64,000 nt of DNA from Actinostola sp. cb2023 (Eukaryota > Cnidaria > Anthozoa > Actiniaria > Actinostolidae), in contig JAUJYZ010000325.1 in the NCBI GenBank assembly GCA_033675265.1, positions 682,001-746,000 on the forward strand, read 5' to 3'. The first letter of the stretch is position 1. Each line of letters opens with the position of its first letter. A program made the translations under genes and the position numbers. Positions 1-64,000 of this stretch are shown piece by piece. The notes under the pieces are model-generated. The model did not search any database, was not told where the DNA came from, and saw nothing but the letters and a program-made list of their open reading frames with translations.

Positions 1-975
1 TATTAACGGGGTGGTCGTATTAAAAGGCGGTTCGTATTAACGGGGTGGTAGTATTAACAGGCGGTTCGCATTAACGGGGTGGTAGTATTAACAGGCGGTT
101 CGTATTAACGGGGTGTTCGTATTAACGGGGTGGTAGTATTAATAACAGGCGGTTCGCATTAACGGGGTGGTAGTATTAACAGGCGGTTCGTATTAACGGG
201 GTGGTCGTATTAAAAGGCGGGCGGTTCGTATTAACGGGGTGGTAGTATTAACAGGCGGTTCGCATTAACGGGGTGGTAGTATTAACAGGCGGTTCGTATT
301 AACGGGGTGGTCGTATTAAAAGGCGGTTCGTATTAACGGGGTGGTAGTATTAACGGGGTGGTCGTATTAACGGGGTGGTAGTATTAACGGGGGTAACGGG
401 GGTAGTATTAAAAGGCGGTTCGCATTAACGGGGTGGTCGTATTAACGGGGTGGTCGCATTAACGGGGTGGTAGTATTAACGGGGTGGTAGTATTAACGGG
501 GTGGTCGTATTAACGGGGTGGTAGTATTAACGGGGTGTCCGTATTAACAGGCGGTTCGTATTAACGGGGTGTCCGTATTAACAGGCGGTTCGTATTAACG
601 GGGTGTCCGTATTAACAGGCGGTTCGTATTAACGGGGTGGTAGTATTAACAGGCGGTTCGTATTAACGGGGTGGTAGTATTAACGGGGCGGTAGTAGTGG
701 TAGTATTAATGGGGTGGAAGTATTAACGGGGTGGTAGTATTAACGGGGTGGTCGTATTAACGGGGTGGTAGTATTAACGGGGTGGTAGTATTAACGGGGT
801 GGTCGTATTAACGGGGTGGTAGTATTAATGGGGTGGTAGTATTAACGGGGTGGTTGTATTAATGGGGTGGTAGTATTAACGGACGGGGTGGTAGTATTAA
901 CAGGCGGTTCGTATTAACGGGGTGGAAGTATTAACAGGCGGTTCGTATTAACAGGGTGGTCGTATTAACGGGGTA
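1..975. repeat. 17-bp GC-rich minisatellite (TATTAACGGGGTGGTAG type)
   Basis: Tandem array of a roughly 17-bp unit of the form GTATTAACGGGGTGGTA, with alternating variants such as AACAGGCGGTTCG and AACGGGGTGTCCG. Phase slips occur, for example around 133-150 and 205-225. It runs off the left edge of the window, so its full length is unknown. It ends near 975, where AT-rich unique DNA begins. No coding function is apparent. The core GGTGTCCG is shared with the 17-bp array at 60.0-61.07 kb read on the other strand. Confidence 0.95.
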
Positions 976-1403
976 GTCTACGTTGCGCTAAAATACTATG
1001 ACCTTTTGCTTATTTTTCGTTGTCTGTAACATTTGTACTATAATGTGGTAATGATATACATGTATATCCTTACTTTCAAGCTCTAAAGCTTGAACAGGAA
1101 CACAGCAGTTGAAATGATCTAGAGTACATTCAATGTGGCGGAGCTGTCCATCCAAACAATCCCGGTAGCTAGATGTTTTGCGGTTACGATTCGAATTAAC
1201 CTAGTCTTCTTAAATTACGGCACGACTCCAGCCGTACTGCACACTAAAATGTATAATAAGTTGTATACAGTATGTGGTTCTAATTGCGAACAGTTCTAAT
1301 TGTGAACACTTTTCAGTAAAAGTGCCGTTTTTATATCGTAAGGTTGAGATCGACAAAAAATATTTCACCCGAGCAAATATTGATTTATTTTCAATCATTC
1401 AAT

Positions 1404-1898
1404 AGCCTCCATCTACCGTACTGGGTTTGTGAGACGACCTGTGACCGGATCAGGCTATTTTTAGAACACCTTTTCCCGCGAACTAATCACCAATCAATAG
1501 GAATCCCCCATGGGAATTAAACAGAGCCAATCAGCATCAATGAGGTAGATGATTTGTGTTTATTTGTGATATATGAACAAAGTGGCGGACGAAGAAATTG
1601 GCGAAATTGAAGAAACTGAAAGTGAAGAGAGCGAAAATGATACTGATAGTTACAGTGACTCTTTTGCAGAGTTTAGTACTTCATCGGAAAGTGACCAAGA
1701 GTCTTCAAGTTCATGTTCTGTTTCTCAAGGAACTAAAAAAACATCAAATAGTAAACCTACCAAGCCAAAAGCTATAAACTCCGTAACAAAGCCGAAATCA
1801 AAAATCTCTGGTGTTAAAATTTCGCGGGAAAACTGGTGTTCTAAAAATAGCCTGATCCGGTCACAGGTCGTCTCACAAATACATCCCAGATGGAGGCT
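1404..1898 (+). mobile_element. Non-autonomous DNA transposon with ~73-bp TIRs and 5-bp target duplication
   Basis: The left end starts AGCCTCCATCT and the right end finishes AGATGGAGGCT. Inverted similarity extends about 73 bp inwards (1404-1476 against 1826-1898), covering GTGAGACGACCTGTGACCGG and the CCCGCGAA boundary. The direct repeat TCAAT flanks both ends (1399-1403 and 1899-1903), as expected for a 5-bp target duplication. The interior carries a short acidic, Ser/Glu-rich reading frame (see 1573) that may be the N-terminus of a deleted transposase. The superfamily cannot be assigned from TIR and duplication length alone. Confidence 0.75.
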
Positions 1899-1980
1899 TC
1901 AATGCTATTTTGGGCTTCCTGACATTTATTCAGCGCAAAATTTCAACTTTAATCACAGGCAGCCCAACCATTGCTTTTGA
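1573..1980 (+). pseudogene. Acidic Ser/Glu-rich ORF, probable remnant of a transposase N-terminus
   Basis: An ATG opens a 135-codon frame inside the 1404-1898 transposon. Residues 5-55 are strongly acidic and serine-rich (EESE, DTDSYSDS and SSESDQESSSS runs). Residues 55-85 are lysine-rich. From about residue 86 the frame reads through the right TIR and out into flanking DNA, so the natural protein has been cut off. Acidic disordered N-termini are common in several cut-and-paste transposases, which fits its position directly after the left TIR. No catalytic domain remains and I do not recognise the family. Confidence 0.4.
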
Positions 1981-4008
1981 GGCTACTAAATAATTCAAAA
2001 AATGATATTTGCGTCTTTTTTTGATGGGTTCCCTGTGGTAAAGCGCGCGCGCGCAATACATATGTTGGGTTCCCTGTGTTGAGTAATGTCCTATGTTGGG
2101 CTTCCTGTGTGCATCCCGCGCGTCCCGCAGTGTATGTGTATAGTCTATTTACACAAGGTATGAAACTCCAGTCACGTGATGGCCTGATGTGCGGCGCAAG
2201 AGCAAGTAGATGGTGCACTTTTCCGTGAACCGAAGAGCCGAAGTCGTCGTACGCTACAGGCCCTTGGGGGGTACCCAGGGTAAAGTCGTTATTTTGTCGC
2301 TAATGGCGGGGCGTGGAAGAGAAGTTCATATCAAGAAAGACTGATTTTTTCGGTGTAAACGTTGGGATTCTTTTCCCTATTCATGGTAAGTTTAGAAGTT
2401 CACAATTCATGTCAACTTTAAGTAAATCTAGAAGAAATTCGACGGTTTTAAAGTAGTCCTTTTTCATTTTGAATGGTTGAGAAACTTTGGATATGTTTTG
2501 CTCGACACGTGAGAAAGTTTTGCAGTTGAAAATAAACTGAACTAAAAGTACTTTTTGTCATGGTTTTTACGTAGTATTTGCTCTAAATGTTCTCTAATGA
2601 AATGACTTGCCTATACTAGGGCAGAAGGGCTGCTTAATACTCCTCAACAAATCAGTTTTTTTCCATAAATTATGCAGAACTGATTTGACTTGTCAGTGAT
2701 CGAAATACACTTCAACAAGGAACCTCTCTCAACTGACTGATTTTACTTTATCTGTTAAACATTACTGACTCTCTCATCTAGAAAGTGTTTGACATAATTT
2801 TGTACTTTACTTATAGTTCTTCTGACACAAGGGAACGCCAACACAGCATAAACCATCTGAAGCAGAAATATAGACGAATTCAATTCACTGACATCGAAGG
2901 AGACATGAATGGCGATGGACTCGTGAAGCTGTGAACTAAAATATTAACAGTTGTTCGTTATTGTCATTGAAATAGCACGACACATTTAGCAAATATTAAA
3001 GTCTTACTATCATCTGAGAGAAACAGAGTAATTTTAACGGCGTATTTTTCGTAACGGAACGTAAGTGAGCTTATCGCTTCCAACTTCGATGTTTGCTATT
3101 CAATCAGTCATGATCATGCAGTGATTCACAACTTGTCGCGTTTGTGTATAATATTTATCCATTGTTATTAAGCTTATTTCCATGCTATTACTGATCAATA
3201 TAGTGAATAAATTGCACAGAAAGTAACGGCAAAACTGTGTGTAAAAAGCTAGTAAACTTATTGTTGAAATAAATACGTTTGTCATTTTGTGTACAAGTAC
3301 TGATAGCAAATGTGTTGTGCAGTACTAAATATTGAGACTATTCAGCATTTATAAAACACAATGCGTCAATTTTGAAGATTTTAACTGATCGATAAAAATC
3401 AAAATACAAAACAAATACTTTACAGAAGTCAAAACAGAAAACAAATAAAGTATATTGTAGATGTTTTGACTCATGTTTAGTGAACATATCATGTTAAAAC
3501 TTGCCAAAAAGAGCATCGTTCAGATTTGCCGAGCGCTTGTCGATGCCTTCTCGAAGGTAAAATCCGACTACTTCACGGAAAAGTGCACCATCTACTTGCG
3601 CCGAGTCTTGCGCCGCACATCGGTCCATGACGCTCAAAATTTCAAAAATTAGTTTCTCAGCGTACGTTGAAGTTAGACGACTGACACTTACAAAGTGTTT
3701 CGAGAATACGGTAAAGTTTAGTTATTCGAAGAAAAATTGAATTTTCACATCACATTGACAAAATTAGGGTCAAAAACGTATTTGTCACGTGACCGAGTTT
3801 CATACCTTGTTTCAATATACACATTTGCTGCGGGCGCATCCCGCAGGACGCACACAGGAAGCCCAACATAGGACATTACTCAGCACAGGAACCCAACATA
3901 TGTATTGCGCGCGCGCGCTTTACCACAGGGAACCCATCAAAAAAAAGACGCAAATATCATTTTTTGAATTATTTAGTAGCCTCAAAAGCAATGGTTGGGC
4001 TGCCTGTG
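1954..4008. mobile_element. 2.05-kb DNA transposon, long inverted arms, 7-bp target duplication
   Basis: The termini are CACAGGCAGCCCAACC (left) and its complement (right). The arms are closely similar for about 165 bp: GCTTTTGAGGCTACTAAATAA, a GGGTTCCCTGTGG block, an alternating GC tract and TCCTATGTTGGGCTTCCTGTG. Similarity resumes at 2150-2225, matching 3575-3640 plus 3784-3815, because the right arm carries an extra ~140 bp. The direct repeat CTTTAAT abuts both ends (1947-1953 and 4009-4015), which fixes the boundaries. The subterminal motif CCTGTG with GGGCTTCC or GGGTTCCC recurs several times per arm, like transposase-binding sites. There is no intact transposase, so it is probably non-autonomous. 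Related motifs occur at 7617, 24765, 39220, 58503 and 61384. Confidence 0.75.
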
Positions 4009-4132
4009 CTTTAATTCAAGGTAAGCTGACGACAGTTGTTTACAAATTCGAATTTTAAGTGCGCCTTAAGATTCTCAGTGGGGAAAGTTCGCATTTTCTT
4101 TCTAAAAACACAAAGTTTGGAGTTTGTTTTTA

Positions 4133-4331
4133 TACGAGCTAAAAGGTAATTAGAATATAGTCATACTCACTCGACCAATCAGCGCCCAGCATTTGTGCGC
4201 TCTATATCTCATAAAGTAACAAATATAGCTTTAACAATGGACTCATTAGTATTCTCTATATAGAGAATACTAATAAAGCTTTTTGTTTTCTTTTGTTACA
4301 AAGCCTTATTAGTATTCTCTATATAAGGAAT
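4133..4331. repeat. 199-bp direct repeat, copy 1
   Basis: By eye this is identical to 5927-6125. It contains a perfect 30-bp palindrome (ATTAGTATTCTCTATATAGAGAATACTAAT) and a third half-copy of the same arm near its right end, suggesting a small foldback element or fragment. Identity without substitutions indicates recent duplication. No coding potential. Confidence 0.85.
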
Positions 4332-5640
4332 GAGCAATGGAATTCATCTGAATGACAAAGTAGATCATCATCATCAAGCTTTGATTTTCATTTTTGTTTG
4401 CCATATATTAGATATTGCATAAATCTACCAAATCCCTTCACTACTTCTCAAATTTTGCGGCAATAATGCTTCGTAGCATCGAATATTGAGAATGAGAATT
4501 CATAAATAATTTGGCACTTGATTGCCACAGCTCTCCCATCGCGACAAAGCGACAAAGGAGATCAATAGTCTCGAAGGATATTCTAGTTTGGTGACCTTTG
4601 GTACACTGATCAACACGTCATGCTCGATTAATTTGAAACCTTCCACGTACTTATAACTGATTTTAAACTATTACAGAAAAGATTTGTTTCGTTAAACAGC
4701 TTTAAAAGGTAATATAGCGATATTCTGGATGATCAAGGGCATCGCAGCACGAGGCCATCCTTTGTTGCCATGTGGCTTGAGGTGTGGAATTCGATATCTT
4801 TTCGACTGAAGCAAATGCCCACGGTCGATTTTCGTAAAATTCTGTGAAATGGCCGATACAATGGTCTACTTCCAGATTTAGAAGTTTTCGGAGAGTATAT
4901 TGCAATAACGCGGGAAATATGCCAGATTTCTTTTCAGCCAATCCGAACTTAGAATTTTAATTGGTTAATCCCATTACGGTTTTGCTTGCACTGCGGTTCA
5001 GTTCTTATACTTAAGTATTAAAAACGGCTGTTTAACGTAGTTAACACTGTACATATTAAGACAGTGTTGAAATACATTTTATTTCTATAAGTAGAGAACC
5101 TGCTGACCAATTCAAAGTCCTACTAAGTTCCTCACATATGTACACACATATTTACACCTTGATTTCTCTGTCAAATTTATGTAAAACCATTATGTAGCCT
5201 CCGCCGCTACAGTATTATACAGGTACTCTGTTTATTATAATGCATTGGGTCTGCATTCCCTACTGGCTGCGAATTTAATTTTGCTTGCAGAACCTACAGC
5301 CACTATACAAGAGGCTTCAGAGGGCACCGATGTCCAGTTCATCTTACTGCCGATATGGGGCACTGGGTGGTTGGTCGAAAGAATTTCTGCACTGGTTCTG
5401 TGCAGCGACGTACATAACAAGGGCATGGGCTGAATGTCCTGTAAACAGTTCTATTATTTGGCAGCAGTTCATCATTTTCACATTCGTTCTGGTTATTCAG
5501 GAATAATGTTCTAATTAATTATTATCCTTGTTTTATTTTTGGTTTTGTCTATGGGGAATACACTCTGTGTATTTGTGGGGATTAGTGCTCCCATACTGGT
5601 CACTTTTGCCCCATAGACTTATGGTTTATTATCAATGAAG
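4332..5640. other. Intergenic, no supportable gene
   Basis: AT-rich DNA with only short overlapping frames. A 79-codon minus-strand frame (4702-4941) and overlapping frames at 5235-5506 lack recognisable motifs and lie opposite or across each other. I do not call genes here. Confidence 0.5.
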
Positions 5641-5770
5641 GGGTTGTATGTGAGTTACACCCTTATCACCCTCAGTAGGGGTTGTATGTGAGTTACACCC
5701 CTCAGCGACCCAGGGGATTATCATCGGTAGGGGTAGTATGTGAGTTACACCCCGGCGACCCGAGGGATAT
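5640..5770. repeat. Three diverged tandem copies of a ~50-bp unit
   Basis: The block GTATGTGAGTTACACCC occurs three times (about 5645, 5685 and 5728), each preceded by GTAGGGGT or a similar run and followed by a CGACCC or CACCC spacer. Short local tandem duplication, no coding function seen. Confidence 0.7.
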
Positions 5771-5926
5771 CACTGGAGAGAGGATTATCACCTCTCTTTG
5801 TCATGCACTGACCAGTATGCCAATTATGCGTGAGCATGGATCTGCTGCAGCAGATGGAGACCTAATTCCCATTCCCCATTACTCCACAAAACTGTGTTGT
5901 TATGTCTAATGGGTTGGAAGTATTAA

Positions 5927-6125
5927 TACGAGCTAAAAGGTAATTAGAATATAGTCATACTCACTCGACCAATCAGCGCCCAGCATTTGTGCGCTCTATA
6001 TCTCATAAAGTAACAAATATAGCTTTAACAATGGACTCATTAGTATTCTCTATATAGAGAATACTAATAAAGCTTTTTGTTTTCTTTTGTTACAAAGCCT
6101 TATTAGTATTCTCTATATAAGGAAT
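5927..6125. repeat. 199-bp direct repeat, copy 2
   Basis: Same sequence as 4133-4331, offset by exactly 1794 bp. Downstream of it the two loci diverge (GGAATACTAATG here against GGAATGAGC at copy 1), which sets the right boundary. Confidence 0.85.
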
Positions 6126-6156
6126 ACTAATGACTAACTTAGAGAATACCTGACTA

Positions 6157-6309
6157 GAGTGCAAATATTATATCCGTGAAATAGTTAACTAACTAAATAG
6201 TACTAATAAATAGCACCAAATGCTTTATTATTGTTGTCTACTTAGTAGTAAAATGTTAATTAGTACTAAATGTTGGCGCTTAAATTTCACGGATATAATA
6301 TTTGCACTC
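6157..6309. mobile_element. 153-bp MITE with TA target duplication (GAGTGCAAA family)
   Basis: The ends are GAGTGCAAATATTATATCC and its complement GGATATAATATTTGCACTC. TA dinucleotides flank both sides (6155-6156 and 6310-6311), as in Tc1/mariner-type insertions. The centre is AT-rich with TAGTACTA repeats. A second, longer member lies at 35622-35810. Confidence 0.8.
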
Positions 6310-6683
6310 TAAATGAATAACGTGTACAAAAAATATTATAATACAATCTTAGTTTAATCTTCAAATACTATTCAAATATTATATCATAATCCAATAAATC
6401 GACAGTTATTTGGATTCGTAGCAGCTAGCTATAGATTTATACACGAAAAATGGTACAGAAATACAGATCATAACTTTACTAAACACTAAAGAAACGTAGC
6501 GAGTCACTTACTCTTCAAAATGAAATCACAAACGAGTTTCTCCATGTTCTACAAGAAGTGGCTCGCATTCAGTGGCGTAGTTTTCTTTTTCCGCAATATT
6601 ATGGAAAAAAAATATTCAGTCACAACCCTTCCCATTATAAAAAATGTGGATTGTTCTTCTGGGGTCCCTGTGGATATTCTCCA

Positions 6684-6895
6684 AGTTAAAGCTTGTAAAA
6701 AGCTATCTACGTTACCATGGGATAGAAGAGGCTGTCGTCATTGGGCATCGTATCATTGGAGAGAGATGTATTAAACAAGCTTGACCCTACTTAAAGCTTG
6801 TAAAAAGCTATCTACGTTCCACATGGGATAGAAGAGGCTGTCGTCATTGGGCATCGTATCATTGGAGAGAGATGTATTAAACAAGCTTGACCCTA
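6684..6895. repeat. Tandem duplication of a ~105-bp unit
   Basis: The block from TTAAAGCTTGTAAAAAGC through GGGATAGAAGAGGCTGTCG to AAGCTTGACCCTA occurs twice head to tail, differing by only a few bases (TTACCATGG against TTCCACATGG). It abuts the 68-bp hairpin at 6899. Confidence 0.85.
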
Positions 6896-6898
6896 GTG

Positions 6899-7047
6899 CA
6901 ATAGCTGATATCGAAGTTACACTCCAATGACTCTGTACAAAGGTTTCAAGTCGAGGCTATCGGGTCAAGTTTTTGTTCTGACCCGATAGCCTCGACTTGA
7001 AACCGTTGTTCAGAGTCATTGGAGTGTAACTTCAATATCAGCTATTG
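6899..7047. repeat. Perfect-looking long hairpin, 68-bp arms and 13-bp loop
   Basis: The left arm (6899-6966: CAATAGCTGATATCGAAG ... ATCGGGTCA) is mirrored by the right arm (6980-7047) with only a few mismatches, for example CTGTACAAAGG against CCGTTGTTCAG. The loop is about 13 bp. As RNA it would form a stem of about 65 bp. It could be a foldback MITE core or the relic of an inverted duplication. No flanking duplication is obvious. Confidence 0.8.
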
Positions 7048-7049
7048 TT

Positions 7050-8847
7050 AGTAAGTTTGCACCAACAGAAGATTGATGTTAGAACTATAGTCAGCTGATT
7101 CAGTCAAGGAACACACACTTGCGTTCATGGTTTTCGCTTGAAGAACATATATTCAGTAACGTTCTAAATATCCATGCAAATACAGCACGGATTACTTTAG
7201 CTCTGACACAGAATTAGAAATAACTAAGTCAACAATAGTTTTGTCATATATTCCATTTCACCTTGCACTCAGCAAAGTGCCTATTCTTTAATCTTTTTAT
7301 ATGTTGATGGTTGTATAAATCCGACTTTGGTTGGCCGGTTGGGACTATAATTGTTTTTGCAATCGAGTGTAAAAGACAATAAAATGTAGGTTTTACCACA
7401 ATATAAACATGACGATAAGCTTAGTGAACTCAAGGCAGTTGTTGCCCAGTTGTTAAATAAAACCATCATGTGAGATAATTTCTTCTGTCTATAATTTTAT
7501 ATACCATAAAAGACCATAAAATCCGGGTATAAGCCGGAAAGCCCTGACATTAGTTCGTGAGGGCTTAAAATATAATAGGTACATATCATACCTATATGAA
7601 CACCTCCCCCTGAAGGCACAGGAAGCCCAAGCTGGAATTTTGTGGATTATAACTTAATTTGTTTTTCTATAAATAGTACTGTAACAACAGTCTTGAAACT
7701 GTCCTGGTGTCTTGTGGTATTTATTTACTATACCTGTACAAAGTTTCGTCGAATTTGAAAACAATTTAGATGTCTTCCCCGACCTTTCCATGAAGATATT
7801 TTTGTTGTTATCATGAAAAACTGTAATTTTATCTCTTCTGGCGATTTTTTCCAACAATCTCAATAACATATACTGAAAGCATATGGTACATAGTTCTATG
7901 AAATGGTAAAATTTTTGTGGAGTTTTGGGCTGGATTTCAAGCAATATGCAAAAAATGTATATGCCGTTAACTAACGGCCCCAAGTTTTTCTGCTGTTATT
8001 ACGACGTGTTTGGGGGCCGTTAACTAACGGCCCCAATGGGCCTCGGTAGTTAATGTAAATTTGTTGTTGTTGTTGTTTTCGATTGTTTTGTATATCTTGT
8101 GCCGATATTTTAAACGACAACATTGAACTTTTCATATATACATGTAGTTTTTCACGAAATATGTTACAACCATATGACCCACGAAGATATTGTCGAAAAT
8201 CTTCGACCGAGCGATTTTTCCCAGAGAAGTTACTGGAATTTTTCAAAACAGGAAACATGACTTTAATGAATTATGTTGTGGATATTGTGGAGATTTCGGC
8301 TCAATTTCGAGATAACTAACTTTAAAGATTGGGATAATTGAGTATTCCAGACATCATACCCAAGTTTATCTTCGCTTATTTGAAGTTGATTTGGTGTTGA
8401 TGAAAGCTAAAATATAATAATATACATTCCATATGTATAAGAATTGACTAAATGTATTTACTTTCCCTTACATCTTCTTCGCGACTGAGCTTGCAACGTC
8501 GACAAACTGTTTACTCCATGTCAGCTGGCCGCCATGTTGTCCAAAATAGAGTATTTAGCACACCAAAAGAACAGGAATTTGATATCAAATAAAGGCATAA
8601 TATTCTAATATTTCGATCAATGAAATAACTTTAAGGCACAAAGATAGCATTAAGAATTCATTTCTAAGTGTTCAGTACATACAATTCTCGTAATACGTCC
8701 GCAAACACTGTAAACATTGGAACCAAACAACTTGTGTCGAGTACATCTTGTATTCATCTGACTGTGGCGACGCATGCGCACACAAAAGTCCCTCCTGTTG
8801 TAAAATAGTTGAAAATAATTGAAAAATGTTAAGTTATTTTTATTAAT
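7050..8847. other. Intergenic, degenerate repeats, no gene
   Basis: AT-rich DNA. A duplicated GGCCGTTAACTAACGGCCCC palindrome occurs at about 7964-7981 and 8016-8035. A cluster of GTTGTTGTT repeats lies at 8060-8078. The short frames have no recognisable domains. Confidence 0.5.
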
Positions 8848-8852
8848 ATATA

Positions 8853-9112
8853 CAGTCATTCTCAAAAAGGTTGTCCAGATGAAAAGACTACAATACTACA
8901 ATAAAGTCACGTGATTCATCATGTATTCAATTTCCTTGCGTGGAATTTCAATTTGAGATGCAAAAGTACACGGCATTGTGAGAACTGAATGTAATGGCGC
9001 TGGTATCAACTCTCAGTTCCGCGCGCAGAAATTGAATACATAATGAATCACGTGACGACTTTATTGTAGTATTGTAGTCTTTTCATCTGGACAACCTTTT
9101 TGAGAATGACTG
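8853..9112. mobile_element. 260-bp mariner-type MITE with ~80-bp TIRs
   Basis: The termini are CAGTCATTCTCAAAAAGG and its complement, with TA on both flanks (8851-8852 and 9113-9114). The TIRs continue through GTTGTCCAGATGAAAAGAC and AATACTACAATAAAGTC for about 80 bp. The sequence between is unique and non-coding. The CAGT start and TA duplication fit a non-autonomous Tc1/mariner-type element. Confidence 0.85.
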
Positions 9113-9119
9113 TATATGA

Positions 9120-12100
9120 AGTCTTTGTTCTCAAACCATTTTGTAATAACAGTTCTCATATACATATAGTTACATAAACTATATGTTACTTCGGATTTTT
9201 AGAGTAGCAAACAGAAATGCTAGTTTCTACGAAGAAAGATTAAGTCTAAGGTGGCGCTTATGCTTTCGTTGGCGCGCAGTTATTCACTCGCGATACCAAA
9301 GTTTCTTAAGCTTGTGCTTTAGTCAGGTCGCTAAGGGAAAACTAAGCTATGTTTCAAGCACTTTAACTCAGAAAAAAAACCTTTAATATGTTTGGGGCAA
9401 GTTCATGCAGAAATAGCAACTCCACTTCTCAGTACTTTGTCGCGCCTTCACAATTTCAACGATATTTGATTTCAACACTACAAACATATCAACTAAGGGT
9501 ATTATTAATACTATAAGTGCTTCTGTGTCCTGGAAACTCCATGCAATACAAATAAACCCCATGCATAGAGGAGATTGAATCGGCTTTTTATTCATCTTTC
9601 AATTTTTTTACCCCAATTTTCAATTTAGATGCACTGTTCAATTTCCCTCTCAACAAGCTTCGAAGAATTCATACAATGTGAGTGGTGGCCAATTGAGAGC
9701 GGTATCAGCCGGTACTGTACTTCCTTTCCGCCCTTCCTAAACCTGACCAAATCATCCATTCATATAAGTATCATAGTTTTAACCTGAGTAGTTGCTTATT
9801 TTATCATTGGGCCGTAATAAAAGCTTGGCAGACTCATTAATAGCACTGAGGTATCTGTACCCGACGATTTAACTGAATTTGTTCAAGTTTTACATCTGAT
9901 AATCATCATAATAACGTTCTGTTTTCGTCTTCGTTTTCTTTTTTCTTTCTCTTTCTTGCCCCAACATTTCGGTTAAAAAAAAATGTATTTTCTGCATTTT
10001 CTTATTTTTATTTTTCTTCATTATTTTTATTGCTTTTTCATTCATTCAAACTCTACTTAATGATGTCAGACCAGACAGCGAAACGTCATGAAACGTTGAT
10101 CAATAATTTCATTTATAAGTTACATTTTATCGTGAATATTATTTATTTTATCTTTTCATCTGTTTATTTTTATTTTTTCTATAGCTAAAATATAATTTCC
10201 TTTGATTTTCTGGTCTGCGCGAATATCAAATAAAATAAAATTACTTCGGCCCGTTTCCTCTATTATTGAGGCTTTCTTCATTCGCCTCAAATTTCAACCA
10301 AAATCTTGTATAAATGTCCTTCTTTTTGGCCATTTTTCAAGTCTCTTATTTGATGTTTTTGATGACTATTGTTCTTACTGAACGCCTTGCCTTTTTTTTT
10401 CTTTGATTCACACCGCTCAGTCTGATCAAAGATCAAAGCAGTCGATCTTTTATCTAAATCGATCTCAGCCTCGGCCTCTACCCAAAACCAACAACCGATC
10501 TGAGCATTAATAAAGCTAAAAGATAGTATTCAAATCGAAAATAGAATCAATAGCATTGCTTTAACATCGTTTGAATTTGTACACTGGTTCTAACGCGCGA
10601 CATTCCAAAAACAGACCGAGTGTCAGCCTCTTCTGAGTTTCTCTCACTCAATTCACTGTCAATTTGAATTATTTATTGTACCAATAACAAAGACATTTCG
10701 TTTGCTTTCTTCTTGTTTTTATTTCGTTTTCCCTTTCTTTCCGTAGCAGATGTTTTATTCCTTGAATTAGAATACAAATGTTGGAGGAAAACTGGTTTAT
10801 AATTAGCGTGTTTTTCAGCCACATACCGCGGTCCCCTATGGAGCTTCTATCGCTCCATGTCGATTCAAAACTAACAACTTTGCTAAAACATCGGCTAAGA
10901 CGTGATTCTAATGACTTAATTGACCGAAGACGCATTTCCCATATCCCTATAGCTACACATAGTCACCCGCTTAACACTGAATCGCCATGCCTTTGACACA
11001 GAACAAAACCATGCTAAACTGGGAAACTAGTTTTGCGTAATTTCACCAGTCGGAAGTGAAGATACTATTAAAACGACGGAAACAAATTCGCGGTTAATTA
11101 AAACGTGGATGACTGAATGCTTTATCGTTCGCAATGCCAATAAAAATACAATAATAATAAACTATTTAAAATAAAATAAAACATTTACCACATCTTTCTG
11201 TGAGTAATTATTCGCCATTCATTTTAGGGAGGAAACGATTTGAATATTGTAGCGAGTAATGGTTATCAACAGTGTAAGAGCTGAATAATTCTTATAATTA
11301 ACTATGCCATGTGTACTCATGAATTATTAATGGTAATACAAAGGAACATCAGGCTACGATAGTCTTTATATAACATACATAGATTGTACAACTTTTAGAG
11401 TTTAGTTGATAGATTAAATAGAATCAATTTGATGCTCTTTCAAAATGTTCACTTTGCGAGGTTTTTTTTCTCTTTGATATTGACAGCTCCGTTCAAAATG
11501 GGGAGATATATATTCTCTTAGTTACTCTCCGAGACAAAAATATTGGTGCTAGGACAATTCTCTCGTATATTAGCATGCTAATGTGCACACTTTGAAGGTT
11601 TTCTGTTCAAATTAGGATATCCAAGAACGTGTTTTTATCGCGCTGTCTTCGCCCGTTTTACTGCGTGAAATAGATCCGTGATTATGCGTTATCGCGCGTG
11701 ATTTAGGATTCAGTTTTATTTCGCACTATTTCTAAGTATAAACAAAGTAGAGATAGAAATACTATAGAAATATAAAAATCTGGAATAAGTTAACTAAGTG
11801 AAAGTGTGTGCAGTGACCAGAGTAGAGATAGGAATACTATAGTTATTTAGAAACCTCGAACTCGTAGTCTAAATTGTTAAATATATGTACTGAGAAGTGA
11901 GTAAAGTAGCATCGATACTCAGTTATATATAAATCACAAGGATATATTGTTTATATCAATAAGTTACTACTATACATTACAAGTAACATATTTTTCTTTC
12001 TGTTTTGCTCAACATTCAAAACAATTTGTTAGGTTATCTTTTGAGGAGAAAATAATAAAAAATAAATAAATAATAAAAAGTTTTTTATTTGTATTTCGTT

Positions 12101-13490
12101 GAGTTTGTTATATCCACTGTGGGGTACACGATTCCGTATGTATCTGTTCAAGGTACTAAATAATGTCCCATATCTGTAACTGAAATCCCACAATTTAACT
12201 GAACGGATATTGTATTCCCTTTTCTCTCTAGCCGATCTGGTCGGCACAATTTTAAATTATTCATTGTTGAGTCAATCAAAAAGGATCAAAAAGCTGATGG
12301 CTATTCAAATGTCAACGTTATTCACCAATCTTTCGACGGTGTTAAGCTTAACAAGCCAGTCTCATCTAATTTACTAACTGTTTGGCTTACTTCAAGACGT
12401 GATTAATTGAACCAGCGGTCCAGTTTCTTTTCAGACTTGAAGAAAATATTGAAATAAATCATGATCGTCTAATGCGTAATATCGCTTAGTTTGGCCTCGC
12501 GGTGTGAGAGAAAGTTCACTCACAATGGTGTCACTCAAATTTCCGACATACGAACACCATTGGACAGCCGGTTTTTTTCAACAAAAGGGAAATTACGAAA
12601 GGTTCGCACGGCTTTTTCTCGCTTTAATTTCACTAGTTTATGCAGCTGTCATAATGGTCATCCAATCAGAGGACTTGTCAAGTAGTGACACTTCAAAGGC
12701 TTTCTTGATGAAGCCATAATCCAACTGAATAGCAGGCTCAAAGTCTCTTTTTCCAGTTGTATTTATCTAAATACGTGCTAATAATTAGGATTTGTCTAAA
12801 GAAGGTATTTATCTTTAGCTTTATTGGCTAAAAGGTTTTCTACAAAGTTGTTTTTTGGTCCCGTTTCGTTAGATTTTATCGGCTCTGTCGTTTTAAGGCT
12901 GCCTGCTTTTAATATGATTGAATGCTTGGCAATTATGATATCAGTACAGTAGTGATATATATACATTATTTAGTACCAGAAATATCGTTAACATACATTT
13001 TCTTTTGCCAAAGGGTCTGTTTAAAAGTATTCGTGTTATTTCTTAACATTTTCTTTTCGTATCAAATCAAAGAGAGTTGAACAGCGCGAAGACCTAAGCC
13101 ATGAAATTCATGATTTCATTGAAAAATATGTTCTTGTTTTTGTTTCTCTACAGATAAAGAGTTTTATGAATTGATTATTGTAATTTGTATTTAAAAACAA
13201 TTTCAGTTTATTTTTGGAAGGAAACAAAGGCTGAGCTTAACGGATGATAACTGCAGCCATGATTATTTCGGAATTCAGTGATCTGGGCAATCTTCGTCAA
13301 TCATTTTGCTCGTTTTGTTCTTTGATTCAGGAATCTCCGTCGTTATTTTCCGGCTTGCATTGGTCATTGTTGCAGTTGTTCTTTTCTTCTGTGCACCAAC
13401 AGGCTTGAGCATGGTATTAGTGTTGTTAAGTCAGTATGTCGATAAAAAGTTTCATTGATCGAAAGGAAGCCCGAGTGAACGCGTAGATCA
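9120..13490. other. Long AT-rich intergenic stretch
   Basis: No convincing gene on either strand. Frames stay under about 90 codons, have no recognisable domain and are AT-biased. Short homopolymer and pyrimidine tracts occur at 9930-10030, but I could not delimit a repeat. It may contain introns or regulatory DNA of distant genes. Confidence 0.5.
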
Positions 13491-13496
13491 GAGTGC

Positions 13497-13633
13497 GTCT
13501 TCTTCTTCTTCTTCTTCTTCTTCTTCTTCTTCTTCTTCTTCTTCTTCTTCTTCTTCTTCTTCTTCTTCTTCTTCTTCTTCTTCTTTTTCTTCTTCTTCTT
13601 CTTCTTCTTCTTCTTCTTCATCTTCTTCTTCAT
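13497..13633. repeat. (TCT)n microsatellite, ~135 bp
   Basis: Almost pure TCT trinucleotide array with one TTTTTC interruption near 13583. It generates spurious poly-Leu and poly-Lys frames on both strands. Just upstream, GCCCGAGTGAACGCG ... GCGTCTTC (about 13469-13502) resembles a decayed Helentron-like 3' end of the family described at 25769. Confidence 0.95.
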
Positions 13634-13639
13634 AATCAG

Positions 13640-16140
13640 TCATCATTATTCTCTAGTTCGTCTTTCAGTTTTCTTCTCTCAATCTAAGTAGTTTCTTTCC
13701 TTGAGTGCACTGACGTCATCTCCGCTTTTGAACTTATCTGATCCTTCACTTGATATCGCGATAAGAAAGACTGTTTACTCCAACGTACCATCTTAACTTT
13801 ATCTTGTTTTCACTGTGGATACGGTTTTAGTTTTTGTTACTGACTCCCGATAATAACTGGGCGATAACTAGTGAAGCACATAGTTTGATCAGGTTCTGAG
13901 TTGTTTGTGTTTAATTTGGTTGTTGTTGTTGCCATGGTGATGTGTTTGATTGTTGTGGCTTTGTGAAGTGGCTGCATGTTTACGGCAAAGTTTGTACAGT
14001 TGATCATGAATCTGGGTCACATTTTGTAATTGAATTAAAATATTTAAAACACTTGTTCAGCATTTTTTTTTCTTCTCTTTTTCCTTTTTCCTTTTCTTTT
14101 TTGTCCCGGCTTCTTTTTGCAAATCCAACCAAGTCAAGGCAGATGTTTTCACATTATGTGAGTCACGTAAATATTCCCAGTATTGCATGACCAAGTGCGT
14201 GACCTGATCTTTGTTTCATACGAATCAGTGAAAATGATCTTAAAAGTCTTTATATCTATAAAAGAGCAAGAGTTCATTGTGCCTATTTGTGATGAAACTT
14301 CTCACAATCGATTGAAATAATACGAGTAAAAAGAGACAATTAAAGAATCGAAAATCGTTTATCGTTGTTGTCGCTGATAGAGCATTGAGGTTTTTAGAAA
14401 TGCGCTTTATAAAGACTGAATAAAGTAATTTACTCTTTTGGGTCGAGCCTCGTTAATTGTCCATCTTTTCTTGCCTTTCTACTGAGGAATCGAAATGAAG
14501 TTTCAAAAGAGTTTTAAAACAGTTTTTCTATTTCTAATCATGTCCAGTTCTTTAGTGCATTTTGGGTTCAGATCTCTGTGCGTTCAATCCGGAACTCAGT
14601 ATTGATCGAAGCAATACGATAAAGTTGACCATCATAAAAGAAAACTTTGTTCCAATCCCCTTTGATTTATTACAATCTGTCGGTTCTAGTTAATATAATA
14701 AGCAGCTAAGAATATATGCTCTTCACATAAAACTCTCAACTTGACTATATGCCGGATTTTACGAGTTTTTCGATAATTTCCCATGACAAAAAGCCTATTA
14801 AAACTAAAAACGACATTTCAAGTTAATATCAGAGAGCTGAATGAACCGTACTTTGTGTTCAAATAAGGGCTTCAAATTATATGTCAGAGTGTTTCCTAAA
14901 TATAACTCTGGCTGTCTTGTCGAGGATGACAGTAAGTGACATCCAAGCACTACAGCCCTTATAACAGGTTTTAAAATTTACAGTTAGTCCTGGGAGTCCG
15001 CAGCTATACAGTTCGTTTCTCTAGAATGCACTTCTTCAATTCAGTCAACAAAGTGTTATTTAAATGCGCGTTTTTACGCTTCAATGACGAAGAAGGTTTT
15101 TATATCAAAAAGGGGACTGTACCGATTATTTTGTTTTTGGAACTATTTTTGTACATTGGTTCAGCTAGAAAATATTTATTTCGTTTGTTACAGGTCTTAT
15201 AGGATGAAATTGCCGGTTTGAAATTTTCAAAATCCTTCAATTGTAGTTGAGTATGGCTGCGGAAATGAGACGAAAGCTAAATGTTTGTTGTTGAATCGGT
15301 ATCCTTAAGGGGAAACTATGATCAAAAGTTTGAATAATAAATACGTTGATCAGAGAGATGAACAATGAATTTTGTTATACTTATCCATCGAAACTTGCTG
15401 CAAGTTTGTTCAACATGATAACGGCGCAAAAAAAATACGAAATGCTATTTCAGAAAATAGGTTCTTTCCACAAAACAATCCGGCAAAGCAGTTCCCGGGA
15501 AATTCCCAATATTGAGCAGACCATTTATTCATTTTATGAACATCTTAAAATTAAGTTTCATTTGTGATGGCGCCTCCTTCGAGGTGTTGTAGTTGATTGT
15601 TGGCCAAGTTTATTAGCATAATGGGCACCTGTGTTGGTCTTATTTATTTCTCAGCTTGGAGACTTCAAATGTGGACTAAGTGGTCTGTTGCCGGAAAGAC
15701 CATTCAGTGCTACGCTCAGCAGGGCCTAGTCGAGCCATCATCCCTTTCCAAAGCCGAAACTGAGCACGTTTTAAGATTTCAAATACATGCTGAACAAGCG
15801 CATCGTTGGAAGGAAACTTGAGGCTTTTTAAAATGAACAATGTTGAGTTGTCATTGTTTTGTATGATAATAGCGAACGATCGAAAGTGGTTATTTTATTT
15901 GGGTAAATGTGTTCAGCGGCGACCGCTCGGTGTTTCGAACCTTGTTTTTATATGCTTATCTTGTCGTTATGGTCTCGCGTGCTGTTTCTCGCACACAATA
16001 TATCGTGATAGCACCTCAGTTTCTGGGATTCCCTCCACAGTGACATTTAAGAGATTTTTCAGTTTTCCAATCGTGTTTGTGTCTCGTGAAATCTTTAATA
16101 GCGCTCTAAATCATTTTAAGATGTGATTAACGTTTGGAGA
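13640..16140. other. AT-rich intergenic stretch upstream of nanos
   Basis: No recognisable coding sequence. Frames at 15346-15567, 15597-15821 and 15806-16126 overlap or abut, lack known motifs and have no clear splice context. Upstream regulatory sequence of the nanos gene is likely to lie in its right-hand part. Confidence 0.45.
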
Positions 16141-16159
16141 GCGTTTCTCTTTGACAGCC

Positions 16160-16350
16160 AAATACTCTTGTCCAATAAGAAGCACGGATTTCTTGTTTGC
16201 TTTAGGGAAGAAATTTATTTGTCTCCGACTAAACACGCTGTCGATGGTCACAGCACTCGAACACGACGCTCGCTGATTGGCTGACAGCGATAATCCATTT
16301 CAAAAGGAACAATAATGCCACATGTGCATTCGGGCCTTTTATACTTTCAT
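16160..16350 (+). promoter_or_regulatory. Possible nanos promoter region
   Basis: Upstream of the nanos reading frame there are a CCAAT-type box (CCAATAAG near 16170), a reversed one (GATTGGCT near 16274) and a TATA-like TTTTATACTT at 16337-16346. The latter lies about 350 bp before the ATG. These spacings would allow a 5' leader of roughly 320 bases. This is weak evidence from base motifs only. Confidence 0.3.
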
Positions 16351-16691
16351 AACGCGTCTTTTTTGAATTGTGTTCATTGACTGACAAAGGCATTTGGAAA
16401 ACGCGCTGGGCAGCTGCTTGCTGCTATAAGGGACCATAACTCAACTCGCCTCAACGTGCTGCATTGAGAGCCGGTGAGGACGATCGGAGCCCGCATTGAA
16501 AACAGTTCGCAGCTTCCCCGTGGATTACTGATATAGAAACGCCAGTCACCTATGATTAAGAACACTTCTAGACAGTGCACCACGAAGGCTCGTGCCTGAC
16601 ACAAGCAAATATCATTCGGAGCCTAGCGGTGAGCGGGTATAAGTTATTCAACCGGCAAACATTTGCAACATTCAAAGTGGCACACGGAGAC

Positions 16692-17354
16692 ATGGGTGAT
16701 GAAATGCTCAGTGTATTTCATAACGGGGATATTTTTGGGAGCGATGTCTCTTTGACAGAGAACAGTATTGAGGCCTTGAATAGCGGCTGGTCAGACTGTA
16801 CAGAGTTTCATCTGTTTCGTGACTACTTCGGCCTAATCCATTTGGTGCAAAACACGACACTTTGCGACGAAGAGGCCACTGCTGCTGACTACGAAGCGTT
16901 CTATAAATTCAATCGATCGCGAGGAAACAGTATCGGATCGGATCGAGATTCTATTTCAAGCTCGGGCTCGAGCGGAGGGAGTGCAGAGTATGAGATGAAA
17001 ATGAACAGTCATTTCACGTCCAAAGCTGTTGGTTCTTCAATTGCAACGAACACTCACCCCAACAGGTCCCTAACAAGTCTCAAACGAACAGAGATCGATA
17101 CTATGAATAGAAACCGAAAAAACCGCGAAAACAAGAAAAATCGAAACGCTAATGTCTGCGTGTTTTGCAGGAATAATGGAGAAACAAAGAAAGTTTATTC
17201 AAGTCATGTTCTGAAGGACGCTGAAGGAAATACAACTTGTCCAATTCTACGAGCGTACACTTGTCCTTTATGCAAAGCATCGGGGAACGACTCACATACC
17301 ATAAAGTATTGCCCACGAAACAAGAACGGCAGCAAGCTCCAGGCAAAAGTTTAG
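16692..17354 (+). CDS. nanos: Nanos family RNA-binding zinc-finger protein (220 aa)
   Basis: Nanos proteins pair with Pumilio on mRNA 3' UTRs and recruit deadenylases to silence transcripts in germline and multipotent cells. The C-terminus has the complete double CCHC finger: C156, C159, H172, C183 (C-X2-C-X12-H-X10-C), then C191, C194, H202, C207 (C-X2-C-X7-H-X4-C). Residues 39-52 ([14 protein letters not shown]) fit the NOT1-interacting motif of animal Nanos, with Phe42 where Trp is usual. The middle is Ser/Gly-rich and disordered; residues 132-152 are Arg/Lys/Asn-rich. The first in-frame ATG follows an in-frame TAG (16569) with no ATG between, and has G at -3 and +4. The frame has no intron, as is common for nanos genes. 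Cnidarians carry more than one nanos paralogue; which one this is cannot be decided here. Confidence 0.95.
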
Positions 17355-17359
17355 CTAAG

Positions 17360-20300
17360 CACGACAAATTATGTATCTAATTTTTCCTTTGTAAAAATAT
17401 TTATTTTGCGATTTTTTCGTCATTAGCAACAAATTTGCATCTCTAAAAAATGTTTTTAGACCACCCTCTGAAACTGGAGGCGTGAATTATGAATCGGGAA
17501 AGAAAACAAGGAGTTTATTAGCACGTCGAAATGAACATTTTCATTTTGGCTGTTTGCACCTTATCAAACATCATATATATATATATGTAATCGAATCTTT
17601 CAGCAGAATATCGTTCGCATGGAAATATTCGAGAAGGGTTGATCGTGAAAAAGAATACTAAATTGTTCGAAATCTTCGTAAGTTTGCAAAGCGGCTAATA
17701 GCCTCACTATATATATATATATATTAAATGTCAGCCCTAAATTCGATTCCAAATATACAAATCCTGTGAGCAAACAAAATAGCTATAAATATATATATTC
17801 AAAATATGAGATTATCAAATGTATTTCAAAGTTAAAATTTAAATCCAAAGGATTGAAGACAAAATATAAAATCACACGGAAATCTTCCGAATGGTCAGAT
17901 CAGATTGAGTTTACATTGGGTCAGTGATGATGTAAAATGACAGTTCACTTTTCTTTGTGAACTGAATCTTTTGAAAAGCTGATTATTCCATTCGAATTGT
18001 TGCCAAATTATAAAGATATTAACGTCTCTCGATGGGAATCGATAGAATGAAGTGTAAATAGAAATTCAAGCGTTCATTTTTGAATTGATGACTGCCTTCC
18101 ACTATAGTACGACTTTGTAAATCGACTGAAGTGATTGTCAATACCGAAGTCGTCTAGCTGTATGCGTCCGCGTATAAGACGAATCCATTATATACATTTG
18201 TTGAACATCTATTGTGTGAAATAAATATCATCAAATACATTATAAAACTGATTTGTTTTGGGATATTGCTTGGACATGAGTTTCCGAATTCTGCTCCGAT
18301 GATTACGGTTGTTGTTGTCTTCAACGCTGCTACAACTCAACTGACAACCACTTCCACCGATACCCAACCACCAATTCACAAGTCAAACAAATTTGCATTG
18401 TTAAATGTCAGGAATATATCCTCCGTTTCAATATTGTTTTGAATAAAATTCTGACTTCGTGTTCACCAGATATATATGTAGATGTTTATTTAAAGGACTG
18501 AAGCCTTCAGTCGCCTCGGGCAGACCCGTGAGAGCTGAGATTCAGTCAGCGAAAAGACCACACTCTACCCAAAGGATAGAGTTTTAAATTTAATGCTGAA
18601 TTTATAAACCTAGGATTTCGAAAGGAATTGAAAGAATCACAGCTATTTTTGTCAATTTGATATCTTTCTGACCCCTAAAGTTTCAATCTGACAAAAGTGC
18701 TCGAGTAAGCGGCCCTCATGCCGTAAAACTCGAAGTCTTGGTTTGGTATAAACTAGCTCAACGATTATAATCAGTCTTTCCCCGAATCGTTTAAATCGAA
18801 AGACAAAGTCCTGGGGCCTAAATATGTTTAGTTCGAGCGCATTCATACTTTTTACTCTGAATTAGCTCACATCCTGGAGCGGCTCACAGAGCCTGTTCCA
18901 TGCAGAAATCCCCTCCATCAAATCCTGTTTTATTTATTTTTTCCCAATTAAACGTTTTCAACCAAGCTGCGAGGAATTACCAAAGTGATGCAAATATGAC
19001 AATCCAAATGCTAAATGTTCACAAATATATTTACTTTCTGAATCGCTGAGTGTCAATAAATGAGCAATCAATCTATGACCCGCGCGCAATTCATTTTTCT
19101 TCGGAATATTTCCCCGCTTGAAAAGAAAAACACGAAACGATCGGCTCCGTCAGAAACGTATATTTAAATATCCACTGAATCCTTAATAAGCCATGGCTAT
19201 TTCGGAAGGGGTATTTTTGTGTATATATTTGTTATCTAAATTATTTTTGTCAACTGACGTTTCTTAGTTTTTCCTATGAAAAAACGATTGTCCATCCAAG
19301 TGATAAGGGAAGCTTGGCTCTTGTGTTATCTAGAAGCATCAGCTCTTCCCGGCCTGTATACTACATAAGCAAACTATATATCGAAGAACTTACGATTGAA
19401 TATGATTGGTCGTTTAATTGACTGCGGAAGTCGATGCCAAATGGAAGGAGAAAAACACTACAGAACAACATGAAAAGCTTTCAGAAACATGAGCCTGATG
19501 AACGCGTTGATTCGGCTTCATTCAGCGACAGCTGAGATGACTCGAAGAAGCAACTTTCACTCTTTCTAACTTAGAAATTCTCTTCACCAGAAACAACTTT
19601 TGAAAGCTTTTGTATAAAAGTTTGTCTTGTGCAGATTCGATTCTTAAAATAGATCGTTTCGATAAGTTGAGTAGGCTGTTTTGTCTCGTCTTCTCTATTG
19701 GAGTACTTTCAGCTTTTACGGCAGTGACATCTTTGAAACTGTCTAACCAACAACGACCATTGTTAAAACTTCCCAGTTCGCTTTAAAAAAAAATCTACTG
19801 TGTTTAATTTAGTTAAAACGATATTGATGTACTGCCGAAAAGCAAGCAAAATCACCTTTCTCAGATGCATCTTAATTTCGATCATTTTGACTCCTTTTGA
19901 TGAATATTTCGTAGACATTTGATTCCACATCCCATTTATATTGGTTAGTATTGTACATTTCGATCAAATGTTACTCGACTGTCATATTTTTCCGATCAGA
20001 TTTTGATTCCCAAATTAAATTGATCAACATTTCATAATGTTTTTGGCATTGTTGGAACGATAAATAAGTCAACGATCATGATTGTTAGTTTAGATTTTGT
20101 TCTAAATAAATTTTGACAGAAAATTTATTTATTATTATTATTATTATTATATTCTACTAGTAATTTGATTTTTGAGGAAAAATTTGCAAATTATTCATTG
20201 AATTCAAGCTTAGTTCAAATCGACGTCAATTGTTCTTATTCTCTTCACTTTTCTTTTGTATTTTTCTATTTCTTTTATGAGAGCCAGTTGGTCTTGTTCG

Positions 20301-20960
20301 TCAGTAATTGTTTCTTTATATGGTCTTCCATTTAGCTTCATCAACAACACTCCATAATTAAAGCCATTGCAATTTGTCGTCTGCATCGCATCCTCACTCA
20401 CTCGCAAACACATAATGTTTTCCCTCTCAAGTTACAAGTTCTTATAGTGACATTTATCACTCTCCCGTCCACCCATGGGCTCTTTGTGCTTGTGTGTCCC
20501 TTGGGCTAAGGTTTGATCACTTAAGTCCTTTCCAACATAACCCCGAGGCAATGTAGCCCGCAGAGCGACGGGTGGCTACAACCATGCCTTGTTGTTAGCC
20601 AAATACGCCAGCAAGTGAACAGCCACTATTATCGACTGAATCGTACACAGATAGATGCACTTTAAGAACGAAGGTTATTCAGTTCTTTGTTAAACTTCAC
20701 CTAGCTACGTTTCCTGTGCAGGCTTATTACCGGCTATACGTACAGAGCTTGTCTTCAAAGCAAATACTATACGAGCCGGTATTAAGCGTTTCTTCGATAT
20801 CCTCAGCAATACCAGTCTGGTTTTTCTTGGCCAACTATTCAGTTAGTTTACTATTAAATTAGCACGTACAGTAACAATATCAAATCAATCACATGCCGTG
20901 GAAACATAAAACTTTATCACGGTTTTAATCTTGCGACACTAAGCTGGTTTGATCTCTTAT
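17360..20960. other. Intergenic and nanos 3' flank
   Basis: Begins with the nanos 3' UTR (AT-rich). Contains short (AT)n or (TA)n tracts at 17573-17586 and 17709-17724 and a TTA microsatellite at about 20128-20156. No supportable gene. Small frames at 18212, 18652 and 20210 have no recognisable features. Confidence 0.5.
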
Positions 20961-21260
20961 CGATGTTACCATGTTAAAGTTCGAATTCTATCCACAAGTG
21001 ATTTATACATTTGCAGTTTCAGTTTTTGGAGAGGAACCGAACGGCTCGGAGAAGGCTAAGAGAGCCAGCGGTGGCGTTGGTGTCAGCGGTGTCAGTGATC
21101 CGCGTCAAAAGGGAGGAGCCTTTTACAGTCTCGGTAGAAGGCTAGAGGCTTGATGTCTTGGTGTCACCAATGTTTTCAAAAAGGGAACATATATTAAGCA
21201 TTGTATCACGAGATAACTCTAGGCTTGAGGACGGATGCGTAATGACATGTGAGAGGACAC

Positions 21261-21538
21261 AGAATAGAATAGAATAGAACAGAATAGAACAGAACAGAAC
21301 AGAACAGAACAGAACAGAACAGAACAGAACAGAACAGAACAGAACAGAACAGAACAGAACAGAACAGAACAGAACAGAACAGAACAGAACAGAACAGAAC
21401 AGAACAGAACAGAACAGAACAGAACAGAACAGAACAGAACAGAACAGAACAGAACAGAACAGAACAGAACAGAACAGAACAGAACAGAACAGAACAGAAT
21501 AGAATAGAATAGAATAGAATAGAATAGAGTAGAATAGA
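21261..21538. repeat. (AGAAC)n pentanucleotide array, ~280 bp
   Basis: Long homogeneous AGAAC array bordered on both sides by AGAAT variant units. A period of 5 keeps the minus strand open as a repeating Cys-Ser-Val-Leu-Phe peptide, which is an artefact of the repeat. The homogeneous core with variant edges fits replication-slippage expansion. Confidence 0.97.
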
Positions 21539-21888
21539 GACTTTGTGACTTCGGCGTTAATCTGCCTGAAACCAAAATAACGTCCATCTGGAGCGAGAGT
21601 GTTTCAAGTTGTGAATTAATGCTGTAGTTGTCAGTAGCTATGTGTGGATCCATCCATCCATTAATCTATAATTATGCATATATGATTCATCTATCCATCC
21701 ATCCATCCGGTCATGCACTGCTCACCTGTCTCGGTTTCATGACTTTTTCCTAATATTTTATTTTAGCTTAGCAATCTTTGGCCGATAAAAACACATCACA
21801 TATTTATTTTGGACAAGTTAACTCAGACATGTTGAACACAAATTGCATTGAAGTACATAACCGTTGCATGATCGAACTGAACCAATGT

Positions 21889-22296
21889 ATAGGCGACTTG
21901 CACTAAGAGGTCACGTGACCCCACACCCCTTAAATCGAACAGCAGTGTCAAAATGAACTCCAGAAATGAAAAGAACAGCTCGAAATTAGTAAAAGGGTGA
22001 AGTTTCAGCGCATAATGTCTGACACAGGAGAAATGACATTAAAAATAAAATAAATCGTTTTCTAAGATTTTGAGCCATCCAATGCATTTTCCAAGCAAAA
22101 TCTTAGAAAACGATCGATTTTATTTTTAATGTCATTTCTCATGTCAGACATTATGAGCTGAAACTCTGCCCTTTTACTAATTTCGAGCTGTTCTTTTCAT
22201 TTCTGGAGTTCATTTTGACACAGCTGTCCGATTTATGGGAGTTGGGGTCACGTGACCTCTTAGTGCATCTTGTATCTTGTAGTGCAAGTCGCCTAT
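21889..22296. mobile_element. ~408-bp foldback element (AGGCGACTTGCAC family)
   Basis: Nearly the whole element folds on itself. The left half starts ATAGGCGACTTGCAC then TAAGAGGTCACGTGACC; the right half ends with the complement. The arms meet near 22075 around a CCATCCAATGCATTTTCC centre. Arm divergence is low (one ~20-base insertion at the right end). A fragment of the centre recurs at 34355-34415, and the outer motif recurs in the element at 24811-24985. Confidence 0.8.
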
Positions 22297-22905
22297 TAGA
22301 CTCAGTGGACAGAAATATCTCGTTCGAGTGGACATGGATCCAAGTACTCAGACCTCTATACAAATACAATTGCTGGCTTTTACGCGTTTCAAATGATTCT
22401 AATTTGCGTTCTCATGACGATTGTAGAAACATATCCAATCATTTTATGTTGCAAACTATTAGCTCAAATATCTTTATGCGTGCTCTCGCTAATCAGTAGT
22501 AAGACAGGGGAATCTCACTCGATCTCATGAAACGGGGGGGGGGGGGGGTACTCTCATATATTTGCTATACGGGTATGTGCCGCTGGATAGGGTATGGTTT
22601 TTGAGCTTTTGGTCTTACATAGGGTATACATTTCACCCTAAATTGTCTTGAATAGGGTCTGTAATTCTGACAAGGATCGTAATTTTCACTTTTTAGGGTC
22701 TTACTGGATAGGGTATTAAAATTTGATTTTTGAAGAAAAAAAAGTGCCTTACTATATACAGGATTACTACTAAGTTGTCAATAACTGTCTAAAATAGGGT
22801 ATATAATTTCCCTCGAGTCTTAGATAGGGTCCACTTTTTACCGATCTATCTTGAACAGGGTATGAATTTTCAAGATGCCGCTGTCTTACTGATAGGGTCA
22901 GGGTT

Positions 22906-23864
22906 CAGGGGCGTAGCGTGCTTTTTTTGCAATGTACGCACATAGCAACGAGCGCCGAAGGCGTGAGCTTCTAGGGGGGTGAGGGGGCATGCCCCCCCCT
23001 GAAAATTTAGAATTCTAGAGCCTTGGAAATACCATTTTCTTCGTTTTCCAGCGGACTTTCTCGCTACATAAATACATAGTAAAATGCATTTATCACTCAG
23101 TTTTATGGGGGGATTTATGTAAAGGTTATATAAAGGATTCAGAAAAGGATTTATGTAAAGGTTGTGTAAATGATTTATGAGTATTGGTTAAAGGATTTAT
23201 GTAAACAGGTTATATATACCGCTACCGTTATATATAGCGATATAATAGGGACCTTTAGATCCGACTACGAGTACGAAATCTAGTACGAGTACGACTTTTC
23301 AAACCTAGTGCCCGTACTCAAGATAATCACGTTTCACACCAATCTTTTCTCCAGAAGCTCTACTTCTACTGATGGACGACAGGGGAGGAGCGACGGCTGT
23401 TAGAACGAGATTATTTTGAAAATAGAAAGTCGTACTCGTACTAGATTTCGTACTCGTAGTCGGATCTAAAGGTCCCTAATAACACGAGGCGAAGCCAGTT
23501 TTTTGGTATTTATTTTGTTTGAGACTGTACTAACTACAATCATCATTATACATGCCTACAATGACTGACTGAAAGGGGAAATGTATTGGGGGACACAATC
23601 TGACGAGCGGCGAAGGTGCGAGCTCGTAGGAGGATGCGGGGGTATGCTCCCCGAAACTTTTTTGAGTTATAGGGTCTCCAAAATAGCATTTTCCTGCCTT
23701 CTGTGAGTAGTTTCCAGCAAGTAATCTGCCGTGAGCTGTTAAGATTTTGTCTTAGATTTCATTTTATTTTAAATATTTTTATGTTTTTTATAATATATAC
23801 ATATATTAAGGATTTTAAATTGTACGCACGTGCGTACGGGGCGTATATGCACGCTACGCCCCTG
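22906..23864. mobile_element. hAT-like non-autonomous element with CAGGGGCGTAG termini
   Basis: The ends are CAGGGGCGTAGCGTGC and GCACGCTACGCCCCTG. It interrupts the GATAGGGTAT repeat, and GGGTT flanks both sides (22901-22905 and 23865-23869). CAGGGGCG termini are typical of hAT elements, but the visible duplication is 5 bp rather than the usual 8, so superfamily assignment is tentative. It contains GAGCGCCGAAGGCG and GGGGGCATGCCCCCC motifs and a second element at 23248. Confidence 0.6.
23248..23476. mobile_element. 229-bp foldback MITE with TA flanks
   Basis: The TIR GGGACCTTTAGATCCGACTA continues through CGAGTACGAAATCTAGTACG; the two ends are inverse complements for about 60 bp. TA flanks both ends (23246-23247 and 23477-23478). 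It is nested in the 22906-23864 element, itself nested in the GATAGGGTAT repeat, which gives a three-step insertion order. Confidence 0.8.
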
Positions 23865-24189
23865 GGGTTTACGGACCTCAGTGGGACACCGTAAAAAAGA
23901 GTACTCCGAGGGGGGGGGGGGGGGGGTAAAGTGGACCCTATCTAAGACTCAAGGGAAATTATATACCCTATTTTAGACAGTTATTGACAACTTAGTACTA
24001 GTTAGTAGTAATTCTGTATAGTAAGGCGCTTTTTTTCTTCAAAAAAGTACAATTTATTACCCTAAGACTCTACAAAGTGAAAATTACGATCCTTGTGAGA
24101 ATTACAGACCCTATTCAAGACAATTTAGGGTGAAATGTATCCTTATGTAAGACCAAAACCTCAAAAACCATACCCTATCAATGATTAAA

Positions 24190-24660
24190 GAAATCTATGA
24201 CACCGTAAAAAAGTACTTAATTTTACTGACGCCGGTTTCGAGCCTTTGCTCCAACGAAGGGCTAAGGCTCGAAACATCAGTAAAGTTAAGTGCTCTTTTT
24301 ACGGTGTCATAGATTTCCTTTAACCATTGAATTTATCATATTATACACCGACGCAGCCCATACTAGTGTACTCGCTAGTTTCCATGTAAGTTAAGTACTC
24401 TTTTTCACGGTGTCATAGATTTCCTTTAACCATTGAATTTATCATTATACACCGACGCAGCCCATACTAGTGTACTTGCTAGTTTCCATATAAGTTAAGT
24501 ATACTCTTTTTACGGTGTCACAGATTTCCTTTAACCATTGAATTTATCATTGATTATACACTGATGCAGCCAATACTAGTGTATTTGCTAGTTTCCATAT
24601 AAGTTAATTAGTATACTCTTTTTACGGTGTCATAGATTTCTTTTAACCATTGAAGATTTC
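24190..24660. repeat. ~120-bp satellite, about four copies, with hairpin leader
   Basis: The unit TTTTTACGGTGTCATAGATTTCC ... GACGCAGCCCATACTAGTGTACT ... TTTCCATGTAAGTTAAG repeats at about 24285, 24390, 24495 and 24610. Copies accumulate small insertions. The array is preceded by an inverted copy of the unit's end (24190-24230) and a stem around GGCTCGAAACATCAGTAAAG. I cannot name the family. Confidence 0.8.
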
Positions 24661-24810
24661 AAGATTGTTTATCAGTGTTACTTACAAACGCTCCCAACAG
24701 CAACCAACATTGTTGGCAGTGCTCTGGTACCCAGGGTAGTGGTAGATCAGTGTACAAACGGATCCAACATTGTTGGGCTGCCTGTGCTTTGATGATCACA
24801 AAACTAAAGC

Positions 24811-24985
24811 AATAGGCGACTTGCATGATGACGCTGTTTTACTACAAGTACCAGAATGCTTTGGGAATTTTCTTTTTTATTCAGATTTTTATTCCCTCAT
24901 GAGAATAGCAATTATCTAACAAAAGAAAATGGGCAAAGCATTCTGGTACTTGTAGTATATGACGCCATCATGCAAGTCGCCTATT
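24811..24985. mobile_element. 175-bp foldback MITE (AATAGGCGACTTGCA family)
   Basis: The ends AATAGGCGACTTGCATGATG and its complement frame arms that continue into TACTACAAGTACCAGAATGC. Partial relatives lie at 42821-42866 and 63020-63150. A small AT-rich loop separates the arms. Confidence 0.75.
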
Positions 24986-25180
24986 CTAGGACTTGTAGGA
25001 CGACACCCAACAGGGACGTGTGTAAACGCGCACAAAATGTATTAATATCTGCGCGCGCGTGGCGGCATACGAATCCTTTGGCCAATCAGAGCGCGCGTTA
25101 CATCATACTTATTTTATAAATGTTGTTCCGATCTCGGTGCCATCTTAAGAGATCATATTTACAAATATGAGATAAAACTA

Positions 25181-25768
25181 AAATTTACTGGCAAGGGGGG
25201 TATCTCCGATTTTCTTTTAATTCCGCACAGTGTTAGCCTATTATATATCTAAATTCGCTGTGCAGTTAGTTTCGAAAAATATTTTTTAATTTTCGAGAAA
25301 TTCGTCATAAACGAAGTCCTCTTGAAATCGACTCGAAACACGTCAGAATTAGAGACACATTTAACGGGCTCGGAAATAAGGAAAATAACAGTACTGCTCT
25401 TAAAAACCATACGACCTTCTTTCTCACTCTCTAAATACTAGATTGCGTGATTTTGAGGTGAATTGCGTTATGTTTCATGAGCGAATTATTTTTTTTGGCG
25501 AGGCATACATTTTAACTCGCCGAAAGTATCTATTCAACAAAGCTAATTTTCACCAGGCGATAAACCTTCAAATCTTTCTGGCCTGCGCTTGTGAACTCTA
25601 TGGATGATCATCTTTTCATATATGTAAACATTTCCTTGGGCAAATAATGTAGCGATTAGCTATAGCTGCCGAAAGTTGGTGAAAATGTGTTATTTACTTG
25701 ACCTTTACAGGTCAATATCTCATAGCAAGTGTAGTATGAAAATACCTATCTGATCTTCAATCACTAGT
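25181..25768 (+). repeat. Left long inverted-repeat arm, interrupted by the Helentron complex
   Basis: About 588 bp, nearly identical in inverse orientation to 61929-62520. The arm's missing inner part resumes at 56808-~57000, beyond the transposon complex. Together the pieces match one uninterrupted inverted copy at ~61725-62520. Before the insertion this looks like one arm of a ~6.3-kb structure with ~780-bp terminal inverted repeats, possibly a large DNA transposon or an inverted duplication. Confidence 0.85.
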
Positions 25769-25769
25769 T

Positions 25770-25798
25770 ACTCGGGCCCTTCCGAAGGAAGCCCGAGT
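25770..25798 (+). repeat. Helentron 5' hairpin (outer left end)
   Basis: ACTCGGGC ... GCCCGAGT outer stem, with inner CTTCC/GGAAG complementary arms around GAA. Same form at 26413-26441 and 26478-26506. Confidence 0.85.
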
Positions 25799-26411
25799 TA
25801 TAAAATACAAATTCTTTTTATTTTTTTCATGGTCATAGAATGCGAAGTATTTGATCGTATCGAGTTTCAAGATTACTCCTGAAGCAGATAAGGGAAGACA
25901 AACGACACACAGGACTCAAGTAGATTTGAATCTTAGTTTTGAAAGCAGCTGTAAATCTTGAAGCTATCGAAAGGTCAGGATTCTAGTTCGCTATGTCATG
26001 TTTGTTATTAGGCGACATTGTACCCCAGAGTAGGCCTTTTGTTGCTAATTGTAATAGTACGTGTACAGTTATGTCCTTGAGTATTTATAATTGAACTCAC
26101 GACCAGTGATGTAACTACATCTAATACGGAAAGCTATATGTACAGAAGTCATGCAAACAGTCGAGGCAGTCGAGACTGAAAAGCAAGCCATCGAAACGCA
26201 TACGCTTAATACTACATACCAGATACGCATACTCTAAATCTTCCTCGAGCGTTTTCGAAAGGGCTTTCTACGACTTCATTCCACGAACTCGAACTCATCA
26301 AAAAATGAACTGAAAATCAAATGAAATGAACTCAAAAACTATCATGACCTCGCTATGTCATGTTTGTTATTAGGCGACATTGGACCCCAGAGTAGGCCTT
26401 TTGTTGCTAAT

Positions 26412-26544
26412 TACTCGGGCCCTTCCGAAGGAAGCCCGAGTTAGAAAATACACTTTCTTTTTTTTATTTTTATTATTACTCGGGCCCTTCCGAAGGAAGC
26501 CCGAGTTAGAAAATACACTTTCTTTTTATTTTTATTATTATTAT
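26412..26544 (+). mobile_element. Two closely spaced Helentron-like 5' ends
   Basis: Hairpins at 26413-26441 and 26478-26506, each followed by TTAGAAAATACACTTTC and a T/A-rich tract, are arranged in direct orientation. The second starts inside the first, showing insertion of one 5' end about 65 bp downstream of another. No nearby 3' terminus is paired with either. Confidence 0.75.
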
Positions 26545-27136
26545 TTTTTTTTTCAGGTGAAGGAATGACAAAAAAATGCGAAGAATGCGATGTATTTGAT
26601 CCTATCGAGTTTCAAGATTTCTCATCATAGATCTTCAAGCTATTAAGTTCAGGATTGTAGTTGATCATTCCACGATGAAGCTAAGGCGCGTTTGCTTTTG
26701 TTATAAATGAAACGACATCTTTCAGAGTGGGCCCACACGAATAGCCGTATGCTTTTGTCTGTGAAATGAGCCTGTTTAAAGCCCGTGTTTTATCGGCTGT
26801 TCTATAACGCCTTTCCACGAACTCGAACTCATATCCAAAAATGAATTGAGACAAAGGCGATCGAGCAAGGTCAATGTTCGAAAATCCGTGTTCTTTTCAG
26901 TAAGATGACAGTTGTAAAGTGATCCTTATCTGAGTCATACATCTATTACCGGCGACCTAATTTTAGAACCGTTGATTTAAAACCGAATTTCCACGCTCAA
27001 AACAGGTCAGTGAACGGCAAAAATACAATCGAAATCAAAACGTCCTTAGATTTTAGGGATCTATTATAGAAGAAGACGCTCAATGACGAGGGAGACTTGT
27101 GTCTGACTCATAGATAAAGATCTCCGCGGACTCTTG
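26545..27136. repeat. Segmental duplication, copy 1 (partner 53708-54490)
   Basis: The stretch from TTTCAGGTGAAGGAATGAC through AGATGACAGTTGTAAAGTG to GATCTCCGCGGACTCTTG occurs again at 53708-54490 in the same orientation. The second copy has extra sequence around 54015-54240. Copy 1 ends where a Helentron-like 5' hairpin of the CTACC/GGTAG type (27139-27163) begins. Confidence 0.75.
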
Positions 27137-27737
27137 TTACTCGGGCTACCGTGGTAGCCGAGTCTAAATCTGCAGTTTGTGTCATGTAAAATCTTTTCGT
27201 CGAGGAATGACAGGAATGTCTGTAATAAGGTTTTCGATTGGCTCAAAAATAATCGAAACCATGGCAACGTATTTCATGGTGACGGAGTACATGATTCATG
27301 AGGATCATTCATGAGCGTCTTCATCGTCCGCCATTAGTTCTTTGAAAGGATGTTGTTTGAAGTTATACGTCGTCTTCTTCTCCAAACGCTCACTATGCTT
27401 ACAAATGCACAAGTCATTCGCGGTAGGCCCACACCAAAAGATGTCGAGCGATTTATGAAGGGGTCGGTCCGCGAACTCAAAGAGAAATCAAATGAGAAGC
27501 TATTTTAAAACTAGCACAGCTAAGTGACAAGACTATCAACTCTTGTACTGAAAAGTACTACTCAGATAATCAGATGCTGTCAAAGAAAACAAGTCAACCT
27601 GCTTGATCCCGGCCTTGATGTACGACAAGAAGTACGAAACATTCGCCATCTTGGAAGCACACGTGAATTAGAAGGACAGTCAACCAAATGAATTATAGTA
27701 CGCGAAAAAAAACCGCTTTAAAGTTGAAAACGTTAAG

Positions 27738-28277
27738 GTGAATATGATGACTATATTCCTTTTTTGCGTTTCAGTTATTATTGGTACAATGTATGCGTCA
27801 CAAAATATAACTTTTGTGTTGCTCTTCTCGAGCGTATCTCTCACAACGTTGTGCATATTAGTGTTCTTGTTTATGTCATCAGCAGAACCTGTTGTGAATA
27901 CATTTGATGATCATCATATACTAGAGAAAGCTATGCAGTTATATGTAAATATTCATCATGATGATTCAGTGACAATAAAGATGAGAAAAGACTAGATCTC
28001 GTTATTATGCGAAGTTTGTTTATTATAATTGCAACCGTGTTGCATGTTCCTGTCTAGTGGCGGTCGGCGTGATCGTCAATCAAGCAATATTCCACTGATA
28101 AAACTGAAACGTCTTATACAAGAGCAGAAAACTAAGGAGATTTTATATCTGGAAGAATATCCTGAAAAATGCACCAAAATTCATTGTTTTAATAAAGGTC
28201 TGAAAGTGAAAGATCATAAAACGAGGTATGAGAATCACGTGCTGAAGTTATACATAACAGAAATGTCATTCACCTGA
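27738..28277 (+). pseudogene. Two short unrecognised frames upstream of the protease-like relic
   Basis: An 85-codon frame (27738-27995) begins with ATG and is strongly hydrophobic over residues 3-50, with two possible membrane segments. It is followed by an 82-codon lysine-rich frame (28029-28277) starting without ATG. They lie in the same orientation as, and just before, the broken cysteine-protease-like sequence. They may be decayed upstream parts of the same transposon polyprotein. I recognise no family and the calls are weak. Confidence 0.25.
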
Positions 28278-28329
28278 GATTTCTCCTAGGTTAAGAAACA
28301 CACGAATAAGGCAGGTAAATATTATCCAC

Positions 28330-28668
28330 TATTTACATGTACTGTTCCAAATACTTACAAGACTCTCAATCACAGAGCAAATTGTTGCAAGTTCAGCCTT
28401 TGTAGAGATATAGAAAAAAATCCAGGATCTTCACATTATATTCATCCCAGTAAAACAATTGTTGCTCCCTATAGTCAAGGTATTAAATGTTGCATTATTT
28501 GGTGTCAATGCCGGTCGTCAGTGTGTAGCTATGTCACTGTGTGCTCTGATATATAACCACAAATTCAATTACTTCGCCAATGGACTTGGCAAACATAATG
28601 AATATTGGAAATCAATTATATTCAACACTATCAAGGTTATACAACCAAGCTTTCATGCTATTAACAGA
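28330..28668 (+). pseudogene. 5' half of a transposon cysteine-protease-like domain, with 2A-like motif
   Basis: The translated sequence contains a degenerate 2A-like motif DIEKNPGS (28406-28429) and PSKTIVAPYSQG. After a one-base frame change near 28480 it continues as FGVNAGRQCVAMSLCALIYN. From memory, the block GxQCVAMSLC after a 2A-like motif occurs in large proteins of rolling-circle transposons of cnidarians and fish, where the Cys would be the nucleophile of an OTU-like or related thiol protease. Coding similarity stops at INRT (28668). The very next bases form a reversed Helentron 3' end (CTAGACGCTCCGTGAGCG). The matching 3' half lies at 49094-49470. Frameshifted, so not functional. 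Confidence 0.6.
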
Positions 28669-28699
28669 ACTAGACGCTCCGTGAGCGTTCACTTGGCGC

Positions 28700-29796
28700 G
28701 GTTGGGATGATCAGCTGCATGGAACTCAGTAGCCAAGAGCTTTTCCACAGTCGACAATACCAGCTCAGAATGGGTATAAACAGCAAAAATACAATCGAAA
28801 AACATCCTTTGATTTTATGGAACTAATTCAGAAAATAGTGCAGAAAATAGTTAGAACGGAACTAAATATAGGCATTGCAGCGTGACTTAACAAACTGTCA
28901 CTCGTTGCGTGACTGTACTCGCTAGAACATGCATGCGTAATTAGCTGCAGTATCAAGTGGTAGATTTTCTCTTCTATTTTGACGATATTCGACCATGGAG
29001 CTATTGTAATTATAGCCAAGAACTAACGAACTTAAGCTTAATAGTTGATCTTTAATCTCGACTTCATTGAAGTTCAGTAACTGTAAAACTCTATTCAGAC
29101 TATTGATAACTTTATACTTGCCAGATTACATCCACGATTCTATAAATCGCGTGTTTGCATAAGAAATACAAGGTGATTTTAACCTTGGCTGCTGATGTCC
29201 CTACGTCTACTGATATAAATACTGCTCTACAAGAGCAGAGAGAAATCATTGGAGGAATTTACGCTTCGTGTGGCGACTGTTGTTGCATTTTCTTGTCGTA
29301 CACCCGCTTCTATAAGTTCTTCAGATCAGTAGTCTGGTATTCATCAGCATCTGAGTAATACTTTACAGTACAAGAGTTGATAGTCATGTCTTTAGTCATA
29401 GTTTCGTAATTTGTATCAGTGGTTTGGTTTTAATATTTCTAGTTTGTTTATATTTTGCTCATTTGATCTCATACTCATAGTTTGCTTTGAATTCTCTTCG
29501 AGTTCGCAGGATAGCCCGGTCCAAAATCGCTCACTGACATCTTTAAGAGTAGGCCGAGCGTTTGTAAGCATAGTAAGCGTTTGGAGAAGAAGGTAATGAA
29601 GAACTTCGAACCAAATCTTTTCGATACCCAAAGTCAAAGAGAACGAACGATCGAACTGAGTGATAGTTGCCATGGTTTCAACTTTTGACCAATCAAATGA
29701 CGTGCTGCTCCTACGACCGGGATAGACTGGAACTTCTAACCGGAAAAAAGCCCATTTTAAGACTTGGCGTCTGCCACAGGCAGTCCACGCCAAGTA
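28700..29796. other. Interval between reversed Helentron ends, no recognised gene
   Basis: Mixed repeat debris of the Helentron complex. Opposed overlapping frames at 29411-29855 are not supported by motifs or splice context. Confidence 0.4.
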
Positions 29797-30203
29797 ACAA
29801 GACGCTCAATGAGCGTATACTCGGGCTTATGATAAGGACAATGTCAGTTGCGTGAGGAGAGACTGGACAATGACTGACAGTTGCGTGACGAGGGAGACTA
29901 TGTATATATGTGTCGAGTTCATTTGATTTGCTGTTGAGTTTGAGTTGATTTGATTACGTTTTGACTTAGAGTTTAATTGATTTGCTTTAATTTTTATGAG
30001 TTCAGTCGTGTAAAGGCCCAGTCGAAAACGCTGAACATCTTTTAGAGTTGGCCCACACGAATCGGCGTATGTGGTTTGTATGTGAGAGCGTATTTAAGAA
30101 AATCTGTGGATGGCTTGTCTTAAATACAAGATAATTTACCTTTTGGCCAGATCAACTACTTCTTATACTTCTAGTCTTCGAAGACGATAGCTTAATAGTA
30201 TCC

Positions 30204-30650
30204 AGGGGCGGATCCAGGGGAAGGGTTCTGGGGGTTGCAACCCCCGCTATGGAATTTTTTTTAATACCGCTTGTATAGATATGTCTGTCCGTAGGTCTCT
30301 CTTGCACTTTCAACTGTCTCCCTCGTAAGAATAATATAATTCATTCATACTGTTTATACGACCGTTCGACTTCGAGGCAGGTTTGACTGATAAGAGAAAG
30401 AACCTGCCGTTTTTAGCGTCAAAAACGTATGTGAAGTCTTCACTGATTTGTAAGCTCACCCAAGAAGAGTCTTCCAAGCATCTTTGTTGGATGTCCAATA
30501 AACTGAAAATTTTACTGAAAATTGAGTTTTGTTGTGTTAATAAAACAACTCCAGATCTCTAAAAATTGCATTTTAGAGTTTGTAGATTTCAAAATTTTCT
30601 GGGGGGGCATGCCCCCACACCCCCTAGTACTTCACGGATTTGCCGCTCAC
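30204..30650. mobile_element. Insertion with hAT-like CAGGGGCGGATCC end
   Basis: Starts CAGGGGCGGATCCAGGGG, a hAT-like terminus, and contains GGGGGCATGCCCCC (about 30603). The inverse copy of the flanking sequence at about 56395 lacks this segment, which identifies it as an insertion. The right terminus is not clear. The neighbouring 30650-30890 is homologous to 55978-56145 reversed. Confidence 0.5.
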
Positions 30651-31741
30651 AAAAAGACAATAGATCTGCTTGGAGCCGAAAGTTAGTTTTCTTGCACGTC
30701 CACATTCAGAAAATAGATTTAGTGAAGTGAAGATTTCCGAGACCTTATACTGGAAGTCTCCTTCTTTCTTATTCATGGTGTGTTGATAGATTATAACTGT
30801 CTTAAGAAGAAACAAATACTAAGAATGCGAATTTCTTTCTGATGTTTGTTCGATGCTTAGGCCTTCGTCATCTCAAAGTGGTATTATGTAGCTTGTAACT
30901 ATGTGAAGAAACCATGATAATAAAATAGCGAATCTCTTAGTGATGTGTAAACGATGTTGGTGGCGCTGAATGTATTTTTAGTAACATGGTTTTTGCATGG
31001 CGCGGTGGATGAATGGCGCAAGTGGTGTTATCCCGCGAATGACTGAGGTCTAAAGTTGGACTGCGGATTGCGGATTGCGGGCTGCGTATTGTAAAATTTG
31101 TAGACATATACCAACCACTTTGAGGAACTTGAAAAGTGGTGGCTAAATATAGGAAAGGAGGTTGATAAAGGTTCGTTAGATGAAGTTCTATTGCTGATTT
31201 TTGCGGATAGGACTACTATAGACCTCTTGAACTTGTATGGAAACTGCTCATTTGAAACGATATGATGGAACCTCTTCAACTTGTATGAAAACTGCTCATT
31301 TGAAACGATCTGATGAAAACATGGTGTTCTCTCGATGATTAGTCATTTCAATATGAACGAATAAATGTCTGAATTGTTACGGATAAATTCTCCTGAGAAC
31401 ACCATGTCATTTTAAATGAGATGGGTTGAAGTGGCCAATTTGACGATAGAAGTTCAACATCATGTTCTGGTTGTACGAAAGGTGAATATCTCTAACGTAT
31501 TGAATGTATTGGATAGCTGCATCATTTTTATCCGTTGGGTGAGACTTATCAGGTGGATAGCGCTAATCACCTTTCGTGCAACCGGGGCCAGGTCTCTTGA
31601 TTTGACTCATTCAACAGAATGGTTATGCAAGTGTGTTCATCTTTCAGTTGCTAATAATAGATTATTCGTCACGCGTAGAAGCATACACCAAATACCATTA
31701 CGCGCAATTCATAATGACATTTTTCCGTGGATATAAAGAAT

Positions 31742-32195
31742 CTACGTTACAGTCCAAAGTGTGAGATCCCGGTGGGGTGGGGGGATATATGCTATACGGG
31801 TATGTGCTGCGGGATAGGGTATGGTTTTTGAGCTCCAAGTTCTGGGGTAGGGTATCATTTTGTGCTTTTTTAGTCTGGGATAGGGTACGTTTTGGTCTGG
31901 TATAGGGTATGGTTTCCGCAATAACGCCAATATCAGTCGCTATCAGTTTACATATCCCTTTAGCACGCTTTCAATTAAACAAAAGAGCTTAATATGTCAG
32001 CGATATGTCACTTTGGTAAACACTCCATTGTTGAAACGATAAGTCTGGAATAGGGTATACATTTTAAAGCTTTAGTCTGGGATAGGGTATAGATTTTTAA
32101 GCTTTTGTCTGGAATAGGGTATGGAAAATCAAAATTTTAGGTCTGGGATAGGGTTAGGGTTTTGAAGTGTCCGTGGCACACTCCTACCCAAAAAT
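31742..32195. repeat. GGGATAGGGTAT minisatellite block
   Basis: Repeated (T)CTGGGATAGGGTATNNTTTT units of 30-45 bp. Interrupted by unrelated AT-rich sequence at 31925-32040 and ending in a GTGCCCCCC tract. Same family as 22533-24180 and 39428-39830; the last copy is very similar, including the flanking AACGCCA(A/C)TATCAGTCGCTA. Confidence 0.8.
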
Positions 32196-32199
32196 AGTC

Positions 32200-34200
32200 T
32201 TAGTGCCCCCCCTGGGTGTGAGACAGGGAGCCTAAATGTTGTTTTGACTTCGGTTTCACCAAGATCGATATTAACAAACTGTACTGAATTTGAAGCTGGT
32301 CCAACAATTCTTTATTACTTTTATTCAAAAGGTTATAGCAGTTGAATTGTATTAAATATGTTTCCGGCGGACGTATGTTCTTTTCGATTGGAGTAATTTT
32401 TCTTTCTATTCTATTCTATCTCGCTTTAGTCCGTTTCAGTTTCATTTCACTGTTAGGAAGATAAGAAGGGTACTTTCCATCAACGTACGTATCTAATTCA
32501 GATAAGGATAATTATTTGCTGCAACTCTGTTCCACTGATTCCTCTATGAAAGATGGAGTCTGACATCAGTATTGAATGACAAAGTGTTCTTCTACGAGCA
32601 AAAGTAATAAATCATAGAATATTCTTTATACAGCTTTATCACACTGTTTTGCATTTGTTGAGAATGTTGGTTATGTTGTAATTTCTCTTGAAGTCTTCTT
32701 GAAATGACTTTCGACAGTTTTTCCTTGTTATATTGTTTCAGTTAATATATTTGTGTATCTTCTCTTTCAATCCTTTGAAGCAGATCAGCGCAAGTGCGAT
32801 TTCCTTTCGCTTATTGTTTGTCATGTCATAAAAGTATTGAATTGTTACTTGTCGAAGTTATAAAAACTGGCACTGGCACTCGCAATCCAGTTCAGTTGAC
32901 ATGCGCCAACTTTTTATTCCATGGATACATTTAGGATGTTCATTTTCATGTAGAGCGTAGTATATTTTGCCTTCGCAAAGTCATCAACAGGTGGTAAGAA
33001 GATGTGGTGTTATTCTCGCCGATGGAAGAGTAATTCTTTATTCGATCCGTTTTTTGGCGCCATAAATATGCACCCTCAAGTGACCTCAATTACGTTTAAA
33101 AACGTATCGAAGAGTCGAAGATCTTTATCGATGTTCACCGACACAAATATCCTTCCTCGTCACGCAACTGTCATTGTCATATTGCCCGACTATACGCTCA
33201 TTGAGCACCTTCTTTTGTATTTTTGCCGTTCACTGACCTGTTTTGAGCGTTCTTCGTCGACCCCAGAAAGCATATTGGGCTCTACAGCGCATGCGCCCTG
33301 TACTTTATGATCATTCTAAACCATAGTGTTTTATCTTTTTAATCTATCCCTGAAACATTGCAACACGTACAATCGTATTCTGCACGGTTTTCGCTGAATA
33401 AACAGATTAGATCACTGTTATCTTTATAATCTATCTCTGAAACATTCCGAACACGTACAATCTACATGTGTAAGTATTCTGCACGGTTTTCGCTCAATAA
33501 GCACATTACATCAATACCTTCCCTACATGTTTGATGCATTAGTCTACGGCGCGCGGCCTCTTGCTCGATCGAGCTTTATTGCCATTGACAATATTTCATT
33601 GACAATGGATATATGGTCGAGAGCAAATCAAAATTAGCAACAAAAGGCCTACTCTGGGGTCCAATGTCGCCTAATAACAAACATGACATAGCGAGGTCAT
33701 GATATGAGTTCATTTCATTTGATTTTCAGTTCGTTTTTTGATGAGTTCGAGTTCGTGGAATGAAGTCGTAGAACAGCCCTTTAGAAAACGCTCGAGGAAG
33801 ATTTAGAGTATGCGTATCTGGTATGTAGTAAGCGTATGCGTTTCGATGGCTTGCTTTTCAGTCTCGACTGCCTCGACTGTTTGCATGACTTCTGTACATA
33901 TAGCTTTCCGTATTAGATGTAGTTACATCGCTGGTCGTGAGTTCAATTATAAATACTCAAGGACATAACTGTACACGTACTATTATAATTAGCAACTAAA
34001 GGCCTAATCTGGGGTCCAATGTCGCCTAATAACAAACATGACATAGCGAACTACAATCCTGACCTTTCGATAGCTTCAAGATTTACAGCTGCTTTCAAAA
34101 CTAAGATTCAAATCTACTTGAGTCCTGTGTCTCGTTTGTCTTCCCTTATCTGCTTCAGGAGTAATCTTGAAACTCGATACGATCAAATACTTCGCATTCT
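32200..34200. other. Helentron-complex filler, no gene
   Basis: Contains inverse copies of 26030-26380 (33650-33990) and of 54855-55150 (33400-33640), and a decayed internal 3' hairpin CTATACGCTCATTGAGCACC (about 33190). Short frames only. Confidence 0.5.
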
Positions 34201-34470
34201 ATGACCAGGAAAAAAAAAAAAAGAATTTGTATTTTATAACTCGGGCTTCCTTCGGAAGGGCCCGAGTAATAACATGCTCAGTAGACCAAATGCAGTGTGT
34301 AGCGTTACGCATTGTACACAGTATCTATAGCAGTCATTGAAGGGTCAGGTCTACTAAACCCTAAAATCGATCGTTTTCTAAGATTTTGTTTGGAAAATGC
34401 ATTGGATGGCAAGAGGGGGTAGATGCACAAAAGTCCTGGCTATTACTCTATTGTCGTTCTTCCAGGACTT

Positions 34471-35153
34471 CTCAAGGTAGTTAAGGCCTGGGTCAGGAGC
34501 AAAAAACTAAAACATACGTTTTTTTGACATTTAAACGTGGCGACTAGAGGTAACTAGACGAAACTTGGCACAATGATAGAAGACGTTAGGACAATTATAC
34601 TTAACTTCATTTTGAGGGTTAGAGTGATCACGTGACCACGTGATGTCATTAGTTATTGATAGAAAATTCGTTTTATTCTCCGCTCACGAATTTTATTTAC
34701 AAATACAAGCTGATGTATCTATCTTACTTCAATTACCGAGTTGTACGAATCCCTGCATAGAGATTGGGATTTTCTTTAACACTTAAGGATATATTTGCTA
34801 AAACAGGTCACGTGACCTGAACTTTTAAACAATTTTCCTTAATATTTCTATTACCAACATAACAGTACAAGATCTCTATGCAGCATGTTATTCAGCTCTA
34901 TTTGAAGCATTGATTTTGATATTAATTTTTTTGCCACTTACAAAACTCGAAAGCGGATCCACGAATTAGTGTTTTTCTGGATTATGACGTCATAGATCAC
35001 GTGACCACCACAAAAAGCAAGCCAAAATTTTAAGGATGTCAAAACTAACAAAATATATAAATATGACTTGAAAATGTATTTCCATAGTCAAGCAATTATT
35101 CATTCTGTCCTCAAGGTCAAACAAGGTCAAACCCATGCCTTAACTACCTTGAG
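34471..35153. mobile_element. 683-bp TIR element (CTCAAGGTAGTTAAGGC)
   Basis: The left end CTCAAGGTAGTTAAGGCCTG and the right end ATGCCTTAACTACCTTGAG are inverse complements with one mismatch. The interior is unique and contains several CACGTGA motifs. No coding frame. No convincing flanking duplication beyond TT. The inner part of its TIR (TTAAGGCATGG) resembles the element at 43990. Confidence 0.6.
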
Positions 35154-35621
35154 TTGTGCAGCTACATGACGACCATTGTTTAGCCTTTTTATAAAATACG
35201 CAATGTATACAGTCTTTAGAAGTCGGTGGAGCATATAATAGTTTGGTGTATTTATCCATTCCGTGAGAATCTCTTAGCAGTGTTTAGCTGCCTTTATACT
35301 CTGGTGTGTTCATTTTTCAATGCAGACTATTGTTACATTCCATGTTCTGCATTATTAAAGAGATGTCCGCTCCTATTCTGTTGTTCTTGACTTGTTACTG
35401 TGAGAATGGAGTTAAGCTATGTACTCACAGAGTCGATAGAGTATAACATATTTTTGTGGAGGAGAAAACAAAGAGGGGGTGGGTATGCATGGAGCCTGCA
35501 AGCGGGGAACCTTCATGTACACATGTCAACAGGTATTTCAAACCAGCTAAAATCCATCAACCCATGCATAAACCTGTTTTCAAAAACGTTGTCCTTTTAC
35601 AAAATACAAACTAGTAATATA

Positions 35622-35810
35622 GAGTGCAAACCATATGTCCGTGAAATAGTACTATTTATAATAGAGTGCACACTAGACTACTATGTCCGTGAAATAGTAC
35701 TATTACTAAATAGTACTAAATAGTGTTATCTCTATTGTTTTCTATTGTTTCATCAGTGCTATTTAGTACTAATTAGTTAGTACTGTTTCACGGACATATG
35801 GTTTGCACTC
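35622..35810. mobile_element. 189-bp MITE with TA duplication (GAGTGCAAA family)
   Basis: The termini GAGTGCAAACCATATGTCCG and its complement are flanked by TA (35620-35621 and 35811-35812). An extra internal copy of the terminus (about 35664) suggests self-insertion or duplication. Relative of 6157-6309. Confidence 0.8.
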
Positions 35811-35905
35811 TAGTATAAAAGAATTGATTAACAATAAGCCAGAGTTCAGCTTGAGTGCATTTCTTTTGTTTCTCTAGTTAATTCATTTTTTGCAATTTTA
35901 CTATT

Positions 35906-36721
35906 TACTCGGGCCCAGGCCGCAGGCCGCCCGAGTTAGAAAATGCGGATTTCGGTAGTAGTAGTAGTAGTAGTAGTTTTGTTCGGCTTCAAAATGACGA
36001 GTATGCGACGTATTTAATCGTATCCGGAGTTTCAAGATTACTCCGCAGATTTGAAAAGATAAAGGAGACACAGGACTCAAGTAGATTATGAATCTTAGTT
36101 TTGAAAGCAGCTGTAGATCTTCAAGCTATTAAAAGGTCAGGATTCTAGTTCATCGTTCAATGACTAGAAGTGGTAAAAGGACTAGAAGCTCGCTTAAAAT
36201 ATATATTTTTTAAAACAAACGCGAGGCCGTTATCGGAACCATCTGACCTATGCAACCTCAAGACGTATCATGTTCGTACTCACCGGACTAATAGTCTCCC
36301 TCGTCACTCAACTGTCACTGATTGTCATGACGTCAGAGAAATTATATTGTATTGAAGAAGATGTCCTTGTTTTATTCGACGTTCGAACCGTAACTCGAAC
36401 CCGAACTCGATTCCAAACTCGACGTTTCGGGATCTGAAGCTAGAGGGGACCTTTACACAAACTCATCAAAATCAAATCAATTGAACTCAAAGTCAAAAGG
36501 TAATCAAATGAACTCAAAGGCAAATCAAATGAACTCGACACATACATGTATATACATAGTCTCCCTCGTCACGCAACTGTCAGTCATTGTCAGGTCTCTC
36601 CTCGCGCAGCTGACATTGTCCTTGTTCTTCAACCAACTGGCATTCATTTTCAAGTACTTCCTCGAACAACTGACATTTTCCTTTTCACAATGCCCGAGTG
36701 AACGCTCATTGAGCGTCTTGT
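35906..36721 (+). mobile_element. 816-bp Helentron-like unit, complete ends
   Basis: Starts T + ACTCGGGCCCAGG, a hairpin of the GGCC/GGCC type (35907-35936), followed by TTAGAAAATGCGGATTTCGG and a TAG microsatellite. Ends GCCCGAGTGAACGCTCATTGAGCGTCTTGT at 36721. It contains the subterminal CACGCAACTG and CAACTGACA motifs. Short frames inside are by-products of the repeats. A closely related unit lies at 52199-53016. Confidence 0.75.
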
Positions 36722-37101
36722 TTGTATTTTTTAAAAGGGCAACGTTTTTGAAAACAGGTGTAACCATGTGTCTGCATGGTAGACCGCATTCTTTTCGAAA
36801 TGGAATCGTCCTTTCTTGTTTGCATCTTTAGATACGTTACTAAATTTCCCCGGTTCTTCGGACGCCTCGTACAAACAAAATCAAGGATTTGGTAAAAGAA
36901 AACAAGACATAAAATTAAAGAAATGATAACCTTGCTTGAGTCGCTTTTTAGCAGCGGCACATGGTTGAGAATTGAACCCTGTTGCGATGTACCGGTAATT
37001 AAATTATTTCAGGTCGGTGATGTCAGTATTCAGAATACTGAACAATTGTTTGGATATTTTTCGAATCAACAATTTAACGTGTGTGTTTTCCACATGATGC
37101 A

Positions 37102-37975
37102 ACAAGACGCTCAATGAGCGTACACTCGGGCTTATGACAAGGACAATGTCAGTTGCGTGAGGAGGGACCTGACAATGACTGGCGCCATGAATATGCAACC
37201 TCAAGTGACCTCAAGTACGTTTAAAAACGTACGATATATGTACCTCGAACAATCGGAGATCTTTATCGATACTCATCGATACAAATAATCTCTCTCGTCA
37301 CGCAACTATCATTGTCATATTAAATACCCGACTATACGCTCATTGAGCGTCTTCTTCTGTAACAGATCCCTGAAATCTAATGACGTTTTGATTTCGATTG
37401 TATTTTTGCCGTTCACTGACCTGTTTTGAGTTCTAAAATTAGGTCGTATCATAGATGTATGACTCAGATAAGATCATGAGTTATTGAAAATAACTCGACT
37501 GGCTCGACTGTTTGCAAGGCTTCAGTCAATCATGCTTCTTCAATACAATATCATTTCTCTGACGTCATGACAATCAGTGACAGTTGAGTGACGAGGGAGA
37601 CTATGTGTCGGGTGAGTACGTACATGATACGTCTTGAGGTTGCATAGGTCAGATGGTTCTGATAACGCCCTCACGTTTGTTTTTGTTAAATATATTTTAA
37701 GCGAGCTTCTAGTCCTTCTACCACTTCTAGTCATTGAACGATGAACTAGAATCCTGACCTTTTAATAGCTTGAAGATCTACAGCTGCTTTCAAAACTAAG
37801 ATTCAAATCTACTTGAGTCCTGTGTGTCGTTTGTTTTATATTATCTGCCGAGTAATCTTGAAACTCGATATGATCAAATACGTCATATATTTTCTTCATT
37901 CTTTGACCAAACAAAACTAACAAAAACAAGAAAGTCCATTTTATAACTCGGGCTTCCTTCGGAAGGGCCCGAGTA
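37102..37975 (-). mobile_element. 874-bp reversed Helentron-like unit
   Basis: Reversed 3' end at 37102 (A + CAAGACGCTCAATGAGCG) and reversed 5' hairpin at 37946-37974. A second internal hairpin CCCGACTATACGCTC (37327-37351) is followed by a TCTTCTTCTGTAACAG continuation, showing that a 3'-type hairpin can also occur internally. Confidence 0.7.
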
Positions 37976-38192
37976 ATAAACCAACTTTTCAAAGAGAAAT
38001 AACTCTTTTTTTTGTTGATATAAACTTGCCGTTTACAGAAATCTCCACTTTGTCCATGGAACGTTTACAAAACGTAGATTTTTCGGTAAAAACGGTATCT
38101 TCGCCGTGAGGACGTTAAGGCCAGTAATCTAACCACCACAGGCTAGGTAGCCCAACAATTTCTAATGACGTCATTGCTAAAAATAAATAAAA

Positions 38193-39193
38193 ACAAGACG
38201 CTCAATGAGCGTACACTCGGGCTTATGACAAGGACAATGTCAGTTGCGTAAGGAGAGACCTGACAATGACTGACAGTTGCGTGACGAGGGAGACTATGTA
38301 TAGCTGAGCGAACAATAACTATTTGACACGTTTGTGGCGATATCAATATGCAACCTCAAGTGACCTCAAGTACGTTTAAATATGTAATACAGACGTACCT
38401 ACACGAATCTTTATGAGTCATCGACATAAATTGTTTCTCGTCACGCAACTCTCATTGTCATATTAAATACCCGACTATACGCTCATTGAGCGTCTTCTTC
38501 TTCAACAGATCCCTAATCTCTAATGACGTTTTGATTTTGATTGTATTTTTGCCGTTCACTGACTTGTTTTCAGCGTGGAAATTCTGCTTTAATAGCGCTG
38601 TGCCGCGGTTCTAAAATTAATGCGCTTTTGTATTGTGCAAGTAAATAAATAGGCTATTAAAACAACTTTGGCATGACCCCAAATTTCGGACATTGAGCTT
38701 GTTTAGCTTTGCTTTAATTGATGAAGTTTTGAAGTATGATTTCTACGATTTCTTTTCCTTCTGAATTTTTCAAACGTCGAATCGAATAAACATCCATCAT
38801 CATATATCTGAGAAATGTGTTTCGTTTTATTGCCGGATACTTTTTAAACGGTTTTTCACGGCGCGTGACGACAGTCAGGCAGCAAGCAAAGCGATATTAG
38901 CTATCTAAACAAAATCTACTGAAAAATCAAACCCTTGCTCTCTAGCTTCAGAGACATAATACGAAGCTGCTCAGTAACGGATTATTAACGACATGTTGCT
39001 TTCAAAACTAAGATTCATAATCTACTTGAGTCCTGTGTGTCGTTTGTCTTTTCTTATCTGCTGAGTAATCTTGAAACTCGATACGATTAAATATGTCGCA
39101 TACTTTCGTCATTCTTGAGCCGAACAAAACTACTACTACTACTACCGAAAAACGCATTTTATAACTCGGGCTTCCTTCGGAAGAGCCCGAGTA
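38193..39193 (-). mobile_element. 1.0-kb reversed Helentron-like unit
   Basis: Reversed 3' end at 38193 and reversed 5' hairpin at 39164-39192, the latter carrying a single change in its inner arm (GGAAGAGCCC). The 5'-proximal (CTA)n tract (39129-39145) matches other units. Confidence 0.7.
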
Positions 39194-39427
39194 ATAATGC
39201 GCGCGTCTCTTTTGGTGGGCTTCCTGTGATGAGCGAAAGGCATCTTGTACATGTATTGGAATTTTTGCTTCTCGAGTTCTTCTTTGTTTTTGACCTGTTT
39301 TTGACCTGGTCTCAGCGGTATGGTATGTAACTTAATAACTAGTAAAACCCCCCAACTAAGAAAAAGCCAAATTAATTCATTATCGGTGGAAATAAGAGCT
39401 TCGCTCTCATCGCGGCAGACGCAAAAG

Positions 39428-39830
39428 CCGGGGGGGGGGGGGGGGGGGTACTCCCCTATATACGCTATACGGGTATGTGCCACGGGATAGGGTATGGTTT
39501 TTGAGCTCCCAGGTCTGGGGTAGGGTATCGTTTTTTGCCTTTTTAGGCTGGGATCGGGTACGTTTTGGTCTGGTATAGGGTATGGTTTCCGCAATAACGC
39601 CACTATCAGTCGCTATCAATTTACATATCCCTTTAGCACGCTTTCAATCTGGATAGGGTATACATTTTTAAGCTTTAGTCTGGGATAGGGTGTACATTTT
39701 AAAGCTTTAGTCTGGGATAGGGTATGGAAAATCAAAATTTTAGGTCTGGGATAGGGTCAGGGTTTTGAGGTGTCCGCGGCACACCCCTACCCAAAAATAC
39801 CCTTAGTGCCCCCCCCCCGGGCGCAAAAGC
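39428..39830. repeat. GGGATAGGGTAT minisatellite block with G and C tract ends
   Basis: Starts with a pure G tract (about 39431-39448) and ends with CCCCCCCCC (about 39810-39820). Between them are repeats of TCTGGGATAGGGTATNNA. Same family as 31742-32195. Confidence 0.8.
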
Positions 39831-39994
39831 TGTGCAGTACCGAGATCAACGAAATGACATTTCATATGTAAATACTAGAATAGACTTTAGTCAAACTGCA
39901 TCACTTCGAAGCGACCTACACTTTTGAAGTCTTGTCGTTCATACTTTAAAGTGCCTATCACCCCTGTGAGATTGTTTTAAAAATCTATTCAATA

Positions 39995-40781
39995 CAAGAC
40001 GCTCAATGAGCGTACACTCGGGCTTATGACAAGGACAATGTCAGTTGCGTGAGGAGAGACCTGACAATGACTGACAGTTGCGTGACGAGGGAGACTGTAT
40101 ATACATGTATGTGTCGAGTTCATTTGATTTGCCTTTGACTTTGAGTTCATTTGATTACCTTTTGACTTTGAGTTCAATTGATTTGATTTTGATGAGTTCG
40201 TGTAAAGGCCCCCTCTCTAGCTTCAGATCCCGAAACGTCGAGTTTGGAATCGAGTTCGAGTTCGGGTTCGAGTTACGGTTCGAACGTCGAATAAAACAAG
40301 GACATCTTCTTCAATACAATATCATTTCTCTGACGTCATGACAATCAGTGACAGTTGAGTGACGAGGGAGACTATGAGTCGGATGAGTACGAACATGATA
40401 CGTCTTGAGGTTGCATAGGTCAGATGGTTCCGATAACGCCCTCGCGTTACGACAGTCAGGCAGCAAGCAAAGCGATATTAGCTATCTAAACAAAATCTAC
40501 TGAAAAATCAAACCCTTGCTCTCTAGCTTCAGAGACATAATACGAAGCTGCTCAGTAACGGATTATTAACGACATGTTGCTTTCAAAACTAAGATTCATA
40601 ATCTACTTGAGTCCTGTGTCTCCTTTATCTTTTCAAATCTGCGGAGTAATCTTGAAACTCCGGATACGATTAAATACGTCGCATACTCGTCATTTTGGAG
40701 CCGAACAAAACTACTACTACTACTACTACTACCGAAATCCGCATTTTCTAACTCGGGCGGCCTGCGGCCTGGGCCCGAGTA
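39995..40781 (-). mobile_element. 787-bp reversed Helentron-like unit
   Basis: Reversed 3' end at 39995 and reversed 5' hairpin of the GGCC type (40751-40780). The sequence is close to the inverse complement of the 50635-51488 unit, including the GAACTCGAACTCG tract and the (CTA)n block. It lies immediately upstream of the oxidoreductase gene. Confidence 0.75.
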
Positions 40782-40977
40782 ATTAGCCGTAGGAGTAATA
40801 ACTATTTCGGTCACTGAAACTCAAACCGTTACGTATAATGACAAAATAGAATGCATGTTGCTAAGCAACACTACTTTAGATTTTTATCATAACGTTCTTC
40901 GCCAAGCAAACGTTCTTCAAATGCCTTGTGGACTTTGAAACAGTGTGTCCAAGTTCGCTGAGAAACATTTCAAGATT

Positions 40978-42552
40978 ATGACGGCGACGTACAACGTTAA
41001 AGTAAAGGGAGCAGGCGACCATGATGCGGAAGGATCTCAACCACAGCCCGCCATTACAGAGACGTTCAAGGTCGAAGTTCTACCACAACAAGAAGCATGG
41101 AAACACTACGAAGACTCCAAGTATGATTCTCCTGTGCTCAACCGCTTCGTTCCCTTCCCGATTTACTACTACTACCGATGGAAAATACTCAGTATCTTCC
41201 ACACAAGGTTGCTGTTCGGGATCGTCCTCGGGGAAGTGTTGTTCTTTCTTCTGCTCATCGGTGGACTGGCCGGGGCTCTAGCAGTTGTGGGGACGGGAGA
41301 TGATGCAGATGAGTCAACTGGCGGTATAGCAATCATTGCTCCTGCTTTGTCTTTTGCTTTTGCATGCCGCAATTCGTTGTGGATCCTCTTCACTGGCCTT
41401 CCCTTTGAGAGAGCTTTGATTTGGCACAAAATCTGCGCGTATCTCAGCGTTCTGGTGGGCGCATGGCATGGCTGGGTCTCGCAAGAGTGGGATGTTTCTG
41501 GCCTAGTATTGACCGGTACTATGGGTCTACTTTGTCTAATCTCTCTGTGGTTTGTGCGTAGGAAGTTTTTCGAAGCGTTCCTGCGGCTACATTGGGTTCT
41601 ATTCTTGGTGGTGATCGGTGCAGCGTTTTGGCATGAGGCTGGAGGTATTGCATTTGGTGCAGGTCTGTGGGCCCTCGATATCGTCCTACGAGCACTGATT
41701 GCTATTTACAATTACTCCAAGCGAAGACAGGTGTTAGCAGTCAGGCTGCCATCGAACGTTGTACGATTGACATTCCTCAAGGAAGACTTCAAATACAAGG
41801 CAGGGCAATACTGCTTCATATGCGTGCCAGGGGTGACCCCTTTCGAGTGGCACCCATTTAGCATGTCATCCTCGCCCCATGAAAATAAAGTATCTATTCA
41901 TATTCGTGTTCTTGGCGATTGGACCAAAAGCCTCTACGACTATGTCACCTCAACGAGGGTTATCGATGTTTACTTCGATGGGCCTTACGGCGCACCGTGC
42001 CTTGATATCGACGGTAGTCGATACAAGCATATCATGTTTGTCAGTGGCGGTATCGGTATTACGCCCATGCAGTCCATCTGTAACAACAACATACTCTACC
42101 AAGGCAGGAGGGATCGGGAGGTGAAGAAGGTGATGTTCGTATGGTCAGTACGAGATCTCTATATGGTGTCTTCAGTACTGGAATACGACAAAGAGTACTT
42201 CAACAAAGACTCCGACCACAGATTGCCATACTCGTTCTCACCTGACCTACTTATGAAAGACGCACCCGAGGTACTTGAAAATTACTTCCACCTGACAAGA
42301 GAGAGAGATACAAGCAAATTCTCAGAGGCGAATATTCAGCCAGAGGTTCAATCGAATCTGAAGTTTGGTCGACCAGATCTGCCGGCCCTGTTTGAAAGGA
42401 TGAAAGTGTTTTGCCTGGCAGGGCACGGAGGAAGGGTCGCAGTGTTGACATGTGGCCCGGGTCCCCTTGTTAGTTCGGTGGAGAAGTTGTGCGTCCAATA
42501 CTCATCCGGCGGGGTGACATTTGACTTTCATAAAGAAGTCTTTGAATTTTAA
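40978..42552 (+). CDS. Ferric reductase / NADPH oxidase-like flavocytochrome (524 aa)
   Basis: Transmembrane electron-transfer protein of the ferric-reductase/NOX superfamily, expected to pass electrons from NAD(P)H through FAD and two hemes across a membrane to iron or oxygen. Hydrophobic helices lie at about 76-240. They carry two H-X13-H pairs, H150/H164 and H205/H219, suited to bis-histidine heme binding. The FAD motif HPFS is at 292-295, the pyridine-nucleotide motif GGIGITP at 357-363, CGP at 492-494, and the C-terminus ends in an aromatic residue, as in NOX and FRE proteins. No EF-hands. The ATG is the first in frame after a TGA at 40936, with A at -3. The frame is intact and intronless, and its upstream side abuts a Helentron unit, suggesting a retrocopy, captured gene or transferred gene. 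Oxidase and metalloreductase cannot be separated by sequence reading. Confidence 0.9.
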   Translation: MTATYNVKVKGAGDHDAEGSQPQPAITETFKVEVLPQQEAWKHYEDSKYDSPVLNRFVPFPIYYYYRWKILSIFHTRLLFGIVLGEVLFFLLLIGGLAGALAVVGTGDDADESTGGIAIIAPALSFAFACRNSLWILFTGLPFERALIWHKICAYLSVLVGAWHGWVSQEWDVSGLVLTGTMGLLCLISLWFVRRKFFEAFLRLHWVLFLVVIGAAFWHEAGGIAFGAGLWALDIVLRALIAIYNYSKRRQVLAVRLPSNVVRLTFLKEDFKYKAGQYCFICVPGVTPFEWHPFSMSSSPHENKVSIHIRVLGDWTKSLYDYVTSTRVIDVYFDGPYGAPCLDIDGSRYKHIMFVSGGIGITPMQSICNNNILYQGRRDREVKKVMFVWSVRDLYMVSSVLEYDKEYFNKDSDHRLPYSFSPDLLMKDAPEVLENYFHLTRERDTSKFSEANIQPEVQSNLKFGRPDLPALFERMKVFCLAGHGGRVAVLTCGPGPLVSSVEKLCVQYSSGGVTFDFHKEVFEF

Positions 42553-42820
42553 GCAGGATGGAAGGATAGGCACTTCAATTACTATATTGACTGAATCATC
42601 AACTGTTGGTTCGTAACTGACAGATTATTAAACTTAAGTTCATTTAATAGGATTATTATCTCTATATTATACTCTATATTTTTAATTAATGATTAAAAGT
42701 ACTGTTAATTTAATGCAAAACATTGTACAGTTTAGTAGTTGTTTGTTCAAATACCCTACCAAATGTAGTAGTATTTAGCAGTAGTATTTACTGTCCAAAA
42801 TGATGGCTTGATGCATATAC

Positions 42821-42866
42821 TACAAGTACCAGAATGCTTTGCCCATTTTCTTTTGTTAGATAATTA
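42821..42866. mobile_element. Fragment of the foldback MITE family of 24811
   Basis: TACTACAAGTACCAGAATGC and AAAATGGGCAAAGC-type sequences match an arm of 24811-24985. Only a part is present, directly before the LINE fragment. Confidence 0.6.
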
Positions 42867-42897
42867 GCACCAAATGTCTTACTAATCTTGATAGTAA

Positions 42898-43491
42898 TTG
42901 ATAGTAATGCTTGATAGTAATTTAAGTTGGGGTCCTCATGTGGATCTGATCTTGAAGAAGGTCAGATCTGCATTGGGAGCACTTAAACGAATTAAGCCTT
43001 TTGTCCCAAGAGAAACCCTAATCCAACTTTACACAAGCTTAATCACACCCTACTTTGATTATTGTTCTGAAGTATGGTGTGATTTAAATCAGGATCTCCG
43101 TGATAAACTACAAAAGATGCAAAATCGAGCCGCTAGAATAATCACAGGTGCCACTTATGATATAAGATCAGTTGATATACTGAAATCGTTAGCCTGGCAA
43201 CCTCTTCATATTAGAAGGAACAAACAACTGTCAATTCTAATGTTTAAATGTTTTAATAATTTAGCTCCTCAGTATCTTGTTGACATGTTTGACAAAGTCT
43301 CTGAAACAACCAATCATAATCTAAGGAACTCTGCTTCCAGACTTTTTGTAACCAGATTTATCACTGAATATGGGAAGAGAAGCCTTTGCTATAGAGGTGC
43401 TACTCTTTGGAATAGCCTCCCCCAATCTCTAAGAAACCATAAGGAGCTTAGTCTATTTAAGAAACACTTGACCTGCTCCTTAACTAGCTGA
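42898..43491 (+). pseudogene. 5'-truncated non-LTR retrotransposon, C-terminal end of reverse transcriptase ORF
   Basis: A 197-codon frame without a proper start. Residues 5-80 (LDSNLSWGPHV ... LITPYFDYCSEVW) fit the late reverse-transcriptase and thumb region of CR1/L2/Jockey-type LINE proteins. The later YRGATLWNSLP near residues 163-173 is a common tail motif of these proteins in cnidarians. The catalytic YADD block is missing because of 5' truncation, which is usual for LINE insertions. A T/A-rich tail (43502-43530) follows the stop, consistent with the LINE 3' end. Confidence 0.85.
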
Positions 43492-43542
43492 CATTGGCCT
43501 TACCTATTATTATTATCTTTATTATTATATTTTTTATGTATA

Positions 43543-43822
43543 CACTCAATTGCAGAAACGTTGTAGTATATATTTATACAAATATACAAATATCTCAATG
43601 AGATGCAAAATGTTAAACATGCTAAAATACAACTGTTTAAGCACAAAATAGTGCTGAAGATTATTGTGTTGTCCTTGTTGGATGCGATGCTAATCTAAAA
43701 TTGATGATTCTGATCTATTAGAAGAAAATAAGCGATGTTTCGCACTTTGTATCTCATTAGATATATTGTATCTCATTAGATATTTGTATAAATGTATACT
43801 ACAACCTTTCTGCAATTGAGTG
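43543..43822. mobile_element. 280-bp TA-flanked MITE
   Basis: The termini CACTCAATTGCAGAAACG and its complement (one mismatch) are flanked by TA (43541-43542 and 43823-43824). Inverted similarity extends about 60 bp through TTGTAGTATA and ATCTCAATGAGAT blocks. It is inserted at the tail of the LINE fragment. Confidence 0.75.
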
Positions 43823-43989
43823 TACATCATATATTGTACATTGATTTTTATATTAATATCCTCACAACTTTCATGTAAACCAGTTTTTAAAGCTGATGAT
43901 ATATTTGTGCTTAAATAAAGTTTTTCATTCATTCATCTCACGAGGAAATAAAAATCTGAATAAGAAAGAAAATTCCTCAGTTATATTAA

Positions 43990-44635
43990 GGCATGGTTCT
44001 AATGCGATCACGCCCATAAAACTATAAGGGGGTTGTAATTTGCTTTCGTTTTATTGCAGAAGCTTGGGTTCGGGATTAAATGTATAGATGAGCAGATTGT
44101 ACATATTTGTGAAGTTAGTTACCATGGCAACAATACTTTAGACCTTTTAACCCGGGTTTAAGAAAATAAGATTCAAGGCTTTGGTAGAAGCGCACAACGT
44201 TAGTATATCAGAGTAGAAGATAGTGAAAATAATACAGTCTACCATGCTGTTCATCAGGCTAATTGGATATTTTGGAAATATATAATTGCTGAGTCATAAA
44301 TCGAGAGTATCAAATTTCATTTTCACGTTTATCACCCTTCCCATTACTTTTTCCAACTTATCCAATTAGACCAATAAACTAGGTAGTAAGTCTATTTAAT
44401 TTTCAATTAAATCCTTGTCATGCAAAAATCCTTTACCGGTATGCACGAGACTTTTATTTTATAAAATATAATTAGAGTTCAAAGGTCACATTCCATGTTT
44501 CCATGGAAACTGATATGTTTATTTGTTGAGATTGTAACATTGTTGTATCACTTAAAGTTTCATGAAAGAATCTCGCAAATTAAAGGAAATAGACCACCCC
44601 CTCTTAATTTGCAGCATACATCCTAGAACCATGCC
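43990..44635. mobile_element. 646-bp element with TTAA target duplication
   Basis: The termini GGCATGGTTCTA and TAGAACCATGCC are flanked by TTAA on both sides (43986-43989 and 44636-44639). A TTAA target is characteristic of piggyBac and of some Kolobok elements. No transposase frame remains, so it is non-autonomous. Class is inferred only from the TTAA. Confidence 0.65.
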
Positions 44636-44802
44636 TTAAAAAGGTAGTGTCAAGCCTCACGCATGCGCATTAAAATCAAAACAATAACACTCGAATTGTT
44701 TGGATTTTACAGAATGTCTCTTTTAGCGATTCGGTCACTAACATTGTCCATTTGCTGCACGTTTTGTGGAATTAATTGTTGCAATTCCCGAATGAAATCG
44801 AA

Positions 44803-46671
44803 ACAAGACGCTCAATGAGCGTTCACTCGGGCATTATGAAAAGGAAAATGTCAGTTGCCCGCGGAAGAACCTGAAAATGAATGCCAGTTGGTTGAAGAAA
44901 AAGCATATTTATATCTATTTTTTGGTGTGCATAGATAACAAGAACAGTGTCAGTTGCGTGAGGAGGGAGCTGACAGTGATTGACAGTTTTTCGGAAAATA
45001 GACGTCAAGCTTTTGAAAGAAATTCTGCTTGGCTCTCGATCACGATGAGCATGGTGGTGTATTTTACTACTAAGCGTGGACGTACTATCACAAGCAACAA
45101 ACATGGCATAGCGAGATCTTACATTGTTTATTGTATTCAATTCATGATTATTGACATTCAGCTTAACTTGTACACTGGCTTCAGATATATTTACAAAGGT
45201 ATCTATAGCACTTAGTCTATTTTCAGTCAAACTTGCTTGTTCACCTCGATCGTTGGCCATGACGGTATGAAGGTGATAACGGCGGTATATGCACTCCGTT
45301 AAAACTCTCTCTTTGATATAGAAAAATACTATTTTTAACAGCATTAACACAATAAAAAATATAAACAGAATGTAAACAAGGATTGACTTCATTTTCGCCT
45401 CAGATTTGTGTTCTTCTTGATGCCATTTCAAAGTTGTTTTCTCACCTTTGGATTTAATTGTCCATGTTGGAATCACACTTCTGAATCAGTACATCTGGCT
45501 TCAAGTTGTGGTATACATGCTTGGCTAGGCAGTACTCAGTTGAGTTCACATTTAAGTCAACATTAGAGTTCATTTGTATTATAGTTCTTGAGTTCATTTG
45601 ATTTGCTTTTGAGCTTGAGTTCATTTGATTACCTTTGGACTTTGAGTTCAATTGATTTCCTTTTGATGAGTTCATGTAAAGGCCCTGTCGAAAACGCTCA
45701 ACATCTTTTGGTGTGGGCCCACACGAATCGGCGTATGCGTTTGTATGTGAGAGCGTATTTAAGAGGAACGGATGAATGGCTTGCCTTGAATACAACATAA
45801 TTTCACTTCTGCACAGGTCAGCTGCTTCTTTCACTTCTAGTCGTCGAATACGATGACTTAGCAATATCTCAGTATCTGCCCTGAGCGAACAATAACTATT
45901 TGACACGAATTGTTTCTCGTCACGCAACTCTCATTGTCATATTAAATACCCGACTATACGCTCATTGAGCGTCTTCTTCTTCAACAGATCCCTAATCTCT
46001 AATGACGTTTTGATTTTGATTGTATTTTTGCCGTTCACTGACTTGTTTTCAGCGTGGAAATTCTGCTTTAAATAGCGCTGTGCCGCGGTTCTAAAATTAA
46101 TGCGCTTTTGTATTGTGCAAGTATATAAATAGGCTATTAAAACAACTTTGGCATGACCCCAAATTTCGGACATTGAGCTTGTTTAGCTTTGCTTTAATTG
46201 ATGAAGTTTTGAAGTATGATTTCTACGATTTCTTTTCCTTCTGAATTTTTCAAACGTCGAATCGAATAAACATCCATCATTATATATCTGAGAAATGTGT
46301 TTCGTTTTATTGCCGGATACTTTTTAAACGGGTTTTCACGGCGCGTGACGACAGTCATGCAGCAAGCAAAGCGATATTAGCTATCTAAACAAAATCTACT
46401 GAAAAATCAAACCCTTGCTCTCTAGCTTCAGAGACATAATACGAAGCTGCTCAGTAACGGATTATTATAACGACATGTTGCTTTCAAAACTAAGATTCAT
46501 AATCTACTTGAGTCCTGTGTGTCGTATTGTCTTTTCTTATCTGCTGAGTAATCTGAAACTCCGGATACGATTAAATACGTCGCATACTTTCGACATTCTT
46601 TAGCCAATAAAAACTACTACTACCGAAAAACGCATTTTCTAACTCGGGCTTCCTTCGGAAGGGCCCGAGTA
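44803..46671 (-). mobile_element. 1.9-kb reversed Helentron-like unit
   Basis: Reversed 3' end at 44803 (CAAGACGCTCAATGAGCG with TTCACTCGGGC) and reversed 5' hairpin at 46642-46670. It is longer than its relatives because it carries extra sequence at about 45000-45500. An internal hairpin of the TATACGCTCATTGAGCG type is present near 45955. Confidence 0.65.
44823..45476 (-). CDS. Hypothetical ORF with N-terminal membrane segment inside a Helentron unit
   Basis: A 217-codon frame. Residues 29-58 contain a strongly hydrophobic stretch (ILVYILFIFFIVLMLLKIVF) preceded by Lys residues, like a signal-anchor. Residues 60-150 look like ordinary soluble sequence. The last ~55 codons translate the unit's subterminal repeats and 3' end, so the natural stop may have been lost. 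It could be a captured host exon or a chance frame. Not recognised. Confidence 0.25.
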   Translation of the reverse strand: MIPTWTIKSKGEKTTLKWHQEEHKSEAKMKSILVYILFIFFIVLMLLKIVFFYIKERVLTECIYRRYHLHTVMANDRGEQASLTENRLSAIDTFVNISEASVQVKLNVNNHELNTINNVRSRYAMFVACDSTSTLSSKIHHHAHRDREPSRISFKSLTSIFRKTVNHCQLPPHATDTVLVIYAHQKIDINMLFLQPTGIHFQVLPRATDIFLFIMPE

Positions 46672-47290
46672 ATAAGCAACGTCGACAGACAAGCCCGAAT
46701 AGACGATGAAAATAGACCATGACGTAATGTCTCCAGCGGTCAGCGGTTGACGATCACCAACCGTGTGCTCCCAGAGGCAAAATGAATGCTGCGATGCTGA
46801 AACACTTCTGTTTCTATGAGTACTACGATTTCGAAATACTCAAAACCTACAACAAACACCTATATAGCAGCACTAGGTCTGTTGTAGGAAAAAAAATAAA
46901 AGGTCTCTGTCAGTGGAGCGGCTCCCACAAATGTTTTTTTTAACTTGTTCAAATTATTTAGAAACATTAATTAAATTGTTGATTAATAGTACATCGTGTT
47001 CCGGAAACAGGAATAAACAAGTTGGATGTTGTTAATAGTATGTAAAAATTCCCTGGCCTTGGACGCTAGACTTGTTGCAAAAGTACGTGCTAAAAATAGC
47101 TGATCAAGGGAATTTTCCAGAATTACGTCACTACTATGTGACGTCATTCACAATAAAGGTTCACACGTACATGCACATTACATTAAGCTTATATATTGTG
47201 AAATATTTATTGATTATTCATACTTCCAAGAAAGAAGGAGAATTCTTCCACTACAGATAAACCCTTACGTGAAAGGAAGTTAGTTTTCTA
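46672..47290. other. Non-repeat interval between Helentron units
   Basis: Sequence not shared with other units that I can see. It may be the upstream part of the putative exon at 47291. No recognisable domain. Confidence 0.4.
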
Positions 47291-47500
47291 ATGGCAAACA
47301 GTAAAGGTACTATAACACGATGTGCCAAGTGCGACGAACTACAACGTCTTTACCTCACAGCGCTACAAGACAAGAGAACCATCTTGGTTCGTCTTCAAAA
47401 AGAGCTCGAACAAGGGCGAAAGCTTCGGGAAGAAGTAGATACAATGAGAAGAGAAGCCAGACAAGCGATCGGACAAAGGAGAACGAATGAACACAACACG
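47291..47500 (+). CDS. Putative first coding exon (70 aa) with splice donor
   Basis: The ATG has a G at +4. The frame of exactly 70 codons runs to GTGAGTAAG, a strong 5' splice site, at 47501, ending in phase 0. The peptide has a CAKC metal-ligand-like pair near residues 12-15 and then a charged heptad-like helix (about 25-62) likely to form a coiled coil. Reading through the donor gives only four more codons. A Helentron unit begins 127 bp downstream, so any later exons are displaced. It may be a host exon captured by, or stranded within, the transposon complex. Family not recognised. Confidence 0.4.
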
Positions 47501-47626
47501 GTGAGTAAGTTTTGAGTTATCGATCATGGCGTGATTATAATTTGAAAAATCTGTCGTTTCAAGCAAGCAGGGTCTATGGTTTCCCCCCTCCTTTTAGCAG
47601 AGGTTTCAGTCGCGAATAAGAATTAA

Positions 47627-49093
47627 ACAAGACGCTCAATGAGCGTTCACTCGGGCATTATGAAAAGGAAAATGTCAGTTGCGTGAGGAAGAACCTGAAA
47701 ATGAATGCCAGTTCGTTGAAGAAAAAGAATATTTATCTATATATTTTTTGGTGTGCATAGATAACAAGAACAGTGTCAGTTGCGTGAGGAGGGACCTGAC
47801 AGTGATTGACAGTTGCGTGAAGAAAGAGAATATGTATATGTGTTTCGGTGAGCATCTCTGAATCGAACTTCCGTAACACGTGCTTGGTACTTCCAGTTGA
47901 AAATCATATTTATGGTCAGACGATTCTGATAACCTCTTTGGTTTCTTCGTTATCGCAAAGGAAATTCGGTCAATTCAATAAATCGTCGAATCAAAAAAAA
48001 TTATTTGCAATATTCTTTCATAGTTAGAAGAGCTCTTTTGTTGTACAGCATTTGTATAATGTAATTAAGGTTTAGTTGTTGGATTCTGAAATTAACGGAA
48101 TGAATGATCAAAATGAATATAAATAGCTTGAGTTCAATTGATTACCTTTGGACTTTGATGAGTTCATGTAAAGTCTGTAAAGGCCCTGTCGAAAACGCTC
48201 AACATCTTTTAGAGTGGGCCCACACGAATCGGCGTATGCGTTTGTATGTGAGAGCGTATTTAAGAGGAACTGATGGATGGCTTGCCTTGGATACAACATA
48301 ATTTCTCTTCTGCACAGGTCAACTGCTTCTTTCACTTCTAGTCGTCGAATACGATGACTTAGCAATATCTCAGTATCTGCCATGAGCGAACAAAACTTCG
48401 GATTAATTGACACGTTTGTCGCGCCATGAATATTCAACCTCAAGTGACCTCAAGTATGTTTAAAGATGTAATACAGATGTACCTCCACGAATCTTTATGA
48501 GTCATCGAGATAAATAGTTTCTCGTCACGCAACTGTCATTCTCACAATACCCGAATATACGCTCGTTGAGCGTCTTCTGCAACAGATCCCTAATAAAAAT
48601 CTAAGGAGGTTTTGATTTCGATTGTATTTCTGCCGTTCACTGACCTGTTTTGAGCGTGGAAATTCTGTTTTAAATAGCGCTTAACGTGGCGGTTCTAAAA
48701 TTAGATCGCGTAATAAATGTATGACTCAGACAAGGATCAAACAACTGTCATCGTACTGAAAAGAACACGGATTTTCGAACATTGACCTTTCTCGCCTTTG
48801 CTTTGATGTAGTTTTGAAGTACGATTTTTACGATTCCTTTTCCTTGTGAATTTTTCAAACGTGGAATAAAATAAACATTCATCGTGAGTTATTGAAAATG
48901 ATACGTCTTGAGGTTGCATAGGTCAGATGGTTCTGATAACGCCCTCACGTTTGTTTTTGTTAAACTTGAAACTCCGGATACGATTAAATACGTCGCATAC
49001 TTTCGTCATTCTTTAACCGACTAAAAAAACTACGACTACTACTACTACCGAAAAACGCATTTTCTAACTCGGGCTTCCTTCGGAAGGGCCCGA
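47627..49093 (-). mobile_element. 1.5-kb reversed Helentron-like unit
   Basis: Reversed 3' end at 47627 and reversed 5' hairpin at 49064-49092, with the (CTA)n tract just inside. The same right end may instead close the 20.4-kb block that starts at 28669. Confidence 0.6.
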
Positions 49094-49470
49094 GTAATTA
49101 CCTGGAATGATCAAACTGTTCGATACTAATTTATTATCAGCTTCAATACAGTCCAAGTTATACTGGCAGTATACATGGCGCCTGTACATTAGATGATTTC
49201 ATTTACTATATGGCCCTGAATAATGGTTTGCAATTATTAATAAGAGAAAATTACAATTCAATTGTTTTGACTATTGGATGTAGTACTATGGCCATTTATT
49301 GTACTATCGATGGTATATTGAAAATATTTGACTCCCATGCTTGAGATTCATTTGGTATGCCTCATCCTAAAGGAACTTGTAGAAGTACAAACCGTAAATG
49401 AATTAATGAATTATTTCCAAACTCTGTATAACAGTTCAAGTGTTTCATTTAAACTCAAAGGTGTAAACTA
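49094..49470 (+). pseudogene. 3' half of the transposon cysteine-protease-like domain
   Basis: Translation starts LPGMIKLFDTN, shifts frame near 49132 and continues SYTGSIHGACTLDDF ... GCSTMAIYC ... GILKIFDSHA, with a stop codon, then SFGMPHPKGTC. The FDSHA block would supply the catalytic histidine partner of the Cys at about 28521. It follows on from the 28330-28668 relic with no evident gap in the domain. With two frame changes and an in-frame stop it is dead. Confidence 0.6.
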
Positions 49471-50634
49471 GTTAGTTCTCACACCCTTTGTATGCAAGCA
49501 AAAAGAACAAAGATTATTCAAATTTGGACCTTACTACTTCGATTTGGTGCTTTGTGTGTCACCAGTACACCGATGCATAGAAAGTCATCAATACCCAGGA
49601 AGCCCGAGTGCACGCATTTATGCGTCTAGTTATAATTAAACTCACGACCAACGCCGTACAACGGTCATGTATAACTCCATCTATTGACAGAAAGCTATAT
49701 GTACAGAAGTCATGCAAACAGTCGAGCCAGTCGAGTTATTTTCAGTAGCTCATGATGGATGTTTATTTTATTCCACGTTTGAAAAATTCAGAAGGAAAAG
49801 GAATCGTAAAAATCGTTCTTCAAAACTACATCCTCAAAGCATTTAAGGCAAGCAAGGTCAATGTTCGTAAATCGTATAGCCCTTCATCTGGCAGACATAT
49901 AATCTCCCTCGTCACGCAACTGTCAGTCATTGTCAGGTCTCTCCTCACGCAACTGACATTGTCCTTTTCATTTTATATAGAACTGCCGCGTAGGCTATTT
50001 AAAACAGAATTTCCACGCTCAAAACAGGTCAGTGAACGGCAAAAATACAATCGAAATCAAAACGTCCTTAGATTTTAGGGATCTATTGCAGAAGAAGACG
50101 CTCAGTGACAAGGGAGACTATTTCGGTCGGTGACTCATAGATAAAGATCTCCGACTCTTGAAAGTACGCTGTCATACGTATTTAAACGTATTTGAGGTCA
50201 CTTGAGGTCACATCTTAATCTAACAGAAGCAGCTTTTGATTTTTAATCGATAATTCCTTTCTGATTTCGAGATAAATCGAACAAGATTTTTTAATGTATA
50301 GGCAGAGACAGCAGATTGGTCGAGCTTTGTCACATCATACTGAATCAACTGGATGTTTAAAAATACGAAGTTCTAACTCATGATGGATGTTTATTTTATT
50401 CCACGTTTGAAAAATTCAGAAGGAAAAGGAATCGTAAAAATCGTACTTCAAAACTACATCAAAGCATTTAAGGCAAGTAAGGTCAATGTTCGTAAATCGA
50501 GATCGTATAGCCCTTCATCTGGCAGACATATAGTCTCCCTCGTCACGCAACTGTCAGTCATTGTCAGGTCTCTCCTCACGCAACTGACATTGTCCTTTTC
50601 ATAAGCCCGAGTGTACGCTCATTGAGCGTCTTGT
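49471..50634. other. Helentron-derived mosaic, no gene
   Basis: Contains a divergent 3' end GCCCGAGTGCACGCATTTATGCGTCTAG at 49604-49631. Also two near-identical blocks starting CATGATGGATG (about 49751 and 50379), each running into the subterminal CACGCAACTGTCA region. The second ends with a complete 3' end at 50634. Confidence 0.6.
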
Positions 50635-51488
50635 TACTCGGGCCCAGGCCGTAGGCCGCCCGAGTTAGAAAATGCGTTTTTCGGTAGTAGTAGTTTTCTT
50701 CGGCTCAAGAATGACGAAAGTATGCGACGTATTTAATCGTATCGAGTTTCAAGATTACTCAGCAGATAAGAACAAACCACACACACAGGACTAAAGTAGA
50801 TTATGAATCTTAGTTACTCGGGCCCTTCCGAAGGAAGCCCGAGTTAGAAAATGCGTTTTTCGGTACAGGACTAAAGTAGATTATGAATCTTAGTTTTGAA
50901 AGCAACATGTCGTTAATAATCCGTTACTGAGCAGCTTCGTATTATGTCTCTGAAGCTAGAGAGCAAGGGTTTGATTTTTCAGTAGATTTTGTTTAGATAG
51001 CTAATATCGCTTTGCTTGCTGCCTGACTGTCGTAACGCGAGGGCGTTATCGGAACCATCTGACCTATGCAACCTCAAGACGTATCATGTTCGTACTCATC
51101 CGACTCATAGTCTCCCTCGTCACTCAACTGTCACTGATTGTCATGACGTCAGAGAAATGATATTGTATTGAAGAAGATGTCCTTGTTTTATTCGACGTTC
51201 GAACCGTAACTCGAACCCGAACTCGAACTCGATTCCAAACTCGACGTTTCGGGATCTGAAGCTAGAGAGGGGGCCTTTACACGAACTCATCAAAATCAAA
51301 TCAATTGAACTCAAAGTCAAAAGGTAATCAAATGAACTCAAAGTCAAAGGCAAATCAAATGAACTCGACACATACATGTATATACAGTCTCCCTCGTCAC
51401 GCAACTGTCAGTCATTGTCAGGTTTCTCCTCACGCAACTGACATTGTCCTTGTCATAAGCCCGAGTGTACGCTCATTGAGCGTCTTGT
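50635..51488 (+). mobile_element. 854-bp Helentron-like unit, head of tandem array
   Basis: Starts immediately after the 3' terminus of the preceding unit (CTTGT|TACTCGGG junction at 50634/50635). It carries a second 5' hairpin at 50816-50844 inserted in direct orientation and ends with a full 3' hairpin at 51488. Its interior is nearly the same as 53112-53706. Confidence 0.8.
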
Positions 51489-52198
51489 TACTCGGGCCCA
51501 GGCCGCAGGCCGCCCGAGTTAGAAAATGCGGATTTCGGTTGTAGTAGTTTTGTTCGGCTTCAAAATGACGAGTATGCGACGTATTTAATCGTATCCGGAG
51601 TTTCAAGATTACTCCGCAGATTTGAAAAGATAAAGGAGACACAGGACTCAAGTAGATTATGAATCTTAGTTTTGAAAGCAGCTGTAGATCTTCAAGCTAT
51701 TAAAAGGTCAGGATTCTAGTTCATCGTTCAATGACTAGAAGTGGTAAAAGGACTAGAAGCTCGCTTAAAATATATTTTTTTTTAAACAAACGCGAGGCCG
51801 TTATCGGAACCATCTGACCTATGCAACCTCAAGACGTATCATGTTCGTACTCACCGGACTAATAGTCTCCCTCGTCACTCAACTGTCACTGATTGTCATG
51901 ACGTCAGAGAAATTATATTGTATTGAAGAAGATGTCCTTGTTTTATTCGACGTTCGAACCGTAACTCGAACCCGAACTCGATTCCAAACTCGACGTTTCG
52001 GGATCTGAAGCTAGAGAGGGGGCCTTTACACAAACTCATCAAAATCAAATCAATTGAACTCAAAGTCAAAAGGTAATCAAATGAACTCAAAGGCAAATCA
52101 AATGAACTCGACACATACATGTATATACATAGTCTCCCTCGTCACGCAACTGTCAGTCATTGTCAGGTCTCTCCTCGCGCAGCTGACATTGTCCTTGT
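51489..52198 (+). mobile_element. 710-bp Helentron-like unit lacking the 3' hairpin
   Basis: Follows head to tail from the previous unit. It has the GGCC-type 5' hairpin (51490-51519) but ends at ACATTGTCCTTGT, about 30 bp before the usual 3' hairpin, where the next unit starts. CCTTGT mimics the normal terminus TCTTGT. Confidence 0.8.
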
Positions 52199-53016
52199 TA
52201 CTCGGGCCCAGGCCGCAGGCCGCCCGAGTTAGAAAATGCGGATTTCGGTAGTAGTAGTAGTAGTAGTAGTTTTGTTCGGCTTCAAAATGACGAGTATGCG
52301 ACGTATTTAATCGTATCCGGAGTTTCAAGATTACTCCGCAGATTTGAAAAGATAAAGGAGACACAGGACTCAAGTAGATTATGAATCTTAGTTTTGAAAG
52401 CAGCTGTAGATCTTCAAGCTATTAAAAGGTCAGGATTCTAGTTCATCGTTCAATGACTAGAAGTGGTAAAAGGACTAGAAGCTCGCTTAAAATATATATA
52501 TTTTTAAACAAACGCGAGGCCGTTATCGGAACCATCTGACCTATGCAACCTCAAGACGTATCATGTTCGTACTCACCGGACTAATAGTCTCCCTCGTCAC
52601 TCAACTGTCACTGATTGTCATGACGTCAGAGAAATTATATTGTATTGAAGAAGATGTCCTTGTTTTATTCGACGTTCGAACCGTAACTCGAACCCGAACT
52701 CGATTCCAAACTCGACGTTTCGGGATCTGAAGCTAGAGAGGGGGCCTTTACACAAACTCATCAAAATCAAATCAATTGAACTCAAAGTCAAAAGGTAATC
52801 AAATGAACTCAAAGGCAAATCAAATGAACTCGACACATACATGTATATACATAGTCTCCCTCGTCACGCAACTGTCAGTCATTGTCAGGTCTCTCCTCGC
52901 GCAGCTGACATTGTCCTTGTTCTTCAACCAACTGGCATTCATTTTCAAGTACTTCCTCGAACAACTGACATTTTCCTTTTCACAATGCCCGAGTGAACGC
53001 TCATTGAGCGTCTTGT
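52199..53016 (+). mobile_element. 818-bp Helentron-like unit
   Basis: GGCC-type 5' hairpin (52200-52229), TAG microsatellite (52247-52269), subterminal repeats and a complete 3' end at 53016. Nearly the same as 51489-52198 over its first 700 bp and as 35906-36721 throughout. Confidence 0.8.
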
Positions 53017-53111
53017 TCTTCAACCAACTGGCATTCATTTTCAAGTACTTCCTCGAACAACTGACATTTTCCTTTTCACAATGCCCGAGTGAACGCTCAT
53101 TGAGCGTCTTG
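52920..53111 (+). repeat. 96-bp tandem duplication of the Helentron 3' end
   Basis: Two copies (52920-53015 and 53016-53111) of TTCTTCAACCAACTGGC ... GAGCGTCTTG, each containing the inner inverted repeat GCCCGAGT and the terminal hairpin. Copy boundaries fall exactly at the CTTG|T terminus. Confidence 0.85.
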
Positions 53112-53706
53112 TTTTGAAAGCAACATGTCGTTAATAATCCGTTACTGAGCAGCTTCGTATTATGTCTCTGAAGCTAGAGAGCAAGGGTTTGATTTTTCAG
53201 TAGATTTTGTTTAGATAGCTAATATCGCTTTGCTTGCTGCCTGACTGTCGTAACGCGAGGGCGTTATCGGAACCATCTGACCTATGCAACCTCAAGACGT
53301 ATCATGTTCGTACTCATCCGACTCATAGTCTCCCTCGTCACTCAACTGTCACTGATTGTCATGACGTCAGAGAAATGATATTGTATTGAAGAAGATGTCC
53401 TTGTTTTATTCGACGTTCGAACCGTAACTCGAACCCGAACTCGAACTCGATTCCAAACTCGACGTTTCGGGATCTGAAGCTAGAGAGGGGGCCTTTACAC
53501 GAACTCATCAAAATCAAATCAATTGAACTCAAAGTCAAAAGGTAATCAAATGAACTCAAAGTCAAAGGCAAATCAAATGAACTCGACACATACATGTATA
53601 TACAGTCTCCCTCGTCACGCAACTGTCAGTCATTGTCAGGTCTCTCCTCACGCAACTGACATTGTCCTTGTCATAAGCCCGAGTGTACGCTCATTGAGCG
53701 TCTTGT
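53112..53706 (+). mobile_element. 5'-truncated Helentron-like unit
   Basis: Begins within the unit interior (TTTTGAAAGCAACATGTCG) without a 5' hairpin, and ends with a full 3' hairpin at 53706. Nearly identical to 50890-51488. Confidence 0.75.
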
Positions 53707-53707
53707 T

Positions 53708-54490
53708 ATATTTTTTTTTTCAGGTGAAGGAATGACAAAAAAATGCGAAGAATGCGATGTATTTGATCCTATCGAGTTTCAAGATTTCTCATCATAGATC
53801 TTCAAGCTATTAAGTTCAGGATTGTAGTTGATCATTCCACGATGAAGCTAAGGCGCGTTTGCTTTTGTTATAAATGAAACGACATCTTTCAGAGTGGGCC
53901 CACACGAATAGCCGTATGCTTTTGTCTGTGAAATGAGCCTGTTTAAAGCCCGTGTTTTATCGGCTGTTCTATAACGCCTTTCCACGAACTCGAACTCATA
54001 TCCAAAAATGAATTGAAAAGCAAATGAACATGACCTCGCTATGCGATGTTTGTTGCTTAATTGTAATATTACGTGTACAGTTATGTCCTTGAGTATTTAT
54101 AATTAAACTCACGACCAGCGATGTAGCAACATCTATTGACAGAAAGCTATATGTACAGAAGTCATGCAAACAATCGAACCAGTCGAGTTATTTTCAGTAA
54201 CTCACGATGGATGTTTATTTTATTCCACGTTTGAAAAATTCGTGTTCTTTTCAGTAAGATGACAGTTGTAAAGTGATCCTTATCTGAGTCATACATCTAT
54301 TAGGCGACCTAATTTTAGAACCGTTGATTTAAAACCGAATTTCCACGCTCAAAAAACAGGTCAGTGAACGGCAAAAATACAATCGAAATCAAAACGTCCT
54401 TAGATTTTAGGGATCTATTACAGAAGAAGACGCTCAATGACGAGGGAGAATTGTGTCTGACTCATAGATAAAGATCTCCGCGGACTCTTG
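53708..54490. repeat. Segmental duplication, copy 2 (partner 26545-27136)
   Basis: Direct copy of 26545-27136 with about 200 bp of extra sequence (54015-54240). The left edge lies next to the 3' terminus at 53706, suggesting it is the remainder of an interrupted unit. Confidence 0.7.
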
Positions 54491-56807
54491 TTATAATTAA
54501 ACTCACGACCAACGCCGGTCATGTATAACTCCATCTATTGACAGAAAGCTATATGTACAGAAGTCATGCAAGTCGAGCCAGTCGAGTTATTTTCAGTAAC
54601 TCATGATGGATGTTTATTTTATTCCACGTTTGAAAAATTCAGAAGGAAAAGGAATCGTAAAAATCGTACTTCAAAACTACATCAAAGCATTTAAGGAAAG
54701 CAAGGTCAATAGTTCGTAAATCGAGATCGTATAGCCCTTCATCTGGCAGACATATAGTCTCCCTCGTCACGCAACTGTCAGTCATTGTCAGGTCTCTCCT
54801 CACGCAACTGACATTGTCCTTTTCATAAGCCCGAGTGTACGCTCATTGAGCGTCTTGTTTTAATTTGCTCTCGACCATATATCCATTGTCAATGAAATAT
54901 TGTCAATGGCAATAAAGCTCGATCGAGCAAGAGCCCGCGCGCCGTAGACTAATGCATCAAACATGTAGGCAAGGTAGTGATGTAATGTGCTTATTGAGCG
55001 AGAACCGTGCAGAATACGTACACATGTAGATTGTACGTGTTGCAATGTTTCAGAGATAGATTATAAAGATAACAGTGATCTAATCTGTTTATTCAGCGAA
55101 AACCGTGCAGAATACGATTGTACGTGTTGCAATGTTTCAGAGATAGATTATAAAGATAAAACACTATGGTTTAGAATGATCATAAAGTATTGTATATGTA
55201 CAATGAAACAGTTTTTGGTTGCTCGTTGTTGCGTGACTCAAGCTCGATAGAACATGCTTTCCTTGCAATTTCAGTACTGCGAACTTTACAGTATATACTT
55301 CACTAGACGAGAAAAGATTTATATTTTGGCCCCTTGACCTCCGGTGCTTTCCCTGATTGGTTTGTGCTTTCTAATCTTTCTTGTTTTCAGTAACTCATGA
55401 TCGATGTTTATTTTATTCCACGTTTGAAAAATTCAGAAGGAAAAGGAATCGTAAAAATCGTACTTCAAAACTACATCAAAGCATTGAAGGCGAGCAAGGT
55501 CAATGCGGTTCGTAAATCGAGATCGTACATAGCCCTTCATCAGACATATAGTCTCCCTCGTCACGCAACTGTCAGTCATCATCAGGTCTCTCCTCACGCA
55601 ACTGACATTGTTTTTAAATAGAACCGCCGCGTAGCGCTATTTAAAACAGAATTTCCACGCTCAAAACAGGTCAGTGAACGGCAAAAATACAATCGAAATC
55701 AAAACGTCATTAGATTTCAGGGATCTGTTACAGAAGAAGACGCTCAATGAGCGTATAGTCGGGTATTTAATATGACAATGATAGTTGCATGACGAGAAAG
55801 ATTATTTGTATCGATGAGTATCGATAAAGATCTTCGATTGTTCGAAGACGTATATCATACGTTTTCAAACGTACTTGAGGTCACTTGTTGCATATTGATG
55901 GCGCCAGAAACGGGTACCCCGTTGAGATGACGAAGGCCTAAGCATCAACCAAACATCAGTACGCAATTCGCACTCTTAGTATTTGTTCTTTTTCAAACAG
56001 TTATAATCTATCAACACACCATGAAGAAGAGAGAAGGAGTCTTCCAGTATAAGGTCTGGGAAATCTTCACTTCACTAAATCTATTTTCTGAATGCGGACG
56101 TCCGACAAAACTAACTTTCGGCTCCAAGCAGATGTATTGTTTTTTTTTAGGCCGAATATTTTCACTCTGATTTTGACTAAAATGATATCAGAAAAGCATC
56201 ACAAGAACGAGAAGAAAGAAGTTCGCTATTGGTACTTTCTTCTTGCTGTTCTGCCTTGAACAATTAAGAAAACCATTCCGAACAATTGATGTAATCGATT
56301 TGAAAAATAGCAAATTCGATGGAAAATCAAAGGCTTTAATATAAAGTCGTGAAAATTTCGGGTTTTCCAAAAAGCCTGTTGATCAGAGCAGATACTAAGA
56401 CATAAGCCATCGTCTTCGACGACTAGAAGTGAAAGAAGTAGTTGATCTGGCCAAAAGGTAAATTATGTTGTATTCAAGACAAGCCATCCACAGTTCTTCT
56501 TAAATACGCTCTCACATACAAACCACATACGCCGATTCGTGTGGGCCAACTCTAAAAGATGTTCAGCGTTTTCGACTGGGCCTTTACACGACTGAACTCA
56601 TCAAAATTAAAGCAAATCATCTATTGAACTCTAAGTCAAAACGTAATCAAATGAACTCAAACTCAAAAGCAAATCAAATGAACTCCACACATATATACAT
56701 ATTCTCCCTCGTCAAGCAACTATGAGTCATTGTCAGGTCTTTTGATCCTCACGCAACTGACATTGTCCTTATCATAAGCCCGAGTATACGCTCATTGAGC
56801 GTCTTGT
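54491..56807 (+). mobile_element. Right end of the complex: two further Helentron 3' ends
   Basis: Complete 3' ends lie at 54858 and 56807, with subterminal CACGCAACTG motifs. 55930-56807 is the inverse copy of 29797-30890. 54860-55150 is the inverse of 33400-33640. No 5' hairpin occurs in this stretch, so these ends pair with distant starts at the left edge or with lost ones. Confidence 0.6.
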
Positions 56808-57000
56808 TTTGGGGAATAAAATACACCAAAATCAAATCACTATGAAGCTCTTACCTCAATGATACGGATATGGACTTGAGAAACGTCAGTTTTATTGTAA
56901 TCCCATGGTCTTCCTTTTCGACTGTCTATTTATAACTTTCGTGAATGTTCAAAATGTCAAAAGTTTGACCGTATTTTTAGCGTACCTTCCCATTCCTCTT
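56808..57000. repeat. Continuation of the left inverted arm beyond the Helentron complex
   Basis: Reads TTTGGGGAATAAAATACACC onward and matches 61928 back to about 61725 in inverse orientation (a few small indels). It was contiguous with 25768 before the insertion. Confidence 0.85.
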
Positions 57001-57422
57001 CTGATACGGTAAATGCGTAAAGGTTCAATAGGCCCATTTGTTTTTACGTTACTTTGTTCTTGAATTGTAGCTGTACTGTCGCAATTCTTCATTGATTAGA
57101 ACTAGACAAACAAACGTAACTTATGCAAATTACTGCAATAGGGATGATTGACAGAGCGAGAAGGCTTCCTTGAAATTTTAAGTTAGGGAAATTTATCAGA
57201 TTGATATCAGTATTAATATAATTAAATTGAAGAAAAGTAAGATAGATACCTAGCAAATCTGAGTAAAAGTCGAAGACTATATAATTTAAAACAATTTCTT
57301 TTTACTTCTGAAAAAATGGAGCTGCAAAAATGATACATAACTCCCGTCCCCAGCTACCTGGGGTGTTTTGGTCACCTTACAATAAAAACATTTAAAATCA
57401 GTTCATTATTGGAAGCTTGCTG

Positions 57423-59447
57423 CGTAGATACTAAAACCCGGAACCAGCCACAACGACCCACAACGACCCACAACGACCCACAACGATCCACAACGACCCA
57501 CAACGATCCACACAACGACCCACAACGATCCACAACGACCCACCAGTGATACCAAATAACGATACAAAATCTCAAAAGTAAACAAGACCAAAATTCCACT
57601 CGCCGAATCGCCATTTGAACTCCAGTTACCGGTTTTACAAGTAGTTTCTTTGAGATGTGCTCATTCGGCGATAAAGCCGTACTTATTTCTTCCCTCATGC
57701 AGTGGGAATAGTTCAGTCCGTAGTCATGGATGATCTTAAGGTAAGAAAACATTACGTTTTTAATGCTAGTAGAGTTATTATACTTAACCCGTGAAACAAA
57801 AATTACTTGATAAAGTGTAATAGTCAAATCAGACACACACAAAATGAAATTATTTTCGGTACCAATGATTTTAGTGATGATATAATAATGTATTTATTCT
57901 CAAACAACAACAGGTTTACCTTGATGCATCCATGACTACGGAATGTTATTCCCACTGCACGAGGGATAAACGAAGTCGTCTCATGCAGTTGTCTCCCATT
58001 CACATGTCAAAATGTCAGTAGCGGAACGCCTGATTGTTTTCATTTTAGCCACAGAACCGACACAGAACCCGAGATCAGCACAAATCGTGGATATAATTTG
58101 GGTGTTCGGAAAACTAAGACCCCCAAAACTAAGACCCTAAGACCCTAAGACCCTAAGACCCTAAGCAATTATAAAATGTCCAAATCAGGCAAATCCAATG
58201 TTCTGTACTTTAATAAAAAAAGAAGAGAACAGAGGAAAGGCTGTGTTCGCACCACGATTAGCTTCAAAATCCCATGAGTTTCTCTGCCGTCTTGAGCCGG
58301 TGATAGTTGGTTCGATGATATCGAATAGGACTTAAAATATCCTGTCTTTTCGGCTATCCATGAATAAAACTACCCCCAGAATAACAGCTTCTTACTTTGA
58401 GGAGTAAAATTCCCGTGTCCAGTGGTTTTCCAGTGGCAGTTTTTCAAATCAGTTGGCAAGATAAGTTTTTACGGATATAGTCAGTAGCCGCCATATTTAA
58501 CACAGGTAACCCAAACACAACTATGCCCTACCACAGGAAACCCATAGAGCCGGTCCTAATGGAAGGAAACAGCGTTCCTCCTTTAGACTTATCAACCAAA
58601 AGAACCATACGCAGTTTAAAACATCAAGAAAATGGATTTAATATGTAAATATGTCATTCAAGAATGAAATTGACTAAGGTTGGAAGAATAGTTCTTTGTA
58701 TATCCCTGTGTGTATGGGTTACTTGTGTCAAAGATGGCGGCTGCTAAAACATGACTTATCTTGACTGATTGATTTGAAAAACTGCCACTGGAAAACCACT
58801 GGATACGTGAATTTTACTCCTCAAAGTAAGAAACTGTTTTACTTGGGGGTGGTTTTATTCATGGAAAGCCGAAAAGGTCGAAAAGACAGGATATTTTAAG
58901 TCCTATTCGGCACTATCATCCCGGCAATTTATCACTCAAACTTTTTTGAACTAGCTGAACTGAACGTCACCCAATTAATATTAAAGTACAGAACATTGGA
59001 TTTGCCTGATTTGGACATTTTATAATTTCTTAGGGTCTTAGGGTCTTAGGGTCTTAGGGTCTTAGGGTCTTAGTTTTGGGGGTCTTCAAAAACGGTTTTC
59101 CGAACACCCGATATAATTTTTATGAAATTCTTTAAACAGAATCTCGTATTTTTATTCAGTAAGCTTATAAGAAATAAGTACGGCTTTATCGCCGAATGAG
59201 CACATCTCAAAGAAACTACTTGTAAAACCGGTAACTGGAGTTCAAATGGCGATTCGGCGAGTGGAATTTTGGTCTTGTTTACTTTTGAGATTTTGTATCG
59301 TTATTTGGTATCACTGGTGGGTCGTTGTGGATCGTTGTGGGTCGTTGTGTGGATCGTTGTGGGTCGTTGTGGGTCGTTGTGGATCGTTGTGGCTCGTTGT
59401 GGCTCGTTGTGGGTCGTTGTGGCTGGTTCCGGGTTTTAGTATCTACG
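57423..59447. mobile_element. 2.0-kb giant foldback element with internal ACAACGACCC tandem repeats
   Basis: The outer arms (57423-~57690 and ~59178-59447) are inverse complements and contain a 10-bp tandem repeat CACAACGACC or GGTCGTTGTG. Inner arms also pair: TAAGACCCTAAGACCC (about 58135-58165) with its complement at 59035-59075, and 58290-58560 with 58690-58930. The whole element is therefore close to a single palindrome around 58600. Long modular inverted arms with internal tandem repeats resemble foldback (FB/TU-type) transposons. Overlapping frames over the 10-bp repeat are not genes. Confidence 0.75.
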
Positions 59448-59488
59448 AAGCTTGCTGTTCGTTCAAATCTCTTGTTGGTGGCCGTCAG

Positions 59489-59861
59489 TGTAGTTTCGAT
59501 CCAAAAGACAAAAAGCGACAAACTCAGATAATACCTTTACTTTCCACGAAGGATATTTCCAGGCATAAGTCTACTCTGACCTTTTCAGGTCCACAAAATG
59601 AAATCGATCTCATTCTTTGTCGGACATTTTTATTCACCGAGCCAGCTCATCTAAATTCCATTACAATATGTCCGTATAATCGAGCTTCACTTGGAATAGG
59701 ATGGACGCGAGGATCCAGCACAAGGTGTAGAGTTCCCCAAACCATTTCTGGTCATGACAAAAGCAAGGCAAGCACCTGGCCAAAGGGTGATCGAGGACTG
59801 GGAAAGGAAGAATCTTGGATCATATTACATCGTACTGGTTTGTTTGTACCAGTAGGTTCAG
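59489..59861 (+). CDS. Possible internal exon of a cnidarian gene (unrecognised domain)
   Basis: Open frame from an acceptor-like GTGGCCGTCAG to a donor CAG|GTGCGT. The peptide has a regular Cys/His pattern ([38 protein letters not shown]) and [23 protein letters not shown]. From memory this resembles a Cys-rich domain of expanded cnidarian gene families, sometimes repeat-associated. Sequence upstream of 59447 belongs to the foldback element and should be excluded. No other exons were identified. Confidence 0.35.
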
Positions 59862-60005
59862 GTGCGTTCAATGACATGCAGCTTCAGTTGTTGTTTACGG
59901 GATGACATTTATAGAGGAGAGTCCAAAACAAATGTCAGATCAGTCAATAAGTGATCACATGAGCAAACTAACTTTGGTGGTAAGTTTATTTTACAATCAT
60001 ACAGT

Positions 60006-61072
60006 TGAACCTCCCGTAAGCGGACACCTCCCGTAAGCGGACACCTCCCGTAAGCGGACACCTCCCGTAAGCGGACACCTCCCGTACCTCCCGTTAGCGG
60101 ACACCTCCCGTAAGCGGACACCTCCCGTAAGCAGGCACCTCCCGTAAGCGGACACCTCCCGTAAATGGACACCTCTCGTATGCGTACACCTCCCGTAAGC
60201 GGACACATCCCGCAAGCGGACACCTCCCGTAAGCGAACACCTCCCGTAAGCGGACACATCCCGTAAGCGGACACCTCCCGTAAGCGGCCACATCCCGTAA
60301 AAGCGCATTGGGACGAATGTGAAATGCGCTATATAAGAATGGCCATTATTAAAATACTAATGTTAATGGACACCTCCCGTAAGCGGACACCTCCCGTAAG
60401 CGGACACCTCCCGTAAGCGGCCACCTCCAGTAAGCGGACACCTCCCGTAAGCAGGCACCTCCCGTAAGCGGACACCTCCCGTAAGCGGACACCTCCCGTA
60501 AGCGGCCACCTCCCGTAAGCGGACACCTCCCGTAAGCAGGCACCTCCCGTAAGCGGACACCTCCCGTAAGCAGGCACCTCCCGTAAGCAGGCACCTCCCG
60601 TAAGCGGACACCTCCCGTAAGCAGGCACCTCCCGTAAGCGGACACCTCCCGTAAGCGGCCACCTCCAGTAAGCGGACACCTCCCGTAAGCAGGCACCTCC
60701 CGTAAGCGGACACCTCCCGTAAGCGGACACCTCCCGTAAGCGGCCACCTCCCGTAAGCGGACACCTCCTGTACCTCCCGTAAGCAGGCACCTCCCGTAAG
60801 CGGACACCTCCCGTAAGCGGACACCTCCCGTAAGCAGGCACCTCCCGTAAGCGGACACCTCCCGTAAAAGCGCATTGGGACGAATGTGAAATGCGCTATA
60901 TAAGAATGGCCATTATTAAAATATTAATGTTAATGGACACCTCCCGTAAGCGGACACCTCCCGTAAGCGGACACCTCCCGTAAGCGGACACCTCCCGTAA
61001 GCGGACACATCCCGTAAGCGGACACATCCCGTAAGCGGACACCTCCCGTAAGCGGACACCTCCCGTAAGCGG
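60006..61072. repeat. 17-bp minisatellite (CGGACACCTCCCGTAAG), three blocks
   Basis: Tandem 17-bp unit with variants (GCAGGCACC, GCGGCCACC, CACATCCC). It is split by two nearly identical ~70-bp inserts (60297-60366 and 60865-60934) reading AAGCGCATTGGGACGAATG ... AATGCGCTATATAAG. Because 17 is not a multiple of 3, all three frames of one strand stay open and give the same repeated peptide; these are not genes. Confidence 0.95.
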
Positions 61073-61079
61073 AAATATG

Positions 61080-61724
61080 CTTTATAGATAGTCAGTTGTG
61101 GTATTCTAAAACAGATACAAATGTAGAAGGCTCACTCTCGCCTTCTATCGGCTCCGATAGAAGGCTTGAGTTCGAGTTCTATCTGTTTAAAAATAGTATG
61201 CCAGGAGTGATACTCGACACTTGGTGCGCGTTTTAATCCTATTACAATGAAATGCATTTATTTGCAAATCTTAGTCATCCCTTCTGATGTGATAGTGTAA
61301 TTTGTATTTGTAAGCTTGATACATTTATGAATACCTTTATAAAATAAATATTAGGTACGAAAATAAGTCTGCAGCGCCGGACCACAGGAAGCCCATGTAT
61401 TTTTTTTCACGGGCAAGAAAATTTAAAACGTTTTATGAAAAAGATCAACTGTGGTTAGATACGACTAATGAAAGTAATTGACCTCGAAGAAATGAATTGA
61501 AGGCTTCGTATACATTATTTTCACTTGTCAGCTACTATCCAGCTCCCTTCCTGTACCCCCTGAGTATCATATGTGGTCACGTGAGTAAACAAGCAGCGGT
61601 TGAAAATATTCAGTGCAGTCCTCAACTGCAAATCATAACCAGAATATTCGTATTCCATCGATTGTTATCAAGCATCATATCAGAGGATACAATGAATGTT
61701 ACAAGTAAGAATCTAACCAAGAGG
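61080..61724. other. Intergenic, no gene recognised
   Basis: Short imperfect palindrome CGCCTTCTATCGGCTCCGATAG at 61139-61160. An 80-codon frame at 61497-61736 has no features to support it. Confidence 0.4.
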
Positions 61725-62520
61725 AAAGTACGCTAAAAATTGGGTCAAACTTTGACGTTAAACCCGGTTGCCTCGACGTCGTCTTGAACATTCATCGAAA
61801 GTTATAAATAGACAGTCGAAAAGGAAGACCATGGGATTACAATAAAACTGACGTTTCTCAAGTCCATATCCGTATCATTGAGGTAAGAGCTTCATAGTGA
61901 TTTGATTTTGGTGTATTTTATTCCCCAAAACTAGTGATTGAAGATCAGATAGGTATTTTCATACTACACTTGCTATGAGATATTGACCTGTAAAGGTCAA
62001 GTAAATAACACATTTTCACCAACTTTCGGCAGCTGTAGCTAATCGCTACATTATTTGCCCAAGGAAATGTTTACATATATGAAAAGATGATGATCATCCA
62101 TAGAGTTCACAAGCGCAGGCCAGAAAGATTTGAAGGTTTATCGCCTGGTGAAAATTAGCTTTGTTGAATAGATACTTTCGGCGAGTTAAAATGTATGCCT
62201 CGCCAAAAAAAAAAATTCGCTCATGAAACATAACGCAATTCACCTCAAAATCACGCAATCTAGTATTTAGACAGTGAGAAAGAAGGTCGTACGGTTTTTA
62301 AGAGCAGTACTGTTATTTTCCTTATTTCCGAGCTCGTTAAATGTGTCTCTAATTCTGACGTGTTTCGAGTCGATTTCAAGAGGACTTCGTTTATGACGAA
62401 TTTCTCGAAAATTAAAAAATATTTTTCGAAACTAACTACACAGCGAATTTAGATATATAATAGGCTAACACTGTGCGGAATTAAAAGAAAATCGGAGATA
62501 CCCCCCTTGCCAGTAAATTT
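61725..62520 (-). repeat. Right long inverted-repeat arm, unoccupied copy of the insertion site
   Basis: Inverse complement of 25181-25768 joined to 56808-~57000, uninterrupted at CCCCAAAACTAGTG (61923-61936). Divergence is low over 61929-62520 and higher, with indels, near 61740-61790. It defines both edges of the 31-kb insertion. Confidence 0.85.
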
Positions 62521-62546
62521 CGGGCCCTAGTAAATACTTGCTCTTA

Positions 62547-62799
62547 AGGTGCGGACACACATTGCGTGCAATATTGCTAGCAATTTTGTTGCAGCGTGTG
62601 TCCACCCATGAAACTGATTGCTCGCAATTGACTAGCGCGCGCTAATACGACGTAATTTGTTGCTCGCAATGTTGCTGAAGTAGGACTCGATTCTACTTCT
62701 GCAACATTGCGCGCAACATGTTGCAGAGGTGGACACACGCTGCAACAATACATGTTACAGGAAATGTTGCACGAAATGTTGCACCGTGTGTCCACACCT
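62547..62799. mobile_element. 253-bp MITE with 3-bp TTA duplication (Harbinger-like)
   Basis: The termini AGGTGCGGACACAC and GTGTGTCCACACCT are flanked by TTA (62544-62546 and 62800-62802). A TTA target is typical of PIF/Harbinger elements. The interior is packed with TTGCAACATTGC-like inverted motifs. No coding frame. Confidence 0.7.
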
Positions 62800-63019
62800 T
62801 TACTGCTGCGAATTTTCTGAGAAACCTGGTTTTCGTCAGGCCCGTTTTCACTGCAGTGTCATGTAGTATGCTTGTGTCGTTACTGAAAATCAGGTTTAAT
62901 CATCAACATTTGTAGATTTTGACTACTTGAGTCAGTCAGAGTCATCTAAAAGGTTAAAAGACCTGGAAAACTTGTTACGCTACATAAACCCTAGTGTCAG
63001 CATGAGAAAGTTCAATTTT

Positions 63020-63155
63020 CTTTCGTATCATCAGATTTTTATTCCCTCACTTGTGAGAATTAATAGTGAGACAAAGGGCACTAATTCAGTCTAACAAAAG
63101 AAAATGGGCAAAGCATTCTGGCACTTTTAGTCAAATGACGCCATCATGAATATGG
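63020..63155. mobile_element. Diverged relative of the foldback MITE at 24811
   Basis: Shares ATTTTTATTCCCTCA, AGAAAATGGGCAAAGCATTC and TGACGCCATCATG with 24850-24975. The outer AGGCGACTTGCA ends are not preserved. Confidence 0.6.
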
Positions 63156-63328
63156 CAAATATGGCCTCTTTTGCCGAGATATGAAGCGGTTTAAACTCTT
63201 CGACTTCGAGTCTAAACATTTTGATTCAGTCGAGAGAACTGTCAATTCGTGTATGTGCAACTGAATGTCTGTGTGGACGAAACTGAAATGGAGTGTGAAC
63301 ACGATACTATCACGTGATAACAGGACAC

Positions 63329-63725
63329 TTTCTAAACGAGCGGGGGACTGGGGCCGAGTTCAAATCATCAGTCTAATTAAATATACATCAGAACAAGCAT
63401 GTAAAATATATTAAGGTCATTTACCAAGTTGCAGGACTTTTGCTCACGTACACACAAAGTTACGAGCTTACAAATGTCACAAAAATAAGAGAGAATTGTA
63501 TGGATGGTCCCTCCATGGATCGTAAAAACACTGTCTTTTTACGATCCTCCAAACCTTATAGTCTCTGTATTTTTAGACATTTTTTAAAACATCGCTATTT
63601 TGTCTCTAAGTATTTCAAATTTTACAGTCTCACTAATTTGGATGCGCTCTTTCTTGTGAAAATATTTGTTTTGCAATTAGATTAGTTTTGAAGAACTCGG
63701 TCCCAGTCCATTGCTCGTTTAGAAA
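63329..63725. mobile_element. ~397-bp element with TTTCTAAACGAGC inverted ends
   Basis: The left end TTTCTAAACGAGCGGGGGACTGGGGCCGAGTTC pairs with the right end GAACTCGGTCCCAGTCC ATTGCTCGTTTAGAAA with few mismatches. The 81-codon frame inside has no recognisable domain. Target duplication is not clear. Confidence 0.65.
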
Positions 63726-63729
63726 ATAA

Positions 63730-64000
63730 TGACGCCATTGTATTTTTTTGGATATTTTGATTCAAGCATCCAAATCTTAACTAAATCTACCTTTTTACAT
63801 CGAAAAATATCGTTTTGAAGAGAACAATTCTCTAAAACGAACTGAACTATAATTGATTCATTGTTTTTACTTTATGTATTAGTCGATGAAATAAGTGTTT
63901 TTTTATTAAATTAAATTTTCATTGCATTCGTAGCCCAAAAGATACGAACAGTTTGTAAGAAAGTCGACTGAAAGTTTCAGGAAGGACTTCGCAGGAGACA
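63730..64000. other. AT-rich window end, nothing recognised
   Basis: No repeat boundary or coding signal that I can support. Confidence 0.4.

Follow-up and report, generated by a model that had tools for sequence, protein, structure and literature searches.

Nested HINE/Helentron units in a 31-kb block of an Actinostola genome, one layer of which carries a complete enzyme gene apparently copied from elsewhere in the same genome

The locus and the question

Helitrons are known for shuffling gene fragments. In a stretch of 64,000 nucleotides from Actinostola sp. cb2023 (contig JAUJYZ010000325.1, positions 682,001 to 746,000; this whole stretch is referred to here as the window), a block of 31 kb has ends of the Helentron type, and the question arises of whether it entered as one very large element, as the first-pass annotation had proposed, or was built up from several insertions. 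That annotation was silent on the complete gene that lies in one layer of the block and has a donor-like locus.

The insertion junction and the outer transposon

The flank boundaries first reported, ACTAGT ending at 25768 and TTTGGGG starting at 56808, are seen in the sequence, and the inverted paralogue said to read continuously across the junction does so: the joined flanks and the reverse complement of the second copy gave a single alignment (727/737 identities, 4 gap bases) that collapsed at 25768/56808 and was unbroken across 25768|56808. The junction letters are ...ACTAGT, then the block, TACTCGGG...CTTGT, and then TTTGGGG.... A T is found on either side, so the T|T site stands, and the claim that there is no target duplication holds to within a 1-base T duplication, which is indistinguishable from none.

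A 200-bp flank piece had at least 40 genome matches, all of 100% and including the window copy (best 40 of 186 candidates), and many of the matches listed were inverted pairs a few kb apart. Because the flank matches recur as inverted pairs, the "paralogue" and the interrupted flank are the two arms of a single long-inverted-repeat transposon; the empty site is retained under this corrected identity, with the insertion defined to the base. The site was uninterrupted in 25/25 further arms examined (7 in L001-L007 and 18 in L009-L017; L008, a duplicate of another arm locus, was left out of the count). TTAA is present at both ends of the window copy and at the listed ends of the other copies, except in L001, the end of which is altered. 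The outer element is a TTAA-target transposon with long inverted repeats and a piggyBac-type TTAA target duplication, and it is unrelated to the HINEs nested in its arm.

25145..62547, no strand assigned: outer TTAA-flanked long-inverted-repeat DNA transposon, with the block in its left arm
25145-25768 plus 56808 on, and ~61784-62547: arms of the outer transposon
25769..56807, + strand: whole inserted block of nested HINE/Helentron units, the outer ends of which are those of element A

Nested structure of the block

The 31 kb consist of nested HINE/Helentron units rather than one insertion, in the order, from the outside inwards, A (2.6 kb), B (1.2 kb), C (1.7 kb), D (2.1 kb) and E (19.3 kb). 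The pieces of A to D and the units adjoining them are as follows.

25769..26412, + strand: left piece of element A, with the LE hairpin TACTCGGGC...GCCCGAGT
54861..56807, + strand: right piece of element A, with the RE GCCCGAGTATACGCTCATTGAGCGTCTTGT
26413..26477, + strand: left piece of element B
53708..54860, + strand: right piece of element B
26478..27138, + strand: left piece of element C
49632..50635, + strand: right piece of element C
50636..53707, + strand: head-to-tail HINE array separating C from the right piece of B (junctions 50635/6, 51489/90 and 52199/200)
27139..28668, + strand: left piece of element D, with the LE TACTCGGGCTACCGTGGTAGCCGAGT
49097..49631, + strand: right piece of element D, with the RE AAGCCCGAGTGCACGCATTTATGCGTCTAGT
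28669..29795, - strand: HINE X, of a different end family (ACTTGGCG...CGCCAAGT), adjoining E

Each of the layers A-D, once healed, closed exactly against intact sequence elsewhere. The joined pieces of A matched their sibling A' at 96.8% over 976 columns across the healed junction, healed B matched C at 98.9% over 375 columns (crossing the junction at 65), and healed C matched B at 94.9% over 607 columns (crossing the junction at 661). In 19/19 other copies of D examined, 28668 was joined directly to 49097 and the site of E and X was uninterrupted; the 3' part of D had 29 genome matches, of which 20 were extracted for examination, namely the window copy and 19 others; the remaining 9, some short or diverged, lie outside the 19/19 count. 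Since the removal of each layer restores sequence that is intact elsewhere, the 31 kb are not a single element. The outermost element accounts for only ~2.6 kb of the supposed 31-kb insertion, the remainder being later nested insertions, and the view of an unusually large non-autonomous element gives way to one of small intact units, to which A, B, C and D all heal.

The possibility that D is itself a large element (27139-49631) with the gene inside it was also considered and ruled out, the other examined copies of D being uninterrupted and its length ~2.1 kb. The search for a decayed Helentron protein in D yielded short ORF pieces, with no match above the Pfam cut-off, and an Rfam search of the window gave no match.

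Element ends, target site and a candidate driver

The Helentron/HINE-type ends originally assigned to the block were borne out, with palindromic subterminal inverted repeats, a 3' palindrome and a T|T target. The LE carries the hairpin ACTCGGGC...GCCCGAGT, with GCCCGAGT found again before the short palindrome near the 3' terminus (ACGCTCATTGAGCGT plus CTTGT). The RE motif had 3439 exact occurrences in the genome, as against 0 for the reversed control. At the TIR, in D and in C1294 (the donor-like locus described below), the empty sites show insertion at TT without visible target duplication. TWRT|T was found at 17/19 distinct non-tandem LE flanks, as against 1154/13474 of all TT positions in the window; the count leaves out three flanks that immediately follow an RE, and the flank at 52198 adjoins a truncated unit, the figure being 16/18 without it. 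The base after the RE of D was T in 16/20 copies and another base in 4. The TWRT|T target is identical to the elements' own 3' end, and this would explain their pile-up on each other.

One locus (C912:305166-318740) contains Helentron domains in open frames, with OTU, Helitron_like_N and PIF1 above the Pfam cut-offs. The endonuclease and the RPA OB domain score slightly below theirs, at 22.6 bits (cut-off 24.5) and 26.6 bits (cut-off 27), respectively. The LE of this locus is 88-90% like that of the block over 39-42 bp, and its 3' palindrome is unlike that of the HINEs in sequence. We suggest this Helentron as a candidate driver of the HINEs.

A composite layer with a complete NOX-like gene

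Layer E, the innermost and largest of the layers A-E, consists of a host segment between two complete elements.

29796..49096, - strand: layer E, composite of HINE1, host segment with the NOX gene and HINE A', at a T|T site at the D/X boundary
47626..49096, - strand: HINE1, a complete unit forming the 5' end of the composite
34270..47625, - strand: captured host segment, ~6.1 kb in C1294:90998-97082, with later insertions here
29796..34269, - strand: HINE A', the downstream element, the RE of which closes the composite; also present in C1294
40978..42552, + strand: 524-codon NADPH-oxidase/ferric-reductase (NOX-like) gene, open and intronless

The NOX gene had two matches in the genome, the window and the C1294 locus, and the corresponding stretches differ by 27 substitutions in 9.7 kb. 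Positions 29796-47625 are colinear with C1294:90998-105429. The homology has two exact limits: one is the RE of HINE1, beyond which C1294 continues into flanking sequence of its own, and the other is the RE of A'. C1294 has A' and is without HINE1. As the pieces from both C1294 flanks match only themselves (for one of them, the first 339/401 bases, best 40 of 223 candidates), no haplotig was seen for this locus, and, with no left end on the HINE1 side, it appears donor-like. HINE1 is 99.3% identical to a unit at another locus (L056) over 1472 columns, end to end, and its 3' 400 bp had 41 matches, with 14 other loci at the top score (best 40 of 2373 candidates). Its terminator is intact, so a bypass would not have been forced by a broken one. 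The complete enzyme gene in layer E appears to be a copy that came from another site in the same genome. A further copy of E, which would indicate repeat movement, was not found, the NOX gene having two genome matches.

The best matches among the NOX homologues had 65-82% identity, and those with names were cnidarian. The window copy has three changes at positions where the C1294 copy and all 13 compared homologues agree, as would be expected for a freed duplicate. An origin of the gene as an old part of a Helentron is not favoured, given its close homologues and only two copies here. The nearby ORF 42898-43488 is LINE-like by eye and had no Pfam match.

A second composite and later insertions in layer E

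37101..40781, - strand: second composite, at a T|T site, inserted into E after E moved; HINE (40781->39994), host piece, HINE, host piece, HINE (37976->37101)
44802..46671, - strand: HINE unit inserted in E after E moved; C1294 is empty there
35905..36723, + strand: HINE unit inserted in E, absent from the C1294 alignment

The recipient site of the second composite is clean in C1294. Its host pieces match C1220:234847-235642 and C1220:226689-226882. The downstream HINE is present at C1220, where it shares the RE endpoint, with 99.4% identity over 1298 columns, and diverges within the element. C1220 lacks the upstream HINE, and the donor junction in this second event is CTTAT|ATT rather than T|T. 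In both events, the 5' end of the composite is the LE of one element and its 3' end the RE of a downstream element in the same orientation, as expected of composite rolling-circle transposition; the full length of the upstream element was checked against another locus for HINE1 only. The donor-like loci C1294 and C1220 have the downstream element and lack the upstream one in 2/2 events (one assembled haplotype).

Proposed mechanism and alternatives

The best reading of these data, to which we assign a probability of roughly 0.74, is composite rolling-circle transposition with 3'-end bypass to the terminator of the next element. On this reading, the block grew as small non-autonomous Helentrons (HINEs) inserted at T|T one after another, each within a previous one, in one arm of the TTAA transposon. 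For layer E, replication would have started at the left end of HINE1, passed the terminator of HINE1 itself, copied ~6 kb of downstream host DNA with the whole NOX-like gene in it, and ended where A', the next HINE, has its terminator. This would have given one product, ~12 kb long at that time by our estimate, which then entered element D at T|T. The second composite would have landed later inside E by the same logic. The nesting, the exact ends, the empty sites, the donor-like loci and the open gene are observed directly; we infer the rolling-circle chemistry, and HINE1 would have resided in a donor haplotype absent from the assembly. Against this reading, the assembled donor-like locus is without the upstream HINE in both events, and the exact donor molecule was unseen.

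A broader view, tentative and on balance doubtful, is that HINEs copy genes repeatedly in this genome: when a HINE inserts beyond a gene that has another HINE of the same orientation on its opposite side, the whole intervening gene can be copied to a new place in the same or the next round of transposition. The upstream HINE may become linked to donor DNA solely within the molecule that transposes, and its absence from the donor-like loci in 2/2 traced events would then be accounted for.

It is unlikely that the nesting is real and the NOX segment of the window is the second haplotype of C1294, misjoined through HINE repeats (1.5 and 4.5 kb). The 27 substitutions in 9.7 kb are within the range of allelic differences and HINEs are numerous (3439 exact RE motifs), but two misjoins would be needed, each falling precisely on a HINE end and each within the same copy of D; furthermore, the window contains no N, the C1294 flank pieces match only themselves among the listed candidates, and the three window-only NOX changes relative to C1294 and 13 homologues fit a freed duplicate. 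We consider a template switch quite improbable, in which a HINE, while transposing, would have moved with its 3' end directly to a donor site, the donor never having had an upstream HINE. The absence of this HINE from the assembled donor-like loci (2/2 traced events) and the one donor junction that is not T|T are in keeping with such a jump; however, the donor junctions, CTAAT and CTTAT, are similar to the sequence typically found 5' of the insertion point in HINE targets, as expected from simple HINE insertion there, and these HINE insertions are presumably polymorphic.

The direct orientation of HINE1 and A' around the segment would also suit a NOX segment circle, formed by recombination between the flanking HINEs and integrated by homology into a HINE resident in D, but this is very unlikely: over its full length, HINE1 is 99.3% identical to a copy elsewhere in the genome, the agreement of A' with its C1294 counterpart extends to the last base, and recombination with a resident element would yield chimeric outer ends rather than intact ones. 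Finally, the insertion of one giant 31-kb non-autonomous Helentron in a single event can be dismissed, since, although the block is bounded by a genuine LE and RE and its T|T empty site is clean, healed A, B, C and D all have intact counterparts elsewhere, the recipient sites of the inner insertions are empty in C1294, and 28668 and 49097 are directly joined in all other examined copies of D.

Comparison with known systems

The block is a readable record of insertion order. It gives base-level definition of element ends, a recipient empty site, a donor-like locus and an entire open gene, with a second like event nested inside. This definition and the second event render the bypass/composite idea directly testable. 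End bypass or composite transposition had been suggested in 2014 only as a possible cause of gene duplications near DINE-1 (PMC4067079). The elements described here resemble HINE/DINE-1 in their palindromic subterminal inverted repeats near both ends, 3' palindrome, TT target and clusters, and in the presence in the same genome of a Helentron with a matching end layout (PMC4067079). The Helentrons of that study contain gene fragments, the histone ones carrying stops, whereas our block has a whole open gene, a donor-like locus, both element ends and an empty recipient site.

Bypass of the 3' end has been obtained experimentally for Helraiser, in ~11.7% of events with an intact element in cell culture (PMC4778049). 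As in Helraiser/Helibat 3' transduction, the 3' end would have been bypassed here and flanking DNA taken along, but the bat Helitron used an alternative terminator further downstream in the events described there, whereas the new end here is the genuine RE of a neighbouring HINE. A maize Helitron with an intact cytidine deaminase copy (PMC1657028) is similar in being a rolling-circle element with a complete copied ORF and an identifiable donor gene; it differs in being a plant element with a CTAG end, an AT target and the gene within one element, whereas two complete elements flank the gene here. The Fusarium Helitron2-type FoHeli elements share asymmetric inverted repeats with ours, FoHeli1/2 have hairpins at both ends, and the FoHeli target, TNAT|T, is similar to TWRT|T, but these elements are fungal and composite gene transfer is undescribed in the accessible part of that account (PMC5148889). 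The acquisition of full-length genes by Helitrons is considered exceptionally rare in one review (PMC6431247).

The outer transposon and its empty site

The window (C944:682001–746000; G+C 38.7%) contains no N and belongs to an assembly of 424 Mb in 1594 contigs. Outside the block of rolling-circle insertions (25769–56807), a nanos-type ORF with a Pfam zf-nanos match was found at 16575–17351 (Nanos RNA-binding protein), and arrays of a 17-bp minisatellite lie at 1–978 and 60009–61073, the second being part of the transposon that surrounds the block.

The junction at 25768/56808 was confirmed, since the joined flanks of the block gave a single, unbroken alignment (727/737) with the reverse complement of the second flank copy. 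The first-pass annotation had described this copy as an empty paralogue 5 kb away; the site is indeed empty, but the copy is not a separate paralogue. A 200-bp piece of the flank had at least 40 genome matches, including the window, all reported at 100% (40 of 186 candidates scored), and many of these formed inverted pairs with a few kilobases between them, nine of which were fetched. The window copy has TTAA at both ends (25145–25148 and 62544–62547), with the 17-bp minisatellite within it. The inverted pairs and TTAA ends therefore indicate that both flank copies belong to one TTAA-target transposon, the second copy being its other arm. The site was uninterrupted in all 25 further arms examined. 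This transposon has a further insertion at 57422–59446, where the match skips from about 57408–57422 to 59447 in five copies (L001–L005); its ends, 57419–57691 and 59169–59451, are inverted copies of each other.

Nested layers within the block

Left-end (LE) hairpins, ACTCGGGC...GCCCGAGT, and right-end (RE) motifs, GCCCGAGT-NN-ACGCTCATTGAGCGT-CTTGT, are repeated throughout the block, and its ends fit both the non-autonomous Helentrons (HINEs) and the Helitron2 types described in PMC4067079 and PMC5148889, respectively. A genome search for the RE motif, queried as CCCGAGTNNACGCTCATTGAGCGTCTTGT, gave 3439 occurrences, against 0 for the backward-read control; all 14 occurrences in the window were inside the block, where 0.25 would be expected at the genome-wide density. 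The proposal of a single 31-kb insertion did not hold, because layers A, B, C and D each heal across inner insertions; the block is nested.

Layers of the block, from outer to inner, and the adjoining HINE
25769–26412 and 54861–56807: A; healed join 96.8% identical to its sibling A' (976 columns)
26413–26477 and 53708–54860: B; healed join 98.9% identical to C (375 columns)
26478–27138 and 49632–50635: C; healed join 94.9% identical to B (607 columns)
28669–29795, minus strand: HINE X, between the halves of D
29796–49096, minus strand: E, between the halves of D

The 3' part of D had 29 matches, 20 of which, including the window, were cut out; position 28668 was joined directly to 49097 in 19/19 of the other copies, so D measures about 2.07 kb. 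In element orientation, each of the insertion sites in the outer arm, A, B, C and D (five in all) can be positioned between two T residues, where duplication of a single T would look no different from none. The base following the RE of D was T in 16 of the 20 copies, and the T rule is thus not absolute.

HINE units are arranged head-to-tail at 50636–53707, two of them 97.5–99.4% like the unit at 35905–36723 and one cut just short of its 3' end, with the next left end following at once; this array looks like a rolling-circle concatemer. At 52916–53113, the terminal 96 bp of a HINE, 3' palindrome included, form a perfect tandem duplication, as though two copies of the terminator had been made.

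A composite carrying an NADPH-oxidase-like gene

Layer E contains an open frame of 524 codons (40978–42552) for an NADPH-oxidase-like (NOX) protein, with FAD, NAD and ferric-reductase domains above Pfam cut-offs; its best named relatives are from Exaiptasia (65%) and Hydra (57%). Together with the nanos-type ORF, this protein indicates a cnidarian source. The genome has two NOX matches (all 3 candidates scored), the window copy and C1294:94169–95734 (99%), on a contig with a donor-like locus. Window 29796–47636 is colinear with C1294:90998–105429 (97.6–99.8% per piece); outside the block, with thresholds of 250 bp and 88%, the window had no match to C1294:50001–140000. One end of the homology is the exact start of the 3' end of HINE1, the unit at the 5' end of E, and C1294 continues there into its own flank, without a HINE; the other is the exact 3' end of A', which is also present in C1294. 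In the genome, 386 bp from one C1294 flank had no match but itself; of 401 bases from the other flank, the first 339 matched only themselves among the matches listed (40 of 223 candidates scored). As a unit, HINE1 is complete, aligning along its whole length (1472 columns) with another locus at 99.3%, and its 3' 400 bp reached the top score at at least 14 other loci. Given this completeness and the exact ends of the homology at the two REs, E spans HINE1 LE to A' RE, in the order HINE1 LE, HINE1 RE, host segment, A' RE. This would be the product expected if the first terminator had been bypassed and replication had stopped at that of the next element. The chief, though less likely, alternative is that the NOX segment is an allele of the C1294 locus placed here by a double misjoin; this requires an exact coincidence at two HINE ends, with both misjoins in one copy of D.

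A LINE-like reverse transcriptase C-terminal ORF beside NOX (42898–43488), common to the window and C1294, was recognised by eye and had no Pfam match. Another element, 0.7 kb long (34461–35151), has CTCAAGGTAG as its terminal inverted repeat and an apparent TT duplication; C1294 lacks it at the same place.

The two copies are young. Outside the ORF, nine shared pieces (8149 window bases) contained 19 substitutions and, besides, 92 gap bases, 67 of them in the piece 42560–44800. In the 521 NOX codons compared, 2 synonymous and 6 nonsynonymous substitutions were counted, together with in-frame gaps amounting to three residues; neither copy has a stop codon. The window copy differs at three places (one additional N and the changes G to D and R to K) where C1294 and 13/13 compared homologues agree, and C1294 differs once (V to L), at a position with V in the window and 12/13 homologues and I in the remaining one; the other differences could not be polarised. 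This pattern, in small numbers, would fit a window copy released from constraint. C1294:97366–98671, 100679–102781 and 103896–105053 are missing from the window copy and are probably later insertions into the C1294 copy, so both copies went on gathering elements, at <0.3% divergence.

A second composite

In C1294, a clean T|T site corresponds to a stretch of 3681 bp in the window segment (37101–40781), which consists of three HINEs in one orientation and, between them, two pieces of other DNA. For the larger of these pieces, a 242-bp part had four genome matches: the window, C1220:234851–235092 (reported at 100%), on the contig with the donor-like locus of this composite, and two at 86–89%. 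The alignment reaches C1220:234520–235642 (99.1%), where the left end of the downstream HINE is present and the upstream HINE absent. The smaller piece matched C1220:226689–226882 at 97% (6 genome matches overall, the other four short), and window 37101–38398 matched C1220:225810–227100 at 99.4%, with the same RE end base. The two host pieces thus share one C1220 stretch, about 8 kb apart there, a spacing that we take to reflect further insertions. The C1220 HINE departs from the window HINE inside the element, at 234520, and the donor junction is CTTAT|ATT, not T|T. In both composites, the 5' HINE is missing from the assembled donor-like locus, and the HINE of the 3' RE is present there.

A possible driver, target motif and known systems

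Helitron_like_N had at least 138 genome matches (150 of 161 candidates scored). One, fetched with its flanks (C912:302001–323000; L057–L059), is a Helentron that begins with TACTCGTGCCCAGGCCGTAGGCCGCACGAGT at C912:305166 and closes at 318740 with GGCACGAGTGAACCCTGACGACAGGGTCTAGT. Its uninterrupted frame of 2566 codons, stop to stop, has OTU, DUF6570, Helitron_like_N and PIF1 above cut-offs. The endonuclease family scored 22.6 bits against a cut-off of 24.5, and there is an RPA-like frame at 26.6 bits (cut-off 27); both fall just below the curated cut-offs, and the domain set is that described for Helentrons. Its LE is 88–90% identical to block LEs over 39–42 bp, and its 3' palindrome has the layout of those of HINEs, with a different sequence. 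This Helentron is possibly active, and may move the block HINEs.

In the sequences examined, 22 distinct LE flanks were found; with the 3 lying directly behind an RE dropped, 17 of the remaining 19 had TWRT|T, compared with 1154 of the window's 13474 TT sites. This motif is also matched by the 3' ends of the elements themselves (CTTGT and CTAGT), so each insertion supplies a new site at its own end, through which the HINEs may pile up on each other.

In the accessible text of the open-access literature, with few subscription journals covered, we found no described case of a pair of HINEs carrying a whole gene between them for which both donor and empty site were known. There is a precedent in the intact gene within a maize Helitron (PMC1657028), and the target of FoHeli, given as TNAT|T in PMC5148889, resembles the TWRT|T of the block elements.
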